Of a DNA stretch of 64,000 nucleotides, positions 1 through 64,000 are shown piece after piece; the first letter of the stretch is position 1; the number at the start of each line of letters is the position of its first letter. Below the pieces are notes generated by a model. It was not told the DNA's origin, searched no databases, and worked only from the letters and a program-made list of their open reading frames with translations. The DNA is from Lachnospiraceae bacterium. GTDB lineage: Bacteria > Bacillota > Clostridia > Lachnospirales > Lachnospiraceae. The translations under genes and the position numbers were made by a program. The stretch lies in NCBI GenBank assembly GCA_029054245.1, contig JAIDFQ010000044.1, positions 1-64,000 of the forward strand, written 5' to 3'.

Positions 1-8
1 TTATAGTG

Positions 9-47
9 AATTACTCCAACTCGCAAAGGGTTGGGGTAATTTTATAT
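9..47 (+). terminator. Rho-independent terminator of a gene left of the window
   Basis: A 12-bp stem pairs 9-20 with 30-41, with one G-T wobble and a 9-base loop, and is followed by TTTATATT. No gene precedes it inside the window, so it probably ends a gene lying to the left. Confidence 0.55.
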
Positions 48-115
48 TGGACCGCGGTATTATTTGGCGGTTACTTTTTATGTGGTTTTTACAGTTCCGG
101 AAGATCTCAATCCTG

Positions 116-645
116 TTATCTACAGCAATCAGAAACTTTTATATACTGCTCTTTTTCCTTAAAAAACTGGTTAACACTGGTTATATCCAGATATCCTCCA
201 GTCCAGGAGCTTGGGAAAAGGATACCTTTAGGACGACCGCATTTGTACCAATACTCTGTGAGAAGGTCAAGATTCTTCTGAGACAGGATGGTATATCTAT
301 CAATCCTGCTTTTGGTATCACGAACATGAATCGTCATGTTGGTACGGGAAATGTCATCATAATGGAGATGAACGACCTCTGATACGCGTAATCCGGAAGA
401 ATACATAGTTGCTTATAGAAGAACTTGATGGCTGACCGATAATGATTGTGAGTTTCAGGAGACCTGCTTTCTAAACGTTTGATAGTAAGGAAACTTTCAG
501 CATCTTCAAGCGTAAGATCAGAGACGGGCTTTCCAATACAACGAAGAAAGTAACTGACATCAGCGCAATACAGTTGAATGGTTCTTTCCCGTAGGTTACG
601 TTTTTCCGCTTCACTGCGGATAGAATCAAAAATATCTTCGTACAT
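116..645 (-). pseudogene. Tyrosine recombinase/integrase, internally deleted and truncated
   Basis: Two reading frames on the minus strand are pieces of one site-specific recombinase. The first (645 down to 334) gives the N-terminal SAM-like core-binding domain and ends near KFFYKQL. The second (406 down to 116) starts at the first catalytic-arginine region, YSSGLRVSEV, and continues to LFPSSWTGG. Roughly 60-70 residues expected between them are absent and the frame changes. The HxxR motif and the nucleophilic tyrosine are also missing at the C-terminal end, so the protein cannot be active. A ribosome site, AGGAGG, precedes the start at 645. It is a remnant of an integrative element or integrase-associated insertion sequence. 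Confidence 0.8.
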
Positions 646-1050
646 AATAAAACCTCCTAAATGAGTAGTGTAAATAAATACATCTGCCTATCTGGAGGTG
701 CATTAGCGTCATAATTCCGGTTGCGAAAGACGCCGGGAAATGTTATTCTTCTCATAGGCAGTGGAGCTTTCTTGGATCAGTTGTTTTGTGTGGTAACTTA
801 ACAATACCGAATTACAAAAAGTATTTCCACTGCTTTTTTATAGAAAACGTAAAACTGCGACACAGCCTTGGCAGGCTATCGCGCAGCGATTTTGTTTAAT
901 TCCTGTTTGTCGAAACAACCATTGACACAATCACAACTGAATAAGTAACACAGCGTCAGAGCGTATAGGAAGTCAGAAAAACTTTATATATGATTTAGTA
1001 TTCAAAGGGTGTTGTCTAATGTATAATGAAAGCGGCGAAAGAAGGTGATT
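646..1050. other. Gene-free stretch between two mobile-element remnants
   Basis: No credible gene was found on either strand. One long-range inverted repeat is visible: GCAGTGGA at 758-765 against TCCACTGC at 826-833, followed by six T. It could be the folded end of a mobile element, but nothing else supports that reading. Confidence 0.4.
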
Positions 1051-1056
1051 TTTTGG

Positions 1057-1659
1057 TACAACAGAGCAGACACATCAACAAGATTTAGAGCGTTTGAAAT
1101 CACTCTGATACATGGACGATGATTTTATGACTGTCTGCCTTGCAGATAATTTTGAGGGCGTGGAACTGATACTTCGGATGAAGGATATAACGGTTAAATC
1201 GGTTCGCACACAGGAGCCAATGAAGAACTTACAAGGGCGTTCCGCTATTTTAGATGTCCATGCGGTTGACAGCACAAAAAAAGAATTTGATGTAGAAATT
1301 CAAAGGAAGGACGCAGGAGCAGGCGCAAAGAGGGCAAGGCAATCAGCCGATATATCCAGTAGAGAGATATGTCACTATCGGGAAAAAGAAAGTATTGTTT
1401 GGTAGACGGTTCGCATATCATATATGTTAATGGGAAATATAGGGGCAATGATGAAATTGGTAAGCTAATGCACGATTTTTCATGTACCAATCCCGATGAT
1501 ATGAATTATGAGGCACTTGCTAAAAAAGCACGATATTTTAAGCAAGACGAGAAAGGAGTTGCTACCATGTGTAAAATTATGGAAGATATAGCTGATTATA
1601 CAGAATTATCTCTTGACACAATAAAAGAACTGGCAAGCCAATCATTGCAGTTAGCATAA
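1057..1659 (+). pseudogene. Rpn/PD-(D/E)XK nuclease family transposase, broken
   Basis: The conserved start of this family, MDDDFMTVC, lies at 1112, but the codons before it (TTEQTHQQDLERLKSL) run in the same frame into a TGA at about 1108. The nuclease core, FDVEIQRKD, with its D..ExQ-type motif, is present near 1285-1310. About 50 residues before DGSHIIYVNGKYRG are then lost and the frame shifts (about 1369-1405). The tail, from IGKLMHDFSC to DEKGVATMCKIMED, is in good order. The full protein is normally about 280-330 residues. The combination of nonsense codon, deletion and frameshift makes this a dead copy of a very common Clostridia mobile gene. Confidence 0.8.
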
Positions 1660-1694
1660 TCAAATCAACTATTTAATATCAAAACAACAGCGTA

Positions 1695-1737
1695 AAGGCG
1701 CATGGAACAGTAAATTGTAAACCATGCGTCTTTTTTT
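1695..1737 (+). terminator. Rho-independent terminator after the Rpn-family remnant
   Basis: AGGCGCATGG (1696-1705) pairs with CCATGCGTCT (1722-1731) with one wobble, followed by a run of seven T. It is a strong intrinsic terminator. Confidence 0.75.
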
Positions 1738-1755
1738 GCACTCAAAAGGAGGAAC

Positions 1756-1956
1756 GTGAGCAACAACATTCAGAACACTACCACAGGGCAGATGGCGCCC
1801 TGTTTACAACAGACGATTGATAAAACAAGGTATTTAGTCGAAGTACATTTTTCTGATACCAGTACCCAAAGCGTAGAGGACAAGCTAAAGCGTGTTATTC
1901 TCCACGATTTAGAGCATGGAAAACAGGACAGACCAAGAAAAAGTGATGAAAAATGA
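1756..1956 (+). CDS. TnpW-like transposon-encoded small protein
   Basis: This is a 66-residue protein with a GTG start three bases after AAAAGGAGG. The N-terminal pattern (SNNIQNTTTGQMAPCLQQ), the central YLVEVHFSDTS and the segment EDKLKRVILHDLE match the small TnpW-type proteins carried by Clostridia transposons. Such proteins usually read Y.V.VHF..TS.E...DKI.R. The molecular role is not established. It stands alone here beside other element remnants, so it is probably a leftover. The family call rests on remembered motif similarity. Confidence 0.55.
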   Translation: MSNNIQNTTTGQMAPCLQQTIDKTRYLVEVHFSDTSTQSVEDKLKRVILHDLEHGKQDRPRKSDEK

Positions 1957-2147
1957 TGAAATATGTCCTTGACAAGTAGCAACAGGCTATATAGATAAGT
2001 GCCTCAAATGAAGTTTATAGGATATATGCAAAAGTAGGAATTTAATGGAAAATTATGAAATAATTTGGAAGAAAAGTGTGAAAAAGCAGATAAAAATAGA
2101 GGGTAGCAAGAAAAATGAAAAAATAAATAAAAAAATGAAAAAATGTG

Positions 2148-2176
2148 TTGACAAATAGAGAAGCGTTAGATATAAT
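2148..2176 (+). promoter_or_regulatory. Consensus sigma-A promoter
   Basis: TTGACA (2148-2153), 17 bases, then TATAAT (2171-2176), a perfect match to the housekeeping consensus. Transcription should start near 2183, about 550 bases before the next gene. This is a very long leader or a separate RNA. Confidence 0.8.
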
Positions 2177-2182
2177 AAACTT

Positions 2183-2560
2183 ACAAAAACAAATTCACAT
2201 AGATAATCTTAAAGAAAGGAAGGTACGGACCACCAAAAACGTAAGATGCGTTATTTGATTTTAATCAAATAACAGAAATGTGAAAGAGTTAAGCTTTTAA
2301 AGTACAAAAGAACAGAGTACTAAAGAAAGCGGATTTCGAATTCGTACTAAGTACAGAAGAAAAAGTAACGAAGGACAAACGAAAACAAGAAAGAAGTTAC
2401 AGTACACGCGTACAAAAGAAAAAAAGGAAAAGTACGAAAGAGAAAAAGTAAAACTAAATAAGGAACATTATCCAAAAAAAGAAAAGAGAGGTAAGGACCA
2501 TTGGATAGCGTAGTTTAGAAGTGGGTATTAATCGGAAAGATTGATACCCACTTCGCTGTG
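2183..2560 (+). other. Purine-rich untranslated leader or non-coding RNA candidate
   Basis: No reading frame of useful length exists here. The plus strand is strongly A/G-rich and T-poor between 2275 and 2500, with repeated GTAC/AGTAC words. It opens with a near-perfect hairpin (GTTATTTGATT at 2250-2260 against AATCAAATAAC at 2263-2273). Near-identical words, GGTACGGACCACC at about 2222 and GGTAAGGACCATT at about 2490, sit near its two ends. It closes with the hairpin at 2518-2554. I do not recognise a known RNA family. Confidence 0.4.
2518..2554 (+). repeat. Long perfect hairpin at the end of the purine-rich leader
   Basis: Bases 2518-2533 pair with 2539-2554 over 16 bp, with a single G-T wobble and a GGAAA loop. 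No T-run follows, so it is not a standard terminator. It may be an RNA-stabilising, processing or protein-binding structure. Confidence 0.6.
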
Positions 2561-2733
2561 GTCGGGCAAGACTTTTGCGTGTTGAGGCACCCTTCCTGCC
2601 TGTTGATGTCCTGCCAGTGTTATTCCCTGATTAAATGGCATCAAGGTTGAGCTGTTATAAAAACAGTATAATTTTTGGTGGAAATTAAGGGACAAATAAG
2701 TTATGATAAAGGATGTACGGAGGAAGATGAGAA

Positions 2734-4056
2734 ATGGCAAAAAACGAAGCATATGATGAAGAAACAGACAAAAGAGTGCTGCGGCGTAAGCGCAGGGTAA
2801 AAAATCAAATTATAGCTTATGTGGTTCTTGCAATTATTTTGATAGGAGCTATTATAGGGGGAGTGATTCTGGCAAATAAGATTATATCTGTAGTTAAGGA
2901 TAGAAAGCAAGCAGAAGAATTACAAAAACAGTTGGAGGAATTAGCTGAAACAGAAGGAGAGGCACCGGTGGTTGAAGCACCGGTTGAATCAGCGGAGCCA
3001 GTTGAAGAAAGTGACTATCTGGGAGAAGCGGTGGAGTCAATTATTGCAGGCATGACACCTGAGGACAAGGTAGCAGGGCTTTTTATAATTACGCCAGAAG
3101 CGCTAACAGGTACAGATACGGTGATTAGAGCCGGCGAAGTCACAGAACAAAGCTTAAAGGAACATTCTGTGGGAGGGCTTATTTATTTTGCTAAAAATAT
3201 AAAGGATTCAGCCCAGCTTACAGAAATGCTTCAAAATACCAAGGGGTGGAGTAAATATGCGCTCTTTCTTGGGGTTGATGAAGAGGGCGGATCAGTAAGC
3301 CGTGTTGCCGGAAGCGGACTGGCTGATGATGTAGGAAATATGGCGGATATTGGTGCCACGGGAGATGTAGCGGTGGCACAGGAAGCAGGCGCTGCAATTG
3401 GCGGTTATCTCTCGGGGTATGGATTTAATCTGAATTTTGCACCGGTGGCGGATGTTGTGACGGAAGGAAATAAGACCATAGGAAACCGTTCCTTCGGTTC
3501 TGACCCTAATCTGGTTGCGTCCATGGTAGCGTCAACAGTGGAAGGAATGCAGGCTTCTGGGGTGAGTGCCTGCCTGAAGCATTTTCCGGGGTTGGGTGAT
3601 ACCACAGAGGATACCCATGACGGCATGGCAAGTACGGAGAAAAGTTTGGAGGATTTTAATGCAACAGATTTTCCTGTTTATCAGGCAGGTATAAATGCAG
3701 GTGTGGATATGGTGATGGTAAGCCATCTTTCTGCTCCTAATGTGGTGGGAGACAACACACCAGCATCTTTGTCTGAAAAGATGATTACGGAGATATTAAG
3801 AGGACAACTAGGGTATCAGGGAATTGTGATTACGGATTCTATGAGTATGACAGCCATTACCGATTATTATACGGCAGACGAGGCGGCAGTTAAGGCACTG
3901 CAGGCAGGAGCGGATATGATTCTGATGCCGGAAGATTATGAAACGGCATATAATGGTGTGCTTGAAGCTTTAAATAATGGAACACTTTCAGAAGAGAGAA
4001 TCAACGAATCCTTGCGGAGAATTTTTCGGGTAAAAAAGAAGAATGAAGTAGGATAA
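2734..4056 (+). CDS. Glycoside hydrolase family 3, beta-N-acetylhexosaminidase (NagZ-like), membrane-anchored
   Basis: The protein has 440 residues. After a basic N-terminus there is one membrane span (about 26-52), then an acidic linker rich in E, P and V, then a single GH3 catalytic barrel. The NagZ-type motif KHFPGLGDTTEDTHDG carries the His/Asp acid-base pair. The nucleophile is in the segment IVITDSMSM. Members remove terminal N-acetylglucosamine from muropeptides or glycans. The membrane anchor implies an extracellular active site, so cell-wall turnover or glycan use is likely. The start is set by CGGAGGAAG about 8 bases upstream. It stands alone, downstream of the long purine-rich leader. 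Confidence 0.88.
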   Translation: MAKNEAYDEETDKRVLRRKRRVKNQIIAYVVLAIILIGAIIGGVILANKIISVVKDRKQAEELQKQLEELAETEGEAPVVEAPVESAEPVEESDYLGEAVESIIAGMTPEDKVAGLFIITPEALTGTDTVIRAGEVTEQSLKEHSVGGLIYFAKNIKDSAQLTEMLQNTKGWSKYALFLGVDEEGGSVSRVAGSGLADDVGNMADIGATGDVAVAQEAGAAIGGYLSGYGFNLNFAPVADVVTEGNKTIGNRSFGSDPNLVASMVASTVEGMQASGVSACLKHFPGLGDTTEDTHDGMASTEKSLEDFNATDFPVYQAGINAGVDMVMVSHLSAPNVVGDNTPASLSEKMITEILRGQLGYQGIVITDSMSMTAITDYYTADEAAVKALQAGADMILMPEDYETAYNGVLEALNNGTLSEERINESLRRIFRVKKKNEVG

Positions 4057-4080
4057 ATAGTTTGAATACTGGAGGCGCTA

Positions 4081-4118
4081 CCTCATCAAGCCTGGAGGAG
4101 ACGGAAAGCTTGATGGGG
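4081..4118 (+). terminator. Hairpin after the GH3 gene, possible terminator
   Basis: CCTCATCAAGC (4081-4091) pairs with GCTTGATGGGG (4108-4118) over 11 bp including a wobble. No good T-run follows, so termination is uncertain. Confidence 0.35.
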
Positions 4119-4201
4119 CTCGTCTTACAGTGGATTGTTTTATCAGGAGGATGCCGGAAAAACCAAAAATAAAAATTTTATCAAAATTTTTAAAATTTGA
4201 G

Positions 4202-4230
4202 TTGACAAAATGAAAAACATACTGTATATT
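4202..4230 (+). promoter_or_regulatory. Promoter of the tRNA-Gly gene
   Basis: TTGACA (4202-4207), a 17-base spacer and TATATT (4225-4230) lie about 65 bases upstream of the mature tRNA. Confidence 0.7.
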
Positions 4231-4294
4231 AATACTTGTCCGTCGGGTACGGATGAACGATGAGCATCATGAGAGATGTTCTTATATAAGAAAT

Positions 4295-4367
4295 GCGCGA
4301 GTGGCTCAGTTGGTGGAGCGCGACCTTGCCAAGGTCGAGGCCGCGGGTTCGAGTCCCGTCTCGCGCT
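4295..4367 (+). tRNA. tRNA-Gly (anticodon GCC)
   Basis: The acceptor arm GCGCGAG pairs perfectly with CTCGCGC. The D stem is GCTC/GAGC. The anticodon stem CGACC/GGTCG encloses loop TTGCCAA, which gives anticodon GCC. The T arm carries GGTTCGAGTCC. The discriminator base is T, as expected for glycine, and no CCA is encoded. It reads glycine codons GGC and GGT. Confidence 0.97.
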
Positions 4368-4380
4368 CTTTGAAAAAGGG

Positions 4381-4415
4381 CGGAAACGTTGATAAATACA
4401 GCGTTTCCGTTTTTC
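4381..4415 (+). terminator. Terminator of tRNA-Gly
   Basis: CGGAAACG (4381-4388) pairs with CGTTTCCG (4402-4409), extended inward by TTG/CAG with one wobble, and is followed by TTTTTC. Confidence 0.85.
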
Positions 4416-4451
4416 TTTGTGTCTACAAATTTGAAGACAGTTGAAGACAGT

Positions 4452-4628
4452 CTATAAAGCCTTTGTTATGAGGTTATATGTCTCTGATTCTGTGAGGGGA
4501 TTGTATACATATCCAAGTGTGGGTGACAGACTGCTATGACCGAGTGTTTCCAGAATACAATCTAAAGGTACACCATTTGCGCTCAGATTGCTTGCATAGT
4601 ACTGTATTTTCTTGAAACAGCGAGCTCC
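4452..4628 (-). pseudogene. C-terminal remnant of a tyrosine recombinase/integrase
   Basis: On the minus strand about 58 codons remain open before a TAG at 4452-4454. They read in order QYYASNLSANGVPLDCIL, then ETLGHSSLSPTLGYVYN, then PLTESETYNLITKAL. This is the end of an integrase: the LGHSSLSPTLGY segment is the family's LGH box followed by the expected nucleophilic tyrosine. A stop codon closes the frame just upstream (about 4629-4631), so everything N-terminal is lost. It lies less than 100 bases from the 3' end of tRNA-Gly, the usual target type for such enzymes, which suggests a past insertion there. Confidence 0.7.
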
Positions 4629-4640
4629 CTATGCTATAAT
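4612..4640 (+). promoter_or_regulatory. Promoter of the Cys-motif lipoprotein gene
   Basis: TTGAAA (4612-4617), 17 bases, TATAAT (4635-4640), with an extended -10 TGC just before it. It abuts the integrase remnant. Confidence 0.75.
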
Positions 4641-4690
4641 TTTCAGTTGAATAGCAACAAAATAGCGGATTTGTATGAGAGGAGAAGATT

Positions 4691-5470
4691 ATGAGTTACA
4701 AAAAATGGATATGTGGAGTTTGGATTCTTATCATGGGCTGTATGCTTTCAGGATGCTGTAATCATACATATTATGAGGCGACCTGTACGAGCCCTATGGT
4801 TTGCAGCAAATGTGGGAAGACCAGCGGAGAGATAAAGGAGCACGACTTTGCAGAAGCTAATTATCAACAGCCAGAAACCTGTACGGGATGCGGTTTGACG
4901 CAGGGTGAAGTTTTACAGCCTGACTTTGAAAAATATGGAATCGTCTGCGATGCCAAGGAGGATGTGGAATATCCTTTTGTGAACAAATGTGTGGACAATG
5001 GAGAAACGACTGTTGGAAAAATCATGTTTTCAGACTATGATGTATTTTTATCAGATGATGGATATGAAGAGCGGGACGGATATGAGTGGAGAACGGTTAC
5101 CTGTACGCTCACATTTGATGATGAGAATGCAAATGAATATGGGGTCGCAAATTATGCTTATTCCATCAGCGACTATTATGATGTAAAAAGTGCAAATGAA
5201 TCATGGAGCAATGATATTTTTACGGTAAATTTCAATGGTAAGGATTATACACAGGCGATGTATACATGTGAGGTATTACAGGACGAATGGGTGGAAGACG
5301 CGCTCATAATAAAGCTCAAGTTCTGTATCAATGTTCCGGCAGGTTATGACGGTGTTGTGGTCTGGCTGTGTGATAGCGAAACGAGAGAATTTTATGAAGA
5401 ATACATGAATGTGGAAGAAGAGTTGGAGGTATTGCAGAGCGAGGGAACCATGCTTTTCAGAATGAAGTAA
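4691..5470 (+). CDS. Lipoprotein with paired Cys-x2-Cys motifs
   Basis: The 259-residue precursor has a signal sequence ending in the lipobox MLSGC, so it should be lipid-anchored outside the membrane. The N-terminal 70 residues contain two copies of a short motif: VCSKCGKTSGE...H and TCTGCGLTQGE, each a potential zinc-knuckle-like C-x2-C pair. The rest is acidic and predicted beta-rich, without a family I recognise. The same kind of Cys/His motif recurs in the protein at 16929, so the two may share a fold. A good ribosome site (GAGGAGAAG) precedes the ATG. Function unknown. Confidence 0.75.
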   Translation: MSYKKWICGVWILIMGCMLSGCCNHTYYEATCTSPMVCSKCGKTSGEIKEHDFAEANYQQPETCTGCGLTQGEVLQPDFEKYGIVCDAKEDVEYPFVNKCVDNGETTVGKIMFSDYDVFLSDDGYEERDGYEWRTVTCTLTFDDENANEYGVANYAYSISDYYDVKSANESWSNDIFTVNFNGKDYTQAMYTCEVLQDEWVEDALIIKLKFCINVPAGYDGVVVWLCDSETREFYEEYMNVEEELEVLQSEGTMLFRMK

Positions 5471-5483
5471 GAGCTGCGTTAAA

Positions 5484-5539
5484 ATGATGCAACTTTGATG
5501 CAAAAATGATGCGGATTTGATGCATTGAACGTGTAATCT
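5484..5539 (+). promoter_or_regulatory. Four tandem 11-bp repeats and -10 box upstream of the LRR gene
   Basis: Repeats at 5484-5494 (ATGATGCAACT), 5495-5505 (TTGATGCAAAA), 5506-5516 (ATGATGCGGAT) and 5517-5527 (TTGATGCATTG) share the core TGATGC at one helical turn each. A -10 candidate, TAATCT (5534-5539, preceded by TG), lies six bases further. No good -35 exists, so an activator bound to the repeats is likely. Confidence 0.65.
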
Positions 5540-5584
5540 ATAGATGTAGGATGAAGATTATACGAAGGAGAGGAGCATCATATT

Positions 5585-7807
5585 ATGTGTAGTAAAGAGA
5601 ATCGCGGAGAAATGAAAAAGGCAGGAAAGAGATTGATTATACCCATTTCCTGCCTTATTTTATTGTCGGGAATCGTGATGTTTTTTACATATATGGTGGG
5701 AAAAGGGCTCGAAGGGAGAGAAAGTAGAGCGGACGCAGGGACAGAAGGATATGCCCTGGAAGAAGCAGATAAAGCTGGAGAGTCAGCCACAGGGGGAAAC
5801 AGAATATATTTGAGAGCGATAGAGAGTATAGAGGAAGTTCTCATGATGGGGAAAAACAGGCTGCCGGATGATGAATCTGACTGGGATGATGAATATGTCA
5901 GGCAGGCTGTCTATAATGGAGTCCAGAGCAACTATGATACGGCACCTTCGCGGGAAGAGATTATGGAACTTACCGTTTTGCAGATTTCCGGGGCGGAGCA
6001 TATAAAGACGCTTCATGATCTGCAAAAGCTCCCCCATCTTGCCAGCTTGACACTGACTGGATCAGAGGGAGGAGAGATTCATTATGATCTTGAACCGGAT
6101 ATGGCGCCTTCGCTTGATGAATTGATTTTTGAAAATCTTTCCCTTGGTGAAGCGGATTTTTTAGCAGAACTGCCGGACATAAAAGTACTTGGAATGATTT
6201 GCTGCGGTCTTACCGATATTTCTTTTCTGGACAAATATCCCAGCCTTACAGAAGTGTCATTTTATAGGAATGAAATCCAGGATATTTCACCGCTTACGAA
6301 TTGTAAGGATTTGGAAGTGATTTCGCTGGCATATAATGATGTGTCGGATATTGGTGCGTTGTCCCAGTTGCCGAATCTTAAGGAGGCAGGGCTCCAAGGA
6401 AACAGGATTGCAGATCTTGAAGGGCTGCAAAATCTGGGCAGGCTGGAAGCGGTTAATCTGAATTCCAATCAGATCACGGATTTGTCGCCCCTTGAAGGAT
6501 TAAAGGGGTTGACGGCGCTTGGAGCAGCGGATAACCGGATTGAAGATATTACGCCTCTTAAGGGGATGACAAAAATGTATAATCTTTCCCTTGATGTGAA
6601 TGCAATCAGCGATATTTCTGCGCTTAGCGATATGAGAAAGATGCAGTATCTTGGACTTAGCCAGAATCTGATAGAAGATTATACGCCAATTATGGAAATG
6701 GAAAGGCTGTATTCTCTTTCTGTGAGAGGAAACCCGGGACAGGATATTGGAAAGCTAGTGCTTACCCCTTGGCTCATGATGGGCGGCGCATATGAAAGTG
6801 GGGAAGAAGAGCTTGAGCGGATGCAGGAATATCTGAATCTGTATTATCCGGGAAAAGAGATTTTGGCGGAAGATTTTGCAATAGGAGATTTAAATGGCGA
6901 CGGCGTGGAAGATTTGGCGGTTACTGGGCTTTTGGATAAAGAGGAAGTGTCGGATTTTGGAGATAAGGAACGGTATGTGTATTTGTTTATCAGTAAAGAA
7001 GATGGAAGCTTTATACCCCTTACGCCTGTGGCGACATTAAGCCCCGATTCGGGAGGCGTTTATGGGGACCCCTATGCAGGCGTTATTATTACAGATAATA
7101 TGTTGGCGGTGCAGGTTTATGGAGGCAGTAATTGGCGATGGGGCAGTACCAGTGTCTATCAGTATGAAAAAGGAGAGATGAAGGCAAAGTGGGAGACGGA
7201 TATAGCGCATTTTGTCTTTACTTCAGGGATGGACTATACCATTTATGATAGGGAAAAGGGGCAGTGGAAGCATTATGTTGCTGTAGGGGATACAGAAAGG
7301 TACAAGGAACTTCTTCTTATAGAGGAGGATAATGGAGAGGCTGATGCTCGGAAGGAAGAACTTGATTTGCTGCTGGGGCAGTTTAAAGATGAATTTCAAA
7401 AACCGCTTCCAGAGATACGTGTAGGGGATATGGCGCCGGAACTTGCTGGTTGGTTTGACTATCATATATATGATTATGATGCCGCCAGAGAGCCTTGCTG
7501 GGTGCTTGAAAAGGCAGCAGAGGAATTTCTCACAAATGCGCAGTCCCTTCCGACAGTCTGTTACACATCCGAGGAAATCCGCGCATCTTATGAAAAACTG
7601 ATAGGGGTAAAACCTCCTGAACAGTTTTATATAGGATTTATGGAAGGTGCGCCTGTATTTTTGTACTATAGCGGCTGTGCGCAGCAAGAGGACAGCTTCA
7701 TTCACGGGCTTAGGCTCTGCAGACCGGATGAGGAGGGAGAATATTGGGTAAAAGATGGTCAAATTTATTATGATGAAAAGACTGATACCTTCAGCGTCTT
7801 AAAGTGA
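5585..7807 (+). CDS. Membrane-anchored leucine-rich-repeat protein
   Basis: The protein has 740 residues: a short basic N-terminus, one membrane span (about 14-36), an acidic linker, then about eight 22-residue internalin-type LRRs (about 150-385, for example LEVISLAYNDVSDIGALSQL). A C-terminal region of about 350 residues follows, beginning with a DLNGDGVEDLAV calcium-loop-like motif (EF-hand/FG-GAP type). This C-terminal region is shared with the protein at 7959, so it is a distinct unnamed domain. The LRR part probably binds a ligand or surface partner outside the cell. The start is set by GGAGAGGAG nine bases upstream; ATG at 5612 is an alternative. Confidence 0.8.
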   Translation: MCSKENRGEMKKAGKRLIIPISCLILLSGIVMFFTYMVGKGLEGRESRADAGTEGYALEEADKAGESATGGNRIYLRAIESIEEVLMMGKNRLPDDESDWDDEYVRQAVYNGVQSNYDTAPSREEIMELTVLQISGAEHIKTLHDLQKLPHLASLTLTGSEGGEIHYDLEPDMAPSLDELIFENLSLGEADFLAELPDIKVLGMICCGLTDISFLDKYPSLTEVSFYRNEIQDISPLTNCKDLEVISLAYNDVSDIGALSQLPNLKEAGLQGNRIADLEGLQNLGRLEAVNLNSNQITDLSPLEGLKGLTALGAADNRIEDITPLKGMTKMYNLSLDVNAISDISALSDMRKMQYLGLSQNLIEDYTPIMEMERLYSLSVRGNPGQDIGKLVLTPWLMMGGAYESGEEELERMQEYLNLYYPGKEILAEDFAIGDLNGDGVEDLAVTGLLDKEEVSDFGDKERYVYLFISKEDGSFIPLTPVATLSPDSGGVYGDPYAGVIITDNMLAVQVYGGSNWRWGSTSVYQYEKGEMKAKWETDIAHFVFTSGMDYTIYDREKGQWKHYVAVGDTERYKELLLIEEDNGEADARKEELDLLLGQFKDEFQKPLPEIRVGDMAPELAGWFDYHIYDYDAAREPCWVLEKAAEEFLTNAQSLPTVCYTSEEIRASYEKLIGVKPPEQFYIGFMEGAPVFLYYSGCAQQEDSFIHGLRLCRPDEEGEYWVKDGQIYYDEKTDTFSVLK

Positions 7808-7844
7808 GGGCGACAATCTTTAAGCAAAAATAGAATTGGAAAAA

Positions 7845-7900
7845 ATGATGCAACTTTGATGCAAAAATGATGCTAATTTGATGCACCGGGCGTGTAATCT
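7845..7900 (+). promoter_or_regulatory. Second copy of the four-repeat promoter
   Basis: Repeats at 7845-7855, 7856-7866, 7867-7877 and 7878-7888 keep the TGATGC core and 11-bp phase seen at 5484-5527. The -10 TAATCT lies at 7895-7900 with the same six-base gap. The leader up to the ribosome site is also similar, so the promoter was duplicated with the gene. Confidence 0.65.
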
Positions 7901-7958
7901 ATAGGTATAAGGCAAAGGAATTACAAATGGATGATACGAAGGAGAGGAGCATCATAGT

Positions 7959-10088
7959 ATGTGCAGGGAAAGAAATTGCAGAGAAATGAAAAAGACAGGA
8001 AAGAGTTTATTTACATTTACTTCCTGTCTTATTTTATTGTCAGTAATTGGGATGCTTTATACATATATGGCTGGAAGGAAGCCGGAAGAAGGAGAAGACA
8101 TGGCAGAACCGGGGCAGATGGCAGACATAGAGGAGGACGATGATATATTCAGGCTAGTGGGGGGATATGATAATCCCATCGATGAGTTTTACCTTCCTGT
8201 GATTTTTGCAAGCAGTGGGGAAGACAAAGTGGCTGTGCTTAAAAGCTATGAAAATGCATGGAAAGGACAGCTAGAGGAATATTTGGAGGATTACAGATCA
8301 AGGTGCAGGTATGCAAAAGATAAAGAGATGTCAGAGGAATATTTTGCTGCGGTTCAAATGGCGGCAGATGCCCAGAAGGAACTGATGGATTACATGGGAG
8401 TGGAGGCAGACGGACAATTCTGGTACAGCGCACAGATTTATCGCTGTGCTTTTATCAAAGATGTACATGGAGAGTTTATCAACGAAGAGGCAAATTTGGG
8501 AGTGATGAACGTAGGGCTAAAGGAAATGCAGGTACCGGCAGGGGTCAACTACGAGGTGTGCGGCGGGTTTGTTAACGATATCGACAGACAATATGCAGTA
8601 TCTATGTATGAGGGGGCTGAGGCTGATATTAGGTGCAGACAGGAGGCATTTGACTTAGACTGGTGTAATGAACTTGGAACACTTACCATGGAGTTTTATG
8701 AGAATCTGGATGAAGAAGGAAGGTACCTTGCAGGCATCTGGCAGCAGAGCCGTGAGACTTGGAAGGCGGCTGCAGATGTACGGTTCTGGAGAACCCCGGA
8801 GGAATTGAACGTGCAACCGGAAGACGCAGTTCTTTGTGGGGAGGGGATAAATTCTGCCTTGATGGAAAAGGATGGATGGATCAATAGGCTGTACTGCCAG
8901 CAGCTTAACAGCATGATGGAAAAGGATAGCGAAAAAGAAGGATATACACCAATTGAAAATGTGGAAACGCTTGACATAATCTGTGTGGATGGAAAACCAT
9001 GGCAGGATATTGTGAGGATGACGATCGCCGTCTGGTCGGAGCGGGGCAACAGATATGAAATTGCGGGAGAAGAATTTGAAGGATTACAGTCTTATCTGGA
9101 GCATTATTATCCGGGAAAAGAGATTGTGGCAGAAGATTTTGCGAAAGGAGAGCTAAATGGTGACGGTATAGAAGATATGGCGATTACTGGGCTTTCTACT
9201 GTAGAAGAAGGAGAAAAGTGGGATTTTAGAAAACGGTATGTGTATCTTTTCATCGGCAAGGAGGATGGAAGCTTTATTCCGCTTACACCAATAGAATCAT
9301 TAGAACAGGGCATGGGAGAGCCCTATGGCGATCGTTATGAGAAAATCATGATTATGGATAATATGCTGACTGTTCTGGTGTCTGGAGGAGGTAATTGGCG
9401 TTGGGGGAACGACTGGCGAACAGGAAACTTCAATGTTTATCAGTATGAAGAAGGAAGGATGAAAGAAAAGTGGGAAGTAGATTTGAGGCAGTATGCCGCT
9501 ACCACGGGAATGATTTTGACGATAGATGACAAGGAAAGTAATCAATGGAAACAATATGCTGCTGTAGGGGAGGAAGAGGAATACAAGGAACTCCTTCTTA
9601 TATCAGAGGATACAGAAACGGCAGATTTACAGCAGGAAGAACTTGATAGGCTAGTGGCGCAGTTTGAAGAAAAGATTCAAAAACCGATTCCAAAAGTATT
9701 GACAGGTCGTATGACACCGGAGAAGGATTCGTTGTACGATTATCATATATGCGATTATGGTACCGAGAAGGAGCCGGTCTGGGTGCTTGAAAAGGCAGCG
9801 GAGGAATTTCTTACAAAAGCCCAGGTGCTTCCGGCAGCCTGTTACACTTCGGAAGAAATCAAGGAATCTTATGAAAAACTAATAGGAGTGGAATTGCCGG
9901 AGCAGTTTTATATAGGAATTATGAAAGAAGATCCTGTTTTACTGTACTATAATAGATGCCTGCAGAAAAAGGATGGTTTTGTCCACGAACTGGTGCTCGG
10001 CATTGCAGATGAAAAGGAAGAATTGTGGAGAATGGATTGCCGGATTTATTATGATGAAAATGAGGAGACCTTTAGATTTGGTGACTAA
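7959..10088 (+). CDS. Membrane-anchored paralogue sharing the C-terminal domain of the LRR protein
   Basis: The protein has 709 residues. The first ~50, with the membrane span, closely resemble the preceding gene product (MKK.GK.L......SCLILLS). From about residue 365 to the end it matches the C-terminal domain of that protein, including YYPGKEI.AEDFA, the DLNGDG-like loop (here ELNGDGIEDMA) and WVLEKAAEEFLT. The LRR block is replaced by a different, mostly helical region of about 300 residues that faintly recalls LprI-like domains (low confidence). A tandem duplication followed by replacement of the binding module would explain this. Confidence 0.75.
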   Translation: MCRERNCREMKKTGKSLFTFTSCLILLSVIGMLYTYMAGRKPEEGEDMAEPGQMADIEEDDDIFRLVGGYDNPIDEFYLPVIFASSGEDKVAVLKSYENAWKGQLEEYLEDYRSRCRYAKDKEMSEEYFAAVQMAADAQKELMDYMGVEADGQFWYSAQIYRCAFIKDVHGEFINEEANLGVMNVGLKEMQVPAGVNYEVCGGFVNDIDRQYAVSMYEGAEADIRCRQEAFDLDWCNELGTLTMEFYENLDEEGRYLAGIWQQSRETWKAAADVRFWRTPEELNVQPEDAVLCGEGINSALMEKDGWINRLYCQQLNSMMEKDSEKEGYTPIENVETLDIICVDGKPWQDIVRMTIAVWSERGNRYEIAGEEFEGLQSYLEHYYPGKEIVAEDFAKGELNGDGIEDMAITGLSTVEEGEKWDFRKRYVYLFIGKEDGSFIPLTPIESLEQGMGEPYGDRYEKIMIMDNMLTVLVSGGGNWRWGNDWRTGNFNVYQYEEGRMKEKWEVDLRQYAATTGMILTIDDKESNQWKQYAAVGEEEEYKELLLISEDTETADLQQEELDRLVAQFEEKIQKPIPKVLTGRMTPEKDSLYDYHICDYGTEKEPVWVLEKAAEEFLTKAQVLPAACYTSEEIKESYEKLIGVELPEQFYIGIMKEDPVLLYYNRCLQKKDGFVHELVLGIADEKEELWRMDCRIYYDENEETFRFGD

Positions 10089-10146
10089 AATGTTAAAAAA
10101 AGCCAAAACTATCTTACAAGAATGCTATTAGAAAGTGAGATAGAAA

Positions 10147-11583
10147 ATGGAATCTATATGGAGCAGAAGTGTGCAGATACCGGAAAGACCGGTGTGCCCC
10201 TTTGACCTAAGCGCGGATGTGGTGGTCATTGGTGCTGGGATGGCGGGAATATTGACTGCTTATCTTCTAAAAGAAAGGGGCAGGCAGGTACTTGTCGTTG
10301 AGGCAGACCGAATTGGCAGCGGGCAGACGAAAAACACCACAGCCAAGATTACGGGGCAGCATGGAATGCGGTATAAAAAGCTGATTGAGACATATGGTCA
10401 GGAAAAAGCCCGTAGGTATGCCGCCGCGAACAAGGAGGCAATTGATAGGTATCAGAAATTGATTGAGAAACATCAAATTGCATGCGACTTTGAAAGACTT
10501 CCTTCTTACCTATACTCTATGGAGGATGAGGAAAAGGTTAAAAAGGAGGCGGAAGCAGCCGTAAGCCTTGGAATATCTGCACACTTTTGTGAAAAGGTTC
10601 CCCTGCCCTTTGCGGTAAAAGGCGCAGTATGTTTTGAAGACCAGGCGCAGTTTCATCCGTTAAAGTTCATAAGGGAACTGGCAAAGGAGCTGGAGATTTA
10701 TGAGGGCACAAAGGTTTTATCTGTAAAAGGGCACGTGCTTATGACAAATCATGGAAAGATAACCGCGCAGAATATTGTTTTTGCAACCCATTATCCAATT
10801 GTGAATATCCCTGGATTTTATTTTCTGCGGCAGCATCAAGAGAGAAGTTATGTGGTGGCGTATACAGGCGTAGAGCCACTGGATGGATTGTACTATAGCG
10901 CGGATACGGAAGGGCTTTCCTATAGAAGTTATCAAAATTTTCTTCTGGCAGGCGGCAGCGCACACCGCACTGGCAAGCGTAAGCCGGAAGGATGTTATGA
11001 GTCTATCAGGCGGGAAGTAAAAAAAGCTTTTCCTAAGGCACAGGAGAGTGCATGTTGGTCAGCTCAGGACTGTATGACCCACGACGAGCTTCCTTTTATT
11101 GGAAGGTATTCCCGCTTTCGTCCCTACTGGTATGTGGCAACAGGATTCAGAAAATGGGGTATGACCTTTTCAATGATTGCGGCATCGGTCATAGCAGATG
11201 CGGTTATGGGGGAGGAAAATTCTTTTGCTGCTTTGTTTTCTCCACAGAGGTGGAATTTTACCGCAGGAATAAAAAAGTTTATGGTCGATTTTGGGGAAAG
11301 CAGTGTGGGATTGTTATGGATGAGGAATCTGTTCACGACGCAAAAGGAGGCAGAGCTTAAAAACGGACAGGGGGGAGTTGTGCGGAAGGGATTAAAAAGG
11401 TACGGCTGTTATAAAGAGAAGGACGGAACGATACACAGGGTATCGCTTCGCTGTCCACATATGGGGTGCGAGCTTAGCTGGAACCCGGAGGAATGTAGTT
11501 GGGACTGCCCTTGTCATGGGTCAAGATTTGATTTTAACGGAAATCTGATTGATGATCCGGCAAAATGGAGAATTGGAAAATAA
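10147..11583 (+). CDS. FAD-dependent oxidoreductase with C-terminal Rieske [2Fe-2S] domain
   Basis: The protein has 478 residues. The N-terminal FAD-binding site reads DVVVIGAGMAGILTAY. The DAO-type domain runs to about 385 and includes the family hallmark GRYSRFRPYWYVATGF. The C-terminal Rieske domain has both ligand motifs, CPHMGCEL and CPCHGSRF. Enzymes of this layout are presumed to pass electrons between FAD and the Rieske centre; the substrate is unknown. The ribosome site is weak. The gene begins a tight run with the 46-residue membrane protein and the deacetylase lipoprotein, although co-function is not evident. Confidence 0.88.
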   Translation: MESIWSRSVQIPERPVCPFDLSADVVVIGAGMAGILTAYLLKERGRQVLVVEADRIGSGQTKNTTAKITGQHGMRYKKLIETYGQEKARRYAAANKEAIDRYQKLIEKHQIACDFERLPSYLYSMEDEEKVKKEAEAAVSLGISAHFCEKVPLPFAVKGAVCFEDQAQFHPLKFIRELAKELEIYEGTKVLSVKGHVLMTNHGKITAQNIVFATHYPIVNIPGFYFLRQHQERSYVVAYTGVEPLDGLYYSADTEGLSYRSYQNFLLAGGSAHRTGKRKPEGCYESIRREVKKAFPKAQESACWSAQDCMTHDELPFIGRYSRFRPYWYVATGFRKWGMTFSMIAASVIADAVMGEENSFAALFSPQRWNFTAGIKKFMVDFGESSVGLLWMRNLFTTQKEAELKNGQGGVVRKGLKRYGCYKEKDGTIHRVSLRCPHMGCELSWNPEECSWDCPCHGSRFDFNGNLIDDPAKWRIGK

Positions 11584-11604
11584 AAGTTTAAAGGAGATAG
11601 ATGG

Positions 11605-11745
11605 ATGCAACGGGAAATGTATATTGATTTGGAAAATGAAAAGGAAAAAGGACGCTTACGGAAAATCGGGGGTATTTTACTGTGGGGGCTTATGATTGGT
11701 GTGTCAATCGTTCTTGCATCGCAGTCTTTGATTGTGGCAGGTTAA
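11605..11745 (+). CDS. 46-residue single-span membrane protein
   Basis: A short frame with a clear ribosome site (AAGGAGAT, eight bases before ATG) encodes a charged N-terminal half (MQREMYIDLENEKEKG, then RLRK) and one hydrophobic helix (GGILLWGLMIGVSIVLA) ending SLIVAG. The layout is typical of small regulatory or assembly membrane proteins. It sits 22 bases after the Rieske-FAD gene and 50 before the deacetylase gene, so it is probably co-transcribed with them. No family recognised. Confidence 0.5.
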   Translation: MQREMYIDLENEKEKGRLRKIGGILLWGLMIGVSIVLASQSLIVAG

Positions 11746-11795
11746 ATGACAATGCTGGCTATAAAGGAATACAGATACGAAGGAGAATTGATGTG

Positions 11796-13511
11796 ATGAG
11801 GAAAAAATGGATTTTGATGATGACGCTGATTGTTGCACTTTTGACAGGATGCGGGGAGATTTTGGAGGAAAAAGGAGACGTGCAGGATGCCGATACAGGT
11901 GCCAAGGAGGCAGAACCGGATGCCTGGGAAGAGGCATCTATAGAATATAGCAGAAGCAACAATGTGGTACTGGAGGATGAGGTGGCTGTCTATATATGCG
12001 GCACCAGGCAGATACGGAAGTTTGATAAGGACAGTCGGGAAGTGACTGTTTTATGGGAGAGTGGAACGGAAAAAATAGATATGTACGGCTATGCGGATGG
12101 ACAGGCAGTACTTGTAGGTGACAAGCTGTATTTTATCGAATATGGAAAGGATGCCTATGGGGAAAAGGAAATCCTTTCCATGATTCATACAGACGGAACA
12201 GGTTATAAAAAAATGGATGAGCTGGAAAAGCCATTAGATACCATGTATTGTTCCGGGCAGGCGCTTTATGTTTATTTTCTTCGAGACGGCGTACAGGCAT
12301 ATGAAATTGGAGAAGATGGAGAACTATCCTTCTCTGCGACATTGACTGAAAGTGTACCTTATATAATCCCAGAAGGTTATCAAATGGTCAGAGGGCTGAC
12401 GCCGTTTGAGAGTGTGGAAAATTATGGATACATATTATTGATGAATAAAAATTTTAAATTGGTGATGATAAATCCGCAGACAGGTGAGGAAACATTTTTC
12501 GGTGAAAATGACATAGAAGCCATGAATAAGGATTATTTTCTATGTTCCTCTTATAATGAGGCGGGGGGGAAAGAACTGTATCTAAAGGATGCACAGACAC
12601 TTGAGACGAAGATGCTTACGCATTTTGACAGTGGATACAATGGCTGGACGATGGGCATGGCTGAAGAATATGTTTATGTCATGCGGGAGCAAAACAATAG
12701 TGCAGGTACAGAATATATTTTTGAAAAAATTGCGCTTGATAATGGTGAACGAAGTGATTTTTTCACAATAAATGCAGGAGTCGGAGCGGATGAAGAGGAT
12801 GGAGCAGGCGAAAGGGGGAATGAAGGTCTGGTAGACATGTCAACGGCAGACCATGATGTGAACGGGCGCAAGTTACCCATTTACTGTGTGGATACCCAGG
12901 AGAAAAAGATTGCTCTTACCTTTGATGCTGCGTGGGGAAATGAAGACACACAGGAAATTCTTGAAATTTTGCACAAACATGATATTTATGTGACCTTTTT
13001 TATGACGGGCGGATGGGTGGAAAGCTACCCGGATGATGTGAAAAGCATACTTGCTGCAGGGCACGACTTAGGCAACCACAGCGAAAACCACAAGAACATG
13101 AGTCAGCTTTCTGATGAAGAGAAAAAAGAAGAGATCATGAAGGTACATGAAAAGGTAAAAGAAATTACAGGATATGATATGTTCCTATTCAGACCGCCTT
13201 ACGGCGACTATGACAATGCTGTCGTGGATGTGCTTAAGGAATGCGGTTATTATGGGATTCAATGGGATGTGGATTCCCTGGATTGGCAGAACAAGGGGAT
13301 AGATTCCATCATTGAGACGGTGACAGAGCATAAGAATCTTGGAAATGGTAGTATTGTGCTGTGCCATAATGGGGCGGAGTATACAGCTGCCGCATTGGAT
13401 GCTTTGATTGAGGCTTTAGAGGCGGAAGGATATGAGATCGTGCCGCTTTCGGAATTGATTTACAGGGATCAGTATCATCTTAATTATGAAGGGCGGCAGA
13501 TAAAGAATTGA
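11796..13511 (+). CDS. Lipoprotein polysaccharide deacetylase (NodB/CE4) with N-terminal propeller-like domain
   Basis: The chosen ATG follows AAGGAGAATTG and gives a 571-residue lipoprotein precursor with lipobox LLTGC. Residues about 50-370 repeat short YxxxxD-type strands (for example TDGTGYKKM) as in DUF5050-like beta-propellers. The C-terminal ~200 residues are a NodB homology domain. They contain LTFDAAWGNEDT (motif 1, catalytic Asp), GNHSENHKNMSQL (motif 2, two metal-binding His), RPPYGDYDNAVV (motif 3) and LCHNGAEYT (motif 5). The AAWGNEDT variant is common in Firmicute cell-wall deacetylases. It should remove N-acetyl groups from peptidoglycan or a surface glycan outside the membrane. 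Confidence 0.88.
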   Translation: MRKKWILMMTLIVALLTGCGEILEEKGDVQDADTGAKEAEPDAWEEASIEYSRSNNVVLEDEVAVYICGTRQIRKFDKDSREVTVLWESGTEKIDMYGYADGQAVLVGDKLYFIEYGKDAYGEKEILSMIHTDGTGYKKMDELEKPLDTMYCSGQALYVYFLRDGVQAYEIGEDGELSFSATLTESVPYIIPEGYQMVRGLTPFESVENYGYILLMNKNFKLVMINPQTGEETFFGENDIEAMNKDYFLCSSYNEAGGKELYLKDAQTLETKMLTHFDSGYNGWTMGMAEEYVYVMREQNNSAGTEYIFEKIALDNGERSDFFTINAGVGADEEDGAGERGNEGLVDMSTADHDVNGRKLPIYCVDTQEKKIALTFDAAWGNEDTQEILEILHKHDIYVTFFMTGGWVESYPDDVKSILAAGHDLGNHSENHKNMSQLSDEEKKEEIMKVHEKVKEITGYDMFLFRPPYGDYDNAVVDVLKECGYYGIQWDVDSLDWQNKGIDSIIETVTEHKNLGNGSIVLCHNGAEYTAAALDALIEALEAEGYEIVPLSELIYRDQYHLNYEGRQIKN

Positions 13512-13591
13512 GATGTGCAGTAATGAGTCTGGCTTCTCTTAATCAGGAAAAATGATGACGAGCTTTATTTGAAGGAAGCCAGATATATAAG

Positions 13592-13620
13592 TTGACAAGT
13601 GACGAGAGGAATGGTAGATT
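13592..13620 (+). promoter_or_regulatory. Promoter of the manganese riboswitch-mntP transcript
   Basis: TTGACA (13592-13597), 17 bases, TAGATT (13615-13620). It lies immediately upstream of the riboswitch. Confidence 0.75.
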
Positions 13621-13629
13621 ATTTATAAA

Positions 13630-13800
13630 ATCCCATGAGGGAGTAGCAAGCGCGCAGCGCAGTAAGTCAACATACTGACCTGATTGGTCTGGCTTGCTTT
13701 AAATTGCGAGACTCATGTATAGATTTAAGCTATGCATGGAGTCTGTCTATCTGCAAACAACGTTTGCTGCGCTTTGCGAGATATCCGTATGTAAGCAGGA
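13630..13800 (+). ncRNA. yybP-ykoY manganese riboswitch
   Basis: The two conserved loops of this Mn2+-sensing class are readable: GGGAGTAGC at about 13639-13647 and CATACTGACC at 13671-13680. A long second helix follows (AGACTCATGTATAG against CTATGCATGGAGTCT, about 13709-13745). It is followed by a terminator hairpin and then by mntP, the usual Mn2+ exporter target. Established behaviour: Mn2+ binding stabilises the aptamer and turns the gene on. Exact ends are estimated. Confidence 0.88.
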
Positions 13801-13801
13801 G

Positions 13802-13836
13802 CCCGGTATAGCCTGAAGCTGTACCGGGATATTTTA
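13802..13836 (+). terminator. Expression-platform terminator of the manganese riboswitch
   Basis: CCCGGTA (13802-13808) pairs with TACCGGG (13822-13828), extended by AGC/GCT, followed by ATATTTTATT. It is expected to form when Mn2+ is low and block mntP transcription. Confidence 0.7.
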
Positions 13837-13907
13837 TTCAATAAATCAGTTTATGCAGCGGGCGAAGGAACATCTTTTGCCCTAGTTCATTAACACAGGA
13901 GGGACGA

Positions 13908-14492
13908 ATGATGGAATGGAACCTATTGTTTTTCTTTAACAGCATCTTGCTTGGGGCAGGGCTTTCGATGGATGCCTTTTCTGTGTCGCTGGCAAATGGT
14001 CTTAATGAGCCGGAGATGAATAAAAAAAAGATGAGTGCAATTGCAGGTGTGTTTGCCTTTTTTCAGGCACTCATGCCCATAATCGGTTGGGTATGCGTGC
14101 ATACAGCCGCCCGATATTTTGCAGCTTTTGAGAAAATGATCCCATGGATCGCATTGCTCCTGCTTCTCTTTATTGGCGGGAAAATGTTGATTGAGGGAAG
14201 AAAAGACAAGGAGGAGGTCCCCAATACCCAAATAAGTCTGGGAATCCTTCTCATACAGGGAATTGCCACTTCAATCGATGCATTATCCGTCGGCTTTACG
14301 ATTGCAGCATACACTCCCGTCATGGCGCTTGCCAGTGCACTGATCATTGCATTCGTGACCTTCTGCATTTGCCTCACCGGTCTAATGGCAGGCAAAAAAT
14401 TTGGAACCAGCCTGTCCAATAAAGCGACCGTACTAGGCGGAAGTATCCTAATCATAATAGGTATAGAAATTTTCATTACAGGGATTTTTTAA
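13908..14492 (+). CDS. mntP: Manganese efflux pump MntP
   Basis: The 194-residue membrane protein has six predicted spans in two repeats. Each repeat carries the family signature with a membrane aspartate: GLSMDAFSVSLANGL near residue 20 and TSIDALSVGFTIAA near 125. MntP exports Mn2+ from the cytoplasm. The upstream yybP-ykoY riboswitch fits this exactly. The ribosome site AGGAGGG precedes the ATG. A second member of the same superfamily, ytaF, lies 6.4 kb downstream on the opposite strand. Confidence 0.93.
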   Translation: MMEWNLLFFFNSILLGAGLSMDAFSVSLANGLNEPEMNKKKMSAIAGVFAFFQALMPIIGWVCVHTAARYFAAFEKMIPWIALLLLLFIGGKMLIEGRKDKEEVPNTQISLGILLIQGIATSIDALSVGFTIAAYTPVMALASALIIAFVTFCICLTGLMAGKKFGTSLSNKATVLGGSILIIIGIEIFITGIF

Positions 14493-14641
14493 AATACTAA
14501 CATCGTTATACTATTCTTAGAAATCAGTAGAATAGAATCCACGTGATTCCGTCCCGATGCAGGGAATCTGTCCTGTCTGCCGCCCCTGCTCCTGCCAAAG
14601 TGTGTACGATAATTTCGGCAACTTTTTCAATTATATGTTTA

Positions 14642-14670
14642 TTGTGCATAAATGCTGTATATGGTATAAT
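14642..14670 (+). promoter_or_regulatory. Promoter of the FIST/chemotaxis gene pair
   Basis: TTGTGC (14642-14647), 17 bases, TATAAT (14665-14670) with extended -10 TGG. The word TATATGGTATAATTT is also found near 21511, upstream of the half-SDR gene. Confidence 0.6.
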
Positions 14671-14747
14671 TTTACATCATATATAAGAAGGCAAAAATAG
14701 TCTTGTAGAGGAAAACAATTCATTTAAAAGGAAGAGAGGATAAGACA

Positions 14748-15803
14748 TTGAAACAGTTTTTCGGAATGAGCCAGAGCGGAAATCTGCAAGAAGCAGTCAA
14801 GGGGCTGCATAACCCCCAGTTTATTATGCTGTTATCTAACAATGACCAGTTTGAAGCACATGTAAAGAAGCTGGAAGAGCTTTATCCCCAAATCCCCAGC
14901 ATTGGGTGTATTGGAATGAGCTACGATACGAAGGTAGTGGAGAAGGGCGTAGGTGTTGTTGCATTTTATGATGGAATCACTGCAACGGCAAATGTGTTGG
15001 AAGAAGTATCTGTTATGCCAGTGAAATACATTGATCGGCTGGAGCAGGATGTGCGCACTATAAATGGTTCGCTGGACGATACAATTTGTATTGATTTTTG
15101 CTGCGGTAACGATGCGTGCGTGCTGACTACCATACATAGCGTCCTTAAACATAAAAATATTTCCTTGGTCGGGGGAACTGGCGACGGGGGAAAGGTGTCG
15201 GCAAATGGAAAAATTTATTCTGATGCAGTAGCGTATGGGCTGGTCAAGAATAATCATGGAAGAGTAAAAGCCTACAAGGAAAATATTTACAAGCAGATGG
15301 GCAATTACCGTTTCATCGCTTCTAAAACAGATAAGGCAAATTACATTCTCGGAAAGTTAAACGGTGTTCCGGCAAAACAGGTCTATCAGGATATCCTGCA
15401 TGTGACGGAAAAGGAGATACTGACACAAACCTTTAAAAATCCTTTTGGAAAAATCAACGGAGATGACACTTGTATCATATCCATTAAAGAAGTGAGCGGC
15501 AATTCATTGACTTGTTTCCGGCAGGTAAATGATTCGGATGTGCTTATTATGCTGGAATTGGGAGACTATAAAGAGATTGTGAAAAGTACCATAAAGGAGA
15601 TCCGCAGGGATTTCCCGAAGAGATCTGCAGTGTTTTCTGTGAATTGTCTGTTTAGATATCGGCTGTTTACAGACAATCATTATATGCAGGAATATTTGAA
15701 TGAAATGGCAGCGCTTGGAAGTCATGCTGGTCTGGTAGGATATGGAGAGCATTATAATAATCGATTTGTCAACCAGTCTATGACTTGTGTTGTGTTTGAA
15801 TAG
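14748..15803 (+). CDS. FIST-domain sensory protein
   Basis: The 351-residue protein starts at TTG; AAGAGAGGA lies seven bases upstream and no better start exists. The FIST N domain spans about 1-180 (for example [18 protein letters not shown] and [11 protein letters not shown], with [10 protein letters not shown]) and the FIST C domain about 185-345. There is no membrane span, so it is a cytoplasmic sensor. FIST domains are proposed to bind small ligands such as amino acids and are often fused to or paired with signalling proteins. The next gene, 14 bases away, is a soluble chemotaxis transducer, so FIST is probably its ligand-binding partner. Confidence 0.85.
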
Positions 15804-15817
15804 AGGGAGGTAGGGAT

Positions 15818-16741
15818 ATGATAATAAAGAAAAAACCCCGGCGCAAATCTAAAAGTTTGTACCCGGTATTATATGTGATAGGAAGTCTTAAGGATTATCA
15901 TCATGAGCTTGTGCAGAGTGAAGTTTCCTCTTTATGGGAATTGAGTATGGTGAGCAAGTCCTTTGGCAGCGTGCTAAATGAATCCGAAAACTTTAAAGAT
16001 ACACTGCGGAATTTTGGAGAAACTTTTTCAAACATTAATACGGTATCAGGACAGTTTGCGGCTGTAAAGGATAACATTTCCCAATCTGTGGTTCAAGCCC
16101 AGGGAGAAATCGAACAGCTCAAATACAGTTCTCTTCTGGTAGAAACACATTTCGGTGAAATGCAGAATACTTTTGAGGAATTTCAGAAGTCTTTAAAAGA
16201 AATTAAGGGATGTATGGGAAAGATCGTTTCTATTGCTGATCAGACCAATATCCTTTCGCTTAATGCTTCCATTGAAGCAGCCAGGGCAGGGGAACAGGGA
16301 AAAGGATTTGCAGTTGTTGCCGAGGAGGTAAAGAGTCTGTCTGATGAAATCAAAAATCTTGCGGCAGAGGTAGATTCCAGCATTGGCGATGTGGAGCAGG
16401 GAACAGATAGGCTTAATGCCAGCATAAGCACGTCCCATGAGGCATTAGAGCAGAGCCTTTCAAAAGTGGAGGAAGCTTATGAAACATTTGACAGCATTAC
16501 ACAGGCAGCAGAGGGAACAACAGCTGTGCAGGCAGAAATTGCCCAGGTAGTTGATGAGTCCAAAGCCTCGCTCCAGATGCTGTATGACTTTTTTGAAAAT
16601 ACAAAGAGACAGTATCAGGAAGTCGTAAAACACATTAATCGTGCCAGCAATTTAGGGACGACGAAGAGTGCTATGTTCGAGGATATTGACAACATGCTTT
16701 CACAGATTCCTCCAATCATAGAAGATTATGCAGGTGAGTAA
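15818..16741 (+). CDS. Soluble methyl-accepting chemotaxis protein
   Basis: The 307-residue protein has no membrane span, no HAMP and no obvious sensory domain; it is almost entirely the coiled-coil signalling hairpin. The tip, [20 protein letters not shown], and the following [19 protein letters not shown] are canonical and should contact CheA and CheW. The N-terminus is very basic ([10 protein letters not shown]). With no input domain of its own, it probably takes its signal from the FIST protein encoded directly upstream. No other chemotaxis gene is in the window. Confidence 0.9.
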
Positions 16742-16746
16742 AAAAG

Positions 16747-16893
16747 ATGAAAGAGAAATACTTTCACGTGGACTGTTTGGCAGGAACCTTTGCTGTGTCC
16801 GCGGTACTTTCCCATGTCGAAACGACCTTGTGGATGAACATAGTGCCTTTACAAAAACCAGGAAAGATTATATACTTAAAAGATAGAAGTTAA
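16747..16893 (+). CDS. Possible 48-residue protein after the chemotaxis gene
   Basis: A short frame (MKEKYFHVDCLAGTF..., ending IIYLKDRS) starts six bases after the preceding stop. Upstream AGGTGAG is a weak ribosome site. It has no recognisable domain or signal sequence and may be chance. Confidence 0.22.
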   Translation: MKEKYFHVDCLAGTFAVSAVLSHVETTLWMNIVPLQKPGKIIYLKDRS

Positions 16894-16928
16894 GTGAAAA
16901 TGACAGCAATGATAATGGAGAATCCAAA

Positions 16929-18098
16929 ATGAATGGAATTGTAAAAGTATTAACGGGCATTTTGGGCGTTTTAGCAGTGTTAGCCTGTCTTGCTACAGTA
17001 GGAATTGTGGGTTATTCTCTGATAGATGGGGAAAATAGTAAAGACAGTGTGCAAACCTCAAAAGAAGAAGAGCCGGAACCCACAGAAATAGCGGCGGAAA
17101 CAGAAACACCAACGGACACGGAAGCGTCAGCGGTGCCCACACAGGTGCCGGAAGAGACCTCTCCGAAGCCAGATCAGACCCCGGCGCCCATGGGAAATGT
17201 GCTTCCTGTCTTTGACCATGTTCATGATTATGAAGAATCTTTGGAGAAGCGGGCAAACTGCTACAGTGCAGGGAGAATTAAATACACTTGCGAGTGTGGA
17301 GAGACTTATTACGTAGATGTTATGTCAACCGGTCATGTGGCAGGTGATTGGGAAACGGTCAGGAAGCCGACAGAAGATAATGAGGGACTTCGGGTAAGAA
17401 AATGTATTTACTGTGATGAGATTATGGCACAGGAAAATCTTCTGTTTGAAAATGTAAATGGCGGTTCTTCGGGAAGCGGTTCCAATGAGGGAGCCCAGGG
17501 ACCTCATACACATCAATATACGGCATCCACAGAAAGAGAACCAAGCTGTATTCTTGCAGGACTTCGGAAATATACCTGTAGTTGCGGAAATTTTTATACA
17601 GAAATGATACCAGCGCCTGGCCATGTGGCAACAGACTGGACGGTGGCTGCAGAACCTACCACCACGATGATGGGAACAGAGGAGAGGACATGTGTAGTAT
17701 GTGGTGTCCTTTTGGATTCAAGACCGGTAAATATGTTGTCTCCAAGCCCCGGCGCCAGCACGACGCCTGCTCCGGCAGCAAGCGCTGGTCAGAGCTCCTC
17801 CTCCTCAGCGCCTACCAGTGCTCCGACACCGTCGGCAGCGCCTTCAGCTACGCCTCATTCACACAACTATCAATCTTATGTTCTGAAAGAGGCAAATTGT
17901 ACAGAAAAAGGCATCCGTTCCTTTGTATGCAGTTGCGGAAGCAGTAAGGCGGAAAGCATTGAACTTGATATGAATAATCACACTTTCCGTGCAGTGGTCA
18001 TATCAGCTACATCGACGACACAAGGTTACACGGCTTATACCTGCATCAGATGTAATTACAGTTATTTTGACAACTATACACCGGCTATCGGACATTAG
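16929..18098 (+). CDS. Membrane-anchored surface protein with repeated Cys/His modules
   Basis: The 389-residue protein has an N-terminal membrane anchor (about 7-33), an acidic Thr/Glu/Pro spacer, then three similar modules separated by a Ser/Ala/Pro linker. Each module begins with H-x-H/N-x-Y (DHVHDYEE, HTHQYTAS, HSHNYQSY) and continues C..G...YTCxCG..Y.....GH (for example RKYTCSCGNFYTEMIPAPGH). The first two then end R.C..C. These look like small metal-binding or disulfide modules seen repeatedly in Firmicute surface proteins; no enzymatic role is evident. The lipoprotein at 4691 has related C-x2-C motifs. Confidence 0.7.
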   Translation: MNGIVKVLTGILGVLAVLACLATVGIVGYSLIDGENSKDSVQTSKEEEPEPTEIAAETETPTDTEASAVPTQVPEETSPKPDQTPAPMGNVLPVFDHVHDYEESLEKRANCYSAGRIKYTCECGETYYVDVMSTGHVAGDWETVRKPTEDNEGLRVRKCIYCDEIMAQENLLFENVNGGSSGSGSNEGAQGPHTHQYTASTEREPSCILAGLRKYTCSCGNFYTEMIPAPGHVATDWTVAAEPTTTMMGTEERTCVVCGVLLDSRPVNMLSPSPGASTTPAPAASAGQSSSSSAPTSAPTPSAAPSATPHSHNYQSYVLKEANCTEKGIRSFVCSCGSSKAESIELDMNNHTFRAVVISATSTTQGYTAYTCIRCNYSYFDNYTPAIGH

Positions 18099-18106
18099 AA
18101 GTTTTG

Positions 18107-18134
18107 GGCTGTCGCTTTTGCGGCAGCCTTCTTT
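18107..18134 (+). terminator. Rho-independent terminator
   Basis: GGCTGTCGC (18107-18115) pairs with GCGGCAGCC (18120-18128) around a TTTT loop, followed by TTCTTT. Confidence 0.75.
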
Positions 18135-18222
18135 ACAGTATAAGTTTTGAATGCTTAAAAATTCCTGCGCATATTCCTTTCTGCGGCGGCATATAAAATC
18201 ATAAGAGCAGGAGGGATGAACT

Positions 18223-20952
18223 ATGTATGCAGATCAGAACACGGCAGAGGTGATAAGGCAGCTTGAGAGCAGCAGGGAAATGGGACTGACCGGTCTGGAA
18301 GCTGAGGCAAGGCTTCGGAAATATGGTCCTAACCAGCTTAAGGAACAGAAGAAAAAGGGGATATTCATGCTGTTTTTGGAACAGCTAAACGATCCCCTTA
18401 TTTATATTCTGATGGTGGCGATAGCCATATCCTTTTTTTTGAAGGAAGTGGGAGATGCGGCGATTATTGCAGCAGTCATCATTCTAAATTCCGTGGTAGG
18501 CGTCATTCAGGAGGACAAGGCTAGAAAGGCAATTGAGGCACTGAAACAGCTGGCAAGCCCTAAGGCATTGGTAAAACGGGAGGGAAAAGAATATGAGATA
18601 GCAAGCGCACAGCTGGTGCCGGGAGATATTGTATTTCTGGAGGCAGGAAGGCAGGTGCCGGCGGACCTGCGGCTGCTTGAGGCAGTAAACTTAAAGGTGG
18701 AGGAATCGGCGCTTACCGGCGAATCGGTTCCTGTAGAGAAAAACACGAAAGAGCTGTCTGGGGGAGAAAAAAGCATCGGTGATAGAATCAATCTGGCGTA
18801 TATGTCTACAACGGTGACATATGGCAGAGGAGTGGGGATTGTAACTGCAACCGGGATGGATACAGAAATCGGCAAGATTGCAGGCTTGATTGATGCAGAT
18901 GGAGGTGAAATGACACCGCTGCAGAAAAGACTTGCAGATTTAGGGAAACTGCTCAGTATTCTTGCCGTCGGTATATGTGCATTTTTGTTTCTGGTGGCGG
19001 TATTGCAGAAGCGTGACGTGGGGGACATGCTGCTTACGGCGATTTCCCTTGCGGTGGCAGCAGTGCCGGAGGGATTGGCGGCGATTGTCACGATTGTGCT
19101 GGCTCTTAGTGTGTCGCGTATGGTTAAAGTCGGTACGATTGTCAGGCGTCTTCCCTCGGTGGAAACCTTGGGAGCGGTCAATACTGTATGTTCCGATAAA
19201 ACAGGAACGCTGACCCAGAACCGGATGACGGTAAAGGAATGCTATGTGGACGGGCATTTGGTGAAAGAGGAGGAATTGGATCTTAATGGAAATCATTTGC
19301 TGCTGGAGGCATGTACTCTCTGCAATGACGCATCGCTTGGAGAGAACAGGATTGGAGATCCTACTGAACTGGCGCTTCTTGATCTTGCTTATAAACATGG
19401 GGTGGAGAAGAATCGTCTGGAGAAAAAGCTTCCCCGCGTGGATGAGAAAGCTTTTGATTCTGAGCGCAAAAGGATGACGACCGTACATAGAAACGGTGCC
19501 GAGAAGATTGCGTATGTGAAAGGGGCGGCGGATGAGATGATTGACCGCTGTCAAAGTGTCTGCATGCATGGGAAGGAAATGACTTTTTCCGCCAAAGCAA
19601 GGAGAGAGGCAAAAGCGGCGGTGGAGGAGATGGCAAACAAAGCCTACCGCGTACTGGCAATTGCTGTAAAGCATAAGGGGGATTTAAAAGACGAAAAGAA
19701 CATGGTCTTTGTGGGGCTTGTGGGAATGATCGATCCGCCTAGGACAGAGGCTCGTGGGGCGGTGGAAAGTTTTAAAGGCGCCCATGTAGATACCGTAATG
19801 ATAACAGGAGATCATGTGGATACGGCTTTTGCCATAGCAAAGGATTTAGGAATCGCAACGGATAAGAGAGAGTGTATGACCGGAGCGGAGATTGAAGAAT
19901 TGGATTGCCGAGATTTTTTAAACCGGGTTGAAGCAATCCGTGTCTTTGCAAGGGTTTCGCCAGAGCACAAGGTGCGGATCGTGGAGGCACTAAAATCTCG
20001 AGGCAAAACTGTAGCAATGACAGGAGACGGCGTCAATGATGCACCTTCCTTAAAGGCGGCGGATGTAGGAATTGCTATGGGGAAGGAGGGGACAGATGTA
20101 GCCCGCAATGCGGCGGATCTGGTTCTGACGGATGATAATTTTGCAACCATCGAAAAAGCAATGAAAGAGGGCAGAGGAATCTATGAAAACATCCGCAAGA
20201 CAATTTTATTTTTGCTCTCATCCAACTTTGGGGAAATTATTACCATGCTTGTTGCAATTTTGGCAGGTTTTCCCACACCGCTTAAGGCAAGCCATATATT
20301 ATGGATTAATTTGATTACGGATTCTCTTCCGGCGCTTGCGCTGGGGGTAGACAAAAACGATGGAGACGCTTTGATGAAGGAACCTCCCAGAAAAAGCACC
20401 GACAGTCTGTTTTCTCATGGCGGGCTTGCCTGTACATTGTGCTTTGGAACGGTTATTGGCATTATCAGCCTGCTTGCCTTTGTGGCAGTTCCTTACCAGG
20501 AACTTGTTGCAAAAGGGCTGCCTGTGAATATACAGAACCTAGAGAAAATTCTTCGCCTTCCACTTGTTTTGAATAAAGCGCAGACGCATGCATTTACTGT
20601 GCTTGGTATGAGCCAGTTAATGCATGCGGTAGGAATGAGGGATGTGAATAGATCTATTTTTAGAATGAATCACCTGGAAAATATTTACATGATTGTGGCG
20701 TGGGGGGCAGGATTCGCGCTTCAGGCACTGGTCACGGAAATTCCGTATTTTGTAAATTTGTTTGGGACCAGCAGGCTCAGCCTTTCAGAATGGGGAATGC
20801 TTGGAATGCTTGCTAGTATGCCACTGTTTGTTCATGAACTTTTAGTGCTATCGGATACCCTGCTAAAAAGAGCAGATATAGGGGCATCAGAGTATACGGA
20901 CAAAGGACAAGAGCATGAGAATGGCAGCTCCCAGCCAGGAGAAATTGTGTGA
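18223..20952 (+). CDS. P-type Ca2+-transporting ATPase (P2A)
   Basis: The 909-residue pump has all parts in order: the N-terminal cation ATPase domain, actuator motif TGES (ALTGESVPVEKN), phosphorylation site CSDKTGTLTQN, nucleotide-binding domain with VKGAADEM, and hinge MTGDGVNDAPSLK. The transport-site segments match calcium pumps: AAVPEGL in M4, LLSSNFGEI in M5 and NLITDSLPALALG in M6 (Asn, Thr, Asp conserved). It should export Ca2+, perhaps also Mn2+, from the cytoplasm. The final 66 bases overlap the end of the convergent ytaF gene. Confidence 0.93.
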   Translation: MYADQNTAEVIRQLESSREMGLTGLEAEARLRKYGPNQLKEQKKKGIFMLFLEQLNDPLIYILMVAIAISFFLKEVGDAAIIAAVIILNSVVGVIQEDKARKAIEALKQLASPKALVKREGKEYEIASAQLVPGDIVFLEAGRQVPADLRLLEAVNLKVEESALTGESVPVEKNTKELSGGEKSIGDRINLAYMSTTVTYGRGVGIVTATGMDTEIGKIAGLIDADGGEMTPLQKRLADLGKLLSILAVGICAFLFLVAVLQKRDVGDMLLTAISLAVAAVPEGLAAIVTIVLALSVSRMVKVGTIVRRLPSVETLGAVNTVCSDKTGTLTQNRMTVKECYVDGHLVKEEELDLNGNHLLLEACTLCNDASLGENRIGDPTELALLDLAYKHGVEKNRLEKKLPRVDEKAFDSERKRMTTVHRNGAEKIAYVKGAADEMIDRCQSVCMHGKEMTFSAKARREAKAAVEEMANKAYRVLAIAVKHKGDLKDEKNMVFVGLVGMIDPPRTEARGAVESFKGAHVDTVMITGDHVDTAFAIAKDLGIATDKRECMTGAEIEELDCRDFLNRVEAIRVFARVSPEHKVRIVEALKSRGKTVAMTGDGVNDAPSLKAADVGIAMGKEGTDVARNAADLVLTDDNFATIEKAMKEGRGIYENIRKTILFLLSSNFGEIITMLVAILAGFPTPLKASHILWINLITDSLPALALGVDKNDGDALMKEPPRKSTDSLFSHGGLACTLCFGTVIGIISLLAFVAVPYQELVAKGLPVNIQNLEKILRLPLVLNKAQTHAFTVLGMSQLMHAVGMRDVNRSIFRMNHLENIYMIVAWGAGFALQALVTEIPYFVNLFGTSRLSLSEWGMLGMLASMPLFVHELLVLSDTLLKRADIGASEYTDKGQEHENGSSQPGEIV

Positions 20953-21474
20953 ACTTCTGCGGGAGAGCAGGTGCCCGGTAAAAAGACCCAGCCGTATTGC
21001 AAGAAAATGGATTGCAGTTGTCAAAAGCAGTAGTATAATAGGAGGTAAGGAGACTGTTCCTGTGCACAGCCCGGCAGAGACATTGTCTACGGACAGGGCA
21101 AATGCTAAGAGAGCAGCTTCACGGCAGGAAAGCACTGCTTTATCTTCTTTGTTTATTTTTCGCGAAATAGTCCTTGTGGTCAATCCTTTATCTTTTTTAT
21201 GGAGCTGGGGCAGAGCATCGTAAAACTTATATAGTGAAAGCAGAAAAAGTATAGAAAAAGAAAGTCCCTTTGTAAGCTGATCGGGAATCAGATAAAGGAA
21301 AACATTTCCGGCAAGCTGGGAGGCTGTCAGCATACTGCCTGACAGAAGCGCTATGATAAAAACTGCAACAAAAGAAACCTGTACTTTTTCTATTCCATAA
21401 GATAATCCCGCGGCAAAAGCGTCCATGGAAAGTACGATTACCAGAAGCAGAAAAAAATAAATAGATAAGGTCAT
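20887..21474 (-). CDS. ytaF: YtaF family sporulation membrane protein
   Basis: The 195-residue polytopic protein has two family signatures: VLSMDAFAAGLSYGIEK near the start and ALSVDNVSAGLCTG near residue 130. This family is related to MntP manganese exporters but is annotated in spore formers as YtaF, with an unproven transport role. AAAGG lies about nine bases before the ATG. Its 3' end overlaps the 3' end of the P-type ATPase gene by 66 bases in the convergent orientation, so the two mRNAs would be complementary there. Confidence 0.88.
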   Translation of the reverse strand: MTLSIYFFLLLVIVLSMDAFAAGLSYGIEKVQVSFVAVFIIALLSGSMLTASQLAGNVFLYLIPDQLTKGLSFSILFLLSLYKFYDALPQLHKKDKGLTTRTISRKINKEDKAVLSCREAALLAFALSVDNVSAGLCTGTVSLPPIILLLLTTAIHFLAIRLGLFTGHLLSRRSSHNFSWLGAAILMLLSFVRIL

Positions 21475-21514
21475 GTCATACTGCCTTTTAGATTTGCTAT
21501 ATTATATTCATATA

Positions 21515-21523
21515 TGGTATAAT
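21515..21523 (+). promoter_or_regulatory. Extended -10 promoter of the half-SDR gene
   Basis: TGGTATAAT (21515-21523) matches TGnTATAAT. The -35 region is poor, as expected for extended -10 promoters. Confidence 0.5.
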
Positions 21524-21582
21524 TTGACTACGATATTTGAAAGATTTTGTCAGCATAAGCAAAGAAAGGTGCGGAATATGTC

Positions 21583-21858
21583 ATGATTGATACAAAAGTA
21601 TGTGTCCTTGCCGGAAAGGTTGGGAATATAGAATACGCTCTTTTAGAAAAATACGCCAGCGAAGGGTGCTTTATTGCGCTGATAAACAAAAATAAGGAAC
21701 TTGGCAGAATGGTGAAGGAAGAACTGGAAAGGCTTTACGATGTTGGAGTTTTCTTTTTCCATGGAGATGCAGAAAAAGAAGAAGACAAAGATATTTTTTT
21801 GGCAGCAGTGGAAACGATGTTTGGAAGAACTGACTATATGATATGGCATGCTAATTAA
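21583..21858 (+). CDS. Half-length short-chain dehydrogenase-like (Rossmann) protein
   Basis: The 91-residue protein follows the first half of an SDR: strand-loop-helix KVCVLAGKVGNIEYALLEKY, then LINKNKELGRMVKEEL, a GDAEKEEDKDIFLAAVETMF segment (the usual acidic D..D stretch), and ends DYMIWHAN where SDRs read D.LVNNAG. A TAA stop follows at once and the next gene starts 16 bases on, so the catalytic half is not encoded. The glycine motif is atypical (GKVGNI rather than TGxxxGIG). It may be a decayed enzyme or a stand-alone nucleotide-binding or partner domain; an intact frame and good spacing favour a kept gene. Confidence 0.55.
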   Translation: MIDTKVCVLAGKVGNIEYALLEKYASEGCFIALINKNKELGRMVKEELERLYDVGVFFFHGDAEKEEDKDIFLAAVETMFGRTDYMIWHAN

Positions 21859-21874
21859 ACAAAGGAGGTAGGCT

Positions 21875-23473
21875 ATGAAACTAATCTTTGTAGGAGCGGC
21901 ACACGAGGTGACGGGGAGTTGTCACTATCTGAATGCCTGCGGGAAGCACATTCTTGTGGACTATGGTATGGAACAGGGCGTAAATGTGTTTGAAAACTGT
22001 GATTTACCGGTACAGGAGCCGTACATAGATTATGTGCTGCTTACCCATGCGCACATTGATCACTCCGGTATGATTCCGAGGCTGGCGGCAAGAGGATTCA
22101 GGGGACAGATTTTTACCACCAAGCCAACGGCGGATTTATGCAGTATTATGCTGCGTGACTGTGCGCATATTCAGATGCAGGAAGCAGAGTGGAAGAGCCG
22201 TAAGGCAAAGAGACATGCAAATGTAGCTTACCAGGAGCCTGTTTATACGATGGAGGATGCAGAGGCAGCCATCAAGAGAATCGTACCCTGTGATTATGGG
22301 CAGGAAATAGAGCTCTGCGAGGGAATCAAGATCCGTTTTACAGACGTAGGGCATCTGCTGGGCTCTGCAAGCATCGAGGTATGGGCATCAGAAGGAGAAA
22401 GCACTAGGAAGATCGTCTTTTCGGGGGATATTGGAAACAAGGATCTTCCACTTATAAAAAGTCCCAGCAGAATTGAAGAGGCAGATTATGTTGTTATGGA
22501 ATCTACCTATGGTGACAGGCTTCATAAAGGGGATCACCCTGACTATGTGAAGGAGCTTGCAAAGATTTTGCAGGAAACCTTTGACAAGGGCGGAAATGTG
22601 GTCATTCCCTCCTTTGCAGTGGGAAGGACCCAGGAAATTTTATATTTCCTGCGAAAGATAAAGGTGGATAAGCTGGTGACGGGACACGGAAATTTTCCCG
22701 TGTATGTGGACAGCCCGCTGGCTGTGGAGGCAACGAATATCTTCTACAAAAATGAAGAAAGCTGCTTTGACGAAGAGGCGATGAAATTGGTGGAAGCGGG
22801 AATTAATCCGCTGTCATTCCCGGGGCTTAAGCTCACGATTACCAGTGAGGAATCAAAAGAAATCAACTTTGAAGCGACACCCAAAGTCATCATATCCGCA
22901 TCCGGTATGTGTGAGGCGGGAAGAATCCGCCATCATCTGAAGCATAATCTGTGGAGAGAAGAATGTACGATTCTCTTTGTGGGCTATCAGGCGGTGGGCA
23001 CGCTGGGCAGGCTGTTGATAGAAGGCATTGATGAAGTGAAATTATTCGGTGAACCTATTGCCGTGCGTGCCTCCATACGTACCCTTGTGGGACTTTCGGG
23101 GCATGCGGACAAGAACGGACTGCTCGAATGGGTGGAAGGATTTAAAGAAAAACCGAGGCGTGTCTTTGTGGTGCATGGTGAGGATTCAGTATGTAAGAGT
23201 TTTGCAGAGTGCCTTTGGACAGAACACGGAATCAAGGCATATGCGCCCTACAGCGGAACAGAATTTAATCTGCTGACGGATAAGCTTGAATACGAAGCAG
23301 TGCCTATTCCGATTCATAAGAAGGCGAAGACGGTATCTGATGTATTTGCGCGTCTTGTGGCAGCAGGCCAGAGATTGGTTGCTGTAATTCGCAAAAACGA
23401 GGGCGGACCTAATAAAGAACTGGCAAAGTTTGCCGATCAGATCAATTCCCTCTGCGACAAGTGGGACACATAA
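21875..23473 (+). CDS. MBL-fold beta-CASP ribonuclease-like hydrolase
   Basis: The 532-residue protein carries the metallo-beta-lactamase motifs in order: LTHAHIDHSG (HxHxDH), the His of VGHLLGSASIEV, and the Asp of FSGDIGN. A beta-CASP insert and the C-terminal RNA-specificity segment (ISASGMCEAGRIRHHLK and GLSGHADKNGL) follow. Proteins of this group (YsxE/CPSF-like) are zinc-dependent RNases or RNA-processing enzymes. The ribosome site AAAGGAGG lies about seven bases before the ATG. It is probably co-transcribed with the preceding half-SDR gene and perhaps thyA. Confidence 0.88.
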   Translation: MKLIFVGAAHEVTGSCHYLNACGKHILVDYGMEQGVNVFENCDLPVQEPYIDYVLLTHAHIDHSGMIPRLAARGFRGQIFTTKPTADLCSIMLRDCAHIQMQEAEWKSRKAKRHANVAYQEPVYTMEDAEAAIKRIVPCDYGQEIELCEGIKIRFTDVGHLLGSASIEVWASEGESTRKIVFSGDIGNKDLPLIKSPSRIEEADYVVMESTYGDRLHKGDHPDYVKELAKILQETFDKGGNVVIPSFAVGRTQEILYFLRKIKVDKLVTGHGNFPVYVDSPLAVEATNIFYKNEESCFDEEAMKLVEAGINPLSFPGLKLTITSEESKEINFEATPKVIISASGMCEAGRIRHHLKHNLWREECTILFVGYQAVGTLGRLLIEGIDEVKLFGEPIAVRASIRTLVGLSGHADKNGLLEWVEGFKEKPRRVFVVHGEDSVCKSFAECLWTEHGIKAYAPYSGTEFNLLTDKLEYEAVPIPIHKKAKTVSDVFARLVAAGQRLVAVIRKNEGGPNKELAKFADQINSLCDKWDT

Positions 23474-23526
23474 AGACAACAAAGGACAGATCGCAGTAAA
23501 CTGCTCTGACATGGAGGATCGTGGAA

Positions 23527-24375
23527 ATGAGTTTGGCAGATGAGATATTCATCAATATGTGCAGGGATATCCTTGAAAATGGAACCAGCACAGAGGGAGA
23601 AAAAGTGCGCCCCAAATGGGAGGACGGGACGGCTGCTTATACAATCAAGAAATTCGGAGTGGTGAACAGGTATGATCTGTCAAAAGAATTTCCCATATTG
23701 ACATTGAGAAAAACGGCATTAAAGAGCGCTACAGATGAAATGCTCTGGATCTGGCAGCGCAAATCCAATAATATTCATGATCTGCACAGCCATATCTGGG
23801 ATGAATGGGCGGATGCGGACGGCTCCATTGGCAAAGCATACGGCTATCAGATGGGGGTGAAGCATCAGTATAAAGAGGGTATGATGGATCAGGTGGACAG
23901 AGTGATCTACGACCTTAAGAACAATCCTTTCAGCCGCAGGATCATGACCAACATTTATGTACATCAGGATCTTCACGAGATGAATCTGTACCCGTGCGCC
24001 TACAGCATGACGTTCAATGTGACGCAGAAAAAGGGGGAGGAAAAACTTACCCTGAATGCAGTCTTAAACCAGCGGTCTCAGGATGTGCTTGCTGCCAACA
24101 ATTGGAATGTGGTGCAGTATGCGGTGTTGCTCCATATGCTGGCGCAGGTATGCGGCATGAACGTGGGAGAGTTGGTTCATGTGATTGCAGATGCACATAT
24201 CTATGACAGGCATGTCCCGATTATAGAAGAGCTGATTAAGCGGGAAGCGTATCCGGCGCCAGCGTTTTGGCTTAATCCTGAGGTGAAAGATTTTTATCAG
24301 TTTACCAGGGATGACGTCAGGGTGGAAAATTATGTGACGGGCGAACAGATTAAGAATATCCCAATTGCAATATAA
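23527..24375 (+). CDS. thyA: Thymidylate synthase ThyA
   Basis: The ATG at 23527 sits nine bases after GGAGG and is preferred to the GTG at 23521; it gives 282 residues. Folate-dependent methylation of dUMP to dTMP is supported by the catalytic cysteine in LYPCAYSMTFNV, the substrate segment QRSQDVLAANNWNVVQYA and the C-terminal HIYDRH. The sequence is of the variant ThyA subgroup (YPCAY rather than APCH, ADAHIY rather than GDTHLY). It is followed 80 bases later by folA, which recycles the dihydrofolate it produces. Confidence 0.95.
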   Translation: MSLADEIFINMCRDILENGTSTEGEKVRPKWEDGTAAYTIKKFGVVNRYDLSKEFPILTLRKTALKSATDEMLWIWQRKSNNIHDLHSHIWDEWADADGSIGKAYGYQMGVKHQYKEGMMDQVDRVIYDLKNNPFSRRIMTNIYVHQDLHEMNLYPCAYSMTFNVTQKKGEEKLTLNAVLNQRSQDVLAANNWNVVQYAVLLHMLAQVCGMNVGELVHVIADAHIYDRHVPIIEELIKREAYPAPAFWLNPEVKDFYQFTRDDVRVENYVTGEQIKNIPIAI

Positions 24376-24455
24376 AAAAAGATGCCATGCTTCGCGAGAC
24401 ATCCTTATGGCAATAAAACATGCAGGAAATGGATTTAAGAAAGGAAAGATAAAAT

Positions 24456-24944
24456 ATGAATCTGATAGCGGCAGTGGATGAAAATTGGGCAATTGGAAAC
24501 AACGGGGACCTCTTGATTAGGATTCCGGCGGACCACAAAAATTTCCGGCAGGAAACAACGGGAAAAGTGGTGGTGCTGGGAAGGAAGACCTTAGAAACCT
24601 TTCCCCAGGGATTGCCCCTTAAAAACCGGACAAACATCATCTTATCTGCTAATCCAGAATATAAGGTGAAAGATGCTAAGGTGGTGCACAGCCTTGAGGA
24701 ATTGCTTACGGAACTTGAGAAATATGACACAGAGGATATCTACATCGTAGGAGGAGAAAGTATCTACAGGCAGCTTCTTCCATACTGCGATGTGGCGCAT
24801 ATCACAAAAATCGATCATGCGTACGATGCGGATGCCTTTTTCCCTAACTTAGATGAGATGCCTAAGTGGCGGATTACGGCAGACAGTGACGAGCAGACCT
24901 ATTTCGATATTACTTACCATTTCCTGAAATATGAGAAGTGTTGA
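24456..24944 (+). CDS. folA: Dihydrofolate reductase FolA
   Basis: The 162-residue protein matches the family's usual length. Residues visible: the substrate-binding acid in RIPADHKNF, the NADPH-binding VVLGRKTLETFP and IYIVGGESIYRQLLPYCD, and the C-terminal FDITYHFLKYEK. The usual Trp in LPWxxPxD is replaced (DLLIRIPAD). It reduces dihydrofolate to tetrahydrofolate with NADPH. Its place behind thyA is the classical thymidylate-cycle pair. AGGAAAGA lies upstream of the start. Confidence 0.95.
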   Translation: MNLIAAVDENWAIGNNGDLLIRIPADHKNFRQETTGKVVVLGRKTLETFPQGLPLKNRTNIILSANPEYKVKDAKVVHSLEELLTELEKYDTEDIYIVGGESIYRQLLPYCDVAHITKIDHAYDADAFFPNLDEMPKWRITADSDEQTYFDITYHFLKYEKC

Positions 24945-24999
24945 CTTTTAGCGCAAAAAGTATAATAATAAAAAGAAACTTAAGAGGGAGCGCAGTATT

Positions 25000-26025
25000 A
25001 TGGAAAAGAAAAATATTGATTGGGCAAATCTTGGATTTGGCTATATCGAAACGGATTACAGATTCGTATCTGATTATAAGAACGGCGCATGGGACGACGG
25101 CGCTATGATACAGGATGCAAACGTAGTCATCAGCGAATGTGCAGGTGTCCTGCAGTATGCGCAGACAATATTTGAAGGCATGAAAGCTTATACGACAGCG
25201 GATGGACGTATTGTTACCTTTCGACCTGATTTGAATGCAGATAGAATGGAACAGAGTGCAAAACGCCTTGAAATGCCTGTTTTTCCTAAAGAGCGGTTTG
25301 TGGAGGCAGTGCTTATGACAATCAAAGCGAACGAAGCCTATGTACCTCCTTACGGCAGCGGCGCAACCTTGTATGTGCGTCCTTATATGTTTGGCAGCAA
25401 TGCGGTTATTGGTGTAAAACCTGCGGACGAATATCAGTTTAGGGTGTTCACTACACCGGTGGGACCCTATTTCAAAGGTGGTGTTAAGCCCCTTACTATC
25501 CGCGTAAGCGATTTTGACCGTGCAGCCCCGTGCGGAACCGGTCATATCAAGGCAGGACTCAACTATGCAATGAGCCTGCACGCTATTGTGGATGCACATA
25601 AACAGGGATATGATGAAAATATGTATCTCGATGCAGGAACCAGGACAAAGGTAGAAGAAACGGGTGGAGCAAACTTCCTGTTCGTGACGAAGGATGGAAA
25701 GGTCGTGACACCTAAGTCAGACAGCATTCTCCCTTCTATTACAAGGCGTTCCCTGATGCAGGTTGCCAGAGAGTATCTGGGACTTGAGGCAGAAGAGAGA
25801 GAGGTTTATCTGGACGAACTGAATGATTTTGCCGAATGTGGATTGTGCGGTACGGCGGCAGTCATCTCACCGGTAGGTAAGGTGGTGGATCACGGAAAAG
25901 AAATCTGTTTCCCCAGCGGAATGGCAGAAATGGGACCTGTTACGAAGAAACTGTATGAAACACTTACCGGCATCCAGATGGGAACGATCAAAGCGCCAGA
26001 GGGATGGATTGTGGAAGTAAAGTAA
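25000..26025 (+). CDS. ilvE: Branched-chain amino acid aminotransferase
   Basis: The 341-residue fold-type IV PLP enzyme has the catalytic lysine in GHIKAGLNYAMSL. The family segments FEGMKAY, TLYVRPYMFG and VEETGGANFLFV are also present. It interconverts Leu/Ile/Val and their 2-oxo acids with glutamate. It is followed by an intrinsic terminator, which separates it from the lar genes. Confidence 0.95.
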   Translation: MEKKNIDWANLGFGYIETDYRFVSDYKNGAWDDGAMIQDANVVISECAGVLQYAQTIFEGMKAYTTADGRIVTFRPDLNADRMEQSAKRLEMPVFPKERFVEAVLMTIKANEAYVPPYGSGATLYVRPYMFGSNAVIGVKPADEYQFRVFTTPVGPYFKGGVKPLTIRVSDFDRAAPCGTGHIKAGLNYAMSLHAIVDAHKQGYDENMYLDAGTRTKVEETGGANFLFVTKDGKVVTPKSDSILPSITRRSLMQVAREYLGLEAEEREVYLDELNDFAECGLCGTAAVISPVGKVVDHGKEICFPSGMAEMGPVTKKLYETLTGIQMGTIKAPEGWIVEVK

Positions 26026-26034
26026 TTCCTATAT

Positions 26035-26074
26035 AAGGTATTCAAGCTTGTAAGTTTGAATGCCTTATTTTGTC
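26035..26074 (+). terminator. Terminator of ilvE
   Basis: AAGGTATTCAA (from 26035) pairs with TTTGAATGCCTT (to 26066) over about 11 bp, followed by ATTTTGTC. Confidence 0.7.
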
Positions 26075-26147
26075 TCATAGTAAATTCCGCCGCAGGCGGA
26101 GTATCCCGCCGGGCAGGGGGCAGATTATAGAATGGAGAGGATATCAG

Positions 26148-26918
26148 GTGGAAGCAAGAGAAATATTGGAGCAGGTGAAGGCAGGGAGTATATCGATAGA
26201 AGAGGCGGAAAAATATTTTCGGAAGCAGCCTTTTGAAGAACTGGGCTATGCAAAGCTGGATACCCACAGAGAGATCCGGTCGGGATTTCCGGAAGTGGTT
26301 TACTGTAGCAATAAGCCTGATGCATATCTGATTTCCATTTATCAGCAACTGTTTGAGGAAAATGGAGAGGTTTTTGGAACTAGGGCAGAAAGGCGGCAGT
26401 ATGAACTGGTGAAGGAGGTTCTTCCGCAGGTAACTTATGATGAAGTGTCTCGCATTTTAAAAGTAGAAAAAGAAGGGAAGAAAAGGTGCGGAAAGATTGC
26501 GGTCTGTACTGCCGGTACGGCGGACATCCCGGTTGCGGAGGAAGCGGCACAGACTGCGGAATTTTTTGGGTCCTTTGTTGAGCGCATTTATGACGTGGGT
26601 GTGAGCGGGCTGCACAGGCTGATTTCCCGCCTTGATGTGATACAGGAGGCAAACTGCGTGGTGGCGGTGGCGGGAATGGAGGGTGCACTGGCAAGTGTGT
26701 TAGGTGGTCTGGTCAGCAGACCGGTGATTGCAGTGCCTACTTCTGTGGGATATGGAGCAAGCATGCACGGGCTCTCAGCACTGCTTACTATGATTAATTC
26801 CTGTGCAAACGGAATCGCGGTGGTCAATATCGACAATGGCTACGGGGCAGGATATATTGCAACGCAGATTAACCGGCTGGGATGCAGGGGGCGATCGGGG
26901 AGAGTAAAGGCTGAATAA
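26148..26918 (+). CDS. larB: LarB, pyridinium carboxylase/hydrolase of nickel-pincer cofactor synthesis
   Basis: The GTG at 26148 lies seven bases after GGAGAGG and gives 256 residues beginning VEAREILEQVKAG, which matches LarB length; an earlier ATG at 26070 would add 26 non-homologous residues. The PurE-like C-terminal half is clear: CTAGTADIPVAEEAA, VAGMEGALASVLGGL, AVPTSVGYGAS and NIDNGYGAGYIA. LarB carboxylates nicotinic acid adenine dinucleotide and hydrolyses its phosphoanhydride, the first step to the nickel-pincer nucleotide. It is the first gene of a larB-larC-larE operon. Confidence 0.93.
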   Translation: MEAREILEQVKAGSISIEEAEKYFRKQPFEELGYAKLDTHREIRSGFPEVVYCSNKPDAYLISIYQQLFEENGEVFGTRAERRQYELVKEVLPQVTYDEVSRILKVEKEGKKRCGKIAVCTAGTADIPVAEEAAQTAEFFGSFVERIYDVGVSGLHRLISRLDVIQEANCVVAVAGMEGALASVLGGLVSRPVIAVPTSVGYGASMHGLSALLTMINSCANGIAVVNIDNGYGAGYIATQINRLGCRGRSGRVKAE

Positions 26919-26952
26919 AACGTTGAATAAAATGCTTTGGAATGGAGGTAAA

Positions 26953-28242
26953 ATGGGAAAGACTTTATATTTAGAATGTTATTCGGGAATCAGCGGTGAT
27001 ATGACGGTGGCAGCGCTGCTGGACTTGGGAGCGGATGTGGATGTGCTTAAAAGAGGAATTGAAAGCCTTCCTGTGCATGGGTTTGAAATTGAAATCAGCA
27101 GGGTGAAGAAGGCAGGGTTGGATGTATGTGATTTTTGTGTAAAACTGGATGCGCAGCATGAGAATCATGATCATGATATGGAATATCTGCATGGACATCA
27201 TCATGAAGATAGTGTTCATGAACATGAGCATGGCGTTCATGCACATGAGCATAGAGGACTGCCGGAAATATTGGAAATCATTGAAGGCGCTGAAATCAGC
27301 AAAGGCGCAAAAAAGAAAGCAGAAAAAATTTTTCGTATATTGGCACAGGCGGAGGCAAAGGCGCATGGTGTGCCGATAGAACAGGTGCATTTTCATGAAG
27401 TGGGAGCGGTGGACTCCATTGTGGATATTGTCGCGGCGGCGGTATGTCTGGATAATCTGGATATCACGGAAGTGGTGGCGCCTTTTGTATGTGAAGGAAA
27501 GGGAACGGTGAGATGTCAGCATGGCATTCTTCCCGTGCCGGTTCCAGCGGTGATGCATATTGCGGAAGCATATCAGCTTCCCATCAGGATAACAGATGTG
27601 GAGGGAGAGCTTGTGACGCCCACCGGAGCGGCAATCCTTGCAGCGGTTAGGACTACATCGGAATTGCCTGCGCAGTTTACGATTTCCAAAACGGGAATGG
27701 GAGCGGGAAAGCGCAATTATGAAAGACCAAGCCTGCTTCGGGCAATGCTGATAGAGGAAAAAGAAACAGATCAAAACAAGAGGCAGGCAGAAGAATCCTT
27801 AAAGCAGGACTGGATTTACAAGTTGGAAACAAATATTGATGATTGTACAGGGGAAGCGCTTGGGTATGTGATGGAAAGGCTGATGGATGCTGGGGCGAGA
27901 GATGTTCATTTTACGCCTGTATATATGAAGAAAAACCGTCCTGGCTATATGCTTACGGTTATTTGTGATGAAAGGCAGATAAAGGAGCTGGAGCAGATTC
28001 TTTTTGAAGAAACCACCACAATAGGGATACGCAGGGTAAAGATGGAGCGCACGGTTCTAGAGAGAGAGAATACGGAAATCACACTTGGGGATGAGAACGT
28101 GAAGGCAAAAAGATGTATTCTGCCAGATGGACAAGTAAGGCTTTATCCAGAGTATGAAAGTGCAGCGAAGCTGGCAAAGAAAAAAGGGATGCCTTTGCAG
28201 GAGGTTATATGGAGGAGTATACAGAAAAAAGAAGAAAGCTAA
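26953..28242 (+). CDS. larC: LarC, nickel insertion cyclometallase
   Basis: The start at 26953, five bases after GGAGG, gives 429 residues. The N-terminal signature LYLECYSGISGDM is followed by a His-rich loop (about residues 68-100, for example HGHHHEDSVHEHEHG), which probably holds nickel. The C-terminal domain (LETNIDDCTGEALGYV, MKKNRPGYMLTV, ETTTIGIRR) is in the same frame. In Lactiplantibacillus the two parts need a ribosomal frameshift; here they are continuous. LarC inserts Ni into the dithio-carboxyl pyridinium nucleotide using CTP. It overlaps larE by 34 bases. Confidence 0.93.
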   Translation: MGKTLYLECYSGISGDMTVAALLDLGADVDVLKRGIESLPVHGFEIEISRVKKAGLDVCDFCVKLDAQHENHDHDMEYLHGHHHEDSVHEHEHGVHAHEHRGLPEILEIIEGAEISKGAKKKAEKIFRILAQAEAKAHGVPIEQVHFHEVGAVDSIVDIVAAAVCLDNLDITEVVAPFVCEGKGTVRCQHGILPVPVPAVMHIAEAYQLPIRITDVEGELVTPTGAAILAAVRTTSELPAQFTISKTGMGAGKRNYERPSLLRAMLIEEKETDQNKRQAEESLKQDWIYKLETNIDDCTGEALGYVMERLMDAGARDVHFTPVYMKKNRPGYMLTVICDERQIKELEQILFEETTTIGIRRVKMERTVLERENTEITLGDENVKAKRCILPDGQVRLYPEYESAAKLAKKKGMPLQEVIWRSIQKKEES

Positions 28243-29036
28243 TTCATAAAATGGCTCAGTATGCCAGTCAGGATGTGGCGGTGGCATTTTCAGGGGGTGT
28301 TGACAGCTGTTTGATTTTGAAGCTGGCTTGTGCGGCGGCAGAAGAGACGGGGAATAGAGTCTATGCAATAACGATGCAGACCCGTCTACATCCGAATGGG
28401 GAAATCGAAGAGGCAAGAAAGGTATGTGAAGAAATCGGGGCAGTCCATATCGTGATTGCGGCGGACGAGCTTGAGGGTGCAGGGATTATGAGTAATCCAG
28501 TGAATCGCTGCTACCTGTGCAAAAGATATCTGTTTCTCAAGATGAGGGAGCGGGCGGATGAACTTTTAGTAAGTGTGATTTTAGAGGGAACCAATGAGGA
28601 TGATCTTCATGTATATCGTCCCGGCATACAAGCACTTAGGGAATTGCAGATTACCAGCCCGTTAGCAGAAATCGGGTTTACGAAGGCAGAGGTGAGAAGG
28701 ATGGCAGGTGAGTATGGGCTTACGTCGGCTAAGAAGCCGTCAGCGCCTTGTCTTGCCACAAGATTCCCTTATGGAACAGAACTTAGTTATGAAAGAATGG
28801 CACAGGTGGAGAAGGGCGAAACATTCTTAAAAGGGTTTGGTTTACATAATGTTAGAATCAGGGTTCATGATAAGCTGGCTAGGATAGAAGTGGATGAAAG
28901 TATATTCGTAGATTTTTTGAGCCATAAAGAAGAAATTATTTCTTATTTGAAAAACTTAGGATTTGTTTATATAACATTAGATATGGAAGGATTTCGTTCT
29001 GGGAGCATGGATGTAGAGATAAGCAAAAAAATGTAG
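28209..29036 (+). CDS. larE: LarE, sulfur transferase of nickel-pincer cofactor synthesis
   Basis: The 275-residue protein has the PP-loop AFSGGVDSCLIL for adenylation of the pyridinium carboxylates. The sulfur-donor cysteine region is PSAPCLATRFPYG. A second pair, NRCYLCKRY, adds two more cysteines. Three-cysteine LarE proteins are reported to hold a [4Fe-4S] cluster and use it for sulfur transfer, instead of sacrificing one Cys. It should convert the two carboxyls to thiocarboxyls before LarC acts. The start lies inside the end of larC, so translation is coupled. Confidence 0.93.
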   Translation: MEEYTEKRRKLIHKMAQYASQDVAVAFSGGVDSCLILKLACAAAEETGNRVYAITMQTRLHPNGEIEEARKVCEEIGAVHIVIAADELEGAGIMSNPVNRCYLCKRYLFLKMRERADELLVSVILEGTNEDDLHVYRPGIQALRELQITSPLAEIGFTKAEVRRMAGEYGLTSAKKPSAPCLATRFPYGTELSYERMAQVEKGETFLKGFGLHNVRIRVHDKLARIEVDESIFVDFLSHKEEIISYLKNLGFVYITLDMEGFRSGSMDVEISKKM

Positions 29037-29083
29037 CAATAAGCTTAGCAAAGAAAGTGAATGATAGAAAGGCGGGCAGCGTT

Positions 29084-30235
29084 ATGAAGTACAGAGAGTT
29101 GAAAAGATGCGGCAATTTAAAGGTGAGTGAGATTGCTCTGGGATGTGAAGGATTTATAGACAAGACACCGGAGGAATTCAGGAAGATGCTGGATAAGGCA
29201 TTGGCGCTTGGCATTAATTTTATTGATATGTATACCCCGAATCCCGCATTCCGAGATAATCTGGGCGCAGTTATGGCAGGAAGGAGAGATGAGTTTGTTT
29301 TGCAGGGGCATATCTGCTCTGTGTGGGAAGACGGTCAATATCTCCGCACCAGGGATTTGAAGAAAGCGAAAGAAGGATTTGAAGACCAGTTAAAAAGGTT
29401 GGGAACAGACTACCTTGACATTGGAATGATTCACTATGTGGACGGGGAACGGGATTTTGAAGAAGTATTTCAGGGAGAAATCATAGCGTACTGCAAGAAA
29501 CTGAAGGCAGAAGGAAAAATTCATGCCATCGGTCTTAGCTCCCACAATCCAGTGATTGCAAGAAAGGCAGTGGAAACAGGTCTCATTGATGTATTAATGT
29601 TTTCTGTGAATGCTGCTTATGACATGCAGCCGGCAAGTGAGGACTGCAATGATTTATTTGATCCGGCAAAGTATAAGGATGGTTTCGTGGGTATGAATAC
29701 GGAACGGAAGGCATTGTATGAACTGTGTGCAAGAAAGGATGTGGCGATTGACGTCATGAAGGTGTTCGGAGGGGGAGACATGCTGAATGCAGAATTGTCT
29801 CCTTTCGGCGTGGCATTCAATGAATATCAGTGCATTGAATACTGTCTGACCAGGCCTGGCGTGGTATCTGTTATGGCGGGCTGCCACAGCGAAAGTGAAA
29901 TCGAGAAAGTAGTATCTTATTATGATGCTTCAAAGGAAGAAAAAGATTATTCGCTGGTTCTTTCACGGATGGATAAATTCAAGTTCCAGGGCAACTGCAT
30001 GTACTGCGGACACTGCGCGCCATGCAGCGTAGGAATCAGCGTAGCGGATATTAATAAATATTTGAATCTGTCCCTGGCACAGGGACAGGTGCCGGAGACA
30101 GTAGCGGACCACTATAAGCTTTTAGAACACCACGCATCAGAGTGTGTGGCATGCGGCAGATGCGAAGGAAATTGTCCTTTTGGGGTAGGGATTATTGAGA
30201 AGATGAAAAAGGCGGTGGAGGTGTTCGGATACTAA
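29084..30235 (+). CDS. Aldo/keto reductase with C-terminal 2x[4Fe-4S] ferredoxin domain
   Basis: The start at 29084 gives 383 residues. The N-terminal (beta/alpha)8 AKR domain has INFIDMYTP with the conserved Asp/Tyr and the catalytic His in DIGMIHYVD. The strand that normally carries the catalytic Lys reads EFVLQGHICS, without Lys. The C-terminal ~70 residues hold two clusters: CMYCGHCAPC and CVACGRCEGNCPFG. Such ferredoxin-AKR fusions are common in anaerobes and of unknown substrate. It follows larE by 47 bases and may be co-transcribed. Confidence 0.85.
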   Translation: MKYRELKRCGNLKVSEIALGCEGFIDKTPEEFRKMLDKALALGINFIDMYTPNPAFRDNLGAVMAGRRDEFVLQGHICSVWEDGQYLRTRDLKKAKEGFEDQLKRLGTDYLDIGMIHYVDGERDFEEVFQGEIIAYCKKLKAEGKIHAIGLSSHNPVIARKAVETGLIDVLMFSVNAAYDMQPASEDCNDLFDPAKYKDGFVGMNTERKALYELCARKDVAIDVMKVFGGGDMLNAELSPFGVAFNEYQCIEYCLTRPGVVSVMAGCHSESEIEKVVSYYDASKEEKDYSLVLSRMDKFKFQGNCMYCGHCAPCSVGISVADINKYLNLSLAQGQVPETVADHYKLLEHHASECVACGRCEGNCPFGVGIIEKMKKAVEVFGY

Positions 30236-30267
30236 ATTTACACTTTTAATATATCGTCTAATGTGGG

Positions 30268-30296
30268 TTGATTTTGATTTTGGGAATGGCTATACT
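30268..30296 (+). promoter_or_regulatory. Promoter of the hypB operon
   Basis: TTGATT (30268-30273), 17 bases, TATACT (30291-30296), about 39 bases before the hypB ATG. Confidence 0.6.
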
Positions 30297-30334
30297 GATA
30301 TAAAGAGAATAAGTGCGGAAGACGAGGTACATCC

Positions 30335-31012
30335 ATGCGAGAAGTGAGAGTTTTAGAAATCAAACAGAGTGTTTTTGCTGACAATGACCAGCAGGCGGAT
30401 TTATTGAGGCAGGATTTAAGGGAAAAGGGGGTATTTCTTTTAAACCTGATGTCTTCTCCTGGCGCTGGAAAGACCACCACGCTGATGCGTACCATTGAGG
30501 CATTGAAGGATACGTTTAAGATTGGGGTCATGGAGGCTGACATTGATTCGGATGTGGATGCGCAGACCATATCTAAGTCAGGCGCAAAGGTCATCCAGCT
30601 CCACACAGGGGGCATGTGTCATCTGGATGCGGAAATGACCAGACAGGGACTTGCAGGACTGGAAACCAACGACGTGGAACTGGCAATCCTTGAAAATGTA
30701 GGCAATCTTGTCTGTCCGGCGGAGTTTGACACAGGAGCAGCGAAGAATGCTATGATTCTTTCTGTACCAGAGGGGCATGATAAGCCGCTGAAATATCCGC
30801 TGATGTTCACCATCTGCGATGTGGTGCTGATTAATAAGATTGATGTACTTCCCTATTTTGATTTTGATCTGGAAAAGTGTAAGGAATATATTCACATGCG
30901 AAATCCAAAGGCAAAGATTATTCCTATCTGTGCCAAGACAGGGGAAGGAATAGAGGAATGGAGCAGATGGCTTACGGAAGAGGTTACAAACTGGCGTAGG
31001 GGGAAGGCGTAA
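30335..31012 (+). CDS. hypB: HypB, nickel-delivering GTPase
   Basis: The 225-residue protein is a G3E GTPase: P-loop MSSPGAGKTTTLM, MEADIDSDVDAQ, guanine-specificity INKIDVLPYFDF, and metal-site residues HTGGMCHLDAEM with ENVGNLVCPAEFD. It lacks the His-rich N-terminal tail of some homologues, so it is a delivery rather than storage form. HypB with HypA loads nickel into [NiFe]-hydrogenase. No hydrogenase gene or hypC-F is nearby, so the client here is unknown; the lar genes next door suggest a link to nickel-pincer metabolism. Confidence 0.95.
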   Translation: MREVRVLEIKQSVFADNDQQADLLRQDLREKGVFLLNLMSSPGAGKTTTLMRTIEALKDTFKIGVMEADIDSDVDAQTISKSGAKVIQLHTGGMCHLDAEMTRQGLAGLETNDVELAILENVGNLVCPAEFDTGAAKNAMILSVPEGHDKPLKYPLMFTICDVVLINKIDVLPYFDFDLEKCKEYIHMRNPKAKIIPICAKTGEGIEEWSRWLTEEVTNWRRGKA

Positions 31013-31085
31013 AACACCGAATGATTGTAGGAGTTCATTAATAAGTATTACAAAAGAAACGATAAAATACAAAAGGGAGGAAGGT

Positions 31086-33872
31086 ATGGAGAAAAAGTTA
31101 GACAAAGAACTATATCCGGATTATGTTTATCCCGAGCATCAGGCGGATCACAGCACACCGCCCAGAGAAAGCATAATCAAACTTGGGAAGATGATGACGG
31201 ACAGGATTCCCCAGAAGCTGGGAATCAAGAAAATCACCCAGGATGATCCTGAGTATTGGGGGCTTGCAGGAGTACTCACGGATGAGGAAGCGGAAATCGC
31301 TTTGAAAATGGGAGTAAGAAAACCTAAGACCTTAAAAGAGATGGTGAAACTGACAGGCATGTCGGAAGAAAAGTTAGAACCGAAGCTGCAGGAAATGTCT
31401 GTCAAGGGGATTTTAGAGTATAACTGGGAAAATCCTCAGCATGAAAAGCAATATGTGCTTCCCATGTTTGTGCCGGGGGCAGCAGAATTTTTTAACATGA
31501 ATAGCGCTGTTATGCAGAATAACCCGGAAGTTACGTTATTTTTTGAGCACATGTCAAGACTTCCCCTTGAACATGTCACCCCCTTTGTAGGGGAAGGCGG
31601 CAATGGGATTGGCATGCATGTTATTCCGGTGGAGAAGGCAATCGAGATGGAAAGCGAATCCATCGACTTGGAGCATATTTCTCATTGGCTTACGAAATAT
31701 GAAGGCAAGTATGCGGCCAGTCCTTGTTCCTGTCGGCGTTCGCGGCTGTATCATGATGAAGGGTGTGCAGACGATCCTGAGGGATGGTGTGTTGCCGTAG
31801 GCGATATGGCGGATTATGTAGTGGAGACCCAGAAGGATGGACGCTATATCACCAGAGAGGAAGCGCTTGCAATCTTCAAACAGGCGGAGGATAACGGGTT
31901 TGTCCATCAAATTACCAATATCGACGGCGCCAACAAGATTTTTGCCATCTGCAACTGTAATGTGAATGTATGTTACGCCCTGCGCACTTCACAGCTTTTT
32001 AATACGCCCAATATGTCCCGTTCCGCTTATGTGGCAAAGGTAGACAAAAGTAAATGTGTTGCTTGTGGCAAGTGTGTGGAGGCATGTCCGGCAGGCGCGG
32101 TGAAGCTGGGGCAGAAGCTTTGTAAAAAAGACGGCAGTGAGGTTGCTTATCCGAAGATGCCTCTCCCACAGGAACAGAAGTGGGGAGAGCATATGTGGAC
32201 CCATAACTATAGAGATGTGAACAGGATCAATTGTTATGATACCGGAACAGCGCCCTGCAAGACGGCATGTCCTGCACACATTGCGGTACAGGGGTATCTT
32301 CAGCTGGCAAAGGAAGGGCGTTACGAAGAAGCGTTGGCACTGATTAAAAAAGACAATCCTTTGCCGGCAATCTGTGGACGTATCTGTAACCGTCGCTGTG
32401 AGGACGCCTGTACCCGTGCAACGTTGGATGAGGCAGTTGCCATTGATGCGGTGAAGCGGTTCGTGGCGGAGAGGGATCTAAAAGCCGAGACCCGCTATAT
32501 TCCGAAGCCTACTGTTCCTTCTCTGAAAGGATATTTTGAAGAAAAGATTGCCATTATCGGCGCTGGTCCGGCTGGGCTTTCCTGTGCTTACTTTTTGGCA
32601 GATAAGGGGTATAAGCCCACCATATTTGAGAAAAATGAAAAGCCCGGAGGCATGTTGACTTATGGAATTCCTTCTTATAAATTGGAGAAGGATTTGATAG
32701 AGGCGGAAATTGATATAATCAAAGCCATGGGCGTTGAAATTAAGTGTGGCGTAGAAGTAGGAAAGGATGTTACCATTGATCAGCTCCGTGCTCAGGGATA
32801 TAAAGGGTTTTATGTTGCCATCGGATGTCAGGGAGGCAGAAAGGCAGGCGTTCCCGGCGAGGATGCCCAAGGGGTTTACACGGCTGTGGAATTTCTAAAG
32901 GAGGTGGGATCAAAGGAATGCTTTGATTTAGGCAGCGATGTGATTGTCATCGGAGGCGGAAATGTTGCTATTGATGCGGCAAGGAGCAGCACCCGCTGCG
33001 GTCAGGGAAAGGTATCTATGTTCTGTTTAGAGAGCAGGGATGAGATGCCTGCAAGCCGCGAAGAGATTCTGGAAGCTTCCGAAGAGCAGGTTGCCATCCA
33101 CAATGGATGGGGCCCTAAGGAAATTCTTACGGAAAACGGAAAGGCTGTAGGAGTCGTATTTAAGAAATGCACTCGCGTATTTGACGAGAATCATAGATTT
33201 GCACCGCTATATGATGAAGAAGATACCATGACGGTTCCTTGCACCAGTGTTATTTTCAGTGTAGGACAGGGGATCATCTGGGGAGACCTTTTAAAGGGAA
33301 CGAAGGTGGAACTTCGTCCGAATGGAGGAGCTATTGCCGACAGGCTGACTTATCAGACCGCTGAACCGGATATCTTCGTTGGCGGTGACGTTTATACCGG
33401 ACCGAAGTTTGCGATAGATGCTATTGCGGCAGGAAGGGAAGGCGCGATTTCTTTACACCGGTTTGTACATGAACATTGTACATTGACCATCGGAAGGAAC
33501 CGGAGAGATTTTATTGAGCTGGACAAGGAAGATATCTTTATTTCCAGCTATGACAATACCGACAGGCAAAGACCGGAGAAGGCGGAGGAGGCACAGATGC
33601 GTAGTTTCCGTGATTTGTCCCACACGCTGACGGAAGAACAGGTGAAGGCAGAAACCTCACGTTGTCTTTCCTGCGGCGCATCCGTGGTAGATCCCAATAA
33701 ATGTATTGGGTGCGGTATCTGCACGACGAAATGTGTATTTGATGCGATTACCCTGCATAGGGACTTGCCGGGCTGTTCGGAAATGGTGAAATCGGAAGAT
33801 AAGCTCAAGTATGTGCTGCCCAATATGATCAAACAGTCTTTGAAGGTCAAATTCGCGCCGAAGAAGGATTAA
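31086..33872 (+). CDS. Composite Fe-S/FAD/NAD(P) oxidoreductase
   Basis: The 928-residue protein has several parts. Residues about 1-310 hold a winged-helix-like start and a Cys-rich region (SPCSCRRSRLYHDEGC, then ICNCNVNVCY). Next comes a ferredoxin motif, CVACGKCVEACP (about 325), then a GltD/DPYD-type Fe-S domain (ICGRICNRRCEDAC). An FAD site (IIGAGPAGLSCAYFL) and an NAD(P) site (VIVIGGGNVAIDAARSS) follow, and it ends with CLSCGA and CIGCGICTTKCVFDA. It should shuttle electrons between NAD(P)H, flavin and ferredoxin-type centres. It lies between hypB and hypA (three bases before hypA), so it is probably linked to the nickel system. Confidence 0.85.
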   Translation: MEKKLDKELYPDYVYPEHQADHSTPPRESIIKLGKMMTDRIPQKLGIKKITQDDPEYWGLAGVLTDEEAEIALKMGVRKPKTLKEMVKLTGMSEEKLEPKLQEMSVKGILEYNWENPQHEKQYVLPMFVPGAAEFFNMNSAVMQNNPEVTLFFEHMSRLPLEHVTPFVGEGGNGIGMHVIPVEKAIEMESESIDLEHISHWLTKYEGKYAASPCSCRRSRLYHDEGCADDPEGWCVAVGDMADYVVETQKDGRYITREEALAIFKQAEDNGFVHQITNIDGANKIFAICNCNVNVCYALRTSQLFNTPNMSRSAYVAKVDKSKCVACGKCVEACPAGAVKLGQKLCKKDGSEVAYPKMPLPQEQKWGEHMWTHNYRDVNRINCYDTGTAPCKTACPAHIAVQGYLQLAKEGRYEEALALIKKDNPLPAICGRICNRRCEDACTRATLDEAVAIDAVKRFVAERDLKAETRYIPKPTVPSLKGYFEEKIAIIGAGPAGLSCAYFLADKGYKPTIFEKNEKPGGMLTYGIPSYKLEKDLIEAEIDIIKAMGVEIKCGVEVGKDVTIDQLRAQGYKGFYVAIGCQGGRKAGVPGEDAQGVYTAVEFLKEVGSKECFDLGSDVIVIGGGNVAIDAARSSTRCGQGKVSMFCLESRDEMPASREEILEASEEQVAIHNGWGPKEILTENGKAVGVVFKKCTRVFDENHRFAPLYDEEDTMTVPCTSVIFSVGQGIIWGDLLKGTKVELRPNGGAIADRLTYQTAEPDIFVGGDVYTGPKFAIDAIAAGREGAISLHRFVHEHCTLTIGRNRRDFIELDKEDIFISSYDNTDRQRPEKAEEAQMRSFRDLSHTLTEEQVKAETSRCLSCGASVVDPNKCIGCGICTTKCVFDAITLHRDLPGCSEMVKSEDKLKYVLPNMIKQSLKVKFAPKKD

Positions 33873-33875
33873 GTT

Positions 33876-34220
33876 ATGCATGAATTAGGAGTCGTATTTC
33901 ACATTATGGATAATCTGGAAAAGGTTGCCGAAGAAAATGAGGTAAAGGGTATCTCTAAGGTGGTTTTGGAATTGGGCGAGGTGTCAACGGTGATTGAGTC
34001 TTATCTGCAAAACTGCTGGAAATGGGCGGTAAAAAAGAGGGAACTGTTTGCAGAAGCGGAATTGATTGTGGAACAACTTCCAGCTGTCACCTACTGCGAG
34101 GGATGCGGTCAGACTTATCCTACTGTGGAATATGGAAAAATCTGTCCCTACTGCAAAAGCCCAGATACGTGGCTTTTGCAGGGGAATGAATTTAATATTA
34201 AAGAGATCGAAGTGTACTGA
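33876..34220 (+). CDS. hypA: HypA, nickel/zinc metallochaperone
   Basis: The 114-residue protein has the N-terminal MHEL nickel site (His2) and the zinc site formed by YCEGCGQ and ICPYCKS. HypA passes nickel with HypB to target enzymes. It begins three bases after the large oxidoreductase, with which it is clearly co-transcribed. Length and motifs are normal. Confidence 0.95.
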   Translation: MHELGVVFHIMDNLEKVAEENEVKGISKVVLELGEVSTVIESYLQNCWKWAVKKRELFAEAELIVEQLPAVTYCEGCGQTYPTVEYGKICPYCKSPDTWLLQGNEFNIKEIEVY

Positions 34221-34308
34221 ACACAAAGTGTGATACACACGAGGTGTGGTGTACACAGCATGTAAGAAATGCCGCTTGCAGATAAAAGAAGAAGGAGAGG
34301 GTGAGATT

Positions 34309-35346
34309 ATGATTTTTCAAATTTATGATGGAATGATTGGCTGGCATTTGTTAGGCTGGGTCATGGTGTTTGCGGGACTGATCATTATGAATGAGATTGC
34401 ACGCCGGACCAAGATTGGAGGAGGCATCTGCTTTTTTGCGATTCCTGCAGTGCTGACGGTTTATTTTATTGCAATCTATGTGGGAGCGGCACAGGGCGCC
34501 GAATGGGCGCTGAATAACCAGACTTATGTACATATGAATAGCTGGTTCCATTATGCAAAGCTGTATGCAGCGTTAGCCGGATGTATCGGTTTTATGATTA
34601 TCAAATATCATTGGGGAAAACTAGGAAAGTCCCATGCTTTTAAGGTTTTTCCTTTTGTGATTGTTGCAATCAATATACTGATTGCGGTGGTGTCTGATTT
34701 TGAATCTGTGGTGAGAGCCGGAAACATCATGGGCGGATGGTGGAAATCCTCTGAAGGTGTGTGGCTTTACGGCGGGTGGTGGAACATTTTAAATGGTATC
34801 GCCGGCATTCTTAATATTTTGTGTATGACGGGCTGGTGGGGAATCTATTCCTCTAAGGACAAAAAAGATATGCTCTGGCCGGATATGACATGGTGTTTCA
34901 TTCTGGCTTATGATATCTGGAATTTCCAGTATACTTACTTGAATCTACCTACTCATGCATGGTATTGCGGTTTTGCCCTTCTGCTGGCGCCTACGGTTGC
35001 CAATGCGCTTTGGAATAAGGGCGGATGGATTCAGAACCGTGCAAATACATTGGCGTTATGGTGTATGTTTGCACAGGTATTTCCGCTGTTCCAGGACGGG
35101 AGCCGTTTTACCACAGTATCATCTGTATATGGAGCAGGAGGAGCGGCAGCAGCATTTGGAGAGGCAATGCCCACAATGGCAAATCCGACGGCACAAGGAA
35201 TAATCTCCATTCTTTCTATTGCAGTCAATATCGTGGTACTTGCCGTGATTTTGAAACGTGCAAAAGCACAGAAGAAGAATCCTTACACCAACGAAATCTT
35301 TACGGATCAGAAAGATTTCAAGACGGCGATGGCGAGAGCAGAGTAG
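34309..35346 (+). CDS. Polytopic membrane protein, DUF5692-like
   Basis: The ATG at 34309, seven bases after GAAGGAGAGG, gives 345 residues with about nine hydrophobic segments rich in Trp and Gly (for example IMGGWWKSSEGVWLYGGWWN). The family is probably DUF5692, whose function is unknown. It ends the hypB-oxidoreductase-hypA-membrane protein run, so a role in metal, substrate or electron transfer across the membrane is possible. No transport motif recognised. Confidence 0.7.
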   Translation: MIFQIYDGMIGWHLLGWVMVFAGLIIMNEIARRTKIGGGICFFAIPAVLTVYFIAIYVGAAQGAEWALNNQTYVHMNSWFHYAKLYAALAGCIGFMIIKYHWGKLGKSHAFKVFPFVIVAINILIAVVSDFESVVRAGNIMGGWWKSSEGVWLYGGWWNILNGIAGILNILCMTGWWGIYSSKDKKDMLWPDMTWCFILAYDIWNFQYTYLNLPTHAWYCGFALLLAPTVANALWNKGGWIQNRANTLALWCMFAQVFPLFQDGSRFTTVSSVYGAGGAAAAFGEAMPTMANPTAQGIISILSIAVNIVVLAVILKRAKAQKKNPYTNEIFTDQKDFKTAMARAE

Positions 35347-35364
35347 TGTAACTGGGAGATAGCA

Positions 35365-37017
35365 ATGGACAGAATTCAAAAACGTATGATAAAAATGATG
35401 GCAGCGGCAGCTGCCATCATATTGATGATATTGATTATAGCGGTCTTTTTAGAAAAACCGCTGCAGGTGGAAGCTGCGGGACGAAGCGTGGCAATTGATT
35501 CCTGCCTGATTTCAGGATCGGATGTGGTATGCCATATTAAGACTGGCAGCATTCCGGCAAGTGACGACGGCAAGTTTTATGTTTATGCAGATGAGGTTTA
35601 TCTGGATGGGACAGCCGGAGAAGTCGTGGCATCGGTGAAGGCAGGCACGTCTGTTACGGTGAGCTTTCCGTTGAACTACAACACGGCAGACTCAAACTTG
35701 AGCCGCAAGTTTTTGGTGGCAGTAAAGCGCAATGGGCAGATGTATCAGGTAAGTGATGAACATTATATCACCAATCCGGAAGCGATTGCAGCGCTGACAA
35801 CTCCCCGTATGAATGTGGGGATCAAGGGAATTTTGCCGGAAATTGAGAAAATTACAAATGGAGATTTGCAGGAGCTGGGCATTCAGCAGGTCGTTTATAA
35901 TATGCATCTGGATGATATCTGCTCCGATGCATCAGTACCGGGCGCCATTCCTTTTGCGTACAATGGTCAGACTTATTATTTTAACGGTGAGATGGTTCGA
36001 AATTATGACGGAGCAGTGCGGACTTTTAACAGTTATGGAATGCAGGTCACGATGGTGTTGCTAAATGGTGGGAAAGGGGCATATTCGCAGGATTTGGTTC
36101 ACCCGTCTGCAAGGGACGGTGTTTGTGAGGGCTATGCCTTGAATATAGCAGATGCTTCTGGAACCAATCACTTAAAAGCAATCGGAGCCTTTTTAGGTCA
36201 GCGCTATTCCGGCAGATTTGAATATGGTCAGGTTGACAACTGGATCGTTGGCAATGAAGTAAATGCCCGGACATCGTGGTGGTACAGCAATTCTTCGTCT
36301 TTGGACTACAATGTAAATAACTACGTCAAGGCGTTCCGCATCATTTACAATGAAATGAAGAGCATGAATGCCAACGTCAGAATCTATAACTCCATAGACC
36401 AGGAGTGGAATCGCAAATCCAATCCGGGAAGCTTTCTGGCAAAGGATTATTTAGATCAGTTCAATTACTATATGATCCGGGAAGGCAATATTGACTGGAG
36501 TCTTTCTTTCCACCCCTATAATTCTCCGCTGTACGATCCTTATGCGTGGAACGGACCAGAGGTGTGGGTAAAGGAAAGCATCACGAGCCCCTACATTACC
36601 ATGCAGAATATTGATATTTTGATTAACTATATGCATCAGAAGCAGTTCTTAAATCCGGCAGGGGAGGTGAGAAGCATCTCTCTTGCAGAGATTGGATATA
36701 CCTCTGATTTTGGAACAGATGCACAGGAAGCATCTATTGCCTATGGCTATTTGAAAGCGGCATCCATGCCGGATATTGATGCTTTCATTTTGTTCCGCCA
36801 CACAGATGACGCCCACGAGATGGAAAGTCATCTGGCACTTGGTCTGTGCGATTTAAATGGGAACAAAAAGCCTGCTTATGATATTTATAAAAATCTTGGG
36901 ACGCCCAATGAGGCGTCGGCAAAGGAGCGGGCATCGCAGATCATTGGAATGGATATCGATCAGATGATTCGAGAGAACATTGTGTGGACGAGACCGGGAA
37001 CTGGTGTGGTACAGTGA
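35365..37017 (+). CDS. Secreted TIM-barrel protein, DUF5722-like putative glycosidase
   Basis: The 550-residue precursor has an N-terminal hydrophobic segment and a probable cleavage after VEAAG. An Ig-like beta domain (about 40-135) is followed by a (beta/alpha)8 domain with GH-A-like features: a proton-donor-like Asn-Glu in VDNWIVGNEVNAR and a nucleophile-like Glu in SISLAEIGYTS. DUF5722 proteins have this pattern; hydrolysis of a polysaccharide is inferred. It begins 18 bases after the membrane protein gene and is closed by a strong terminator, so it may be the last gene of the hypB operon. Confidence 0.7.
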   Translation: MDRIQKRMIKMMAAAAAIILMILIIAVFLEKPLQVEAAGRSVAIDSCLISGSDVVCHIKTGSIPASDDGKFYVYADEVYLDGTAGEVVASVKAGTSVTVSFPLNYNTADSNLSRKFLVAVKRNGQMYQVSDEHYITNPEAIAALTTPRMNVGIKGILPEIEKITNGDLQELGIQQVVYNMHLDDICSDASVPGAIPFAYNGQTYYFNGEMVRNYDGAVRTFNSYGMQVTMVLLNGGKGAYSQDLVHPSARDGVCEGYALNIADASGTNHLKAIGAFLGQRYSGRFEYGQVDNWIVGNEVNARTSWWYSNSSSLDYNVNNYVKAFRIIYNEMKSMNANVRIYNSIDQEWNRKSNPGSFLAKDYLDQFNYYMIREGNIDWSLSFHPYNSPLYDPYAWNGPEVWVKESITSPYITMQNIDILINYMHQKQFLNPAGEVRSISLAEIGYTSDFGTDAQEASIAYGYLKAASMPDIDAFILFRHTDDAHEMESHLALGLCDLNGNKKPAYDIYKNLGTPNEASAKERASQIIGMDIDQMIRENIVWTRPGTGVVQ

Positions 37018-37084
37018 AAAAGGAAAAATAGTTTCGCCTCCAATAGCGCACTTGCTGCGCAGTTAGGGGGCGATAACACTGGAC

Positions 37085-37133
37085 AAAAAAGACTTTGAAG
37101 AATCAGTAAGATGATGCTTCAAAGTCTTTTTTA
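37085..37133. terminator. Bidirectional rho-independent terminator
   Basis: AAAAAAGACTTTGAAG (37085-37100) pairs with CTTCAAAGTCTTTTTT (37118-37133). A-run and T-run on opposite sides let it serve both the plus-strand operon and the minus-strand small gene. Confidence 0.85.
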
Positions 37134-37158
37134 ACATTCCCGTGTGGACACTTGTCGT

Positions 37159-37389
37159 TCAGAAGTGATATTCCCTTGGCTGATAGAAGAAGGTCTGTAT
37201 CCGGCTGTCACGACCATAAGTGGTGGTGTGGCAATCCATGGAGGCGTTCTGCGTTTCTCTTTTGGCATTTTCAAGTACCTTTGCAAAAGAGCCGTTAGAA
37301 CTCTGATTCCCAGATTCGGAATCGAATGCCTTCGGTTGGTCACGTTTGATCTTCCCAGTCTTAGGAATAGCTGCTACTGAATGCACCAT
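37159..37389 (-). CDS. Small conserved-looking protein ending YGRDSRIQTF...REYHF
   Basis: This is a 76-residue protein. A short Lys/Ser-rich N-terminal part contains SFAKVLENAKRET, followed by a distinctive C-terminus (CHTTTYGRDSRIQTF and YQPREYHF). I recall similar tails in small Lachnospiraceae proteins of unknown function. No membrane span or signal. An AAGGAGGG lies about 33 bases before the ATG, too far for it, while TATAAT-like sequence lies upstream on the minus strand. The bidirectional terminator just downstream supports a real gene. Confidence 0.5.
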   Translation of the reverse strand: MVHSVAAIPKTGKIKRDQPKAFDSESGNQSSNGSFAKVLENAKRETQNASMDCHTTTYGRDSRIQTFFYQPREYHF

Positions 37390-37545
37390 AAAAATACTCG
37401 AAAATCCTTTTGCTGCGATTATCCCTCCTTGGATGCGTATTTGAATAGTGTATTGTAAAACAATTCCTTTGTTATTATATATTTCGTATCATTTGGGCAA
37501 AAAGTTTATAGGAGTCCGCTGAAATATACAGATTTTTATAAGCCC

Positions 37546-37639
37546 CAATAAGCCGAAGGCGTTTGGCACAATAAGCCGGAGGTGTTTGGCACAATAAGCC
37601 GGAAGGCGTTTGGCGCAATAAACCAGGGGATATTCTGCA
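37546..37639 (+). repeat. Tandem 23-24 bp repeat, about 3.5 copies
   Basis: Units at 37546-37568, 37569-37591 and 37592-37615 begin CAATAAGCCG and end TTTGGC, differing at few positions. A degenerate fourth starts at 37616 (CAATAAACC). The array stops about 40 bases upstream of a TATAAT (37679-37684) that should drive the HTH-ABC operon, so it may be a regulator-binding or phase-variable element. Confidence 0.75.
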
Positions 37640-37706
37640 CTCTACCGCTGGTAGGTGTTCATTTTGTATTGATTTGTTTATAATAGACGGCAAGGAGGGT
37701 CAAGTA

Positions 37707-38783
37707 ATGGATCAGATAAAGATAGGAGCTTTTATTGCTGAATGCCGAAAGAAAAGAGGATGGACGCAGAACCAACTTGCGGAACAGCTTGGTTTGACTG
37801 GGAAGGCTGTCTCAAAGTGGGAAACAGGCAGGTCCATGCCAGATTTGTCTTTGTTTTCTTCCCTGTGCAGTCTGCTTGAAATTTCAGTTAATGAACTGAT
37901 GGCGGGGGCGTATATTTCCGAAGAGGAGCTTCGTTCAAAGACGGATGAAGTGCTTATGGAGGTTATTACAAACTGGCTGGGGCAGGAGGAAAGGGAGAGA
38001 AAGGCAAGCGGCGATAAATCGGAAAGAATCTTGAAGGTATCGAATGTTTCCAAGATTTATGAGACGGAAAATAGAAAAACGCTGGCAGTAGATGATGTCA
38101 GTTTCGAGGTGCAGCAGGGAAGTTTTGTAGGAATTATGGGAAAATCAGGTTCGGGAAAAACAACACTGCTCAATTTAATAGCAACGATTGACAAACCTAC
38201 AGACGGCAAAGTTGATATTGGCGGGCAGATCATAACTGATCTGTCGGAATGCAAAAGAGCGCAGTTTCGGCGGGAACATTTAGGTTTTATTTTTCAAGAG
38301 TATAATCTGCTTGATACGCTGACGATTTACGAAAACATTGCGCTTGCCCTGACGGTAAAGGATACTTTAAGGGAAAATAGGAATCAGATTATTTCTGAAC
38401 TGGCAGAAAGGCTTGCCATAACGTCTGTTGTCGATAGGTACCCTTATGAAGTGTCGGGCGGGCAGAGACAGAGATGTGCCTGTGCACGGGCAGTTGCGGC
38501 AAAGCCGGACATAATTCTGGCAGATGAGCCTACGGGCGCGCTGGATTCACATGCCGCACGGCAGCTGTTGGATATTTTTGTCATGCTTTGCAGGGAATAT
38601 GGGACAACGATTCTGATGGTTACGCATGATGTGCTATCTGCCAGCTATTGCGACAGAATTTTATTTATGCAGGATGGAAGGATAGAAGCAGCTCTTTCGC
38701 GGGGGCAGATGAGCAGACCGGATTTTTTGACAAAGATACTGGAAAAAATCGTATGGATGGAGGAGGGCGGAAATGTATTTTAA
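37707..38783 (+). CDS. ABC transporter ATPase with N-terminal XRE DNA-binding domain
   Basis: The 358-residue protein starts after AAGGAGGG. Residues about 5-62 form a Cro/CI-type HTH (RGWTQNQLAEQLGLTGKAVS, then WETGRSMPDL). After a charged linker, residues about 115-345 are a MacB/BceA-class ABC ATPase: Walker A GKSGSGKTT, Q-loop FIFQEYNLL, signature VSGGQRQRCACARA, Walker B ILADEPTGALD and switch VTHD. Fusion of a repressor-type HTH to the ATPase is unusual and suggests that the transporter reports its state directly to DNA, probably at its own promoter. It overlaps the permease gene by 11 bases. Confidence 0.88.
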   Translation: MDQIKIGAFIAECRKKRGWTQNQLAEQLGLTGKAVSKWETGRSMPDLSLFSSLCSLLEISVNELMAGAYISEEELRSKTDEVLMEVITNWLGQEERERKASGDKSERILKVSNVSKIYETENRKTLAVDDVSFEVQQGSFVGIMGKSGSGKTTLLNLIATIDKPTDGKVDIGGQIITDLSECKRAQFRREHLGFIFQEYNLLDTLTIYENIALALTVKDTLRENRNQIISELAERLAITSVVDRYPYEVSGGQRQRCACARAVAAKPDIILADEPTGALDSHAARQLLDIFVMLCREYGTTILMVTHDVLSASYCDRILFMQDGRIEAALSRGQMSRPDFLTKILEKIVWMEEGGNVF

Positions 38784-40089
38784 ATTATCGCTCCGCAATG
38801 CAAGGCGTTCTGCTTTCAACTATTTTTTATATATAATGGCAGTCATAACACTGATAACGATTATGCAGGTATCTGAATGTATTGCGGTTATAGGAAAAAT
38901 GCAGGCAGGATTCAAGACCGCTTCCCTGCCTATTTTGATCATGATAATTCTTGTAATACTGGTCGATTATGTGGACCGCTTTATGCTGGGACAGCGGGCA
39001 AAGGAATTTGCAAATTATTTATTGCTGGGTATGGAAAAAAGTAAATTGTCAAGTTTGTTTCTGTATGAGTTTTTTATCATAGGAATTATCTGCTTTTTCA
39101 TAGGTGCGTTTATTGGCACAAGCATTTATGGAATCATGAATGTTGTCTTATGGCATGAAAAAGTGGCGATACAGGAGATTTGCCAGAGCATGCTGCATAC
39201 ATTTGCCTATTTTTGCATTGCGGAAGGAGTGGCTGCACTTCGGATCAAAGGGACGATGGGCAGGCTGCAGATACGTGAGTTGATGCATGAGAAGGAACGT
39301 AATCAGAGGATAAGCCGGGAGGGGGACTATCTGAAATGGGGATGTGGTTTTACAGTTTGTTTTATATGCTTTTTAGGGATGGTGTGGGGAATTGCTTTTT
39401 TGCCCACGAGTGCAGGCAGCTTAATGATTTCCGTTATAGTCATACCACTGATAGGCACGATTTTTATGTTTTATAAGTTTGCTTTTGGGCTTTTGTATCA
39501 TTTAAGGCAGAAGCAGGTGGATTATTTGTATCAAAAAGACAGAATTTATATAATCGGGCAGGTGACGTCGGGGGTAAAAACGAATGCAGTGTTGAATGGT
39601 ATCCTTTGTATTTGTATTCTTTTTTCGGCAGCATCATTTGTCTTTGGCGTTATGATGCTTTGCCCGGAGGTAAAAATTTTCGATAAAAACGGACAGCAGT
39701 GGATGGGATTTTTACAAGTCAGTATCTGCATTATTTTTTTTGTAATCTATTTCTCAATTTTATCTTTGAATCAGGTAATTGACTTGAAACAGGAAGCAAG
39801 GAATTTAAGGGTGCTGCACTATATGGGGAAGAGCAGCAGGCAGGTCAGACGATTGATGAAGGAACAGATTGCGGTCAGGCTATTTATGCCTGTGATAATG
39901 GCGTTTGTGATTCTGCTTTGCAGCGTGCCTTTGCTGAATTTAAAGTTGAACCAGATACTGCCTGATACCATGTACGGGATTCTTTTGAAATCTATGGGAG
40001 GATTTGCCGTATGTTTTTTGATTTTTTATACTGTATATTCTTTTGTGTTATTTAAGATTTTTATACGATTTATTAAATGTAAAATATAA
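38773..40089 (+). CDS. FtsX-type ABC permease
   Basis: The 438-residue protein starts YFKLSLRNARRSAFNYFLYI, the hallmark of BceB/MacB-type permeases in Firmicutes. It then has about eight membrane segments but no large extracellular domain, making it shorter than BceB (about 620-660). The LLLGMEKSKLSSLFLYEFF segment matches the FtsX family. With the HTH-ATPase it should form an exporter or antimicrobial-peptide sensor or remover. Confidence 0.82.
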   Translation: MYFKLSLRNARRSAFNYFLYIMAVITLITIMQVSECIAVIGKMQAGFKTASLPILIMIILVILVDYVDRFMLGQRAKEFANYLLLGMEKSKLSSLFLYEFFIIGIICFFIGAFIGTSIYGIMNVVLWHEKVAIQEICQSMLHTFAYFCIAEGVAALRIKGTMGRLQIRELMHEKERNQRISREGDYLKWGCGFTVCFICFLGMVWGIAFLPTSAGSLMISVIVIPLIGTIFMFYKFAFGLLYHLRQKQVDYLYQKDRIYIIGQVTSGVKTNAVLNGILCICILFSAASFVFGVMMLCPEVKIFDKNGQQWMGFLQVSICIIFFVIYFSILSLNQVIDLKQEARNLRVLHYMGKSSRQVRRLMKEQIAVRLFMPVIMAFVILLCSVPLLNLKLNQILPDTMYGILLKSMGGFAVCFLIFYTVYSFVLFKIFIRFIKCKI

Positions 40090-40141
40090 ATATACACCAA
40101 AAAAGGAAAATAGTTGAGAAAGGAAACCGTAACTAGGATAG

Positions 40142-40160
40142 AATAGTCCACAAAATAGCA
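40142..40160 (+). promoter_or_regulatory. Repeated operator-like element, copy 1
   Basis: AATAGTCCACAAAATAGCA. Near-identical words occur at 42620-42638 and, less well, at 42446-42460, all between genes of the catabolic island. Possible binding site of the AraC-type regulator at 43933-45510. Confidence 0.45.
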
Positions 40161-40234
40161 TAAAAGTTTCGTTGAGGAGAAAAACAAAAATAAATATAAT
40201 GAAATTAGTTATAGGGAAGGAAAGGATGGAGCTA

Positions 40235-41632
40235 ATGGAGAAAAAAATCAGAATTGCAGGAATTGGAGGATGGCATATCCATTCCAAAGATTTTACGGAT
40301 AAGGTGCACAATTATCCAAATGCGGAGGTCGCCGCTGTCTGGGATAACGAAAAGGAAAGAGGTATGCGGTGGGCAGAAGAATATGGATGTCCTTATTATT
40401 CAGATTATGCGGAGCTTCTGGCAGATAAGACAATTGATGCCGTAATGATTACATGTGAAACTACACGGCACTATGAAATGATTATAGAAGCGGCGAAGGC
40501 TGGAATGCATATATATGTTGAGAAGCCACCCTTTGTGACCAAGGAGGAAGCCAAAAAGGCAAGAGATATAATCGAAAAGTATAAAGTAAAATTTATGCTG
40601 GGCAGCCCGGTTGTAAAGCCGATGCATCTAAAAACAATTGAAATGTTGAAAGGAGGACTGCTGGGAGATCTGGTCAGTATACGATATCGTACTGTTCATG
40701 AATTAGGTCTTCTGGGCACGCATGATCCGTCTTTTTATGAACGGGATAAAAACGGCGGCGGAGCAATGCTTGATATGGGAAATCATGCTATACATTTACT
40801 TTCTTGGTTTGCAGGTGCACCGGTCAGTGCAAAAGCGATTTATACTTCTCATACGGAACTTGCGGATCATAATGGGGTAGATGACAATGACATTGCAGTT
40901 TTGCAGTTTGAAAATGATGTTATGGGAATTATCGAAACAGGATGGGTTACGCCATGGTATCAATATGGTTTTGATTTGTATGGCACGAAAGGAAGTGTGT
41001 CCTGCAGGGCGTACGAGATGTATGTTTGTTTGGAGGATGGGGTATGGAGAAAAGTGCCGGATCAAGAGCTTCCAGAGGCAGAGCAGTATCCCCTGTACTA
41101 TTGGATTGACTGCATTTCGGAAAACAATCGTATAGAAAGAGATGATATTGAGGTTTCGGTGCTGATGACAGAAATATCGGAGAAAGTGGAAGAAGCCTCA
41201 ATTCATCCATGTCAACCTTATGTTTCGCCCTCTATTGCTTGGGACGAGATTGCAGACTCGAATTTAGAGTATGCATTAAATCTGGCAAAATCAGGGGAAA
41301 TGGGGGATATTTTGAATGTAAGGGTTCACTATTGTGGGAAAGAGGATCCTGAAGTGTTAATGGATAAAGCCAAGTCTGTGATAGAAGAATTTTTTGGGAA
41401 GGCGCTTGGGGAGAAGAAGGTCGTTTCTTCTTTGCGCACATCCTGGGTCACTCTTTTGGAATATGGGGATAAAAAACTAGGTATAGCGGAAGCAAATTGT
41501 GGCGTACCAGAGTATGAAAATGCAGTGGATGTGTGTGGAACACAGGGATGGCTGAGAATCAGAGGAAATACCATGGCTTATACAAATACGATTGCAGGAG
41601 ACAGAAATGCCATCTGGCATGAAGTCAATTAA
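40235..41632 (+). CDS. Gfo/Idh/MocA dehydrogenase with an extra C-terminal domain
   Basis: The chosen start gives 465 residues and aligns with the start of the paralogue at 56778; ATG 40226 is also possible. Residues about 1-330 form a complete Gfo/Idh/MocA enzyme: Rossmann start IRIAGIGGWHIHSKDF, YVEKPPFVT (catalytic-Lys region) and GGGAMLDMGNHAIHLLSW. About 125 further residues follow (LEYALNLAKSGEMGDILNV to NAVDVCGTQGWLRIRGN) and read like the second half of another family member without its Rossmann part. It should oxidise a sugar or cyclitol hydroxyl with NAD(P)+. Confidence 0.85.
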   Translation: MEKKIRIAGIGGWHIHSKDFTDKVHNYPNAEVAAVWDNEKERGMRWAEEYGCPYYSDYAELLADKTIDAVMITCETTRHYEMIIEAAKAGMHIYVEKPPFVTKEEAKKARDIIEKYKVKFMLGSPVVKPMHLKTIEMLKGGLLGDLVSIRYRTVHELGLLGTHDPSFYERDKNGGGAMLDMGNHAIHLLSWFAGAPVSAKAIYTSHTELADHNGVDDNDIAVLQFENDVMGIIETGWVTPWYQYGFDLYGTKGSVSCRAYEMYVCLEDGVWRKVPDQELPEAEQYPLYYWIDCISENNRIERDDIEVSVLMTEISEKVEEASIHPCQPYVSPSIAWDEIADSNLEYALNLAKSGEMGDILNVRVHYCGKEDPEVLMDKAKSVIEEFFGKALGEKKVVSSLRTSWVTLLEYGDKKLGIAEANCGVPEYENAVDVCGTQGWLRIRGNTMAYTNTIAGDRNAIWHEVN

Positions 41633-41648
41633 GTAGCAAGGAGGAAAA

Positions 41649-41816
41649 ATGCATTTTGAAAGGGAATATTTAAATAACAAGTTATTCAGTAATTTGCCAA
41701 TGTGTTTTGATGAGATAGCGCCTGAGAATATCGTTTTAAAGAAGGGGAGTAAGGAAGTGCAGACAGGGGCATTTTTAGAGGAGAACGGGGATTGTGATAA
41801 ACCGAAGGAAAAATAA
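41649..41816 (+). pseudogene. N-terminal fragment of an esterase (pairs with 41819-42445)
   Basis: A 55-residue frame with a very good ribosome site (AAGGAGG). It begins MHFEREYLNNKLFSNLPMCF, similar to the start of the intact esterase at 53153 (FSEELLSNRIFDLSEMNF), and then runs into a TAA two bases before the next fragment. About 160 residues present in the intact protein are missing between the two fragments. Confidence 0.6.
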
Positions 41817-41818
41817 TT

Positions 41819-42445
41819 ATGGACAATGCAATTGCAGAAGGAAAATGTGTTCCGTTTATTGTAGTGATGAATAATGGAATGATTCGTTATCCGGGATGTA
41901 ATCTATCTTTACGTGATATGGCATTTGAGGATAACCTTCTTGGAAGCAATATTCCGTTTATAGAAAGCGAGTATAGAGTTTATACAGACAAATATCACCG
42001 TGCAATAGCGGGGCTTTCCATGGGAGCTTATGCTTCTAATGATATAGCGATGGGACATCCAGAGCTTTTTGCATATGTGGCTGCCTTTACAGGATGCATG
42101 TACCATGGAGGAGTTCCCCAGGAAAATTATGTAAGACCATGGGAAAGGGTAATGCTTGAGGATCATGGAGAGATGGTAAAAAAGGAATACAGGGTATTCT
42201 TTCAATTAGCGACGACAATGGAAGACTACATAGATTATGTTTATGAAGATAATAGGATATGTCGCGAAAATGGTGTTGCTGATATGCCGGGATACCGCTT
42301 TATCGTTCACGATCAAGATGAAACAAAATGGACCAGTTGGCGTATGGGACTCTATGAGTATATAAAAATGCTTTTTAGAGAAGAACATGCGTATGAAAAA
42401 CGCGAATATATGGAAAAATATGTGAACACCAGCAAGAATAGATAA
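41819..42445 (+). pseudogene. C-terminal part of an esterase (enterochelin/feruloyl esterase type), possibly still expressed
   Basis: The 208-residue frame matches residues 215-401 of the esterase at 53153: CVPFIVVMNNGMIRY, the nucleophile elbow AIAGLSMGAY, and the tail W.SWRMGLYEYIKMLFRE. The N-terminal beta domain and the HGGTE oxyanion region are lost, so catalysis is unlikely although Ser remains. A weak GAAGGA lies nine bases before ATG, so a protein may still be made. Best read as an internally deleted duplicate. Confidence 0.65.
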
Positions 42446-42460
42446 AATAATCCACACAAT
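42446..42460 (+). promoter_or_regulatory. Repeated operator-like element, partial copy
   Basis: AATAATCCACACAAT at the end of the esterase fragment matches the first part of the element seen at 40142 and 42620. Confidence 0.3.
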
Positions 42461-42478
42461 GATATGGAAATAATGTAA

Positions 42479-42507
42479 CCCCGGAAAGGCAGCTTTCCGG
42501 GGTTTTT
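42479..42507 (+). terminator. Rho-independent terminator
   Basis: CCCCGGAAAG (42479-42488) pairs perfectly with CTTTCCGGGG (42493-42502) around GCAG, followed by TTTTT. Confidence 0.92.
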
Positions 42508-42619
42508 AGCGCCCTATATCTAATTCCTAAAAATGTTATATCAGGTATAAATTGGCTCTTACAAAGAAGCAAGAAGAAGGGTATATTGATATAAAAAGGA
42601 TAATAGGAGAGGAGGATAA

Positions 42620-42638
42620 AATAATCCACAAAATAGCA
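42620..42638 (+). promoter_or_regulatory. Repeated operator-like element, copy 3
   Basis: AATAATCCACAAAATAGCA, differing from the copy at 40142 by one base, about 100 bases upstream of the MFS gene. Confidence 0.45.
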
Positions 42639-42733
42639 CAAACCTTGCATTGTAATGTATGTCAGCTCTGCTTAAAATAAATAATATCAAAATTAGTTGA
42701 TTATATATAAAAAATGGTGAGGTAGTGATAATC

Positions 42734-43936
42734 ATGTCGGAAAATCAGACGCAGAAAAAAAAGAACACAGTTTCGATATGGACACCTGCATTTATAAGTG
42801 TTTGCGGTACCAATGCATTTATGAATCTAAGTAAACAGATGTCCAATTCCATACTCTCTAAATATGTGGATTCTCTTGGCGCAACGGCTGCCATAGTGGG
42901 ATTGGTATCCAGTACTTTTGCATTGGCAGCGCTGATATTTAAGTTTATTTCAGGACCAGCATTGGATTCATGTAATAGAAAAAAGATTTTGATTGGGGCA
43001 ATGATTGCCCTGGGAATATCTTTTTTTGGGTATTCACTGTCAGATACGGTTCCAATCATTATTGTGTTTCGATTTTTGCAAGGTGCGGCGCAGGCATTTA
43101 CAGCTACTTGTCTTTTGACGATAGCTTCCAATACCCTTCCGGCAGATAAGTTCAGTTCAGGGATTGGCATCTTTGCATTATTTGAAACGGTAGCACAGGC
43201 AATTGGTCCTACCATTGGTCTTTGGCTGATGGGAATTGTAGGATTCAAGATGACGTTTGTAATCAGTGCCGTTTTGATGTTTGTATCCGCAATAGTTGTT
43301 GTTTTTTACAAGCAGCCGCCTTTTGTGCAGATGAAAAAATTCCGGATATCGCTCAATAGCATTGTAGCCAAGGAGTCAGTCAAATATGCATTGCTGCTGT
43401 TCATTTTCAATTTTTCTTTTTGTGTTGTAAGTACTTATCTTGTTATTTACGCTGCTGGTCGAGGAATTGTGGATCATATTGGACTGTACTTTACTTTTTA
43501 CGCTTGTGTGATGCTGTTTTCCCGACCGATGGTGGGTAAGCTGACAGATAAATATGGTATTACAAAGATTGTGATTCCTGCATTGTGTTGTTTTGTGACA
43601 TCCTATATGTTGATCAGTGTGTCCAGTCGATTATGGATGTTCCTTCTGGCTTCCTTTTTTTCAGCGTTTGGAACAGGAGCCTGTCAGCCAGCAGTACAGG
43701 CACTGTGCATGAAATGTGTATCTACAGAGCGAAGAGGCGCAGCCAGCAGTACATGCTATATTGCAAATGATTTAGGGATGCTTATAGGTGCCCCTGTAGC
43801 AGGTATAATTGTAGAATGTTTTGGCTACACCGCTATGTGGAGAATTATGACAATTCCAATCATATTTGCAATGATATTTGTAATCTGTATCCGCAAGGAT
43901 ATTAAAGAAGTTGAAGATAGATTCAGGAACAATTAG
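42734..43936 (+). CDS. Major facilitator superfamily transporter
   Basis: The ATG at 42734 (about ten bases after GGTGAGG) gives 400 residues with 12 predicted membrane spans. The first-half loop motif GPALDSCNRKKILIGAM and the second-half KLTDKYGITK correspond to the MFS loop 2-3 and 8-9 signatures. The substrate is not evident; drug, sugar or aromatic-acid carriers look alike. Its 3' end overlaps the convergent regulator gene by four bases. The operator-like element upstream suggests shared control with the 40226-41632 gene region. Confidence 0.88.
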   Translation: MSENQTQKKKNTVSIWTPAFISVCGTNAFMNLSKQMSNSILSKYVDSLGATAAIVGLVSSTFALAALIFKFISGPALDSCNRKKILIGAMIALGISFFGYSLSDTVPIIIVFRFLQGAAQAFTATCLLTIASNTLPADKFSSGIGIFALFETVAQAIGPTIGLWLMGIVGFKMTFVISAVLMFVSAIVVVFYKQPPFVQMKKFRISLNSIVAKESVKYALLLFIFNFSFCVVSTYLVIYAAGRGIVDHIGLYFTFYACVMLFSRPMVGKLTDKYGITKIVIPALCCFVTSYMLISVSSRLWMFLLASFFSAFGTGACQPAVQALCMKCVSTERRGAASSTCYIANDLGMLIGAPVAGIIVECFGYTAMWRIMTIPIIFAMIFVICIRKDIKEVEDRFRNN

Positions 43937-45510
43937 CTGTTTCTGTGAAGTTTACGGTATTCTGACGGAGTAATACCGATTTTGTTAAAAAAGATTCTTG
44001 AAAAATACCGTTGATCGGAATAGCCAACGGAGCTGCTGATTTCCTTGATTCGATAGTCGGTTTCACTTAGAAGAGTCTGGGCAGCTATAATACGCTGGTT
44101 TAAGAGGTAATCAGAGAAAGTCTGGCCGGTTGTTTTGTGAAAAAGTCTTGAGAGGTAGTTAGGACTCAATTTCATTTCCTCGGCTACTGCTTCAAGGGAG
44201 AGTGCTTTCATATAATTGTTCTCGATGATATTTTTTACCCGGATGATGTATTTTGCCTGAACGGAATCACTATTATATGCCGATAAGTGATCGAACATGT
44301 CAGTAAATGCTTTGATATAGCGCATTTTATATTCATCAAAGGTCTGAGAGGTGAGCAGGGTCATCTTGGTATTATAGTAGAAGGAATAAGCATTTTCAAA
44401 ATAGTTGATCCGGTCCATATACTTGTCACGTAAAAATTTCACATGATTAAGGAGCGTCTGCTTGGCAAGAACAGAGGAAAGGGTATCGGCAGGAAGCGTA
44501 AAAAAATCGTTGATATATTGAATAAATAAGTGTTTGTTTAAAGCATTTATTGCATTCTTGATCTGCTTATCAAGTGTAAGGATTTTTGTTCGATCATCAT
44601 TGGAAAGAGCGCCGTCTGTGTAAGTGACAATCCTGTTTTTGGGAAAGTTTGGAGACATTCTGATCCAGATACTGTGTTTGGATTCATCGCAGGAGTCAGG
44701 CAGGTTATTGATATCGGGATAGGCACGCCCTACCCCCATAAAGATTTTAAGGTCAGGTGAAGTATTACAGACATTTTGGGTATATAAAAACAAATTGGGC
44801 AGTTGGCGGAGTACTTCCGCATCTGCAAAAGCCGGATAATTAAAAACGATTCGTATTTCATTATAAATAATTGAATAAACGATATCATAGGTGTTGAACC
44901 AGATATTATTGTGAAGGAACCGCAAGATTACATGCCAAATCTGTTCGGCAATTTCAGAGATCTGGCTGACATTTGAATAATCCACAGCAAAAGTGGCAAC
45001 ACGAAAAAGTCCTTCCTGAAAGGTAGTATGGAAAACATGATTGATTTCATGAATGGTTTTTATTCCATTAAGGATCACGGACAGCTGCTCCGCAAACATA
45101 TTTCGAGATTTGGAGCTGATGGGGATTTGGGATTGAGAACTGCTTCCCAAAAGCCTGGAGGCATCTAGAAGTGCATTGGAAATCTGTTCTTTGGTAAAGG
45201 GTCTTACAAGAAGCTCACTGACATGAGCCTTCATGGACTTGTAGGCATATTGAAAATCGGCACTGGGGGCAATAACGATTACCTCAAGGGATTTTTGGAA
45301 TTTAATTTTAGATATAGCTTCAAAAATATCAGGACCGGGTATTTCGGCATCAATGATAAGGACGTCTGTAAAATCGTTGGATAGGAGCGGAAGCAGATAC
45401 TCACTGGAGTACACCACTTTACCACAATATACGTTTGCAGCAGAAAAAATGGGTGCACTTAAGATAAATTCATAATCGCTTTGATTCGTAAGAGCAAAGC
45501 ATACTCGCAT
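43933..45510 (-). CDS. YesN-like regulator: degenerate receiver plus AraC DNA-binding domain
   Basis: The 525-residue protein starts five bases after GGGAGGTG. Residues about 1-110 have the receiver fold, with DVLIIDAEIPG (phospho-acceptor-like Asp) and ELLVRPF in place of the Lys-Pro motif. The N-terminal acidic pair is missing (MRVCFALTNQSD). A long middle region follows. Residues about 425-523 form the two-helix AraC domain (ALSLEAVAEEMKLSPNYLSR and YFSRIFFNKIGITPSEYRKL). No histidine kinase is nearby, so ligand binding or phosphorylation by a distant kinase is possible. It is divergent from the transporter operon and probably controls it. Confidence 0.87.
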   Translation of the reverse strand: MRVCFALTNQSDYEFILSAPIFSAANVYCGKVVYSSEYLLPLLSNDFTDVLIIDAEIPGPDIFEAISKIKFQKSLEVIVIAPSADFQYAYKSMKAHVSELLVRPFTKEQISNALLDASRLLGSSSQSQIPISSKSRNMFAEQLSVILNGIKTIHEINHVFHTTFQEGLFRVATFAVDYSNVSQISEIAEQIWHVILRFLHNNIWFNTYDIVYSIIYNEIRIVFNYPAFADAEVLRQLPNLFLYTQNVCNTSPDLKIFMGVGRAYPDINNLPDSCDESKHSIWIRMSPNFPKNRIVTYTDGALSNDDRTKILTLDKQIKNAINALNKHLFIQYINDFFTLPADTLSSVLAKQTLLNHVKFLRDKYMDRINYFENAYSFYYNTKMTLLTSQTFDEYKMRYIKAFTDMFDHLSAYNSDSVQAKYIIRVKNIIENNYMKALSLEAVAEEMKLSPNYLSRLFHKTTGQTFSDYLLNQRIIAAQTLLSETDYRIKEISSSVGYSDQRYFSRIFFNKIGITPSEYRKLHRNS

Positions 45511-45586
45511 TGGGGCACCTCCCGGATCGTTTTGCCATTAGTATAGCATAAAAAAATAACAGGAGGAAGATTTTTTATCGATTGAT

Positions 45587-45622
45587 ACTATTCAGAGAAT
45601 AGTGTTGATATAAAACTATAAT
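45587..45622 (+). promoter_or_regulatory. Promoter region of the ABC importer with an inverted repeat
   Basis: ACTATTC-AGA-GAATAGT (45587-45603) is a perfect palindrome directly upstream of TATAAT (45617-45622). No good -35 hexamer exists at the right distance, which fits activation by the divergent AraC-type regulator. Confidence 0.5.
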
Positions 45623-45644
45623 GTTACATGGAGGGAAGAAAACT

Positions 45645-47336
45645 ATGAAAAACAAATTTTTTAAGTCAATGGCATTACTTCTCGCAGCAGTGATGACGTT
45701 GGGAGCATTATCAGGCTGCGGTCGGAAGGATAATCCGGCAGATAATTCCACAGCAGAATTGTCTTCATCTGAGAATCAGGCATCTGATGAGGTCACTCAG
45801 GCAAATGCCATGACAGAGAGTGTAAAAAATGAAAATGCGGCAGACGACGCAGAAACAGTGCACAGAGATGTCGTTAATGTAGGGATTGAGGGAGATCCTG
45901 GCGAGCTCAGCCCTTTCGGACCGACGAATACGGGAAGGAAAGATACGCTTAACAATATATATCAGGGATTGGCGCATGTGATCAACGGTGAGATTGTGGG
46001 TGTTCTTTTTGACGAATATGAATGGGGTGGCGAGGATGAGCATCCCTACTTTGAAATGCATTTATATGATTACATATATGATTCAGCAGGCAACCATTTA
46101 ACAGCAAATGATGTTAAATTCAGTCTCGAAACTGGTAAAGCGCTTGGCAACCTTGCGGACCTTGGGATTGTTGAAAGCGTTGAGGTGGTTGATGATTATA
46201 CAGTACGTTTCCATTTCAATCACGCTCTTTATTTGAATGATATTGAAAATGTATTTAACAACTTGCTTGTTGTTACGCAGGCGGCTTATGAGGCAAGCGG
46301 AGATGGCATGGCAACGATGCCTGTAAGTACATCTCACTATAAAGTAAAAGAATATACGCCGGGATATTGTTTGACGCTTGTTGAAAATGAAAATTATTGG
46401 CAGACAGATGAGAGTCTGATTGCGGACAGAGACAAAGCAAATGTTTCGGAAATCAACTTTTTTATTCTGACAGAAACATCTCAGATGTCTCTTGCACTTG
46501 AGAACAGTTCTATTGATATGAGCTGGACAGTAAGTACAGATGATATCAGTCGTTTTACAAGCACTGACGCTTACTGGCTTTTCCAGGCGACAGATGATCT
46601 TTGCGACTATGTATTATGTAATGTAACAGAAGGGCTTCCTACAGCAGATGTAAATCTGAGAAAGGCAATCTTCTATGCGATTAACTCTGAAGCGGTTATT
46701 CAGTCAGTTTACGGAGGAAGTGCGTTCGTAATGTATGACATGGCAGCGCAGAAAGCTCCGGATGCGCAGGAATCATGGATCAATGAAGAGAATTATTACA
46801 AGTATGATCCCGAAAAAGCGAAAGAATGTCTGGAGCTGTGGGGTGGGGATCCGTCCTCTTTAAAGCTCAAAATTCTTGGTGCAAACGATACTTCTACAGC
46901 AAATGAACTTCAGCTGTTGCAGGGATTTTTAAGTGCAGTAGGCATTACCTCTGAAGTCGTAGCATATGACAGCGCCCAGATTAATACAGCAATGGAAGAC
47001 GCTACACAGTGGGATATTCTGGTTTGTAAAAATGCTACCAATGCTTACGCCCCCAATCTCTGGAAGAATCTTCTTTCTGCTGAAAATTATGCATGGGGCG
47101 GTTCGAAGAACTTTATTTTTGATGATGAACTTCAGAATATCATTAATACAGCAAGAAGTATCAGCAGCCATTCTGATGAAACTGTGCAGGCAGGGCATGA
47201 ATACATCATTGATAATGCTTATGGATACGGGCTGTGTAATTTTAAGAGCAACTATGTAGTGACCAGTGATTGCACGAAAGTAGTTACATCCTTTAAGGGA
47301 GCAGTTCTTCCAGGGGCATGTGATTATATTAACTAA
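45645..47336 (+). CDS. Extracellular solute-binding lipoprotein, peptide/nickel (OppA) family
   Basis: The start at 45645 follows GGAGGG. The precursor of 563 residues has a lipoprotein signal ending LGALSGC and an acidic, Asn/Glu-rich spacer. It then has an SBP_bac_5 fold with the family pattern DVVNVGIEGDPGELSPFGP, YDSAGNHLTANDVKFSLE and VNLRKAIFYAINSEAVI. It captures the substrate of the following Opp-type importer outside the membrane. Family members bind peptides, but also oligosaccharides, opines and glycosides; the sugar-oxidising genes nearby suggest a glycoconjugate here. Confidence 0.9.
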   Translation: MKNKFFKSMALLLAAVMTLGALSGCGRKDNPADNSTAELSSSENQASDEVTQANAMTESVKNENAADDAETVHRDVVNVGIEGDPGELSPFGPTNTGRKDTLNNIYQGLAHVINGEIVGVLFDEYEWGGEDEHPYFEMHLYDYIYDSAGNHLTANDVKFSLETGKALGNLADLGIVESVEVVDDYTVRFHFNHALYLNDIENVFNNLLVVTQAAYEASGDGMATMPVSTSHYKVKEYTPGYCLTLVENENYWQTDESLIADRDKANVSEINFFILTETSQMSLALENSSIDMSWTVSTDDISRFTSTDAYWLFQATDDLCDYVLCNVTEGLPTADVNLRKAIFYAINSEAVIQSVYGGSAFVMYDMAAQKAPDAQESWINEENYYKYDPEKAKECLELWGGDPSSLKLKILGANDTSTANELQLLQGFLSAVGITSEVVAYDSAQINTAMEDATQWDILVCKNATNAYAPNLWKNLLSAENYAWGGSKNFIFDDELQNIINTARSISSHSDETVQAGHEYIIDNAYGYGLCNFKSNYVVTSDCTKVVTSFKGAVLPGACDYIN

Positions 47337-47384
47337 GCAGGTAAGCAGTAACCCGGTAATTATACAAGGAAAAGGTGGAACTAC

Positions 47385-48356
47385 ATGAAAGAATACATTT
47401 TTAAGCGTTTAATTATGACGGTCTTTGTCGTAATCAGTGCAGCGTTTCTCATCTTTACAATCATGTATTTTATACCAGGTGACCCAGCACGGCTCATATT
47501 AGGAGCTGATGCCACTGCAGCCCAAGTGGAAGCAAAAAGAGAGATGCTGGGGCTTAACCAGCCATATCTGGTACGCCTCGGCAGCTTTCTGTCAAATGTT
47601 TTTTTACATTTTGATCTGGGTACATCATGGGTGACGAATACTTCGATTGTCAGTGGGCTTGAAAGCAGATTCCCGAGAACTTTTCTGCTTGGAACCCTTT
47701 GTGTGCTGACAAGTACAGTGATAGGTCTGCCGATAGGTATCACTTCCGCAGTACACCATCATAAATGGCAGGACAAGAGTTTTATGGTAATGGCAATGAC
47801 TTGCATTTCCATGCCGGATTTCTGGCTGGCAATGATGCTTACACTAGTCTTTTCCCTGAAATTGAATCTGCTGCCGTCCTTTGGCATTGGAAGCTGGAAA
47901 TGCTATGTTTTGCCGGTAATTTCCGGTTCGGTGCAGGGAATTGGCTCATTGGCACGGCAGACGCGCTCCAGTATGTTGGAAGTATATCGTTCTGATTACG
48001 TTACAACTGCAAGAGCAAAGGGGGTTCCAGAAGGGAGAGTAATCAGAAAGCATATGCTGGCAAATGCGTTGATTCCGATTATTACAACGATTGGAGGATT
48101 GTTTGGAAGCGCTATTTGCGGAACAATCGTTATTGAGCAGGTGTTTTCCATGCCGGGAATAGGCACTTATCTTTCTACAGCGATTAATGCACGTGATTAT
48201 CCGGTGCTTCAGGGAAGTGTAATTGTTATGGCAGTTTTGATTGCAGTTATTATGTTGATCGTTGATCTTGTGTATGCCTGGGTGGATCCGAGAATTAAGG
48301 CACAGTATGTGGCACAGAACAAAAAATGTGGGCGAAGGAGGAAGAAAAATGGCTGA
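47385..48356 (+). CDS. ABC permease, OppB/DppB type
   Basis: The 323-residue protein begins MKEYIFKRLIMTVFVV and has about six spans. The EAA-like segment near VTTARAKGVPEGRVIRKHML contacts the ATPases. The family motif FIPGDPARLILG is near the N-terminus. It forms the membrane pore with the next gene product, whose start overlaps its end by eight bases. Confidence 0.93.
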   Translation: MKEYIFKRLIMTVFVVISAAFLIFTIMYFIPGDPARLILGADATAAQVEAKREMLGLNQPYLVRLGSFLSNVFLHFDLGTSWVTNTSIVSGLESRFPRTFLLGTLCVLTSTVIGLPIGITSAVHHHKWQDKSFMVMAMTCISMPDFWLAMMLTLVFSLKLNLLPSFGIGSWKCYVLPVISGSVQGIGSLARQTRSSMLEVYRSDYVTTARAKGVPEGRVIRKHMLANALIPIITTIGGLFGSAICGTIVIEQVFSMPGIGTYLSTAINARDYPVLQGSVIVMAVLIAVIMLIVDLVYAWVDPRIKAQYVAQNKKCGRRRKKNG

Positions 48357-49245
48357 AAGAGTTAAGAAAGCAAAGGATTCCTCTATGGGAGTACGTGATA
48401 AAAAGGAAAGTTATTTAAAACAGACTTTTAAACGTCTGGCTAAAAATAAAGTGGCAATGGGAGCTTGCATGGTATTGGTGATTCTAATCGTATTGGCAGT
48501 ATTAGCTCCGGTGATTGTTCCATATGGGTATGAGGAAATGGATTTTATGGCTCTTAATGTGGGGCCATGCAAAGAGCACTGGTTCGGAACAGATGCTTTA
48601 GGGAGAGATGTTTTCAGCCGCTTGATTTATGGCAGTAAGTATTCTTTGTCTCTGGGGATTTGTGCATCTTTGCTTTCTATGGTAACGGCAATTATTTTTG
48701 GTTCTATTGCCGGCTATTATGGGGGATGGAAAGATAATGTGATTTTGCGTATCTGTGATGTCTTGCAGGCAATACCAGGACTTCTTCTTGCAATTGTTAT
48801 GTCTGCAGTTCTTGGACCGGGGTACATCAATACGATTTTGGCAATTGCTGTGGGCGGTGTTCCTTCTACCGTGCGTATGGTGCGAAGCATGGTTATGAGC
48901 GTGCGGGGGCTTGAATATCTGGAGGCAGCAGTCGCGATTAACTGTAGTCCTGCCCGAATCATGTTCAAGAGAATATTGCCTAATATTCTGTCACCGATTA
49001 TTGTAGGTGTAACAATGGGCATTGGAAGTACGATTATGGTTGCCTCGTCACTTAGTTTCCTTGGACTGGGTATTCAGCCGCCGCTGCCTGAATGGGGAGC
49101 AATGCTTTCCGCAAGTCGCGATTCCATCCGCAATTACCCACATTTGGTTCTGTTTCCAGGAATATTTATATTTGTTACCTGTCTGTGCGCCAATCTTTTT
49201 GGTGACGGTCTCAGAGATGCCATGGATCCAAAACTGAAAGATTAG
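48349..49245 (+). CDS. ABC permease, OppC/DppC type
   Basis: The start at 48349 follows GAAGGAGGAAG and gives 298 residues. The typical OppC features are LAKNKVAMGACMVLVIL, HWFGTDALGRDVFSRLIYG, the EAA loop AAVAINCSPARIMFKRILPN and GIQPPLPEWGAMLS. Second membrane subunit of the importer. Confidence 0.93.
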   Translation: MAERVKKAKDSSMGVRDKKESYLKQTFKRLAKNKVAMGACMVLVILIVLAVLAPVIVPYGYEEMDFMALNVGPCKEHWFGTDALGRDVFSRLIYGSKYSLSLGICASLLSMVTAIIFGSIAGYYGGWKDNVILRICDVLQAIPGLLLAIVMSAVLGPGYINTILAIAVGGVPSTVRMVRSMVMSVRGLEYLEAAVAINCSPARIMFKRILPNILSPIIVGVTMGIGSTIMVASSLSFLGLGIQPPLPEWGAMLSASRDSIRNYPHLVLFPGIFIFVTCLCANLFGDGLRDAMDPKLKD

Positions 49246-49260
49246 GAGGAACAGTTTGAT

Positions 49261-50241
49261 ATGAATGAAGATAATAAAAACTTCCTTTCAGTGAAGAATC
49301 TTGTTGTTGAGTATACATCCGGCGGAAATATTATCCATGCCGTAAATCATGTTTCCTTTACATTAGAAAAGGGCAAGACATTAGGACTTGTGGGTGAGAC
49401 AGGCGCTGGCAAAACCTCAATTGCGAAAGCCGTTTTGAGAGTCCTGCCAAATCCGCCGGCAAGAATCCCGCAGGGAGAGATTCTTTTGGAAGGCGAAAAC
49501 ATTATGGAGATGCCGGAAAAGGATCTGCTGAAAATCCGCGGCAATAAGATTGCCATGATTTTTCAGGATCCCATGACAGCACTTAACCCGGTTATGACCA
49601 TTGGAGGACAGATTACAGAGGGAATCCTGCTGCACAATGAAATTACGAGGACGGAGGCAAAAAGAAGGGCAATTGAAATGCTGAATATGGTAGGCATTAC
49701 GGAAGAACGATATGATGAATATCCCTTTCAATTTTCAGGTGGTATGAAGCAGAGGGTGGTCATTGCTATGGCGCTTGCCTGCAATCCCACACTGTTGTTG
49801 GCTGATGAGCCAACTACAGCGCTCGATGTTACAATTCAGGCACAGGTTCTTGATATGATTTCTGATTTGAAAAGAAGACTGGGTACTTCTATGATTCTGA
49901 TTACCCATGACCTTGGCGTGGTAGCGGAAATGTGTGACGACGTTGCTATCGTTTATGCGGGAGACATTGTAGAATATGGTTCTAAAAAAGAGATTTTTAA
50001 GAATCCCAAACATCCTTATACGTTAGGGCTTTTCCATTCGCTCCCGAGTTTGGCAGAAGAAGAAACAAGGCTGCATCCTATTGAAGGGCTGCCGCCTGAT
50101 CCGTCTGATCTTCCAGAAGGCTGTGCATTTTTTCCAAGATGTGCTTGCGCAACTGATAAATGCCGGAAGGAGAGACCTTTCAGGGTTGACCTATCCAGTG
50201 ATCACTATTGCAAATGTTTTATGATGCAGGAGGAGGAATAA
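49261..50241 (+). CDS. ABC ATPase, OppD/DppD type
   Basis: The 326-residue protein has Walker A GETGAGKTSIAK, Q-loop FQDPMTALNP, signature QFSGGMKQRVVIAMAL, Walker B LLLADEPTTALD, switch ITHD and the C-terminal oligopeptide/dipeptide region with a cysteine cluster (CAFFPRCACATDKC), typical for OppD. One of two ATPases that power the importer. Confidence 0.94.
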   Translation: MNEDNKNFLSVKNLVVEYTSGGNIIHAVNHVSFTLEKGKTLGLVGETGAGKTSIAKAVLRVLPNPPARIPQGEILLEGENIMEMPEKDLLKIRGNKIAMIFQDPMTALNPVMTIGGQITEGILLHNEITRTEAKRRAIEMLNMVGITEERYDEYPFQFSGGMKQRVVIAMALACNPTLLLADEPTTALDVTIQAQVLDMISDLKRRLGTSMILITHDLGVVAEMCDDVAIVYAGDIVEYGSKKEIFKNPKHPYTLGLFHSLPSLAEEETRLHPIEGLPPDPSDLPEGCAFFPRCACATDKCRKERPFRVDLSSDHYCKCFMMQEEE

Positions 50242-51201
50242 ATGTCAACTTGTGTGGAAATTAAAAATCTTAAAAAGTATTTTGACACTCCCGGAGGTAA
50301 ACTGCACGCGGTAGATAATATATCTTTTAAGATTGAAAAAGGGACCACAATGGGAATTGTGGGGGAATCTGGATGTGGAAAATCGACGCTTGGACGTACA
50401 ATCGTACATCTGCATGAAAGCACGGATGGGCAGATTTTTTTGGATGGAAGTGATATTACGCATGTAAGCAGGAAGGAGTTAAAGAAGGTTAGAGAAAGGA
50501 TGCAGTTTATCTTTCAGGATCCTTATTCTTCCCTTAATCCGCGGATGACTGTGGAGGAGACGGTACGGGAACCGCTTGCGTTGTCTAAGAGATTTTCAAA
50601 AGCAGCGCTTCAAAAGGAAGTAGAATGCTGTATGGATAAAGCGGGTATCGAAAGACGTCTGCGCAATGCCTATCCTCATGAGCTTGATGGAGGACGGCGT
50701 CAGCGGGTGGGTATTGCAAGAGCTTTGGCATTAAATCCCGAATTTATTGTTTGTGATGAACCTGTATCGGCTCTTGATGTTTCAATTCAGGCACAAATTC
50801 TGAATCTGCTTATGGATTTGCAGGAAAGAGATCAATTAACATTGATGTTCATTACGCATGATTTATCTGTTGTAAAACATATTTCCCAGAATATTTGTGT
50901 GATGTATCTTGGACAGCTGGTAGAGACAAGCCCTTCAAAGGAATTGTTTAAGATGCCGCTTCATCCTTACACGAAGGCGCTTCTTTCGGCTATTCCATCG
51001 GTTGATATTGATCATCCCAGCAAGCGCATTCTTTTGAAAGGAGAACTGACATCTCCAATTAATCCCAAACCAGGATGCAGATTTGCAGCAAGGTGCCCTT
51101 ATGCTTCCGAGGAGTGCTATGAAGAACAGGAATTGAAGGAGATAACGCCAAATCATTTTGTTTCATGTTGTAAGGTGGAGGAGATTGGTGAGCATGTCTA
51201 A
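50242..51201 (+). CDS. ABC ATPase, OppF/DppF type, variant signature
   Basis: The 319-residue protein starts directly after the OppD-type gene. Walker A is GESGCGKSTLG, Q-loop FQDPYSSLNPR, Walker B FIVCDEPVSALD and the switch ITHD. The signature reads ELDGGRRQRVGIARAL instead of LSGGQ, so Ser and Gln are replaced by Asp and Arg. That implies an asymmetric ATPase pair in which one site may be weak; the variant occurs in some OppF proteins. A C-terminal Cys cluster is present. Confidence 0.93.
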   Translation: MSTCVEIKNLKKYFDTPGGKLHAVDNISFKIEKGTTMGIVGESGCGKSTLGRTIVHLHESTDGQIFLDGSDITHVSRKELKKVRERMQFIFQDPYSSLNPRMTVEETVREPLALSKRFSKAALQKEVECCMDKAGIERRLRNAYPHELDGGRRQRVGIARALALNPEFIVCDEPVSALDVSIQAQILNLLMDLQERDQLTLMFITHDLSVVKHISQNICVMYLGQLVETSPSKELFKMPLHPYTKALLSAIPSVDIDHPSKRILLKGELTSPINPKPGCRFAARCPYASEECYEEQELKEITPNHFVSCCKVEEIGEHV

Positions 51202-51796
51202 AAAGGTACTGTATAACAGTCGCAGATATCATGAATTTTTTGAAGGATATACAGAACGTATTGTCATGGAAAAAGGCAGGGAACGAATAGAGAGGATTTA
51301 TACCGGTGATTATTATTGTCCGGTCATTTCTTCTGGAAGCAGAAAGCTGAGAAAAATGCTTTATTGTACTTTCTTTTTGCTGGCTGTAATGGATTATGGA
51401 TATCTGGCAACTCGTCCATTGGAGATGAACATATCCAAATGGAGCGGAATCTGTCAGGGCTTTCTGGCACTGGCATTGCTCTGGCTGTTGGCAGCAGTAT
51501 TCTATTATGGAACGGCGAAGGAAAAAATGACAGTTAGGATTTACCGCTCCGCTTCAGTCAGGCTTAGGCAGTTAAGCTTTGCAGCCGCCGCATTGTTTGG
51601 TCTTATGTCAATCATATACTTTTTACTTGCGATTGTTGGCGGCGGTAGTTGGCAGGATTTTGTAAAGCTTTTTCCAATGTCAGTATCAGGATGTGCATTA
51701 CTTTTTGCAATGTACAGGCTGGAAGAGGGAACAGAATATGAGATAGAAGCAAATGATACCATTGCGGCAGAGGATGGCGAAAAGATTGAATATTGA
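51194..51796 (+). CDS. Four-span membrane protein of unknown function
   Basis: With the ATG at 51194 (GTG at 51188 also possible) it has 200 residues: a charged N-terminal cytoplasmic part (about 1-55), then four hydrophobic helices (for example MLYCTFFLLAVMDYGYLA and AAALFGLMSIIYFLLAIV), and an acidic tail. It overlaps the end of the OppF-type gene by eight bases, so it belongs to the importer operon, perhaps as an accessory subunit. No family recognised. Confidence 0.7.
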   Translation: MSKKVLYNSRRYHEFFEGYTERIVMEKGRERIERIYTGDYYCPVISSGSRKLRKMLYCTFFLLAVMDYGYLATRPLEMNISKWSGICQGFLALALLWLLAAVFYYGTAKEKMTVRIYRSASVRLRQLSFAAAALFGLMSIIYFLLAIVGGGSWQDFVKLFPMSVSGCALLFAMYRLEEGTEYEIEANDTIAAEDGEKIEY

Positions 51797-51814
51797 GATG
51801 GAGGAGGTGCTAAA

Positions 51815-53134
51815 ATGATGAGCCAGTTATACTGCGGGGCAGGGAGGGCGGAAATTACGCCTCCCAAAGAAATGGCTCCGTTACTTCCGGGACTTGGACC
51901 ACAGAAAATCACTGGTATTTTAGATCCGCTTTTTGTCAGGATTATCCTTATACAAAGTGGACAGGATAAAGCGATGCTGGTTTCTGTCGATCTTGACAAA
52001 GCGCCAAATCAGGAAGAGTTTCTGGAGGCATTAAGTGAAAAAACGTGTGTTCCTAAAGAAGCAATTCTCTATTTTGGAATACATACACATACAGCGCCCG
52101 TTATGGGATATCGTCCTTTTGAACCGTTAGATGTCGAAAAACTGCCAGAAGAAGAGCAGAAAGCATTTTATGAGTATACAGATCTTATAAAAAAAGGATT
52201 GCTCAAAGCGGCAAAAGAGGCGGCGGCAGGGCTCAAACCGGCAAAAATCGGATGCGGGCATGGAGAAAGCTTTATTAATGTGAATCGTATTTGCAGTTAC
52301 GAGGCAGAAAATGAGCAGGGGGACAAGAAAAAGCTGATAGAAACCGGCTATAATGGCGCGGGACCAGTAAGCAGAGACGTATTTGTGATGAGAATAGAAT
52401 CTCTTTCAGGCGAGCCCATAGCGTTCTTCGTTAATTATGCATGTCATAATGTTGTAATGTTTCTGCACGATGCAGGAGATGGCGGCATTCATATCAGCCA
52501 TGATATGGGAGGAGCGGTCAGCCTTAACCTGGAAAAAAGATACCCGGGAGCTGTGGCAGTCTGGTCAAGTGGTGCAGCGGGAGATCTTAATCCAATTATG
52601 GCAACTCAGAATTATTTTCCACATATCAGCAGCGGACGCGCTGATCTTACGCCTTTTAAAGATTTTTCAATGTCTGTTGAACTTCGGGACAGACTGGCAG
52701 GAAGGCATCTTTTGGATATTTTGGAAGCAAATAAAAAAATTGTCTGTGATGTGCAAAACGGAGAGATTTATTCAGCGCTGGCGTTTATTTCTGTTCCTGA
52801 AGGGGAGCAGAGGGATGAGGATGCATGGAGCCACAGCAGAATACGCCTGCATCTTGTTAATATTGGTGAAATTGCATTCATAGGGGTAAATGGGGAGCTT
52901 TTCTGCTCATTGGGAGAAATCATCAAACAAAGTTCCCCAAAGAAAGACACGGTTGTAATCAATCATGACTGCAGCCTGATGCTGGATAATCCGGGATATG
53001 TTCTGGATGACGATACAAATGCCTTATGTAAAAAGGCAGACCTTGTGCTTACCCCTCATGATGGGTTCAAAGCACATGCAGGATATCTTTTAGAACAGCT
53101 TTCTATAAAAACAAAAGAATTATTTGAAAAATAA
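51815..53134 (+). CDS. Neutral/alkaline ceramidase-family hydrolase, cytoplasmic
   Basis: The 439-residue protein matches the N-terminal catalytic domain of the neutral ceramidase family: GAGRAEITPP at the start, the zinc motif GIHTHTAPV, the NYACHNVVMF region and SSGAAGDLNPIM. There is no signal peptide and no C-terminal Ig-like domain, unlike secreted ceramidases (about 650-750 residues). Known members cleave N-acyl amide bonds of sphingolipids. Here an intracellular amide-linked substrate, brought in by the importer, is more likely than membrane ceramide. It has a strong GGAGGAGG ribosome site and lies 18 bases before the esterase gene. Confidence 0.85.
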   Translation: MMSQLYCGAGRAEITPPKEMAPLLPGLGPQKITGILDPLFVRIILIQSGQDKAMLVSVDLDKAPNQEEFLEALSEKTCVPKEAILYFGIHTHTAPVMGYRPFEPLDVEKLPEEEQKAFYEYTDLIKKGLLKAAKEAAAGLKPAKIGCGHGESFINVNRICSYEAENEQGDKKKLIETGYNGAGPVSRDVFVMRIESLSGEPIAFFVNYACHNVVMFLHDAGDGGIHISHDMGGAVSLNLEKRYPGAVAVWSSGAAGDLNPIMATQNYFPHISSGRADLTPFKDFSMSVELRDRLAGRHLLDILEANKKIVCDVQNGEIYSALAFISVPEGEQRDEDAWSHSRIRLHLVNIGEIAFIGVNGELFCSLGEIIKQSSPKKDTVVINHDCSLMLDNPGYVLDDDTNALCKKADLVLTPHDGFKAHAGYLLEQLSIKTKELFEK

Positions 53135-53152
53135 AAAAACAGGGAGAAGAGA

Positions 53153-54358
53153 ATGATGGAATTTTCAGAAGAATTATTATCAAATAGAATATTTGATCTT
53201 TCGGAAATGAATTTTGACTTTACACCAAGAAAAAGAAAAGCAGAAGGGTGTTCTTTTGACCCGGATGTGGATAAGAGCTATGTATTACAGCCAAATGGCG
53301 ATTATATCCTTAAATTTTATGCGCCTGATGCGAAAGAAATTAAGGTGGTTCCCTGGTTTGGTGATCCCACGCCGGAAGGCTATGCGCCATGGAGAGATAC
53401 GCCGCTGCATGCAGTAAAGGATGAAGAAGGGGTTCACACAGTAGTACTTCCCTTTGATGAGAGAAAAACAGGACCCAGGAATCTTGATATTTTTGTTGAT
53501 GGAACCTTCGTGGTGTGGCCTTATCTGCCAGTATTCTGGTCAGGCGGCAAAGTATGGAATTATGTGGAGGTGCCGGATAATGATATGAAATTTTCTTATA
53601 TTTATGATGTGCCTCATGGCACTGTGGCACATGAGTATTATTATTCAGGCGAAACAAAACGATACGAAAGATGTCTGGTTTATACACCACCGGGGTATGA
53701 AAAAGGTACTCAGTCGTATCCGGTTCTTTATCTCCAGCATGGGGGAACTGAGAATGAAACTGTCTGGGTATCATGCGGCAGAGTGAATTTCATTATGGAC
53801 AATCTCCTTGCCAAAGGTGAGTGCGTTCCGTTTATCATTGTAATGAATAACGGCATGATACGTTATGAGGCATTAGAAGCGCCTAATTATGTAGATGAGT
53901 GTTTTGAAAATTCTTTGATTCATTACTGCATTCCTTTTATTGAGTCAAAATACCGGGTAAAAGCAGATAAATGGAATCGTGCCATTGCCGGTCTTTCTAT
54001 GGGCTCTATGCAGACAAATGATATTGGATTTAAGCATCCGGATATTTTTGGCAATATGGGTTCATTTACAAGTACCATGTATCACACAGACTTTTTTACG
54101 ACCTATGAACGTCCATGGCCAAGGGTGATGGCGAATCCGGAGCAATTTATGAAGGACTATAAGGTATTTTTCTGTTCTGCTACCCCCCAGGAAGATCATA
54201 TTCCATTATTTAATAAGGATGCGGAAATTATGAGGGAGGCAGGTATTGAAGGAAAGATGCCAGGGTATCGCAGGGTTCTTCATGATGGACGTTTTATCAG
54301 ATGGGACAGCTGGAGAATGGGACTACGTGAATTTGCAACTATGCTGTTCCGCGATTAA
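53153..54358 (+). CDS. Esterase with N-terminal beta domain (feruloyl/enterochelin esterase type)
   Basis: The 401-residue cytoplasmic protein has a beta-sandwich domain (about 45-140; ILKFYAPDAKEIKVV). An alpha/beta-hydrolase of the esterase D group follows: CLVYTPPGYEKG, oxyanion LYLQHGGTENETVW, nucleophile AIAGLSMGSM, and a C-terminal HD (VLHDGRFIRWDSWRMG) for the catalytic His. It should remove acyl or aroyl groups from a sugar. An internally deleted second copy lies at 41649-42445, beside the other Gfo/Idh gene. Confidence 0.88.
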   Translation: MMEFSEELLSNRIFDLSEMNFDFTPRKRKAEGCSFDPDVDKSYVLQPNGDYILKFYAPDAKEIKVVPWFGDPTPEGYAPWRDTPLHAVKDEEGVHTVVLPFDERKTGPRNLDIFVDGTFVVWPYLPVFWSGGKVWNYVEVPDNDMKFSYIYDVPHGTVAHEYYYSGETKRYERCLVYTPPGYEKGTQSYPVLYLQHGGTENETVWVSCGRVNFIMDNLLAKGECVPFIIVMNNGMIRYEALEAPNYVDECFENSLIHYCIPFIESKYRVKADKWNRAIAGLSMGSMQTNDIGFKHPDIFGNMGSFTSTMYHTDFFTTYERPWPRVMANPEQFMKDYKVFFCSATPQEDHIPLFNKDAEIMREAGIEGKMPGYRRVLHDGRFIRWDSWRMGLREFATMLFRD

Positions 54359-54466
54359 TTTCTGTGGAGGACGAGCACGTTAACGGTAGCAGCGGATGAA
54401 AGAATAATTATAAGAAAATGTAGGTTGGCGTTAAGTCAGTACTTTTCTGGAAAAGAGAATTTAACA

Positions 54467-55861
54467 ATGATAAAAGTAAACGGAGGCAGCCATGGAACGG
54501 ACATGACGACGGGAAAAGTATTTCCGATTATGATCGACTTTGCTGTTCCTCTGCTGCTTGCAAATTTAATTCAGCAATTGTATAACGCGGCTGATATGAT
54601 GATTGTAGGAAAAGTAATTGGGAGTGTGGGGACGGTAGGAGTTTCGACGGGCGGCATTCTCATTACATTTCTGACAGGTGTCGGCAATGCTTTTGGAAGC
54701 GCTGCACAGATTTGTACTGCTCATATGTGGGGAGCAGGAAAAAGAGATAAAATTGGCGAATTGGGAAGCACGGTGCTTTATGTAACACTTTTGGCGTCTC
54801 TGGTGATAGGAGCAGTTTGCATTTTGCTTGCCCAGCCTTTCCTAAAGTTGCTTCATTGTCCAGAGGAAGCATTAGGGCAGGCAAGGAATTACATGCAGAT
54901 TGCCGCCATTGGGCTTCCCGCTGTTTTGGGGTATAATGTGGTCAGTGGTGTGATGCGGGGAATGGGAGAATCCAAAAAACCTCTTTTTTTTGTTACTGTT
55001 TCAGCAATCTCTAATGTGTTTATGGATTTGCTTCTGGTCGTGGTATTTCCTTGTGAAGCGGCTGGCTCGGCAATCGCGACAGTGGCTGCACAGGTAATGG
55101 CATTTTTGGTGTCACTTTTATATATTCAAAATTCACAAATGAAGGATATATTTAATTTTAAAAAGAACAGGTTTAAGATTCAGACAATCTATATCATGCC
55201 TGTTATAAAGATAGCAGTACCACTTGCATTACAGTTTGGGTGTATCCATGTATCACAGATTATCTGCAATGCATGGGTGAATGGATGGGGGATGATTGCA
55301 GCTGCGACTACAAGCATAGGGAATAAAATCGGACAATTCATCAGTGTTGTAACGCTGAGTATCAATGGAGCTGCTGGCGCGATGGTTGCCCAGAATCTCG
55401 GAGCGAAAAAACCTGAACGCGTAAAACAGACAGTCTATGCTGCTTTGGGGCTATGTGCTTTGATTTGTGCAGTAGAAGTTTTTGTGTCATTGGTTTTTCC
55501 ACGACAGTTGTTCTCCCTGTTTACCAACGATGAAAGCGTTATAGAACTTGGGAAAATATATCTTTCTATTTTATTGATTACATTTTTCCTCAATAGCCTG
55601 CAGGGACCATATACATCAGTCATCACAGGGAGTGGAAACGCAAAATTGAGTTTTGCGTATGGGGCTCTTGATGGAATTGTTTTAAGACTTGGGATTTCGT
55701 ACATTCTGGCTTATGTTTATGGACTAGGTGTAATTGGCTATTGGATTGGGAATGCGCTGGCGCATCTCGGACCGGTCATTATAGGCATTATTTACTTCTA
55801 TTGCGGAAGCTGGGCAAAACGACGTTTGACCAGCGATGAAATAAAGGAAGGGGGGAAATAA
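54467..55861 (+). CDS. MATE-family exporter
   Basis: The ATG at 54467 gives 464 residues; starts at 54425 (TTG) or 54503 are possible because no strong ribosome site is seen. Twelve spans in two homologous halves are predicted. Family marks are NLIQQLYNAADMMIVGKVIG, MRGMGESKKPL and GAAGAMVAQNLGAKKPERV. It uses Na+ or H+ to export organic molecules, perhaps a toxic aglycone released by the upstream hydrolases. Confidence 0.9.
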   Translation: MIKVNGGSHGTDMTTGKVFPIMIDFAVPLLLANLIQQLYNAADMMIVGKVIGSVGTVGVSTGGILITFLTGVGNAFGSAAQICTAHMWGAGKRDKIGELGSTVLYVTLLASLVIGAVCILLAQPFLKLLHCPEEALGQARNYMQIAAIGLPAVLGYNVVSGVMRGMGESKKPLFFVTVSAISNVFMDLLLVVVFPCEAAGSAIATVAAQVMAFLVSLLYIQNSQMKDIFNFKKNRFKIQTIYIMPVIKIAVPLALQFGCIHVSQIICNAWVNGWGMIAAATTSIGNKIGQFISVVTLSINGAAGAMVAQNLGAKKPERVKQTVYAALGLCALICAVEVFVSLVFPRQLFSLFTNDESVIELGKIYLSILLITFFLNSLQGPYTSVITGSGNAKLSFAYGALDGIVLRLGISYILAYVYGLGVIGYWIGNALAHLGPVIIGIIYFYCGSWAKRRLTSDEIKEGGK

Positions 55862-55862
55862 A

Positions 55863-56777
55863 TTGTATGTGTTAAAAAGTAACAGGCTGCGAATTGAAAT
55901 CCAGGAGCCATCAGAGGTTATGAATTTCACATCCAGATTTGATCCCACATGCTTTATTACAGAGGTTGTGCTGGATCAATCTATGTATTTCGCAGCATCT
56001 GAGCCTCATAATATGACGGAAGATTCCTCTGGGGGAAGAGGGCTGTGCAGTGAATTTCGATTTGATGCCTTTGGGGAGGCTGCTGTCGGTGAATGGGTAC
56101 CTAAACCTGGTATAGGACGATTGAAAAAAGTAGATGAAAAAGATTTTGTTCATTCCAGAAAATACATAAAAGAACCCTTTCAGCATGAACTGGTTGATTT
56201 GCATGATAAAAGGATATCTTTCCGAACATTGCCGGAAGAATGCATGGGGTATGCAGTTGAAACAAGAAGAACGGCTGCGGTGGAGGAAAACAGCTTGTTC
56301 ATGACGATTCAATTGAAAAATACAGGTTTTAAGGAAATTACATTTCGTGAGTATTGTCACAATTTCATCAGTCTTGACGGATTGGCACTGGGACCGGATT
56401 ATCTGTTGGAACTTCCAAATGCAATAAATCTACAGAGTAATGTTTTGAAGGGACCAGATTTTGGAGGAACGGGAAGCAGGCATTTATATGATGTAGAGGA
56501 GGGCGCCATTCGCCCAAGGTATCATAATCCTGGACCGGCAGTTTTTGAGCTTCAAGAAGGTGATATCAGCAGAAAGGTTCCTTTTGTATGGAGGCTCAGC
56601 CATGCAGGTGCAGGGGTTTCTGTAACAGGGACGGAATATTTCCGTCCGGCGGAGGTTTGTATTTGGAGTTATGACCACATGCTTTGTCCGGAGGTGAACT
56701 TTAAGTCAACTGTTGCGCCAGGGGAAGAGGTTGTCTGGAAGCGTCAGTGGACGTTTGATAAGAAAGAGGTGAACTAA
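55863..56777 (+). CDS. Beta-sandwich protein, possibly galactose-mutarotase-like
   Basis: The 304-residue protein uses a TTG start directly after the MATE stop, with AAGGGGGG upstream. Predicted all-beta. Segments MNFTSRFDPTCFITEVVL, FREYCHNFISLDGLALGPDY and EVNFKSTVAPGEEVVWKR recall aldose-epimerase-type proteins (H.F...DG..LGP.Y and a late conserved Glu region), but I cannot assign a family with confidence. It is tightly coupled to the following dehydrogenase gene (adjacent stop and start), so it probably acts on the same carbohydrate. Confidence 0.6.
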   Translation: MYVLKSNRLRIEIQEPSEVMNFTSRFDPTCFITEVVLDQSMYFAASEPHNMTEDSSGGRGLCSEFRFDAFGEAAVGEWVPKPGIGRLKKVDEKDFVHSRKYIKEPFQHELVDLHDKRISFRTLPEECMGYAVETRRTAAVEENSLFMTIQLKNTGFKEITFREYCHNFISLDGLALGPDYLLELPNAINLQSNVLKGPDFGGTGSRHLYDVEEGAIRPRYHNPGPAVFELQEGDISRKVPFVWRLSHAGAGVSVTGTEYFRPAEVCIWSYDHMLCPEVNFKSTVAPGEEVVWKRQWTFDKKEVN

Positions 56778-57773
56778 ATGAAAAAACTGAAATTTGTCTG
56801 TGCAGGCGGCTGGCACATACATGCATTGGATTTTCCAATGGACAGAGCGCCTAAGAAAGTGCCGCATTTGGAGAAGGAATTTGCTGCTGTATGGGATAAT
56901 GATAAGGAGCGAGGTGAAAAATGGGCGGAAGCAATGAACTGCATGTTTGTTGAGGATTATGATCAGCTTCTTGCAATTCCCGATATAGATGGTGTTCTGA
57001 TTACATCTGAGACAAGCATGCATGAAGAGTTGATTGTGAAAGCGGCGGAAGCTGGTATAAATGTCTTTGTGGAGAAGGCGCTTACGACAACAAATGAAAG
57101 CGCCTACAGGATCAGAGAAGCAGTAAAGCGTAGTAACATTAAGTTTACCGTTTCAGATCCTGTACGTCATGGTGATCTTTTGTATGCCAAGGAACTGGTG
57201 GATAAGGGCGTAATTGGAGAGCTGATTAGTGTAAGATCGAGGATGAGCAATGCATGTGCCATTAATGATCAGGATTCAATAAGACAGTATTATGAAGTGG
57301 AATGCACTGGCGGCGGCGCTATGATTGATATGGGATATCATAATATTCACAGGATTCAGTGGTTCCTGGGCAAACCTGTACGTGCTGCTTCCATTCTTGT
57401 CCCGTTTACGGATTATGGGAAAGAGAAGAAGATAGATGAAAATAGCATTGCAGTGTTTGAATTTGAGTCTGGCAAAATTGGTATTGCAGAGACCAGCTGG
57501 CTAACGGAGGATGCAACAGCATTTGAAGTATACGGCGTAAATGGAGTTATCCGAAGCGATGATGCAGGATTTAGGTACAGAGTTGGGGAGGGCGAATGGG
57601 TGCAGGTACAAAAATCTGAGATTCCCGAGGAGGACACCTATCCTCTGCGTTACTGGATGGAGTCGATTGCATATGATACGCCATGCGAAAAGTATGATAT
57701 AGACTCAGCCGTCCTGTTTACAGAGATGGTGACAGCTGCATATGCAGGAAATAGAGTGCGTGTCGATGTGTAA
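56778..57773 (+). CDS. Gfo/Idh/MocA family dehydrogenase
   Basis: The 331-residue enzyme has a Rossmann start (LKFVCAGGWHIHALDF), the lysine motif VFVEKALTTT (the usual EKP is EKA here) and GGGAMIDMGYHNIHRIQW. It shares the unusual GGWHIH start with the enzyme at 40235, so the two are paralogues with different lengths. It should oxidise a sugar, inositol or related hydroxyl with NAD(P)+. Last gene of the catabolic run. Confidence 0.88.
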   Translation: MKKLKFVCAGGWHIHALDFPMDRAPKKVPHLEKEFAAVWDNDKERGEKWAEAMNCMFVEDYDQLLAIPDIDGVLITSETSMHEELIVKAAEAGINVFVEKALTTTNESAYRIREAVKRSNIKFTVSDPVRHGDLLYAKELVDKGVIGELISVRSRMSNACAINDQDSIRQYYEVECTGGGAMIDMGYHNIHRIQWFLGKPVRAASILVPFTDYGKEKKIDENSIAVFEFESGKIGIAETSWLTEDATAFEVYGVNGVIRSDDAGFRYRVGEGEWVQVQKSEIPEEDTYPLRYWMESIAYDTPCEKYDIDSAVLFTEMVTAAYAGNRVRVDV

Positions 57774-57789
57774 CAAAAAAGGATGAAGC

Positions 57790-57826
57790 TTCCACTGCTG
57801 TGCCTTTATGATATACAGCAGTGGAA
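57790..57826 (+). terminator. Hairpin at the end of the catabolic operon
   Basis: TTCCACTGCTGT (57790-57801) pairs perfectly with ACAGCAGTGGAA (57815-57826), 17 bases after the stop. No T-run follows, so it is a probable but weak terminator or 3' stabiliser. Confidence 0.5.
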
Positions 57827-57855
57827 TAATTCATGGTTTTTTAGCAAAAAAGTTT

Positions 57856-57966
57856 CTATATCTGTTTGCTTTTCAGATAAGCTGAAATAGCCTTTTTAAC
57901 AAATTCTGCTGTACCATTACCGCCTGCTTTGTCGATATTTTGCTTCATCCGTTCATCAGATACCGA
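57856..57966 (-). pseudogene. Gene tail fragment
   Basis: On the minus strand the frame reads DERMKQNIDKAGGNGTAEF then VKKAISAYLKSKQI and stops. It looks like the C-terminus of a small DNA-binding or element-borne protein; nothing upstream continues it in frame. Confidence 0.4.
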
Positions 57967-58174
57967 TTTTCTTACAGTATTCAGCGACGAGATTCAAGTC
58001 AATATCTTCCATAGAGGAACGATAAACAGGCTCGTCCTCGTAATAGCGGGAACCTTTTACATACATGAACTGCAGCCGCTCGTCGAAATTCAGTTTTTTG
58101 GATTTGTCGCCCATGCGGTAATATACTTCGTCTTGCTGGTTAGCGTGTAGCTCAGGACTTTGCGGAATGGTCAT
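57956..58174 (-). pseudogene. Fragment of an AlbA_2-type ATP-binding regulator
   Basis: The 72-codon stretch contains HANQQDEVYYRMGDKSKKLN, then FDERLQFMYVKGSRYYEDE, a pattern of the internal part of AlbA_2/Schlafen-like putative regulators (HANxKDEVYxRxGDxSxxL). Both ends of the usual ~480-residue protein are absent. Confidence 0.6.
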
Positions 58175-58369
58175 AACCAGCAGATGATTGGCATTGCCGT
58201 TTCTGTCGGTACACTCAACCGTTCGGCGCGTGCGGAGTATGAGAAAATTTACGGAGAAAAAGCGGCAGATTCCATGAGCATCAAGGATAGGCTCAGGCAG
58301 AAAGAGCAGATAGTAAAAGAAAGAGAAGTAGGCAGGGGTTATCGAGCAAGACAGAAAGATAAGGGGTAA
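58160..58369 (+). pseudogene. Possible tail of a mobilisation protein
   Basis: The charged, helical C-terminal part (RSARAEYEKIYGEKAADSM, then DRLRQKEQIVKERE) resembles relaxase-tail or other element-borne proteins. It abuts the minus-strand fragment, as at a recombination junction. Low certainty. Confidence 0.35.
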
Positions 58370-58396
58370 GGTAGCAAAGAGTGAGTAGACAGTATT

Positions 58397-58790
58397 TTAC
58401 ATCTGGCTGGTAACTTCTGTATTTATGGAAAATAGTATTTTTCCACCAATATTACCTTGATTATGCAATAAATCAACAAACTCTTTTACTTTGTCATTAT
58501 CCAAGAAATCAATATTTATTTGAATTTCCGTATGATGGCTTTTTTCAAAATTGGATATTATATTTTGTGTATCCTTGATTTTTTCATTTAAGTTATTCTG
58601 TAGTTTGGAAATGTCTGTGTAATTATGTTTTCTGTATTCTCCCATTTTTTTGCAATATCGTCTTGAAGTTTTTTTAGGGAGTCGGAAAGTTCTTCGGTTA
58701 CTTTTTTATATTTCTTTTTTCAGTACCACATTTTTTATGATAATTCTTTAAATATTCATCATAAACTTGTCTTGGTCCAATCTATGCTTA
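58397..58790 (-). pseudogene. Frameshifted coiled-coil protein of a mobile element
   Basis: The minus strand from 58645 gives an 82-residue frame (ISKLQNNLNEKIKDTQNII...). Just upstream another frame gives VTEELSDSLKKLQDDIAKKW, which would continue naturally into it, so a frameshift near 58640 split a longer helical protein. No family recognised. Confidence 0.45.
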
Positions 58791-58969
58791 TGAAATTTTA
58801 ATTAATGTGGCTGCTTGTTACTTACCGAAAGAAGTCCACTGCTCAATCCGTACATAGCATAGATGGAGAGAACGCCGTCTTTAAAAGGCATATAATTGTA
58901 TGGATTGGTTGTTTACATGTCCTTGTTTTAATGGCAGATAGAAGATCTATCAATTTTCAGCTGGATAGA

Positions 58970-58998
58970 TTGACAAATTTTTTTCTCAGTGCTAATAT
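58970..58998 (+). promoter_or_regulatory. Promoter of the TetR gene
   Basis: TTGACA (58970-58975), 17 bases, TAATAT (58993-58998). GACAGTCAGTC at 59005-59015, just downstream, is a probable operator for the TetR protein. Confidence 0.7.
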
Positions 58999-59042
58999 TA
59001 AACCGACAGTCAGTCTACAGACAATAGGAGGGTGCAGATTCA

Positions 59043-59681
59043 ATGCGTGTGGTAAAAGAAGCGGAAGAACGTAAAAATGAAATATTGGACGTGGCAGAGA
59101 GACTGTTTGGAACAAAGGGCTTTGACGGCACCAGCACCAGTGACATTCTGAATGAAATCGGCATTGCAAGGGGGACTCTTTATTACCATTTCAAATCCAA
59201 AGAAGAAATTCTGGACGCAATGATCAACCGCATGATGAGCAGGCTGATTGAAAAAGCGGAAGTGATTGCAGTACAAAAAAATGTACCTGTGCTGGAGCGC
59301 CTTACCATGATGATGCTTTCATTAAATGTGAGCGACGGTAATTTTGGGCAGGAACTCCTGAAACAGATACATAAGCCGCAGAATGCCCTTATGCATCAGA
59401 AAATGGAGAAGTCCCTGCTTTCTGGTATCAATCCTATTATTACGGATTTAATAAGAGAGGGAATGGAGCAGGGGATATGTCAGACGGATTATCCCGAAGA
59501 AGCTGCGGAAATGACTTTTTTATATGCAAATACAGTGTTTGATGACCTTATGGAACACGGCGAAGAAGAAAAGCAAAGAAAAATAGCTGCATTTATTTAT
59601 AATCTGGAACGGTTGTTAAATATGGAACAAGATAGCATGAAAGCGGCTGTTATTCCCATTTTTCAAAACAGCAATAAGTAA
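59043..59681 (+). CDS. TetR/AcrR family regulator
   Basis: The 212-residue protein has an N-terminal HTH: AERLFGTKGFDGTSTSDILN followed by EIGIARGTLYYHFKSKEEIL, the strongest signature of the family. The helical ligand-binding domain has no assignable ligand. GGAGGG precedes the ATG. Repeated GAC/GTC words in its own promoter and after the next gene suggest autoregulation. Confidence 0.93.
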   Translation: MRVVKEAEERKNEILDVAERLFGTKGFDGTSTSDILNEIGIARGTLYYHFKSKEEILDAMINRMMSRLIEKAEVIAVQKNVPVLERLTMMMLSLNVSDGNFGQELLKQIHKPQNALMHQKMEKSLLSGINPIITDLIREGMEQGICQTDYPEEAAEMTFLYANTVFDDLMEHGEEEKQRKIAAFIYNLERLLNMEQDSMKAAVIPIFQNSNK

Positions 59682-59712
59682 TACGGTATAGTGTTTATAG
59701 GGGTAAGGTATA

Positions 59713-59961
59713 ATGAGTGATTGGGAACTATTGATTGATAATATAGATAAGATTCATACTACCAAAATGGGAATTGACAGGATTAAGAGAAATTTGAAAT
59801 TAAATACCGATGATGTTGTTGGATACTGCGAAAGTTTGATTATGAATAAGAATTGTCATATCTACCGACAGGGCAAAAATTGGTATTGTGAAATTGATAA
59901 TGTAAGGCTGACCGTTAATGCTTACAGCTACACAATTATTACTGCACACACCATGAAGTAA
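59713..59961 (+). CDS. DUF3781 family protein
   Basis: The 82-residue protein has IHTTKMGIDRIKRNLKL and a central CHIYRQGKNWYCEIDNVRLT, then VNAYSYTIITAH, the arrangement of DUF3781, a small family of unknown function often found beside TetR regulators. It lies 31 bases after the TetR gene and is probably co-transcribed. Confidence 0.75.
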   Translation: MSDWELLIDNIDKIHTTKMGIDRIKRNLKLNTDDVVGYCESLIMNKNCHIYRQGKNWYCEIDNVRLTVNAYSYTIITAHTMK

Positions 59962-60261
59962 ATTGCTGGAGAAATGCATATCGTGGATAATTGAGGGGCA
60001 CTATTGTCCCTCAATTATTTAGCTGATTATAGACAGACAGACGGTCTAATGTAATGACTAAATCAGAGAGATGCCACGCAAAGTAGCAGAAAAAAACGAA
60101 ATGTAATCCCTGCTTGCTTGTAATGCAAAACAGGCTTTCCTATACTTGGCATATCAAAACAAAGAGGCAAAATCCCGCACAGCTTGCTGGGCATTACTCC
60201 ATGCAATGGCAGTAGAATTTTGCTTCGGAAAACAAAAAGTTAAAACTTTAGGAGGTTTCAC
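59962..60261 (+). promoter_or_regulatory. Intergenic region with hairpin and TetR-operator-like palindrome
   Basis: ATAATTGAGGG (59987-59997) pairs with CCCTCAATTAT (60008-60018), a terminator-like hairpin without a T-run. TAGACAGACAGACGGTCTA at 60030-60048 has TAGAC/GTCTA arms and GAC repeats like those in the TetR promoter, so it may be a second operator controlling the XRE module. No gene was found in the rest. Confidence 0.5.
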
Positions 60262-61149
60262 ATGACATTTGCAGAAAAATTAAAATCTATCCGCAAGCAG
60301 GCAGGTATGTCACAGGAGCAGTTGGCGGAGAAACTTGGCGTATCAAGACAGGCAGTTACCAAATGGGAAACAGATTCAGGCATTCCGGACATTGAAAACA
60401 TGATGGCGATATCCGCCCTGTTTGACATTTCCATAGATGAGCTGCTCTCCAATGAAAAGGGGGCAAAAGAGCCGGCAGACTATTTTTATGAGAGCATTAC
60501 GGAGTATGACATTGATGAGCCGAAACGCTACGATATGAAATTCGGCGGTGCAAAGCAATTCACACTGTCGGGATATGATGGCGAGAAAATCCGAGTCCGC
60601 CTCGTATCCAATACCATGCCCACGCTTCAGAATGATTTTAAGGTCAGGATTGACGACATCAGAAAACGGATTGATGTGGACGTAAGTCGTAAAAATGGGG
60701 TGACAGAGGCGATGGCAAAAGAAGCGGTCAGCATCTTTGTCCAGATACCGACGCCGTATATTGGGAAAATTGAATGTGCGGTCAATGCGGAAACGGTGGG
60801 AATCCGTTCTTTGGAGTGTGAGAGCATAGAACTTGATATAAAGACACCGGATGTTATCCTTGCGGACGTCACCGGAACGGTAGAGATTAACTGTAACCTT
60901 GATATGGATGTGGTCTGCCATTCCTTAAACGGGGAGGTGGCAATCAACCAAGTGTCTGCAACTTCAAAAATCCATGTTCCGAAGGACGCAGCGTTTACTG
61001 CCGTTGCGAAGGGGATTGGCACAAGCATATCCTATGAGAAGGACGGAAAGCAGACCGAGTCTTTCAGTGAGCCGGAGGCGGAGAACATCATTGAACTAAA
61101 TGGAATTAAGAGTGAGCTTGTTATCTGCATGGACAGGGAAAGGGGCTGA
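60262..61149 (+). CDS. XRE regulator with C-terminal DUF4097-like beta domain
   Basis: The 295-residue protein begins with an HTH (GMSQEQLAEKLGVSRQAVTK, then WETDSGIPDIENM; about 5-60). From about 90 it is a repetitive beta-helix/adhesin-like domain (CESIELDIKTPDVILADVTG and VCHSLNGEVAINQV) as in DUF4097 proteins. There is no membrane span, so both parts are cytoplasmic. It is followed five bases later by a CPBP protease gene. AGGAGGT precedes the ATG. Confidence 0.85.
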   Translation: MTFAEKLKSIRKQAGMSQEQLAEKLGVSRQAVTKWETDSGIPDIENMMAISALFDISIDELLSNEKGAKEPADYFYESITEYDIDEPKRYDMKFGGAKQFTLSGYDGEKIRVRLVSNTMPTLQNDFKVRIDDIRKRIDVDVSRKNGVTEAMAKEAVSIFVQIPTPYIGKIECAVNAETVGIRSLECESIELDIKTPDVILADVTGTVEINCNLDMDVVCHSLNGEVAINQVSATSKIHVPKDAAFTAVAKGIGTSISYEKDGKQTESFSEPEAENIIELNGIKSELVICMDRERG

Positions 61150-61153
61150 CGGT

Positions 61154-61978
61154 ATGAAAGCAAATTATTTGAAGAAATACATCATCAGTTCCTATATTTT
61201 GGTATGGGCGCTCATTATTTTTGTGGCAGGTACGGCAAGCCTTGTGTTCCATGCACCGCCCGTCATCATGTGGATTGTCCGCAACCTGATTGCATGGTCG
61301 CCAACGTATCTGCTTCTGATCGGCTGGAAACATTTCAGACCGGGCGAAACGAGAAGGATTTTCGTAAAGCGGTGTTTTTCGGGTAAAGTGAAACTTTTTC
61401 CGTTGTTATGTTCTTTTGCACTTACATTTGGTATTAGTGTTTTGGCATTGTTCATCTTTTCCATTATCATGGGAAAGCCTATGCTGTCCTATATCAATTT
61501 TGGGATAACAGCATTGCCGCTCAGTATTTTCCTGTCCTTTACATCGGGACCGACAGGAGAAGAATTGGGCTGGCGTGGCTTTATGCGGGAGGAATTTAAC
61601 AAGAGATATGGTTTCTTAAAATCCTCTGTTAGTCAGGGCTTGGTGTGGTGCTTTTGGCATACCCTGTTGTGGGTAGTGGATTCAGACTTTACCGACTGGC
61701 GGGCAGTCCCCTATGTCATTTCCAATATTGTCGTCATTACCTGCATGACCGTTTTGATGAACATCTTTTTGGAACGGCATAATAACCTAATTTATTCGGT
61801 ATTGCTGCACTTTGGATTTAATATCATTTATGTGTTTTTGGATGCGGATATAGGATTCTTTGTGATTTTGACAGTTCTGTATCTGGTAATCACACCGATT
61901 GCCGTACTTGTAAGGAATAAGACTGCTGAAAGGCTTTTGAAAAACAATGATAGCGGGGTAAGGAAAAGTAAAGAATGA
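61154..61978 (+). CDS. CPBP intramembrane metalloprotease
   Basis: The start at 61154 gives 274 residues with about eight spans. Motif 1 reads GPTGEELGWRGFM with the paired glutamates, and motif 2 WCFWHTLLW carries the metal-binding His. Bacterial CPBP proteins are intramembrane proteases, often tied to bacteriocin immunity. It overlaps the following gene by four bases (ATGA). Confidence 0.88.
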   Translation: MKANYLKKYIISSYILVWALIIFVAGTASLVFHAPPVIMWIVRNLIAWSPTYLLLIGWKHFRPGETRRIFVKRCFSGKVKLFPLLCSFALTFGISVLALFIFSIIMGKPMLSYINFGITALPLSIFLSFTSGPTGEELGWRGFMREEFNKRYGFLKSSVSQGLVWCFWHTLLWVVDSDFTDWRAVPYVISNIVVITCMTVLMNIFLERHNNLIYSVLLHFGFNIIYVFLDADIGFFVILTVLYLVITPIAVLVRNKTAERLLKNNDSGVRKSKE

Positions 61979-62502
61979 GCAATTTAGAGAAAATCCAAAA
62001 AGGAATGAGGGTGTTGCAGATACTCTCAAAAATTATTCTGATATTTGCCATTGTGGGAGTGGCTATAGCGTCCATCGGGGCAACCCTTTTGGCATCGGAT
62101 GTGTTAAGCATGGAAAACCAGTTTCTCCATTGCCTGTCGGTTACGGCTGAAATGAGCAAAGGACAGCTTGTGGGGATTTTGACTGCTGCGGCTGCCTCTT
62201 TGCTGTTTGGCGGCATCCCCACGGCATTTGCCTATCGCTATTTTACGGAGGAGCTGAAAGAGGGTACGCCGTTTACAAGTGCAGGCGCTGACAGGGTAAA
62301 GCAGCTTGGAATTATCACGATTGTGTTATCTGTCATATCTGTGAGTGTTACAGATTTTATTTATGAGAGGATTCACTTGTCGTCATGGAATATGTTTGAT
62401 GATGGCGGCAGTATTACGCTTGGGATCTGCTTACTTCTGCTTGCTATGGTTATACGTTATGGTGCGGAACTGGAGCAGAAAGCGAAAGGTGGCAAAATGT
62501 GA
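61975..62502 (+). CDS. DUF2975-like membrane protein
   Basis: The 175-residue protein has four predicted spans; RYFTEELKEGTPFTSAGADR between spans 2 and 3 is the pattern of DUF2975. In many genomes such proteins are paired with a short XRE protein; here the coupled partner is the CPBP protease and, upstream, the XRE-DUF4097 protein. Confidence 0.75.
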   Translation: MSNLEKIQKGMRVLQILSKIILIFAIVGVAIASIGATLLASDVLSMENQFLHCLSVTAEMSKGQLVGILTAAAASLLFGGIPTAFAYRYFTEELKEGTPFTSAGADRVKQLGIITIVLSVISVSVTDFIYERIHLSSWNMFDDGGSITLGICLLLLAMVIRYGAELEQKAKGGKM

Positions 62503-62510
62503 GGATTTCT

Positions 62511-62558
62511 ATGGAAAAAGGCGAATGGATATTCTGCTCTGTCTGCAAAATAAGATAA
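62511..62558 (+). pseudogene. Truncated cysteine-rich KTR protein, copy 1
   Basis: Only MEKGEWIFCSVC remains before a one-base shift (expected C-x-N-K) leads to TAA. It matches the start of the KTR protein at 63237 (EWIFCPVCGNKTR). Confidence 0.5.
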
Positions 62559-62572
62559 AGGAAATAAATGAT

Positions 62573-63234
62573 ATGAATGATAACCGAAATCAGATTAGAA
62601 TATACTTGATATTTGTATTGGTATCTGCTGGGTGCTTGGCATAGCAGCGTTTTGTTTGCAAGGGAACAGTCAAAATACCAAATATCAAATTTTGCAAAAG
62701 GGCTTTACAGCATTTCCCGTTATAGCTGCTGTTTTTACAAGACGTATTACGGGGGACAAATCAGAATGGCGCATTTCTTTCCGTATATGGAAGAACAAAA
62801 AGCTATGGGCTTTCTGCGCTTTTGCTCCCGGTACTTTAATTGTGATGGGAACAGTTCTATATTTTGTGCTGTTTCCCGAACAATACAGCGGCATCTTCAA
62901 TTTGGGCAGTCTGATAGGAACAGAACAGGTGATACATATCGCTAACCCGATGCAATTCTGCGTGATATGTGTATTGATTGCGGCGGTATGTATTCCAATT
63001 CAAGTGCTGGAGCTTGGGGAAGAAATCGGTTGGAGAGAATATCTGCTCCCGAAACAAATAGCGGAGTACGGAGTGAGAAAAGGAACATTGATGAATGGTC
63101 TTTATTGGGGAATAGCCCATTTGCCGCTCATTTACCTTGGATTTAATTACAGTTCAGAAAATGCAGGCGCACCGTGGAGCAATATGCTCATGCTGATTAA
63201 ATTGCCAACAGCAAAAATGGTAAGGGGTGTGTAA
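62573..63234 (+). pseudogene. CPBP-type protease, frameshifted and truncated
   Basis: The natural start, MNDNRNQIRIYLIFVLVSA (62573), is out of frame with the rest, which runs from about 62632 as LGIAAFCLQGNSQN. Motif 1, LELGEEIGWREYLLP, and motif 2, WGIAHLPLIYLGFN, are intact, but the protein ends abruptly (IKLPTAKMVRGV), losing the last spans. A single-base shift near 62625 and a 3' truncation explain it. Confidence 0.65.
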
Positions 63235-63236
63235 GG

Positions 63237-63345
63237 ATGGAAAAGATAATTTCTGAATGGATTTTTTGTCCTGTCTGCGGAAATAAGACCAGGCTACAGA
63301 TAAGGGCAGATACAGAATTAAAAAAGAATGTTTTTATCCCTTATG
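63237..63345 (+). pseudogene. Cysteine-rich KTR-domain protein, truncated (copy 2)
   Basis: MEKIISEWIFCPVCGNKTRL then IRADTELKKN is the N-terminal half of the KTR family (C-P-V-C-G-N-K-T-R...DTELK). The second C-x2-C pair (PLYCPKCK in the family) is missing and unrelated sequence follows, antisense to the XRE gene. Function unknown; the family is frequent on integrative elements. Confidence 0.65.
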
Positions 63346-63466
63346 CCCTTATCCCTTACTACGGAGCTATGCCCGGTTTTGCCAAACTTCCGCAAAAGAA
63401 AAACGCTGCAATCTCAAAAAAGATTACAACGCTCTCTAAACCTTATGTAATTCTGATGGACACATT

Positions 63467-63829
63467 TCATCTGCCCTCTGCTTCGACTTCCGCTATCTCC
63501 TTTGCCGTTGCACTCACAATCCGTATGCCCGTATCACTCATACCGTCAAGGAGCGCGTCAAGCTGCCGCCGCTGCGTGTTTTTCTCCGGCGGCGTTTCCA
63601 AAAGGAACTGGTCTACGGATATATTGTAGCGGAGCATTAGCTCAAAGAAAATCTGTAAACTTGGGTGCTGCCCCTTGTTCTCAATGTTCGCAAGGTAGCG
63701 CGGCGAGATAAACATTTCGTCGCTTGCTTTCTTGCGGCTCTCCTTGCGCCCTGTCCGCGCCGCCTTTATCGCTGCCCAAAAGCCTTGAAGTCGTATTTTG
63801 GTACTGGTCTTTTTGCCATAATTATTCAC
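63467..63829 (-). CDS. XRE-family regulator of integrative-element type, perhaps frameshifted at its start
   Basis: The 120-residue frame starts at a GTG and contains FISPRYLANIENKGQHPSLQ then QFLLETPPEKNTQRRQLDAL, both diagnostic for the small XRE repressors on Clostridia conjugative elements. A better start, MAKRPVPKYDFKAFG (ATG at 63819), is in another frame and would join after one extra G near AAIKAAR, so a one-base deletion is likely. The remaining bases up to 64000 show no gene, only its upstream region. Confidence 0.75.
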   Translation of the reverse strand: MNNYGKKTSTKIRLQGFWAAIKAARTGRKESRKKASDEMFISPRYLANIENKGQHPSLQIFFELMLRYNISVDQFLLETPPEKNTQRRQLDALLDGMSDTGIRIVSATAKEIAEVEAEGR

Positions 63830-64000
63830 CCTATTACATTTTACTGTTCACTTTTCTTCTTGGATATGTCTACACTGTTCTATCAATTAGCTAAAACAAT
63901 TCCCGCTGACGCTATACCGTCTTTCGGCAAAGTGAAAATTGGGTGAAAGTTTGCTGATAGCCATTGCAAAAACTAACGAATGGTAGTACAATAACTAATG

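Follow-up and report, generated by a model that had tools for sequence, protein, structure and literature searches.

Gene content and organization of the island

The analysed window of 64,000 nucleotides contains an island at 40142-57773, in which two Gfo/Idh oxidoreductases bracket an Opp-type importer together with hydrolases and further transporters. The following features were found:

40135..40174, plus strand: 40-nt regulatory-like repeat upstream of gfo1 (83% identity to 42613-42652)
40235..41632, plus strand: gfo1, Gfo/Idh oxidoreductase (PF01408, PF22725); residues 1-318 form the enzyme, followed by a 147-aa tail
41649..41816, plus strand: N-terminal piece of a decayed esterase with a stop at its end (matched to the esterase N-terminus of locus L015, E 4e-5)
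41819..42445, plus strand: estR, C-terminal half of a decayed CE1-like esterase (PF00756)
42613..42652, plus strand: further copy of the 40-nt repeat, preceding the MFS gene
42734..43936, plus strand: MFS transporter of a cassette-linked subfamily (PF07690; 44-52% identity to four cassette MFS proteins)
43933..45510, minus strand: AraC-type regulator with receiver-like domain (PF12833; PF00072 slightly under the cut-off)
45621..47336, plus strand: OppA-like binding lipoprotein (PF00496)
47385..48356, plus strand: OppB permease (NCBIfam Opp/Nik permease models; 65% identity in locus L014)
48349..49245, plus strand: OppC permease (66% identity in L014)
49261..50241, plus strand: OppD ATPase (NCBIfam OppD models; signature FSGGMKQR)
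50242..51201, plus strand: OppF ATPase with altered signature LDGGRRQR (alignment, tree clade, signature counts)
51194..51796, plus strand: mem, 200-aa membrane protein with two hydrophobic segments (no Pfam match)
51815..53134, plus strand: cer, intracellular hydrolase sharing the catalytic fold of neutral ceramidases
53153..54358, plus strand: est, CE1/feruloyl-esterase-like esterase without signal peptide (PDB relatives; GLSMG motif)
54425..55861, plus strand: MATE transporter (TIGR00797, E 5e-66)
55863..56777, plus strand: mut, galactose-mutarotase-fold protein (no match in curated families)
56778..57773, plus strand: gfo2, Gfo/Idh oxidoreductase (PF01408, PF22725, PF02894)

Re-checking the gene order in the window sequence confirmed the arrangement given by the first-pass annotation, from dehydrogenase through Opp importer to dehydrogenase. 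Its observations on paired paralogues were borne out as well: gfo1 and gfo2 share a GGWHIH start and 39% identity, and esterases of one family lie in both halves, estR being 51% identical to residues 215-401 of the intact est over 190 residues. About 150 residues are missing from the left esterase, and the tail of gfo1 is a broken second Gfo/Idh C-domain (hhalign against a Gfo alignment, prob 96, E 3e-9). The left end of the island is a decayed gfo-esterase part, which presumably arose by duplication. For a recent foreign origin, which was considered and discarded, the composition gave no support (GC of 0.418 in the island, 0.442 to the left and 0.414 to the right).

Exact matches of the repeat core AATARTCCACAAAATAGCA in the genome were confined to the two island copies. 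Allowing 3 mismatches, 6 other genome sites were found versus 4 control matches. A 15-nt part of the core was missing in 63 of the 64 loci fetched by then, the sole exception being the window's own copy. The element was rejected as a widespread regulon site. The regulator itself has a 53% identical relative in locus L050, adjoining the same MFS. Using the MFS family, 15 loci were found, and Opp genes of the window's branch lay near 10 of them, 4 of those 10 being query loci. Both the MFS and the MATE protein are probable exporters.

Hydrophobic N-terminal segments were found in none of the five intact island enzymes, while OppA carries one, in agreement with import followed by processing in the cytoplasm. 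As est has no signal peptide, it is probably intracellular. By homology and its GxSxG nucleophile motif it resembles the CE1 feruloyl esterases; its PDB matches include the ferulic acid esterase 6rzo (E 2e-44), the CE1 protein 7b5v (E 2e-43) and the esterase domains of xylanases Z and Y. The nearest match was 6ne9 (E 1.5e-48), yet this is named an isoamylase protein. The 439-aa cer has the catalytic-domain fold of neutral ceramidases and lacks their C-terminal domain and secretion; the fold suggests amide cleavage.

The importer belongs to a distinct Opp branch

A family-5 binding protein, two permeases and two ATPases are encoded in one operon, as in Opp/Dpp importers, and the set is intact in L014 with L038, and in others. 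The closest PDB relatives of OppA were 5u4o, DppA and AgaA. OppA was poorly conserved between cassettes (24-47% identity). OppF of the window does not carry the canonical SGGQ-type signature and shows LDGGRRQR at this position; LDGG[RC]RQR was present in OppF of all 11 of the first test loci of the window's branch (clade A). The clade formed a single group in the tree (support 86/89). The OppF of L151, on a long branch, was not clear.

Of 397 family genomes, 11 encoded the small membrane protein mem, at 12 places in total; 9 of these places lay within loci of the window's Opp branch. A class-wide search yielded 10 of 391 genomes, with mostly weak scores beyond the family. Weak mem-like matches turned up at 3 of the 20 control loci as well, so that mem is not confined to the clade.

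Co-conservation with catabolic genes

The first-pass annotation had made its pathway depend beforehand on co-conservation of the island genes, and the gene set proved to be kept in part across genera. In Hungatella hathewayi, Diplocloster agilis, Eisenbergiella tayi and MAGs, the window's OppABCDF branch is accompanied by mem, a ceramidase-fold hydrolase, esterases and pumps, in some cases also by Gfo/Idh. The H. hathewayi locus L014 reads OppABCDF-mem-cer (three copies)-carboxylesterase-gfo-MFS-MATE, the D. agilis locus L015 AraC-OppABCDF-est-gfo-MFS. Scanning the genome collection first with the Gfo pair gave no relatives. Among 299 family genomes, the window counted, 3 had gfo relatives at E<=1e-50, all three within Opp loci.

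For a comparison of frequencies, test loci were picked via OppF alone and catabolic families scored within about 10 kb. Using HMMs derived from loci partly selected for the genes counted, catabolic genes were found at 18 of 21 clade-A loci, compared with 3 of the 20 Opp loci outside the clade (pooled p = 7e-6). The positive loci comprised 9 of the 11 first loci and 9 of 10 further loci from the window's own genus; L186 and L187 are syntenic. We are aware of the fact that 8 of the 11 first loci sit in genomes that had given seeds, and that among the remaining 3 L142 alone was positive. For clade-A loci from genomes without a seed locus, 10 of 13 were positive (p = 7e-4). Leaving out metallo-beta-lactamase-fold, lactonase, kinase and other minor families gave 15 of 21 versus 1 of 20. 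L139, L190 and L194 were positive by metallo-beta-lactamase-fold or lactonase genes alone, and three clade-A loci (L140, L144, L191) had none of the listed families. Tier B comprised 20 of 33 matches at 471-529 bits and tier C 20 among the matches listed below 456 bits, both chosen mostly from the top and not at random. The 3 positive control loci carried the same DGG-type OppF signature and the 16 SGGQ control loci no catabolic families, a division of the tier C loci that was made after the result was seen. The window importer belongs to a distinct Opp branch linked to catabolic genes in Lachnospiraceae.

Other parts of the island were less regular. Gfo/Idh at E 1e-15 was absent from the 11 and the 10 clade-A test loci, and cer occurred at 5 of the 10 further loci but at none of the first 11. 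For MATE (11 of 21 clade-A versus 5 of 20 control loci, p 0.11) and MFS (4 of 21 versus 3 of 20) the enrichment was not significant. These parts are therefore not general to the clade, and given its very mixed gene sets the clade need not have one substrate type in common.

Among the neighbours of the clade, members of the DAPG/phloretin-hydrolase family were found in L031 and, by similarity to the L031 protein, in L103 and L192. L142 encodes UbiD/UbiX proteins nearest to VdcC/VdcB, plus BD-FAE; old-yellow-enzyme (OYE) type flavoenzymes were located in L143 and L103, and Amidohydro_2 and EstA-type esterases were also observed. The phloretin-hydrolase-family, UbiD/UbiX, old-yellow-enzyme and feruloyl-esterase-like neighbours point to plant phenolics. 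The island itself contains no aromatic-ring enzyme and no glycoside hydrolase.

Proposed pathway and alternative explanations

With somewhat better than even confidence, we read the island as a system for the uptake and dismantling of a small acylated plant compound, likeliest a phenolic glycoside or phenolic ester. Import is the established function of the Opp family. The OppA lipoprotein would capture the compound and OppBCDF would import it whole. In the cytoplasm, the CE1-type est may take off an acyl group, for example a hydroxycinnamate, and cer may cut a further ester or amide bond. The Gfo/Idh enzymes and mut would act on the sugar, whether already freed or still attached, and the MFS and MATE pumps might expel the part unusable to the cell. 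The AraC-type regulator would turn the genes on, possibly by way of the 40-nt element that precedes both gfo1 and the MFS gene. These roles, and the order of the reactions, are deduced from the gene families.

The earlier proposal of a glycoconjugate pathway thus stands in part. The N-termini of OppA and the enzymes, the proximity of est to CE1 ferulic acid esterases and the phenolic neighbours of the clade agree with it. Its start by Gfo/Idh-dependent 3-oxo deglycosylation is unsupported: DgpA (7xr9, E 1e-14) was one among many PDB relatives of the island Gfo/Idh enzymes and not the nearest, and Pfam and NCBIfam scans of the island proteins except oppC and oppF revealed no DgpB/DgpC-like partner.

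Alternatively, feruloylated or acetylated cell-wall oligosaccharides might be imported and de-esterified as an ordinary side activity of hemicellulose use. The xylanase-associated relatives of est and the GH3 proteins in L034 and L137 agree with this; however, the island has no glycoside hydrolase of its own, ring enzymes for phenolics occur elsewhere in the clade, and Opp-type importers are unusual for oligosaccharides, so that we regard this as unlikely. Quite unlikely, too, are opine-like or Amadori-like sugar-amine conjugates, taken up by Opp/Dpp-type import, split at the N-acyl bond by cer and oxidised at the sugar by Gfo/Idh/MocA enzymes. MocA has a rhizopine role, and OppA is about equally close to the dipeptide-binding DppA and to AgaA (6hlx), which we take to be an opine-specific binding protein of Agrobacterium. 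The ceramidase fold would also suit amide cleavage, but this leaves unexplained the feruloyl-type esterase and the UbiD, PhlG-family and OYE proteins encoded near the clade. A plain oligopeptide importer beside unrelated catabolic genes by chance would account for DppA among the nearest relatives of OppA. It is very unlikely, as catabolic genes are commoner beside the clade than beside other Opp loci, and as peptidases M3 and M20 were within the 25 commonest families for the first 102 of the 176 proteins neighbouring control loci and not within the best 25 for 102 proteins near clade-A loci. Catabolism of a host or bacterial glycolipid (ceramide-like), suggested by the fold of cer, is highly improbable and was dropped as the main reading, because cer aligns with residues 1-485 of 2zws alone and has no hydrophobic N-terminus, its relatives occur with phenolic enzymes, and lipids fit an Opp importer poorly.

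Extending the phenolic reading, the clade with LDGGR OppF could be a general Lachnospiraceae uptake route for glycosides and esters of plant phenolics, in which every copy is matched by hydrolases, oxidoreductases and often exporters of its own; this we offer tentatively, as possible but rather doubtful. To our knowledge, little is known of the uptake of intact plant phenolics by gut Firmicutes, and most descriptions of gut polyphenol enzymes include no transporter. If the reading is true, an importer in which one ATPase signature is non-canonical would account for a step of gut polyphenol metabolism, namely import, that is largely unknown. OppA from H. hathewayi, D. agilis and E. tayi would then serve as direct probes for the plant compounds consumed by each species, and the Opp clade as a genome marker for undiscovered pathways.

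Comparison with known systems

Among the titles and abstract openings of the literature searched, no Opp importer was tied to phenolic uptake; the word "oligopeptide" was not found in the available part of PMC11170127, nor "transporter" in that of PMC8563793. The parts are known, and the linkage of the Opp branch to catabolic genes is apparently undescribed.

With the Opp/Dpp/Nik importers (binding protein family 5) the island shares the full OppABCDF with its family-5 binding lipoprotein, but it differs by LDGGR for SGGQ in OppF, the added 200-aa membrane protein and the catabolic neighbours. Like the CE1 feruloyl esterases (6rzo, 7b5v), to which it is similar over about residues 88-400, est has the GxSxG motif; in contrast to them it lacks a signal peptide and is encoded in an importer operon. 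Compared with neutral ceramidases (2zws, 4wgk), cer is alike in the catalytic fold, with two histidine motifs aligning well and the glutamate motif weakly, but it has no signal peptide and only 17-18% identity. The super-sandwich fold of the galactose mutarotase superfamily is present in mut, which aligns over 241 of 304 residues with galactose mutarotase/aldose 1-epimerase (3dcd, 4bze), whereas no sequence match was obtained in Pfam or NCBIfam at E 0.001 or by PDB sequence search. Finally, as far as the available parts of the sources go, the flavonoid C-deglycosylation clusters of the dgp/dfg type (PMC8563793, PMC11170127) resemble the island in their occurrence in gut bacteria, with Catenibacillus belonging to the Lachnospiraceae like the island's host, in their Gfo/Idh enzymes, which there start glycoside processing, and in their plant-compound logic; the island, in contrast, shows no DgpB/DgpC-like pair among its scanned proteins and is dominated by esterase, ceramidase-fold hydrolase and ABC importer.

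Layout of the island and decay of its left copies

The window lies on a 71-kb contig of a 3.85-Mb Lachnospiraceae genome. Gene calls and domain searches bore out the gene order that the first-pass annotation had claimed:

40142-57773: gfo1 (left Gfo/Idh oxidoreductase), decayed esterase, MFS, AraC-type regulator (opposite strand), oppABCDF, 200-aa membrane protein (mem), ceramidase-fold hydrolase (cer), intact CE1-like esterase (est), MATE, mutarotase-fold protein (mut), gfo2 (right Gfo/Idh oxidoreductase)

From oppA through gfo2 all genes occupy a single strand with intergenic gaps of at most 66 bases, so they likely form one operon. Left of the island and separated from it by a few genes, a DUF5692 protein is followed by a DUF5722 protein (34246-37017), both from families of unknown function.

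The proposed pairing of the Gfo/Idh enzymes and of the esterases was also recovered, with 39% identity between gfo1 and gfo2 and 51% across 190 residues between the esterases. The left copies of both are decayed. The left esterase consists of a 55-codon N-terminal piece closed by a stop and a C-terminal half in a different frame, with about 150 residues absent, and gfo1 ends in a 147-residue stretch that can be aligned to the Gfo/Idh C-domain but has no catalytic loop. The likeliest origin would be duplication of a gfo-esterase segment, the left copy of which would be undergoing loss. A 40-nt repeat was found upstream of both gfo1 and the MFS gene; in a search of the whole genome its core had exact copies at those two sites only.

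Recurrence of the island genes in relatives

Co-conservation of the gene set had been named as the check on the catabolic reading, and part of the set recurs with the same Opp branch in Hungatella hathewayi, Diplocloster agilis and others. The order in H. hathewayi DSM 13479, whose OppF is 80% identical to that of the window, is OppABCDF-mem-cer-carboxylesterase-cer-gfo-MFS-cer-MATE; in D. agilis it is AraC-OppABCDF-est-gfo-MFS. Among 397 family genomes, 11 carried mem, at 12 sites in total: nine inside a locus of this Opp branch (adjoining or a few genes off), two next to another Opp and one with no Opp seen nearby. Branch Opp genes stood near 10 of the 15 MFS loci in the named genome collection (for L060, they were taken from the overlapping L031), or near 6 of 11, Eisenbergiella tayi DSM 26961 among the six, when the four Opp-linked loci that had supplied the MFS query were excluded. 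Relatives of gfo at E<=1e-50 occurred in 3 of 299 genomes, the window's among them, every one in an Opp locus. For cer, relatives occurred in 17 of 299 genomes, with the window and two seed genomes counted in. Another 12 cer loci were examined. In six of them Opp genes of this branch lay inside the retrieved sequence (L093, L094, L095, L098, L099 and L103, the last holding OppA with the remaining Opp genes in L143), L097 lay about 8 kb from the Opp operon of L034, and five showed no Opp of the branch in the retrieved sequence, one of these lying on a 4-kb contig. Relatives of mut are rare, present in 4 of 144 genomes, window included; they were seen next to MATE in L006, within a clade-A Opp locus (clade A being the branch of this island's importer) in L141, and within another Opp locus in L168.

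Catabolic linkage tested from OppF alone

Because these loci had been picked by catabolic or marker genes, 200 family genomes were searched with OppF only. Tier A comprised 21 matches of at least 546 bits (10 already among the collected loci, 11 new), tier B 20 of 33 matches at 471-529 bits, and tier C, the control, 20 of those listed below 456 bits; tiers B and C were chosen mostly from the top. Using HMMs made from 18 seed loci, which had partly been selected for the same catabolic genes, catabolic families were detected in 9/11 new tier-A, 7/20 tier-B and 3/20 tier-C loci (A versus C, p = 5e-4). LysR regulators were present in 6/11 versus 1/20 (A versus C). A second set of 10 tier-A loci, out of 37 genomes of the window's genus, gave 9/10, so that pooled linkage reached 18/21 in tier A versus 3/20 in tier C (p = 7e-6). 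With a stricter family set, 15/21 (8/11 plus 7/10) compared with 1/20 (p = 1e-5). Eight of the first 11 loci were in genomes that also supplied seeds, and among the other three only L142 was positive; together with all 10 genus loci, non-seed genomes yielded 10/13 positives (p = 7e-4). L186 is syntenic with L187, and L143 overlaps L103, itself found via cer.

The HMM search found no Gfo/Idh in any of the 21 tier-A test loci, cer was found in 0/11 of the first and 5/10 of the genus set, and neither MATE (11/21 versus 5/20, p = 0.11) nor MFS (4/21 versus 3/20) was significantly enriched. The Opp clade is thus associated with hydrolases as a group and not with this island's precise gene set. The importer-linked breakdown reading stands in part: the gene set is partly co-conserved and the clade is tied to hydrolases, but the exact set, with Gfo/Idh at 0/21, is not general.

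The OppF branch and its signature

An OppF tree with 69 rows placed the window, the seeds and tier A together in a single group (support 86/89, 88% of bootstraps). Tiers A and B grouped at 98/93, outlier L151 excluded, and the window OppF paired with that of H. hathewayi at 100/98. The window OppF (50242-51201) carries LDGGRRQR in place of the SGGQ signature; 17 seed OppF have LDGGRRQR or MDGGRRQR, the 11 tier-A test loci LDGG[RC]RQR, 19 of tier B [LF]DGGRRQR (18 under a stricter pattern) and 9/10 of the genus set LDGGRRQR, the tenth being unmatched by the pattern. In tier C, 16/20 OppF are of the SGGQ type and four (L166, L167, L168, L170) have ELDGG[KR]RQ. All three catabolic-positive tier-C loci belong to these four, and the HMM search found no catabolic families in the 16 SGGQ loci; by this split, made post hoc, 18/21 compares with 0/16 (p = 9e-8). 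OppD mostly retains the serine (FSGGMKQR in 11/11 tier-A loci), and Walker B of OppF is DEPVSALD in 30/30 tier-A and tier-B proteins. Since the DGG-type signature affects OppF while OppD keeps its serine, one of the importer's two ATPase sites may be non-canonical.

Some Lachnospiraceae genomes (G055, G082, G240) each have between 9 and 11 OppF-family members among the matches listed over the search threshold; several of these belong to the branch itself or to the sister group with the DGG-type signature, an expanded importer repertoire. The window's own genome has a second Opp locus, of tier B (L149, C36:161700-181600), with two more distant Gfo/Idh genes.

Catabolic neighbours of the clade

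A member of the DAPG/phloretin-hydrolase family is encoded in L031 and, by similarity to that protein, also in L103 and L192. In L142 (G198:C3:20100-40000) a clade-A Opp lies near UbiD, UbiX and a BD-FAE esterase; the best NCBIfam models for UbiD/UbiX were VdcC/VdcB (hydroxyarylic acid decarboxylase subunits), with scores under the cut-offs, and the locus looks like a pathway for phenolic esters and phenolic acids. Other families around the clade are OYE-type flavoenzymes, BD-FAE, EstA-type and CE1-type esterases, Amidohydro_2, GH3 and lactonases. Pfam placed LysR, metallo-beta-lactamase-fold and BD-FAE at the top for 102 tier-A neighbour proteins, and binding proteins, PTS parts, MATE and MFS for 102 of 176 tier-C neighbours, peptidases M3 and M20 being among the 25 commonest families listed for the latter. 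These clues agree in suggesting plant phenolics, each indirectly.

L143 and L103 (G256:C13:41300-73000) are one island with clade-A Opp, LysR, est-family and BD-FAE esterases, a phloretin-hydrolase-family protein, cer, two OYE-type flavoenzymes, a lactonase and MATE. L030, L031 and L056 each encode one or three members of a 370-aa protein family, in loci shared with clade-A Opp, the cassette MFS and an FGGY kinase; this family had no Pfam match and a weak NCBIfam match of the PHA-depolymerase type.

Proposed route and comparison with known systems

Beyond the gene content, folds, co-conservation, Opp clade and OppF signature established here, we infer a substrate, reaction order, pump direction and regulation. 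OppA with OppBCDF would take up a whole conjugate, est and cer would remove acyl groups, Gfo/Idh and mut would work on the sugar part, MFS and MATE would export the leftover, and the AraC-type regulator would control the genes. Some H. hathewayi copies may have lost or altered activity, as its gfo (L014:9885-10874) has lysine for the histidine of the GGG-x-x-x-D-x-G-x-H motif and one of three cer copies (L014:13826-15118) lacks the histidine motifs of the other two.

The 3-oxo deglycosylation suggested earlier is possible by analogy with DgpA, which with DgpB/C is described as performing C3-oxidation and then elimination (PMC8563793). The island has Gfo/Idh, as the DgpABC system does, but Pfam and NCBIfam scans of its proteins except OppC and OppF showed nothing resembling DgpB/C. 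Enzymes of known families here surround one branch of an importer family that is likewise known, a linkage that did not appear in the titles and abstract starts listed by literature searches.
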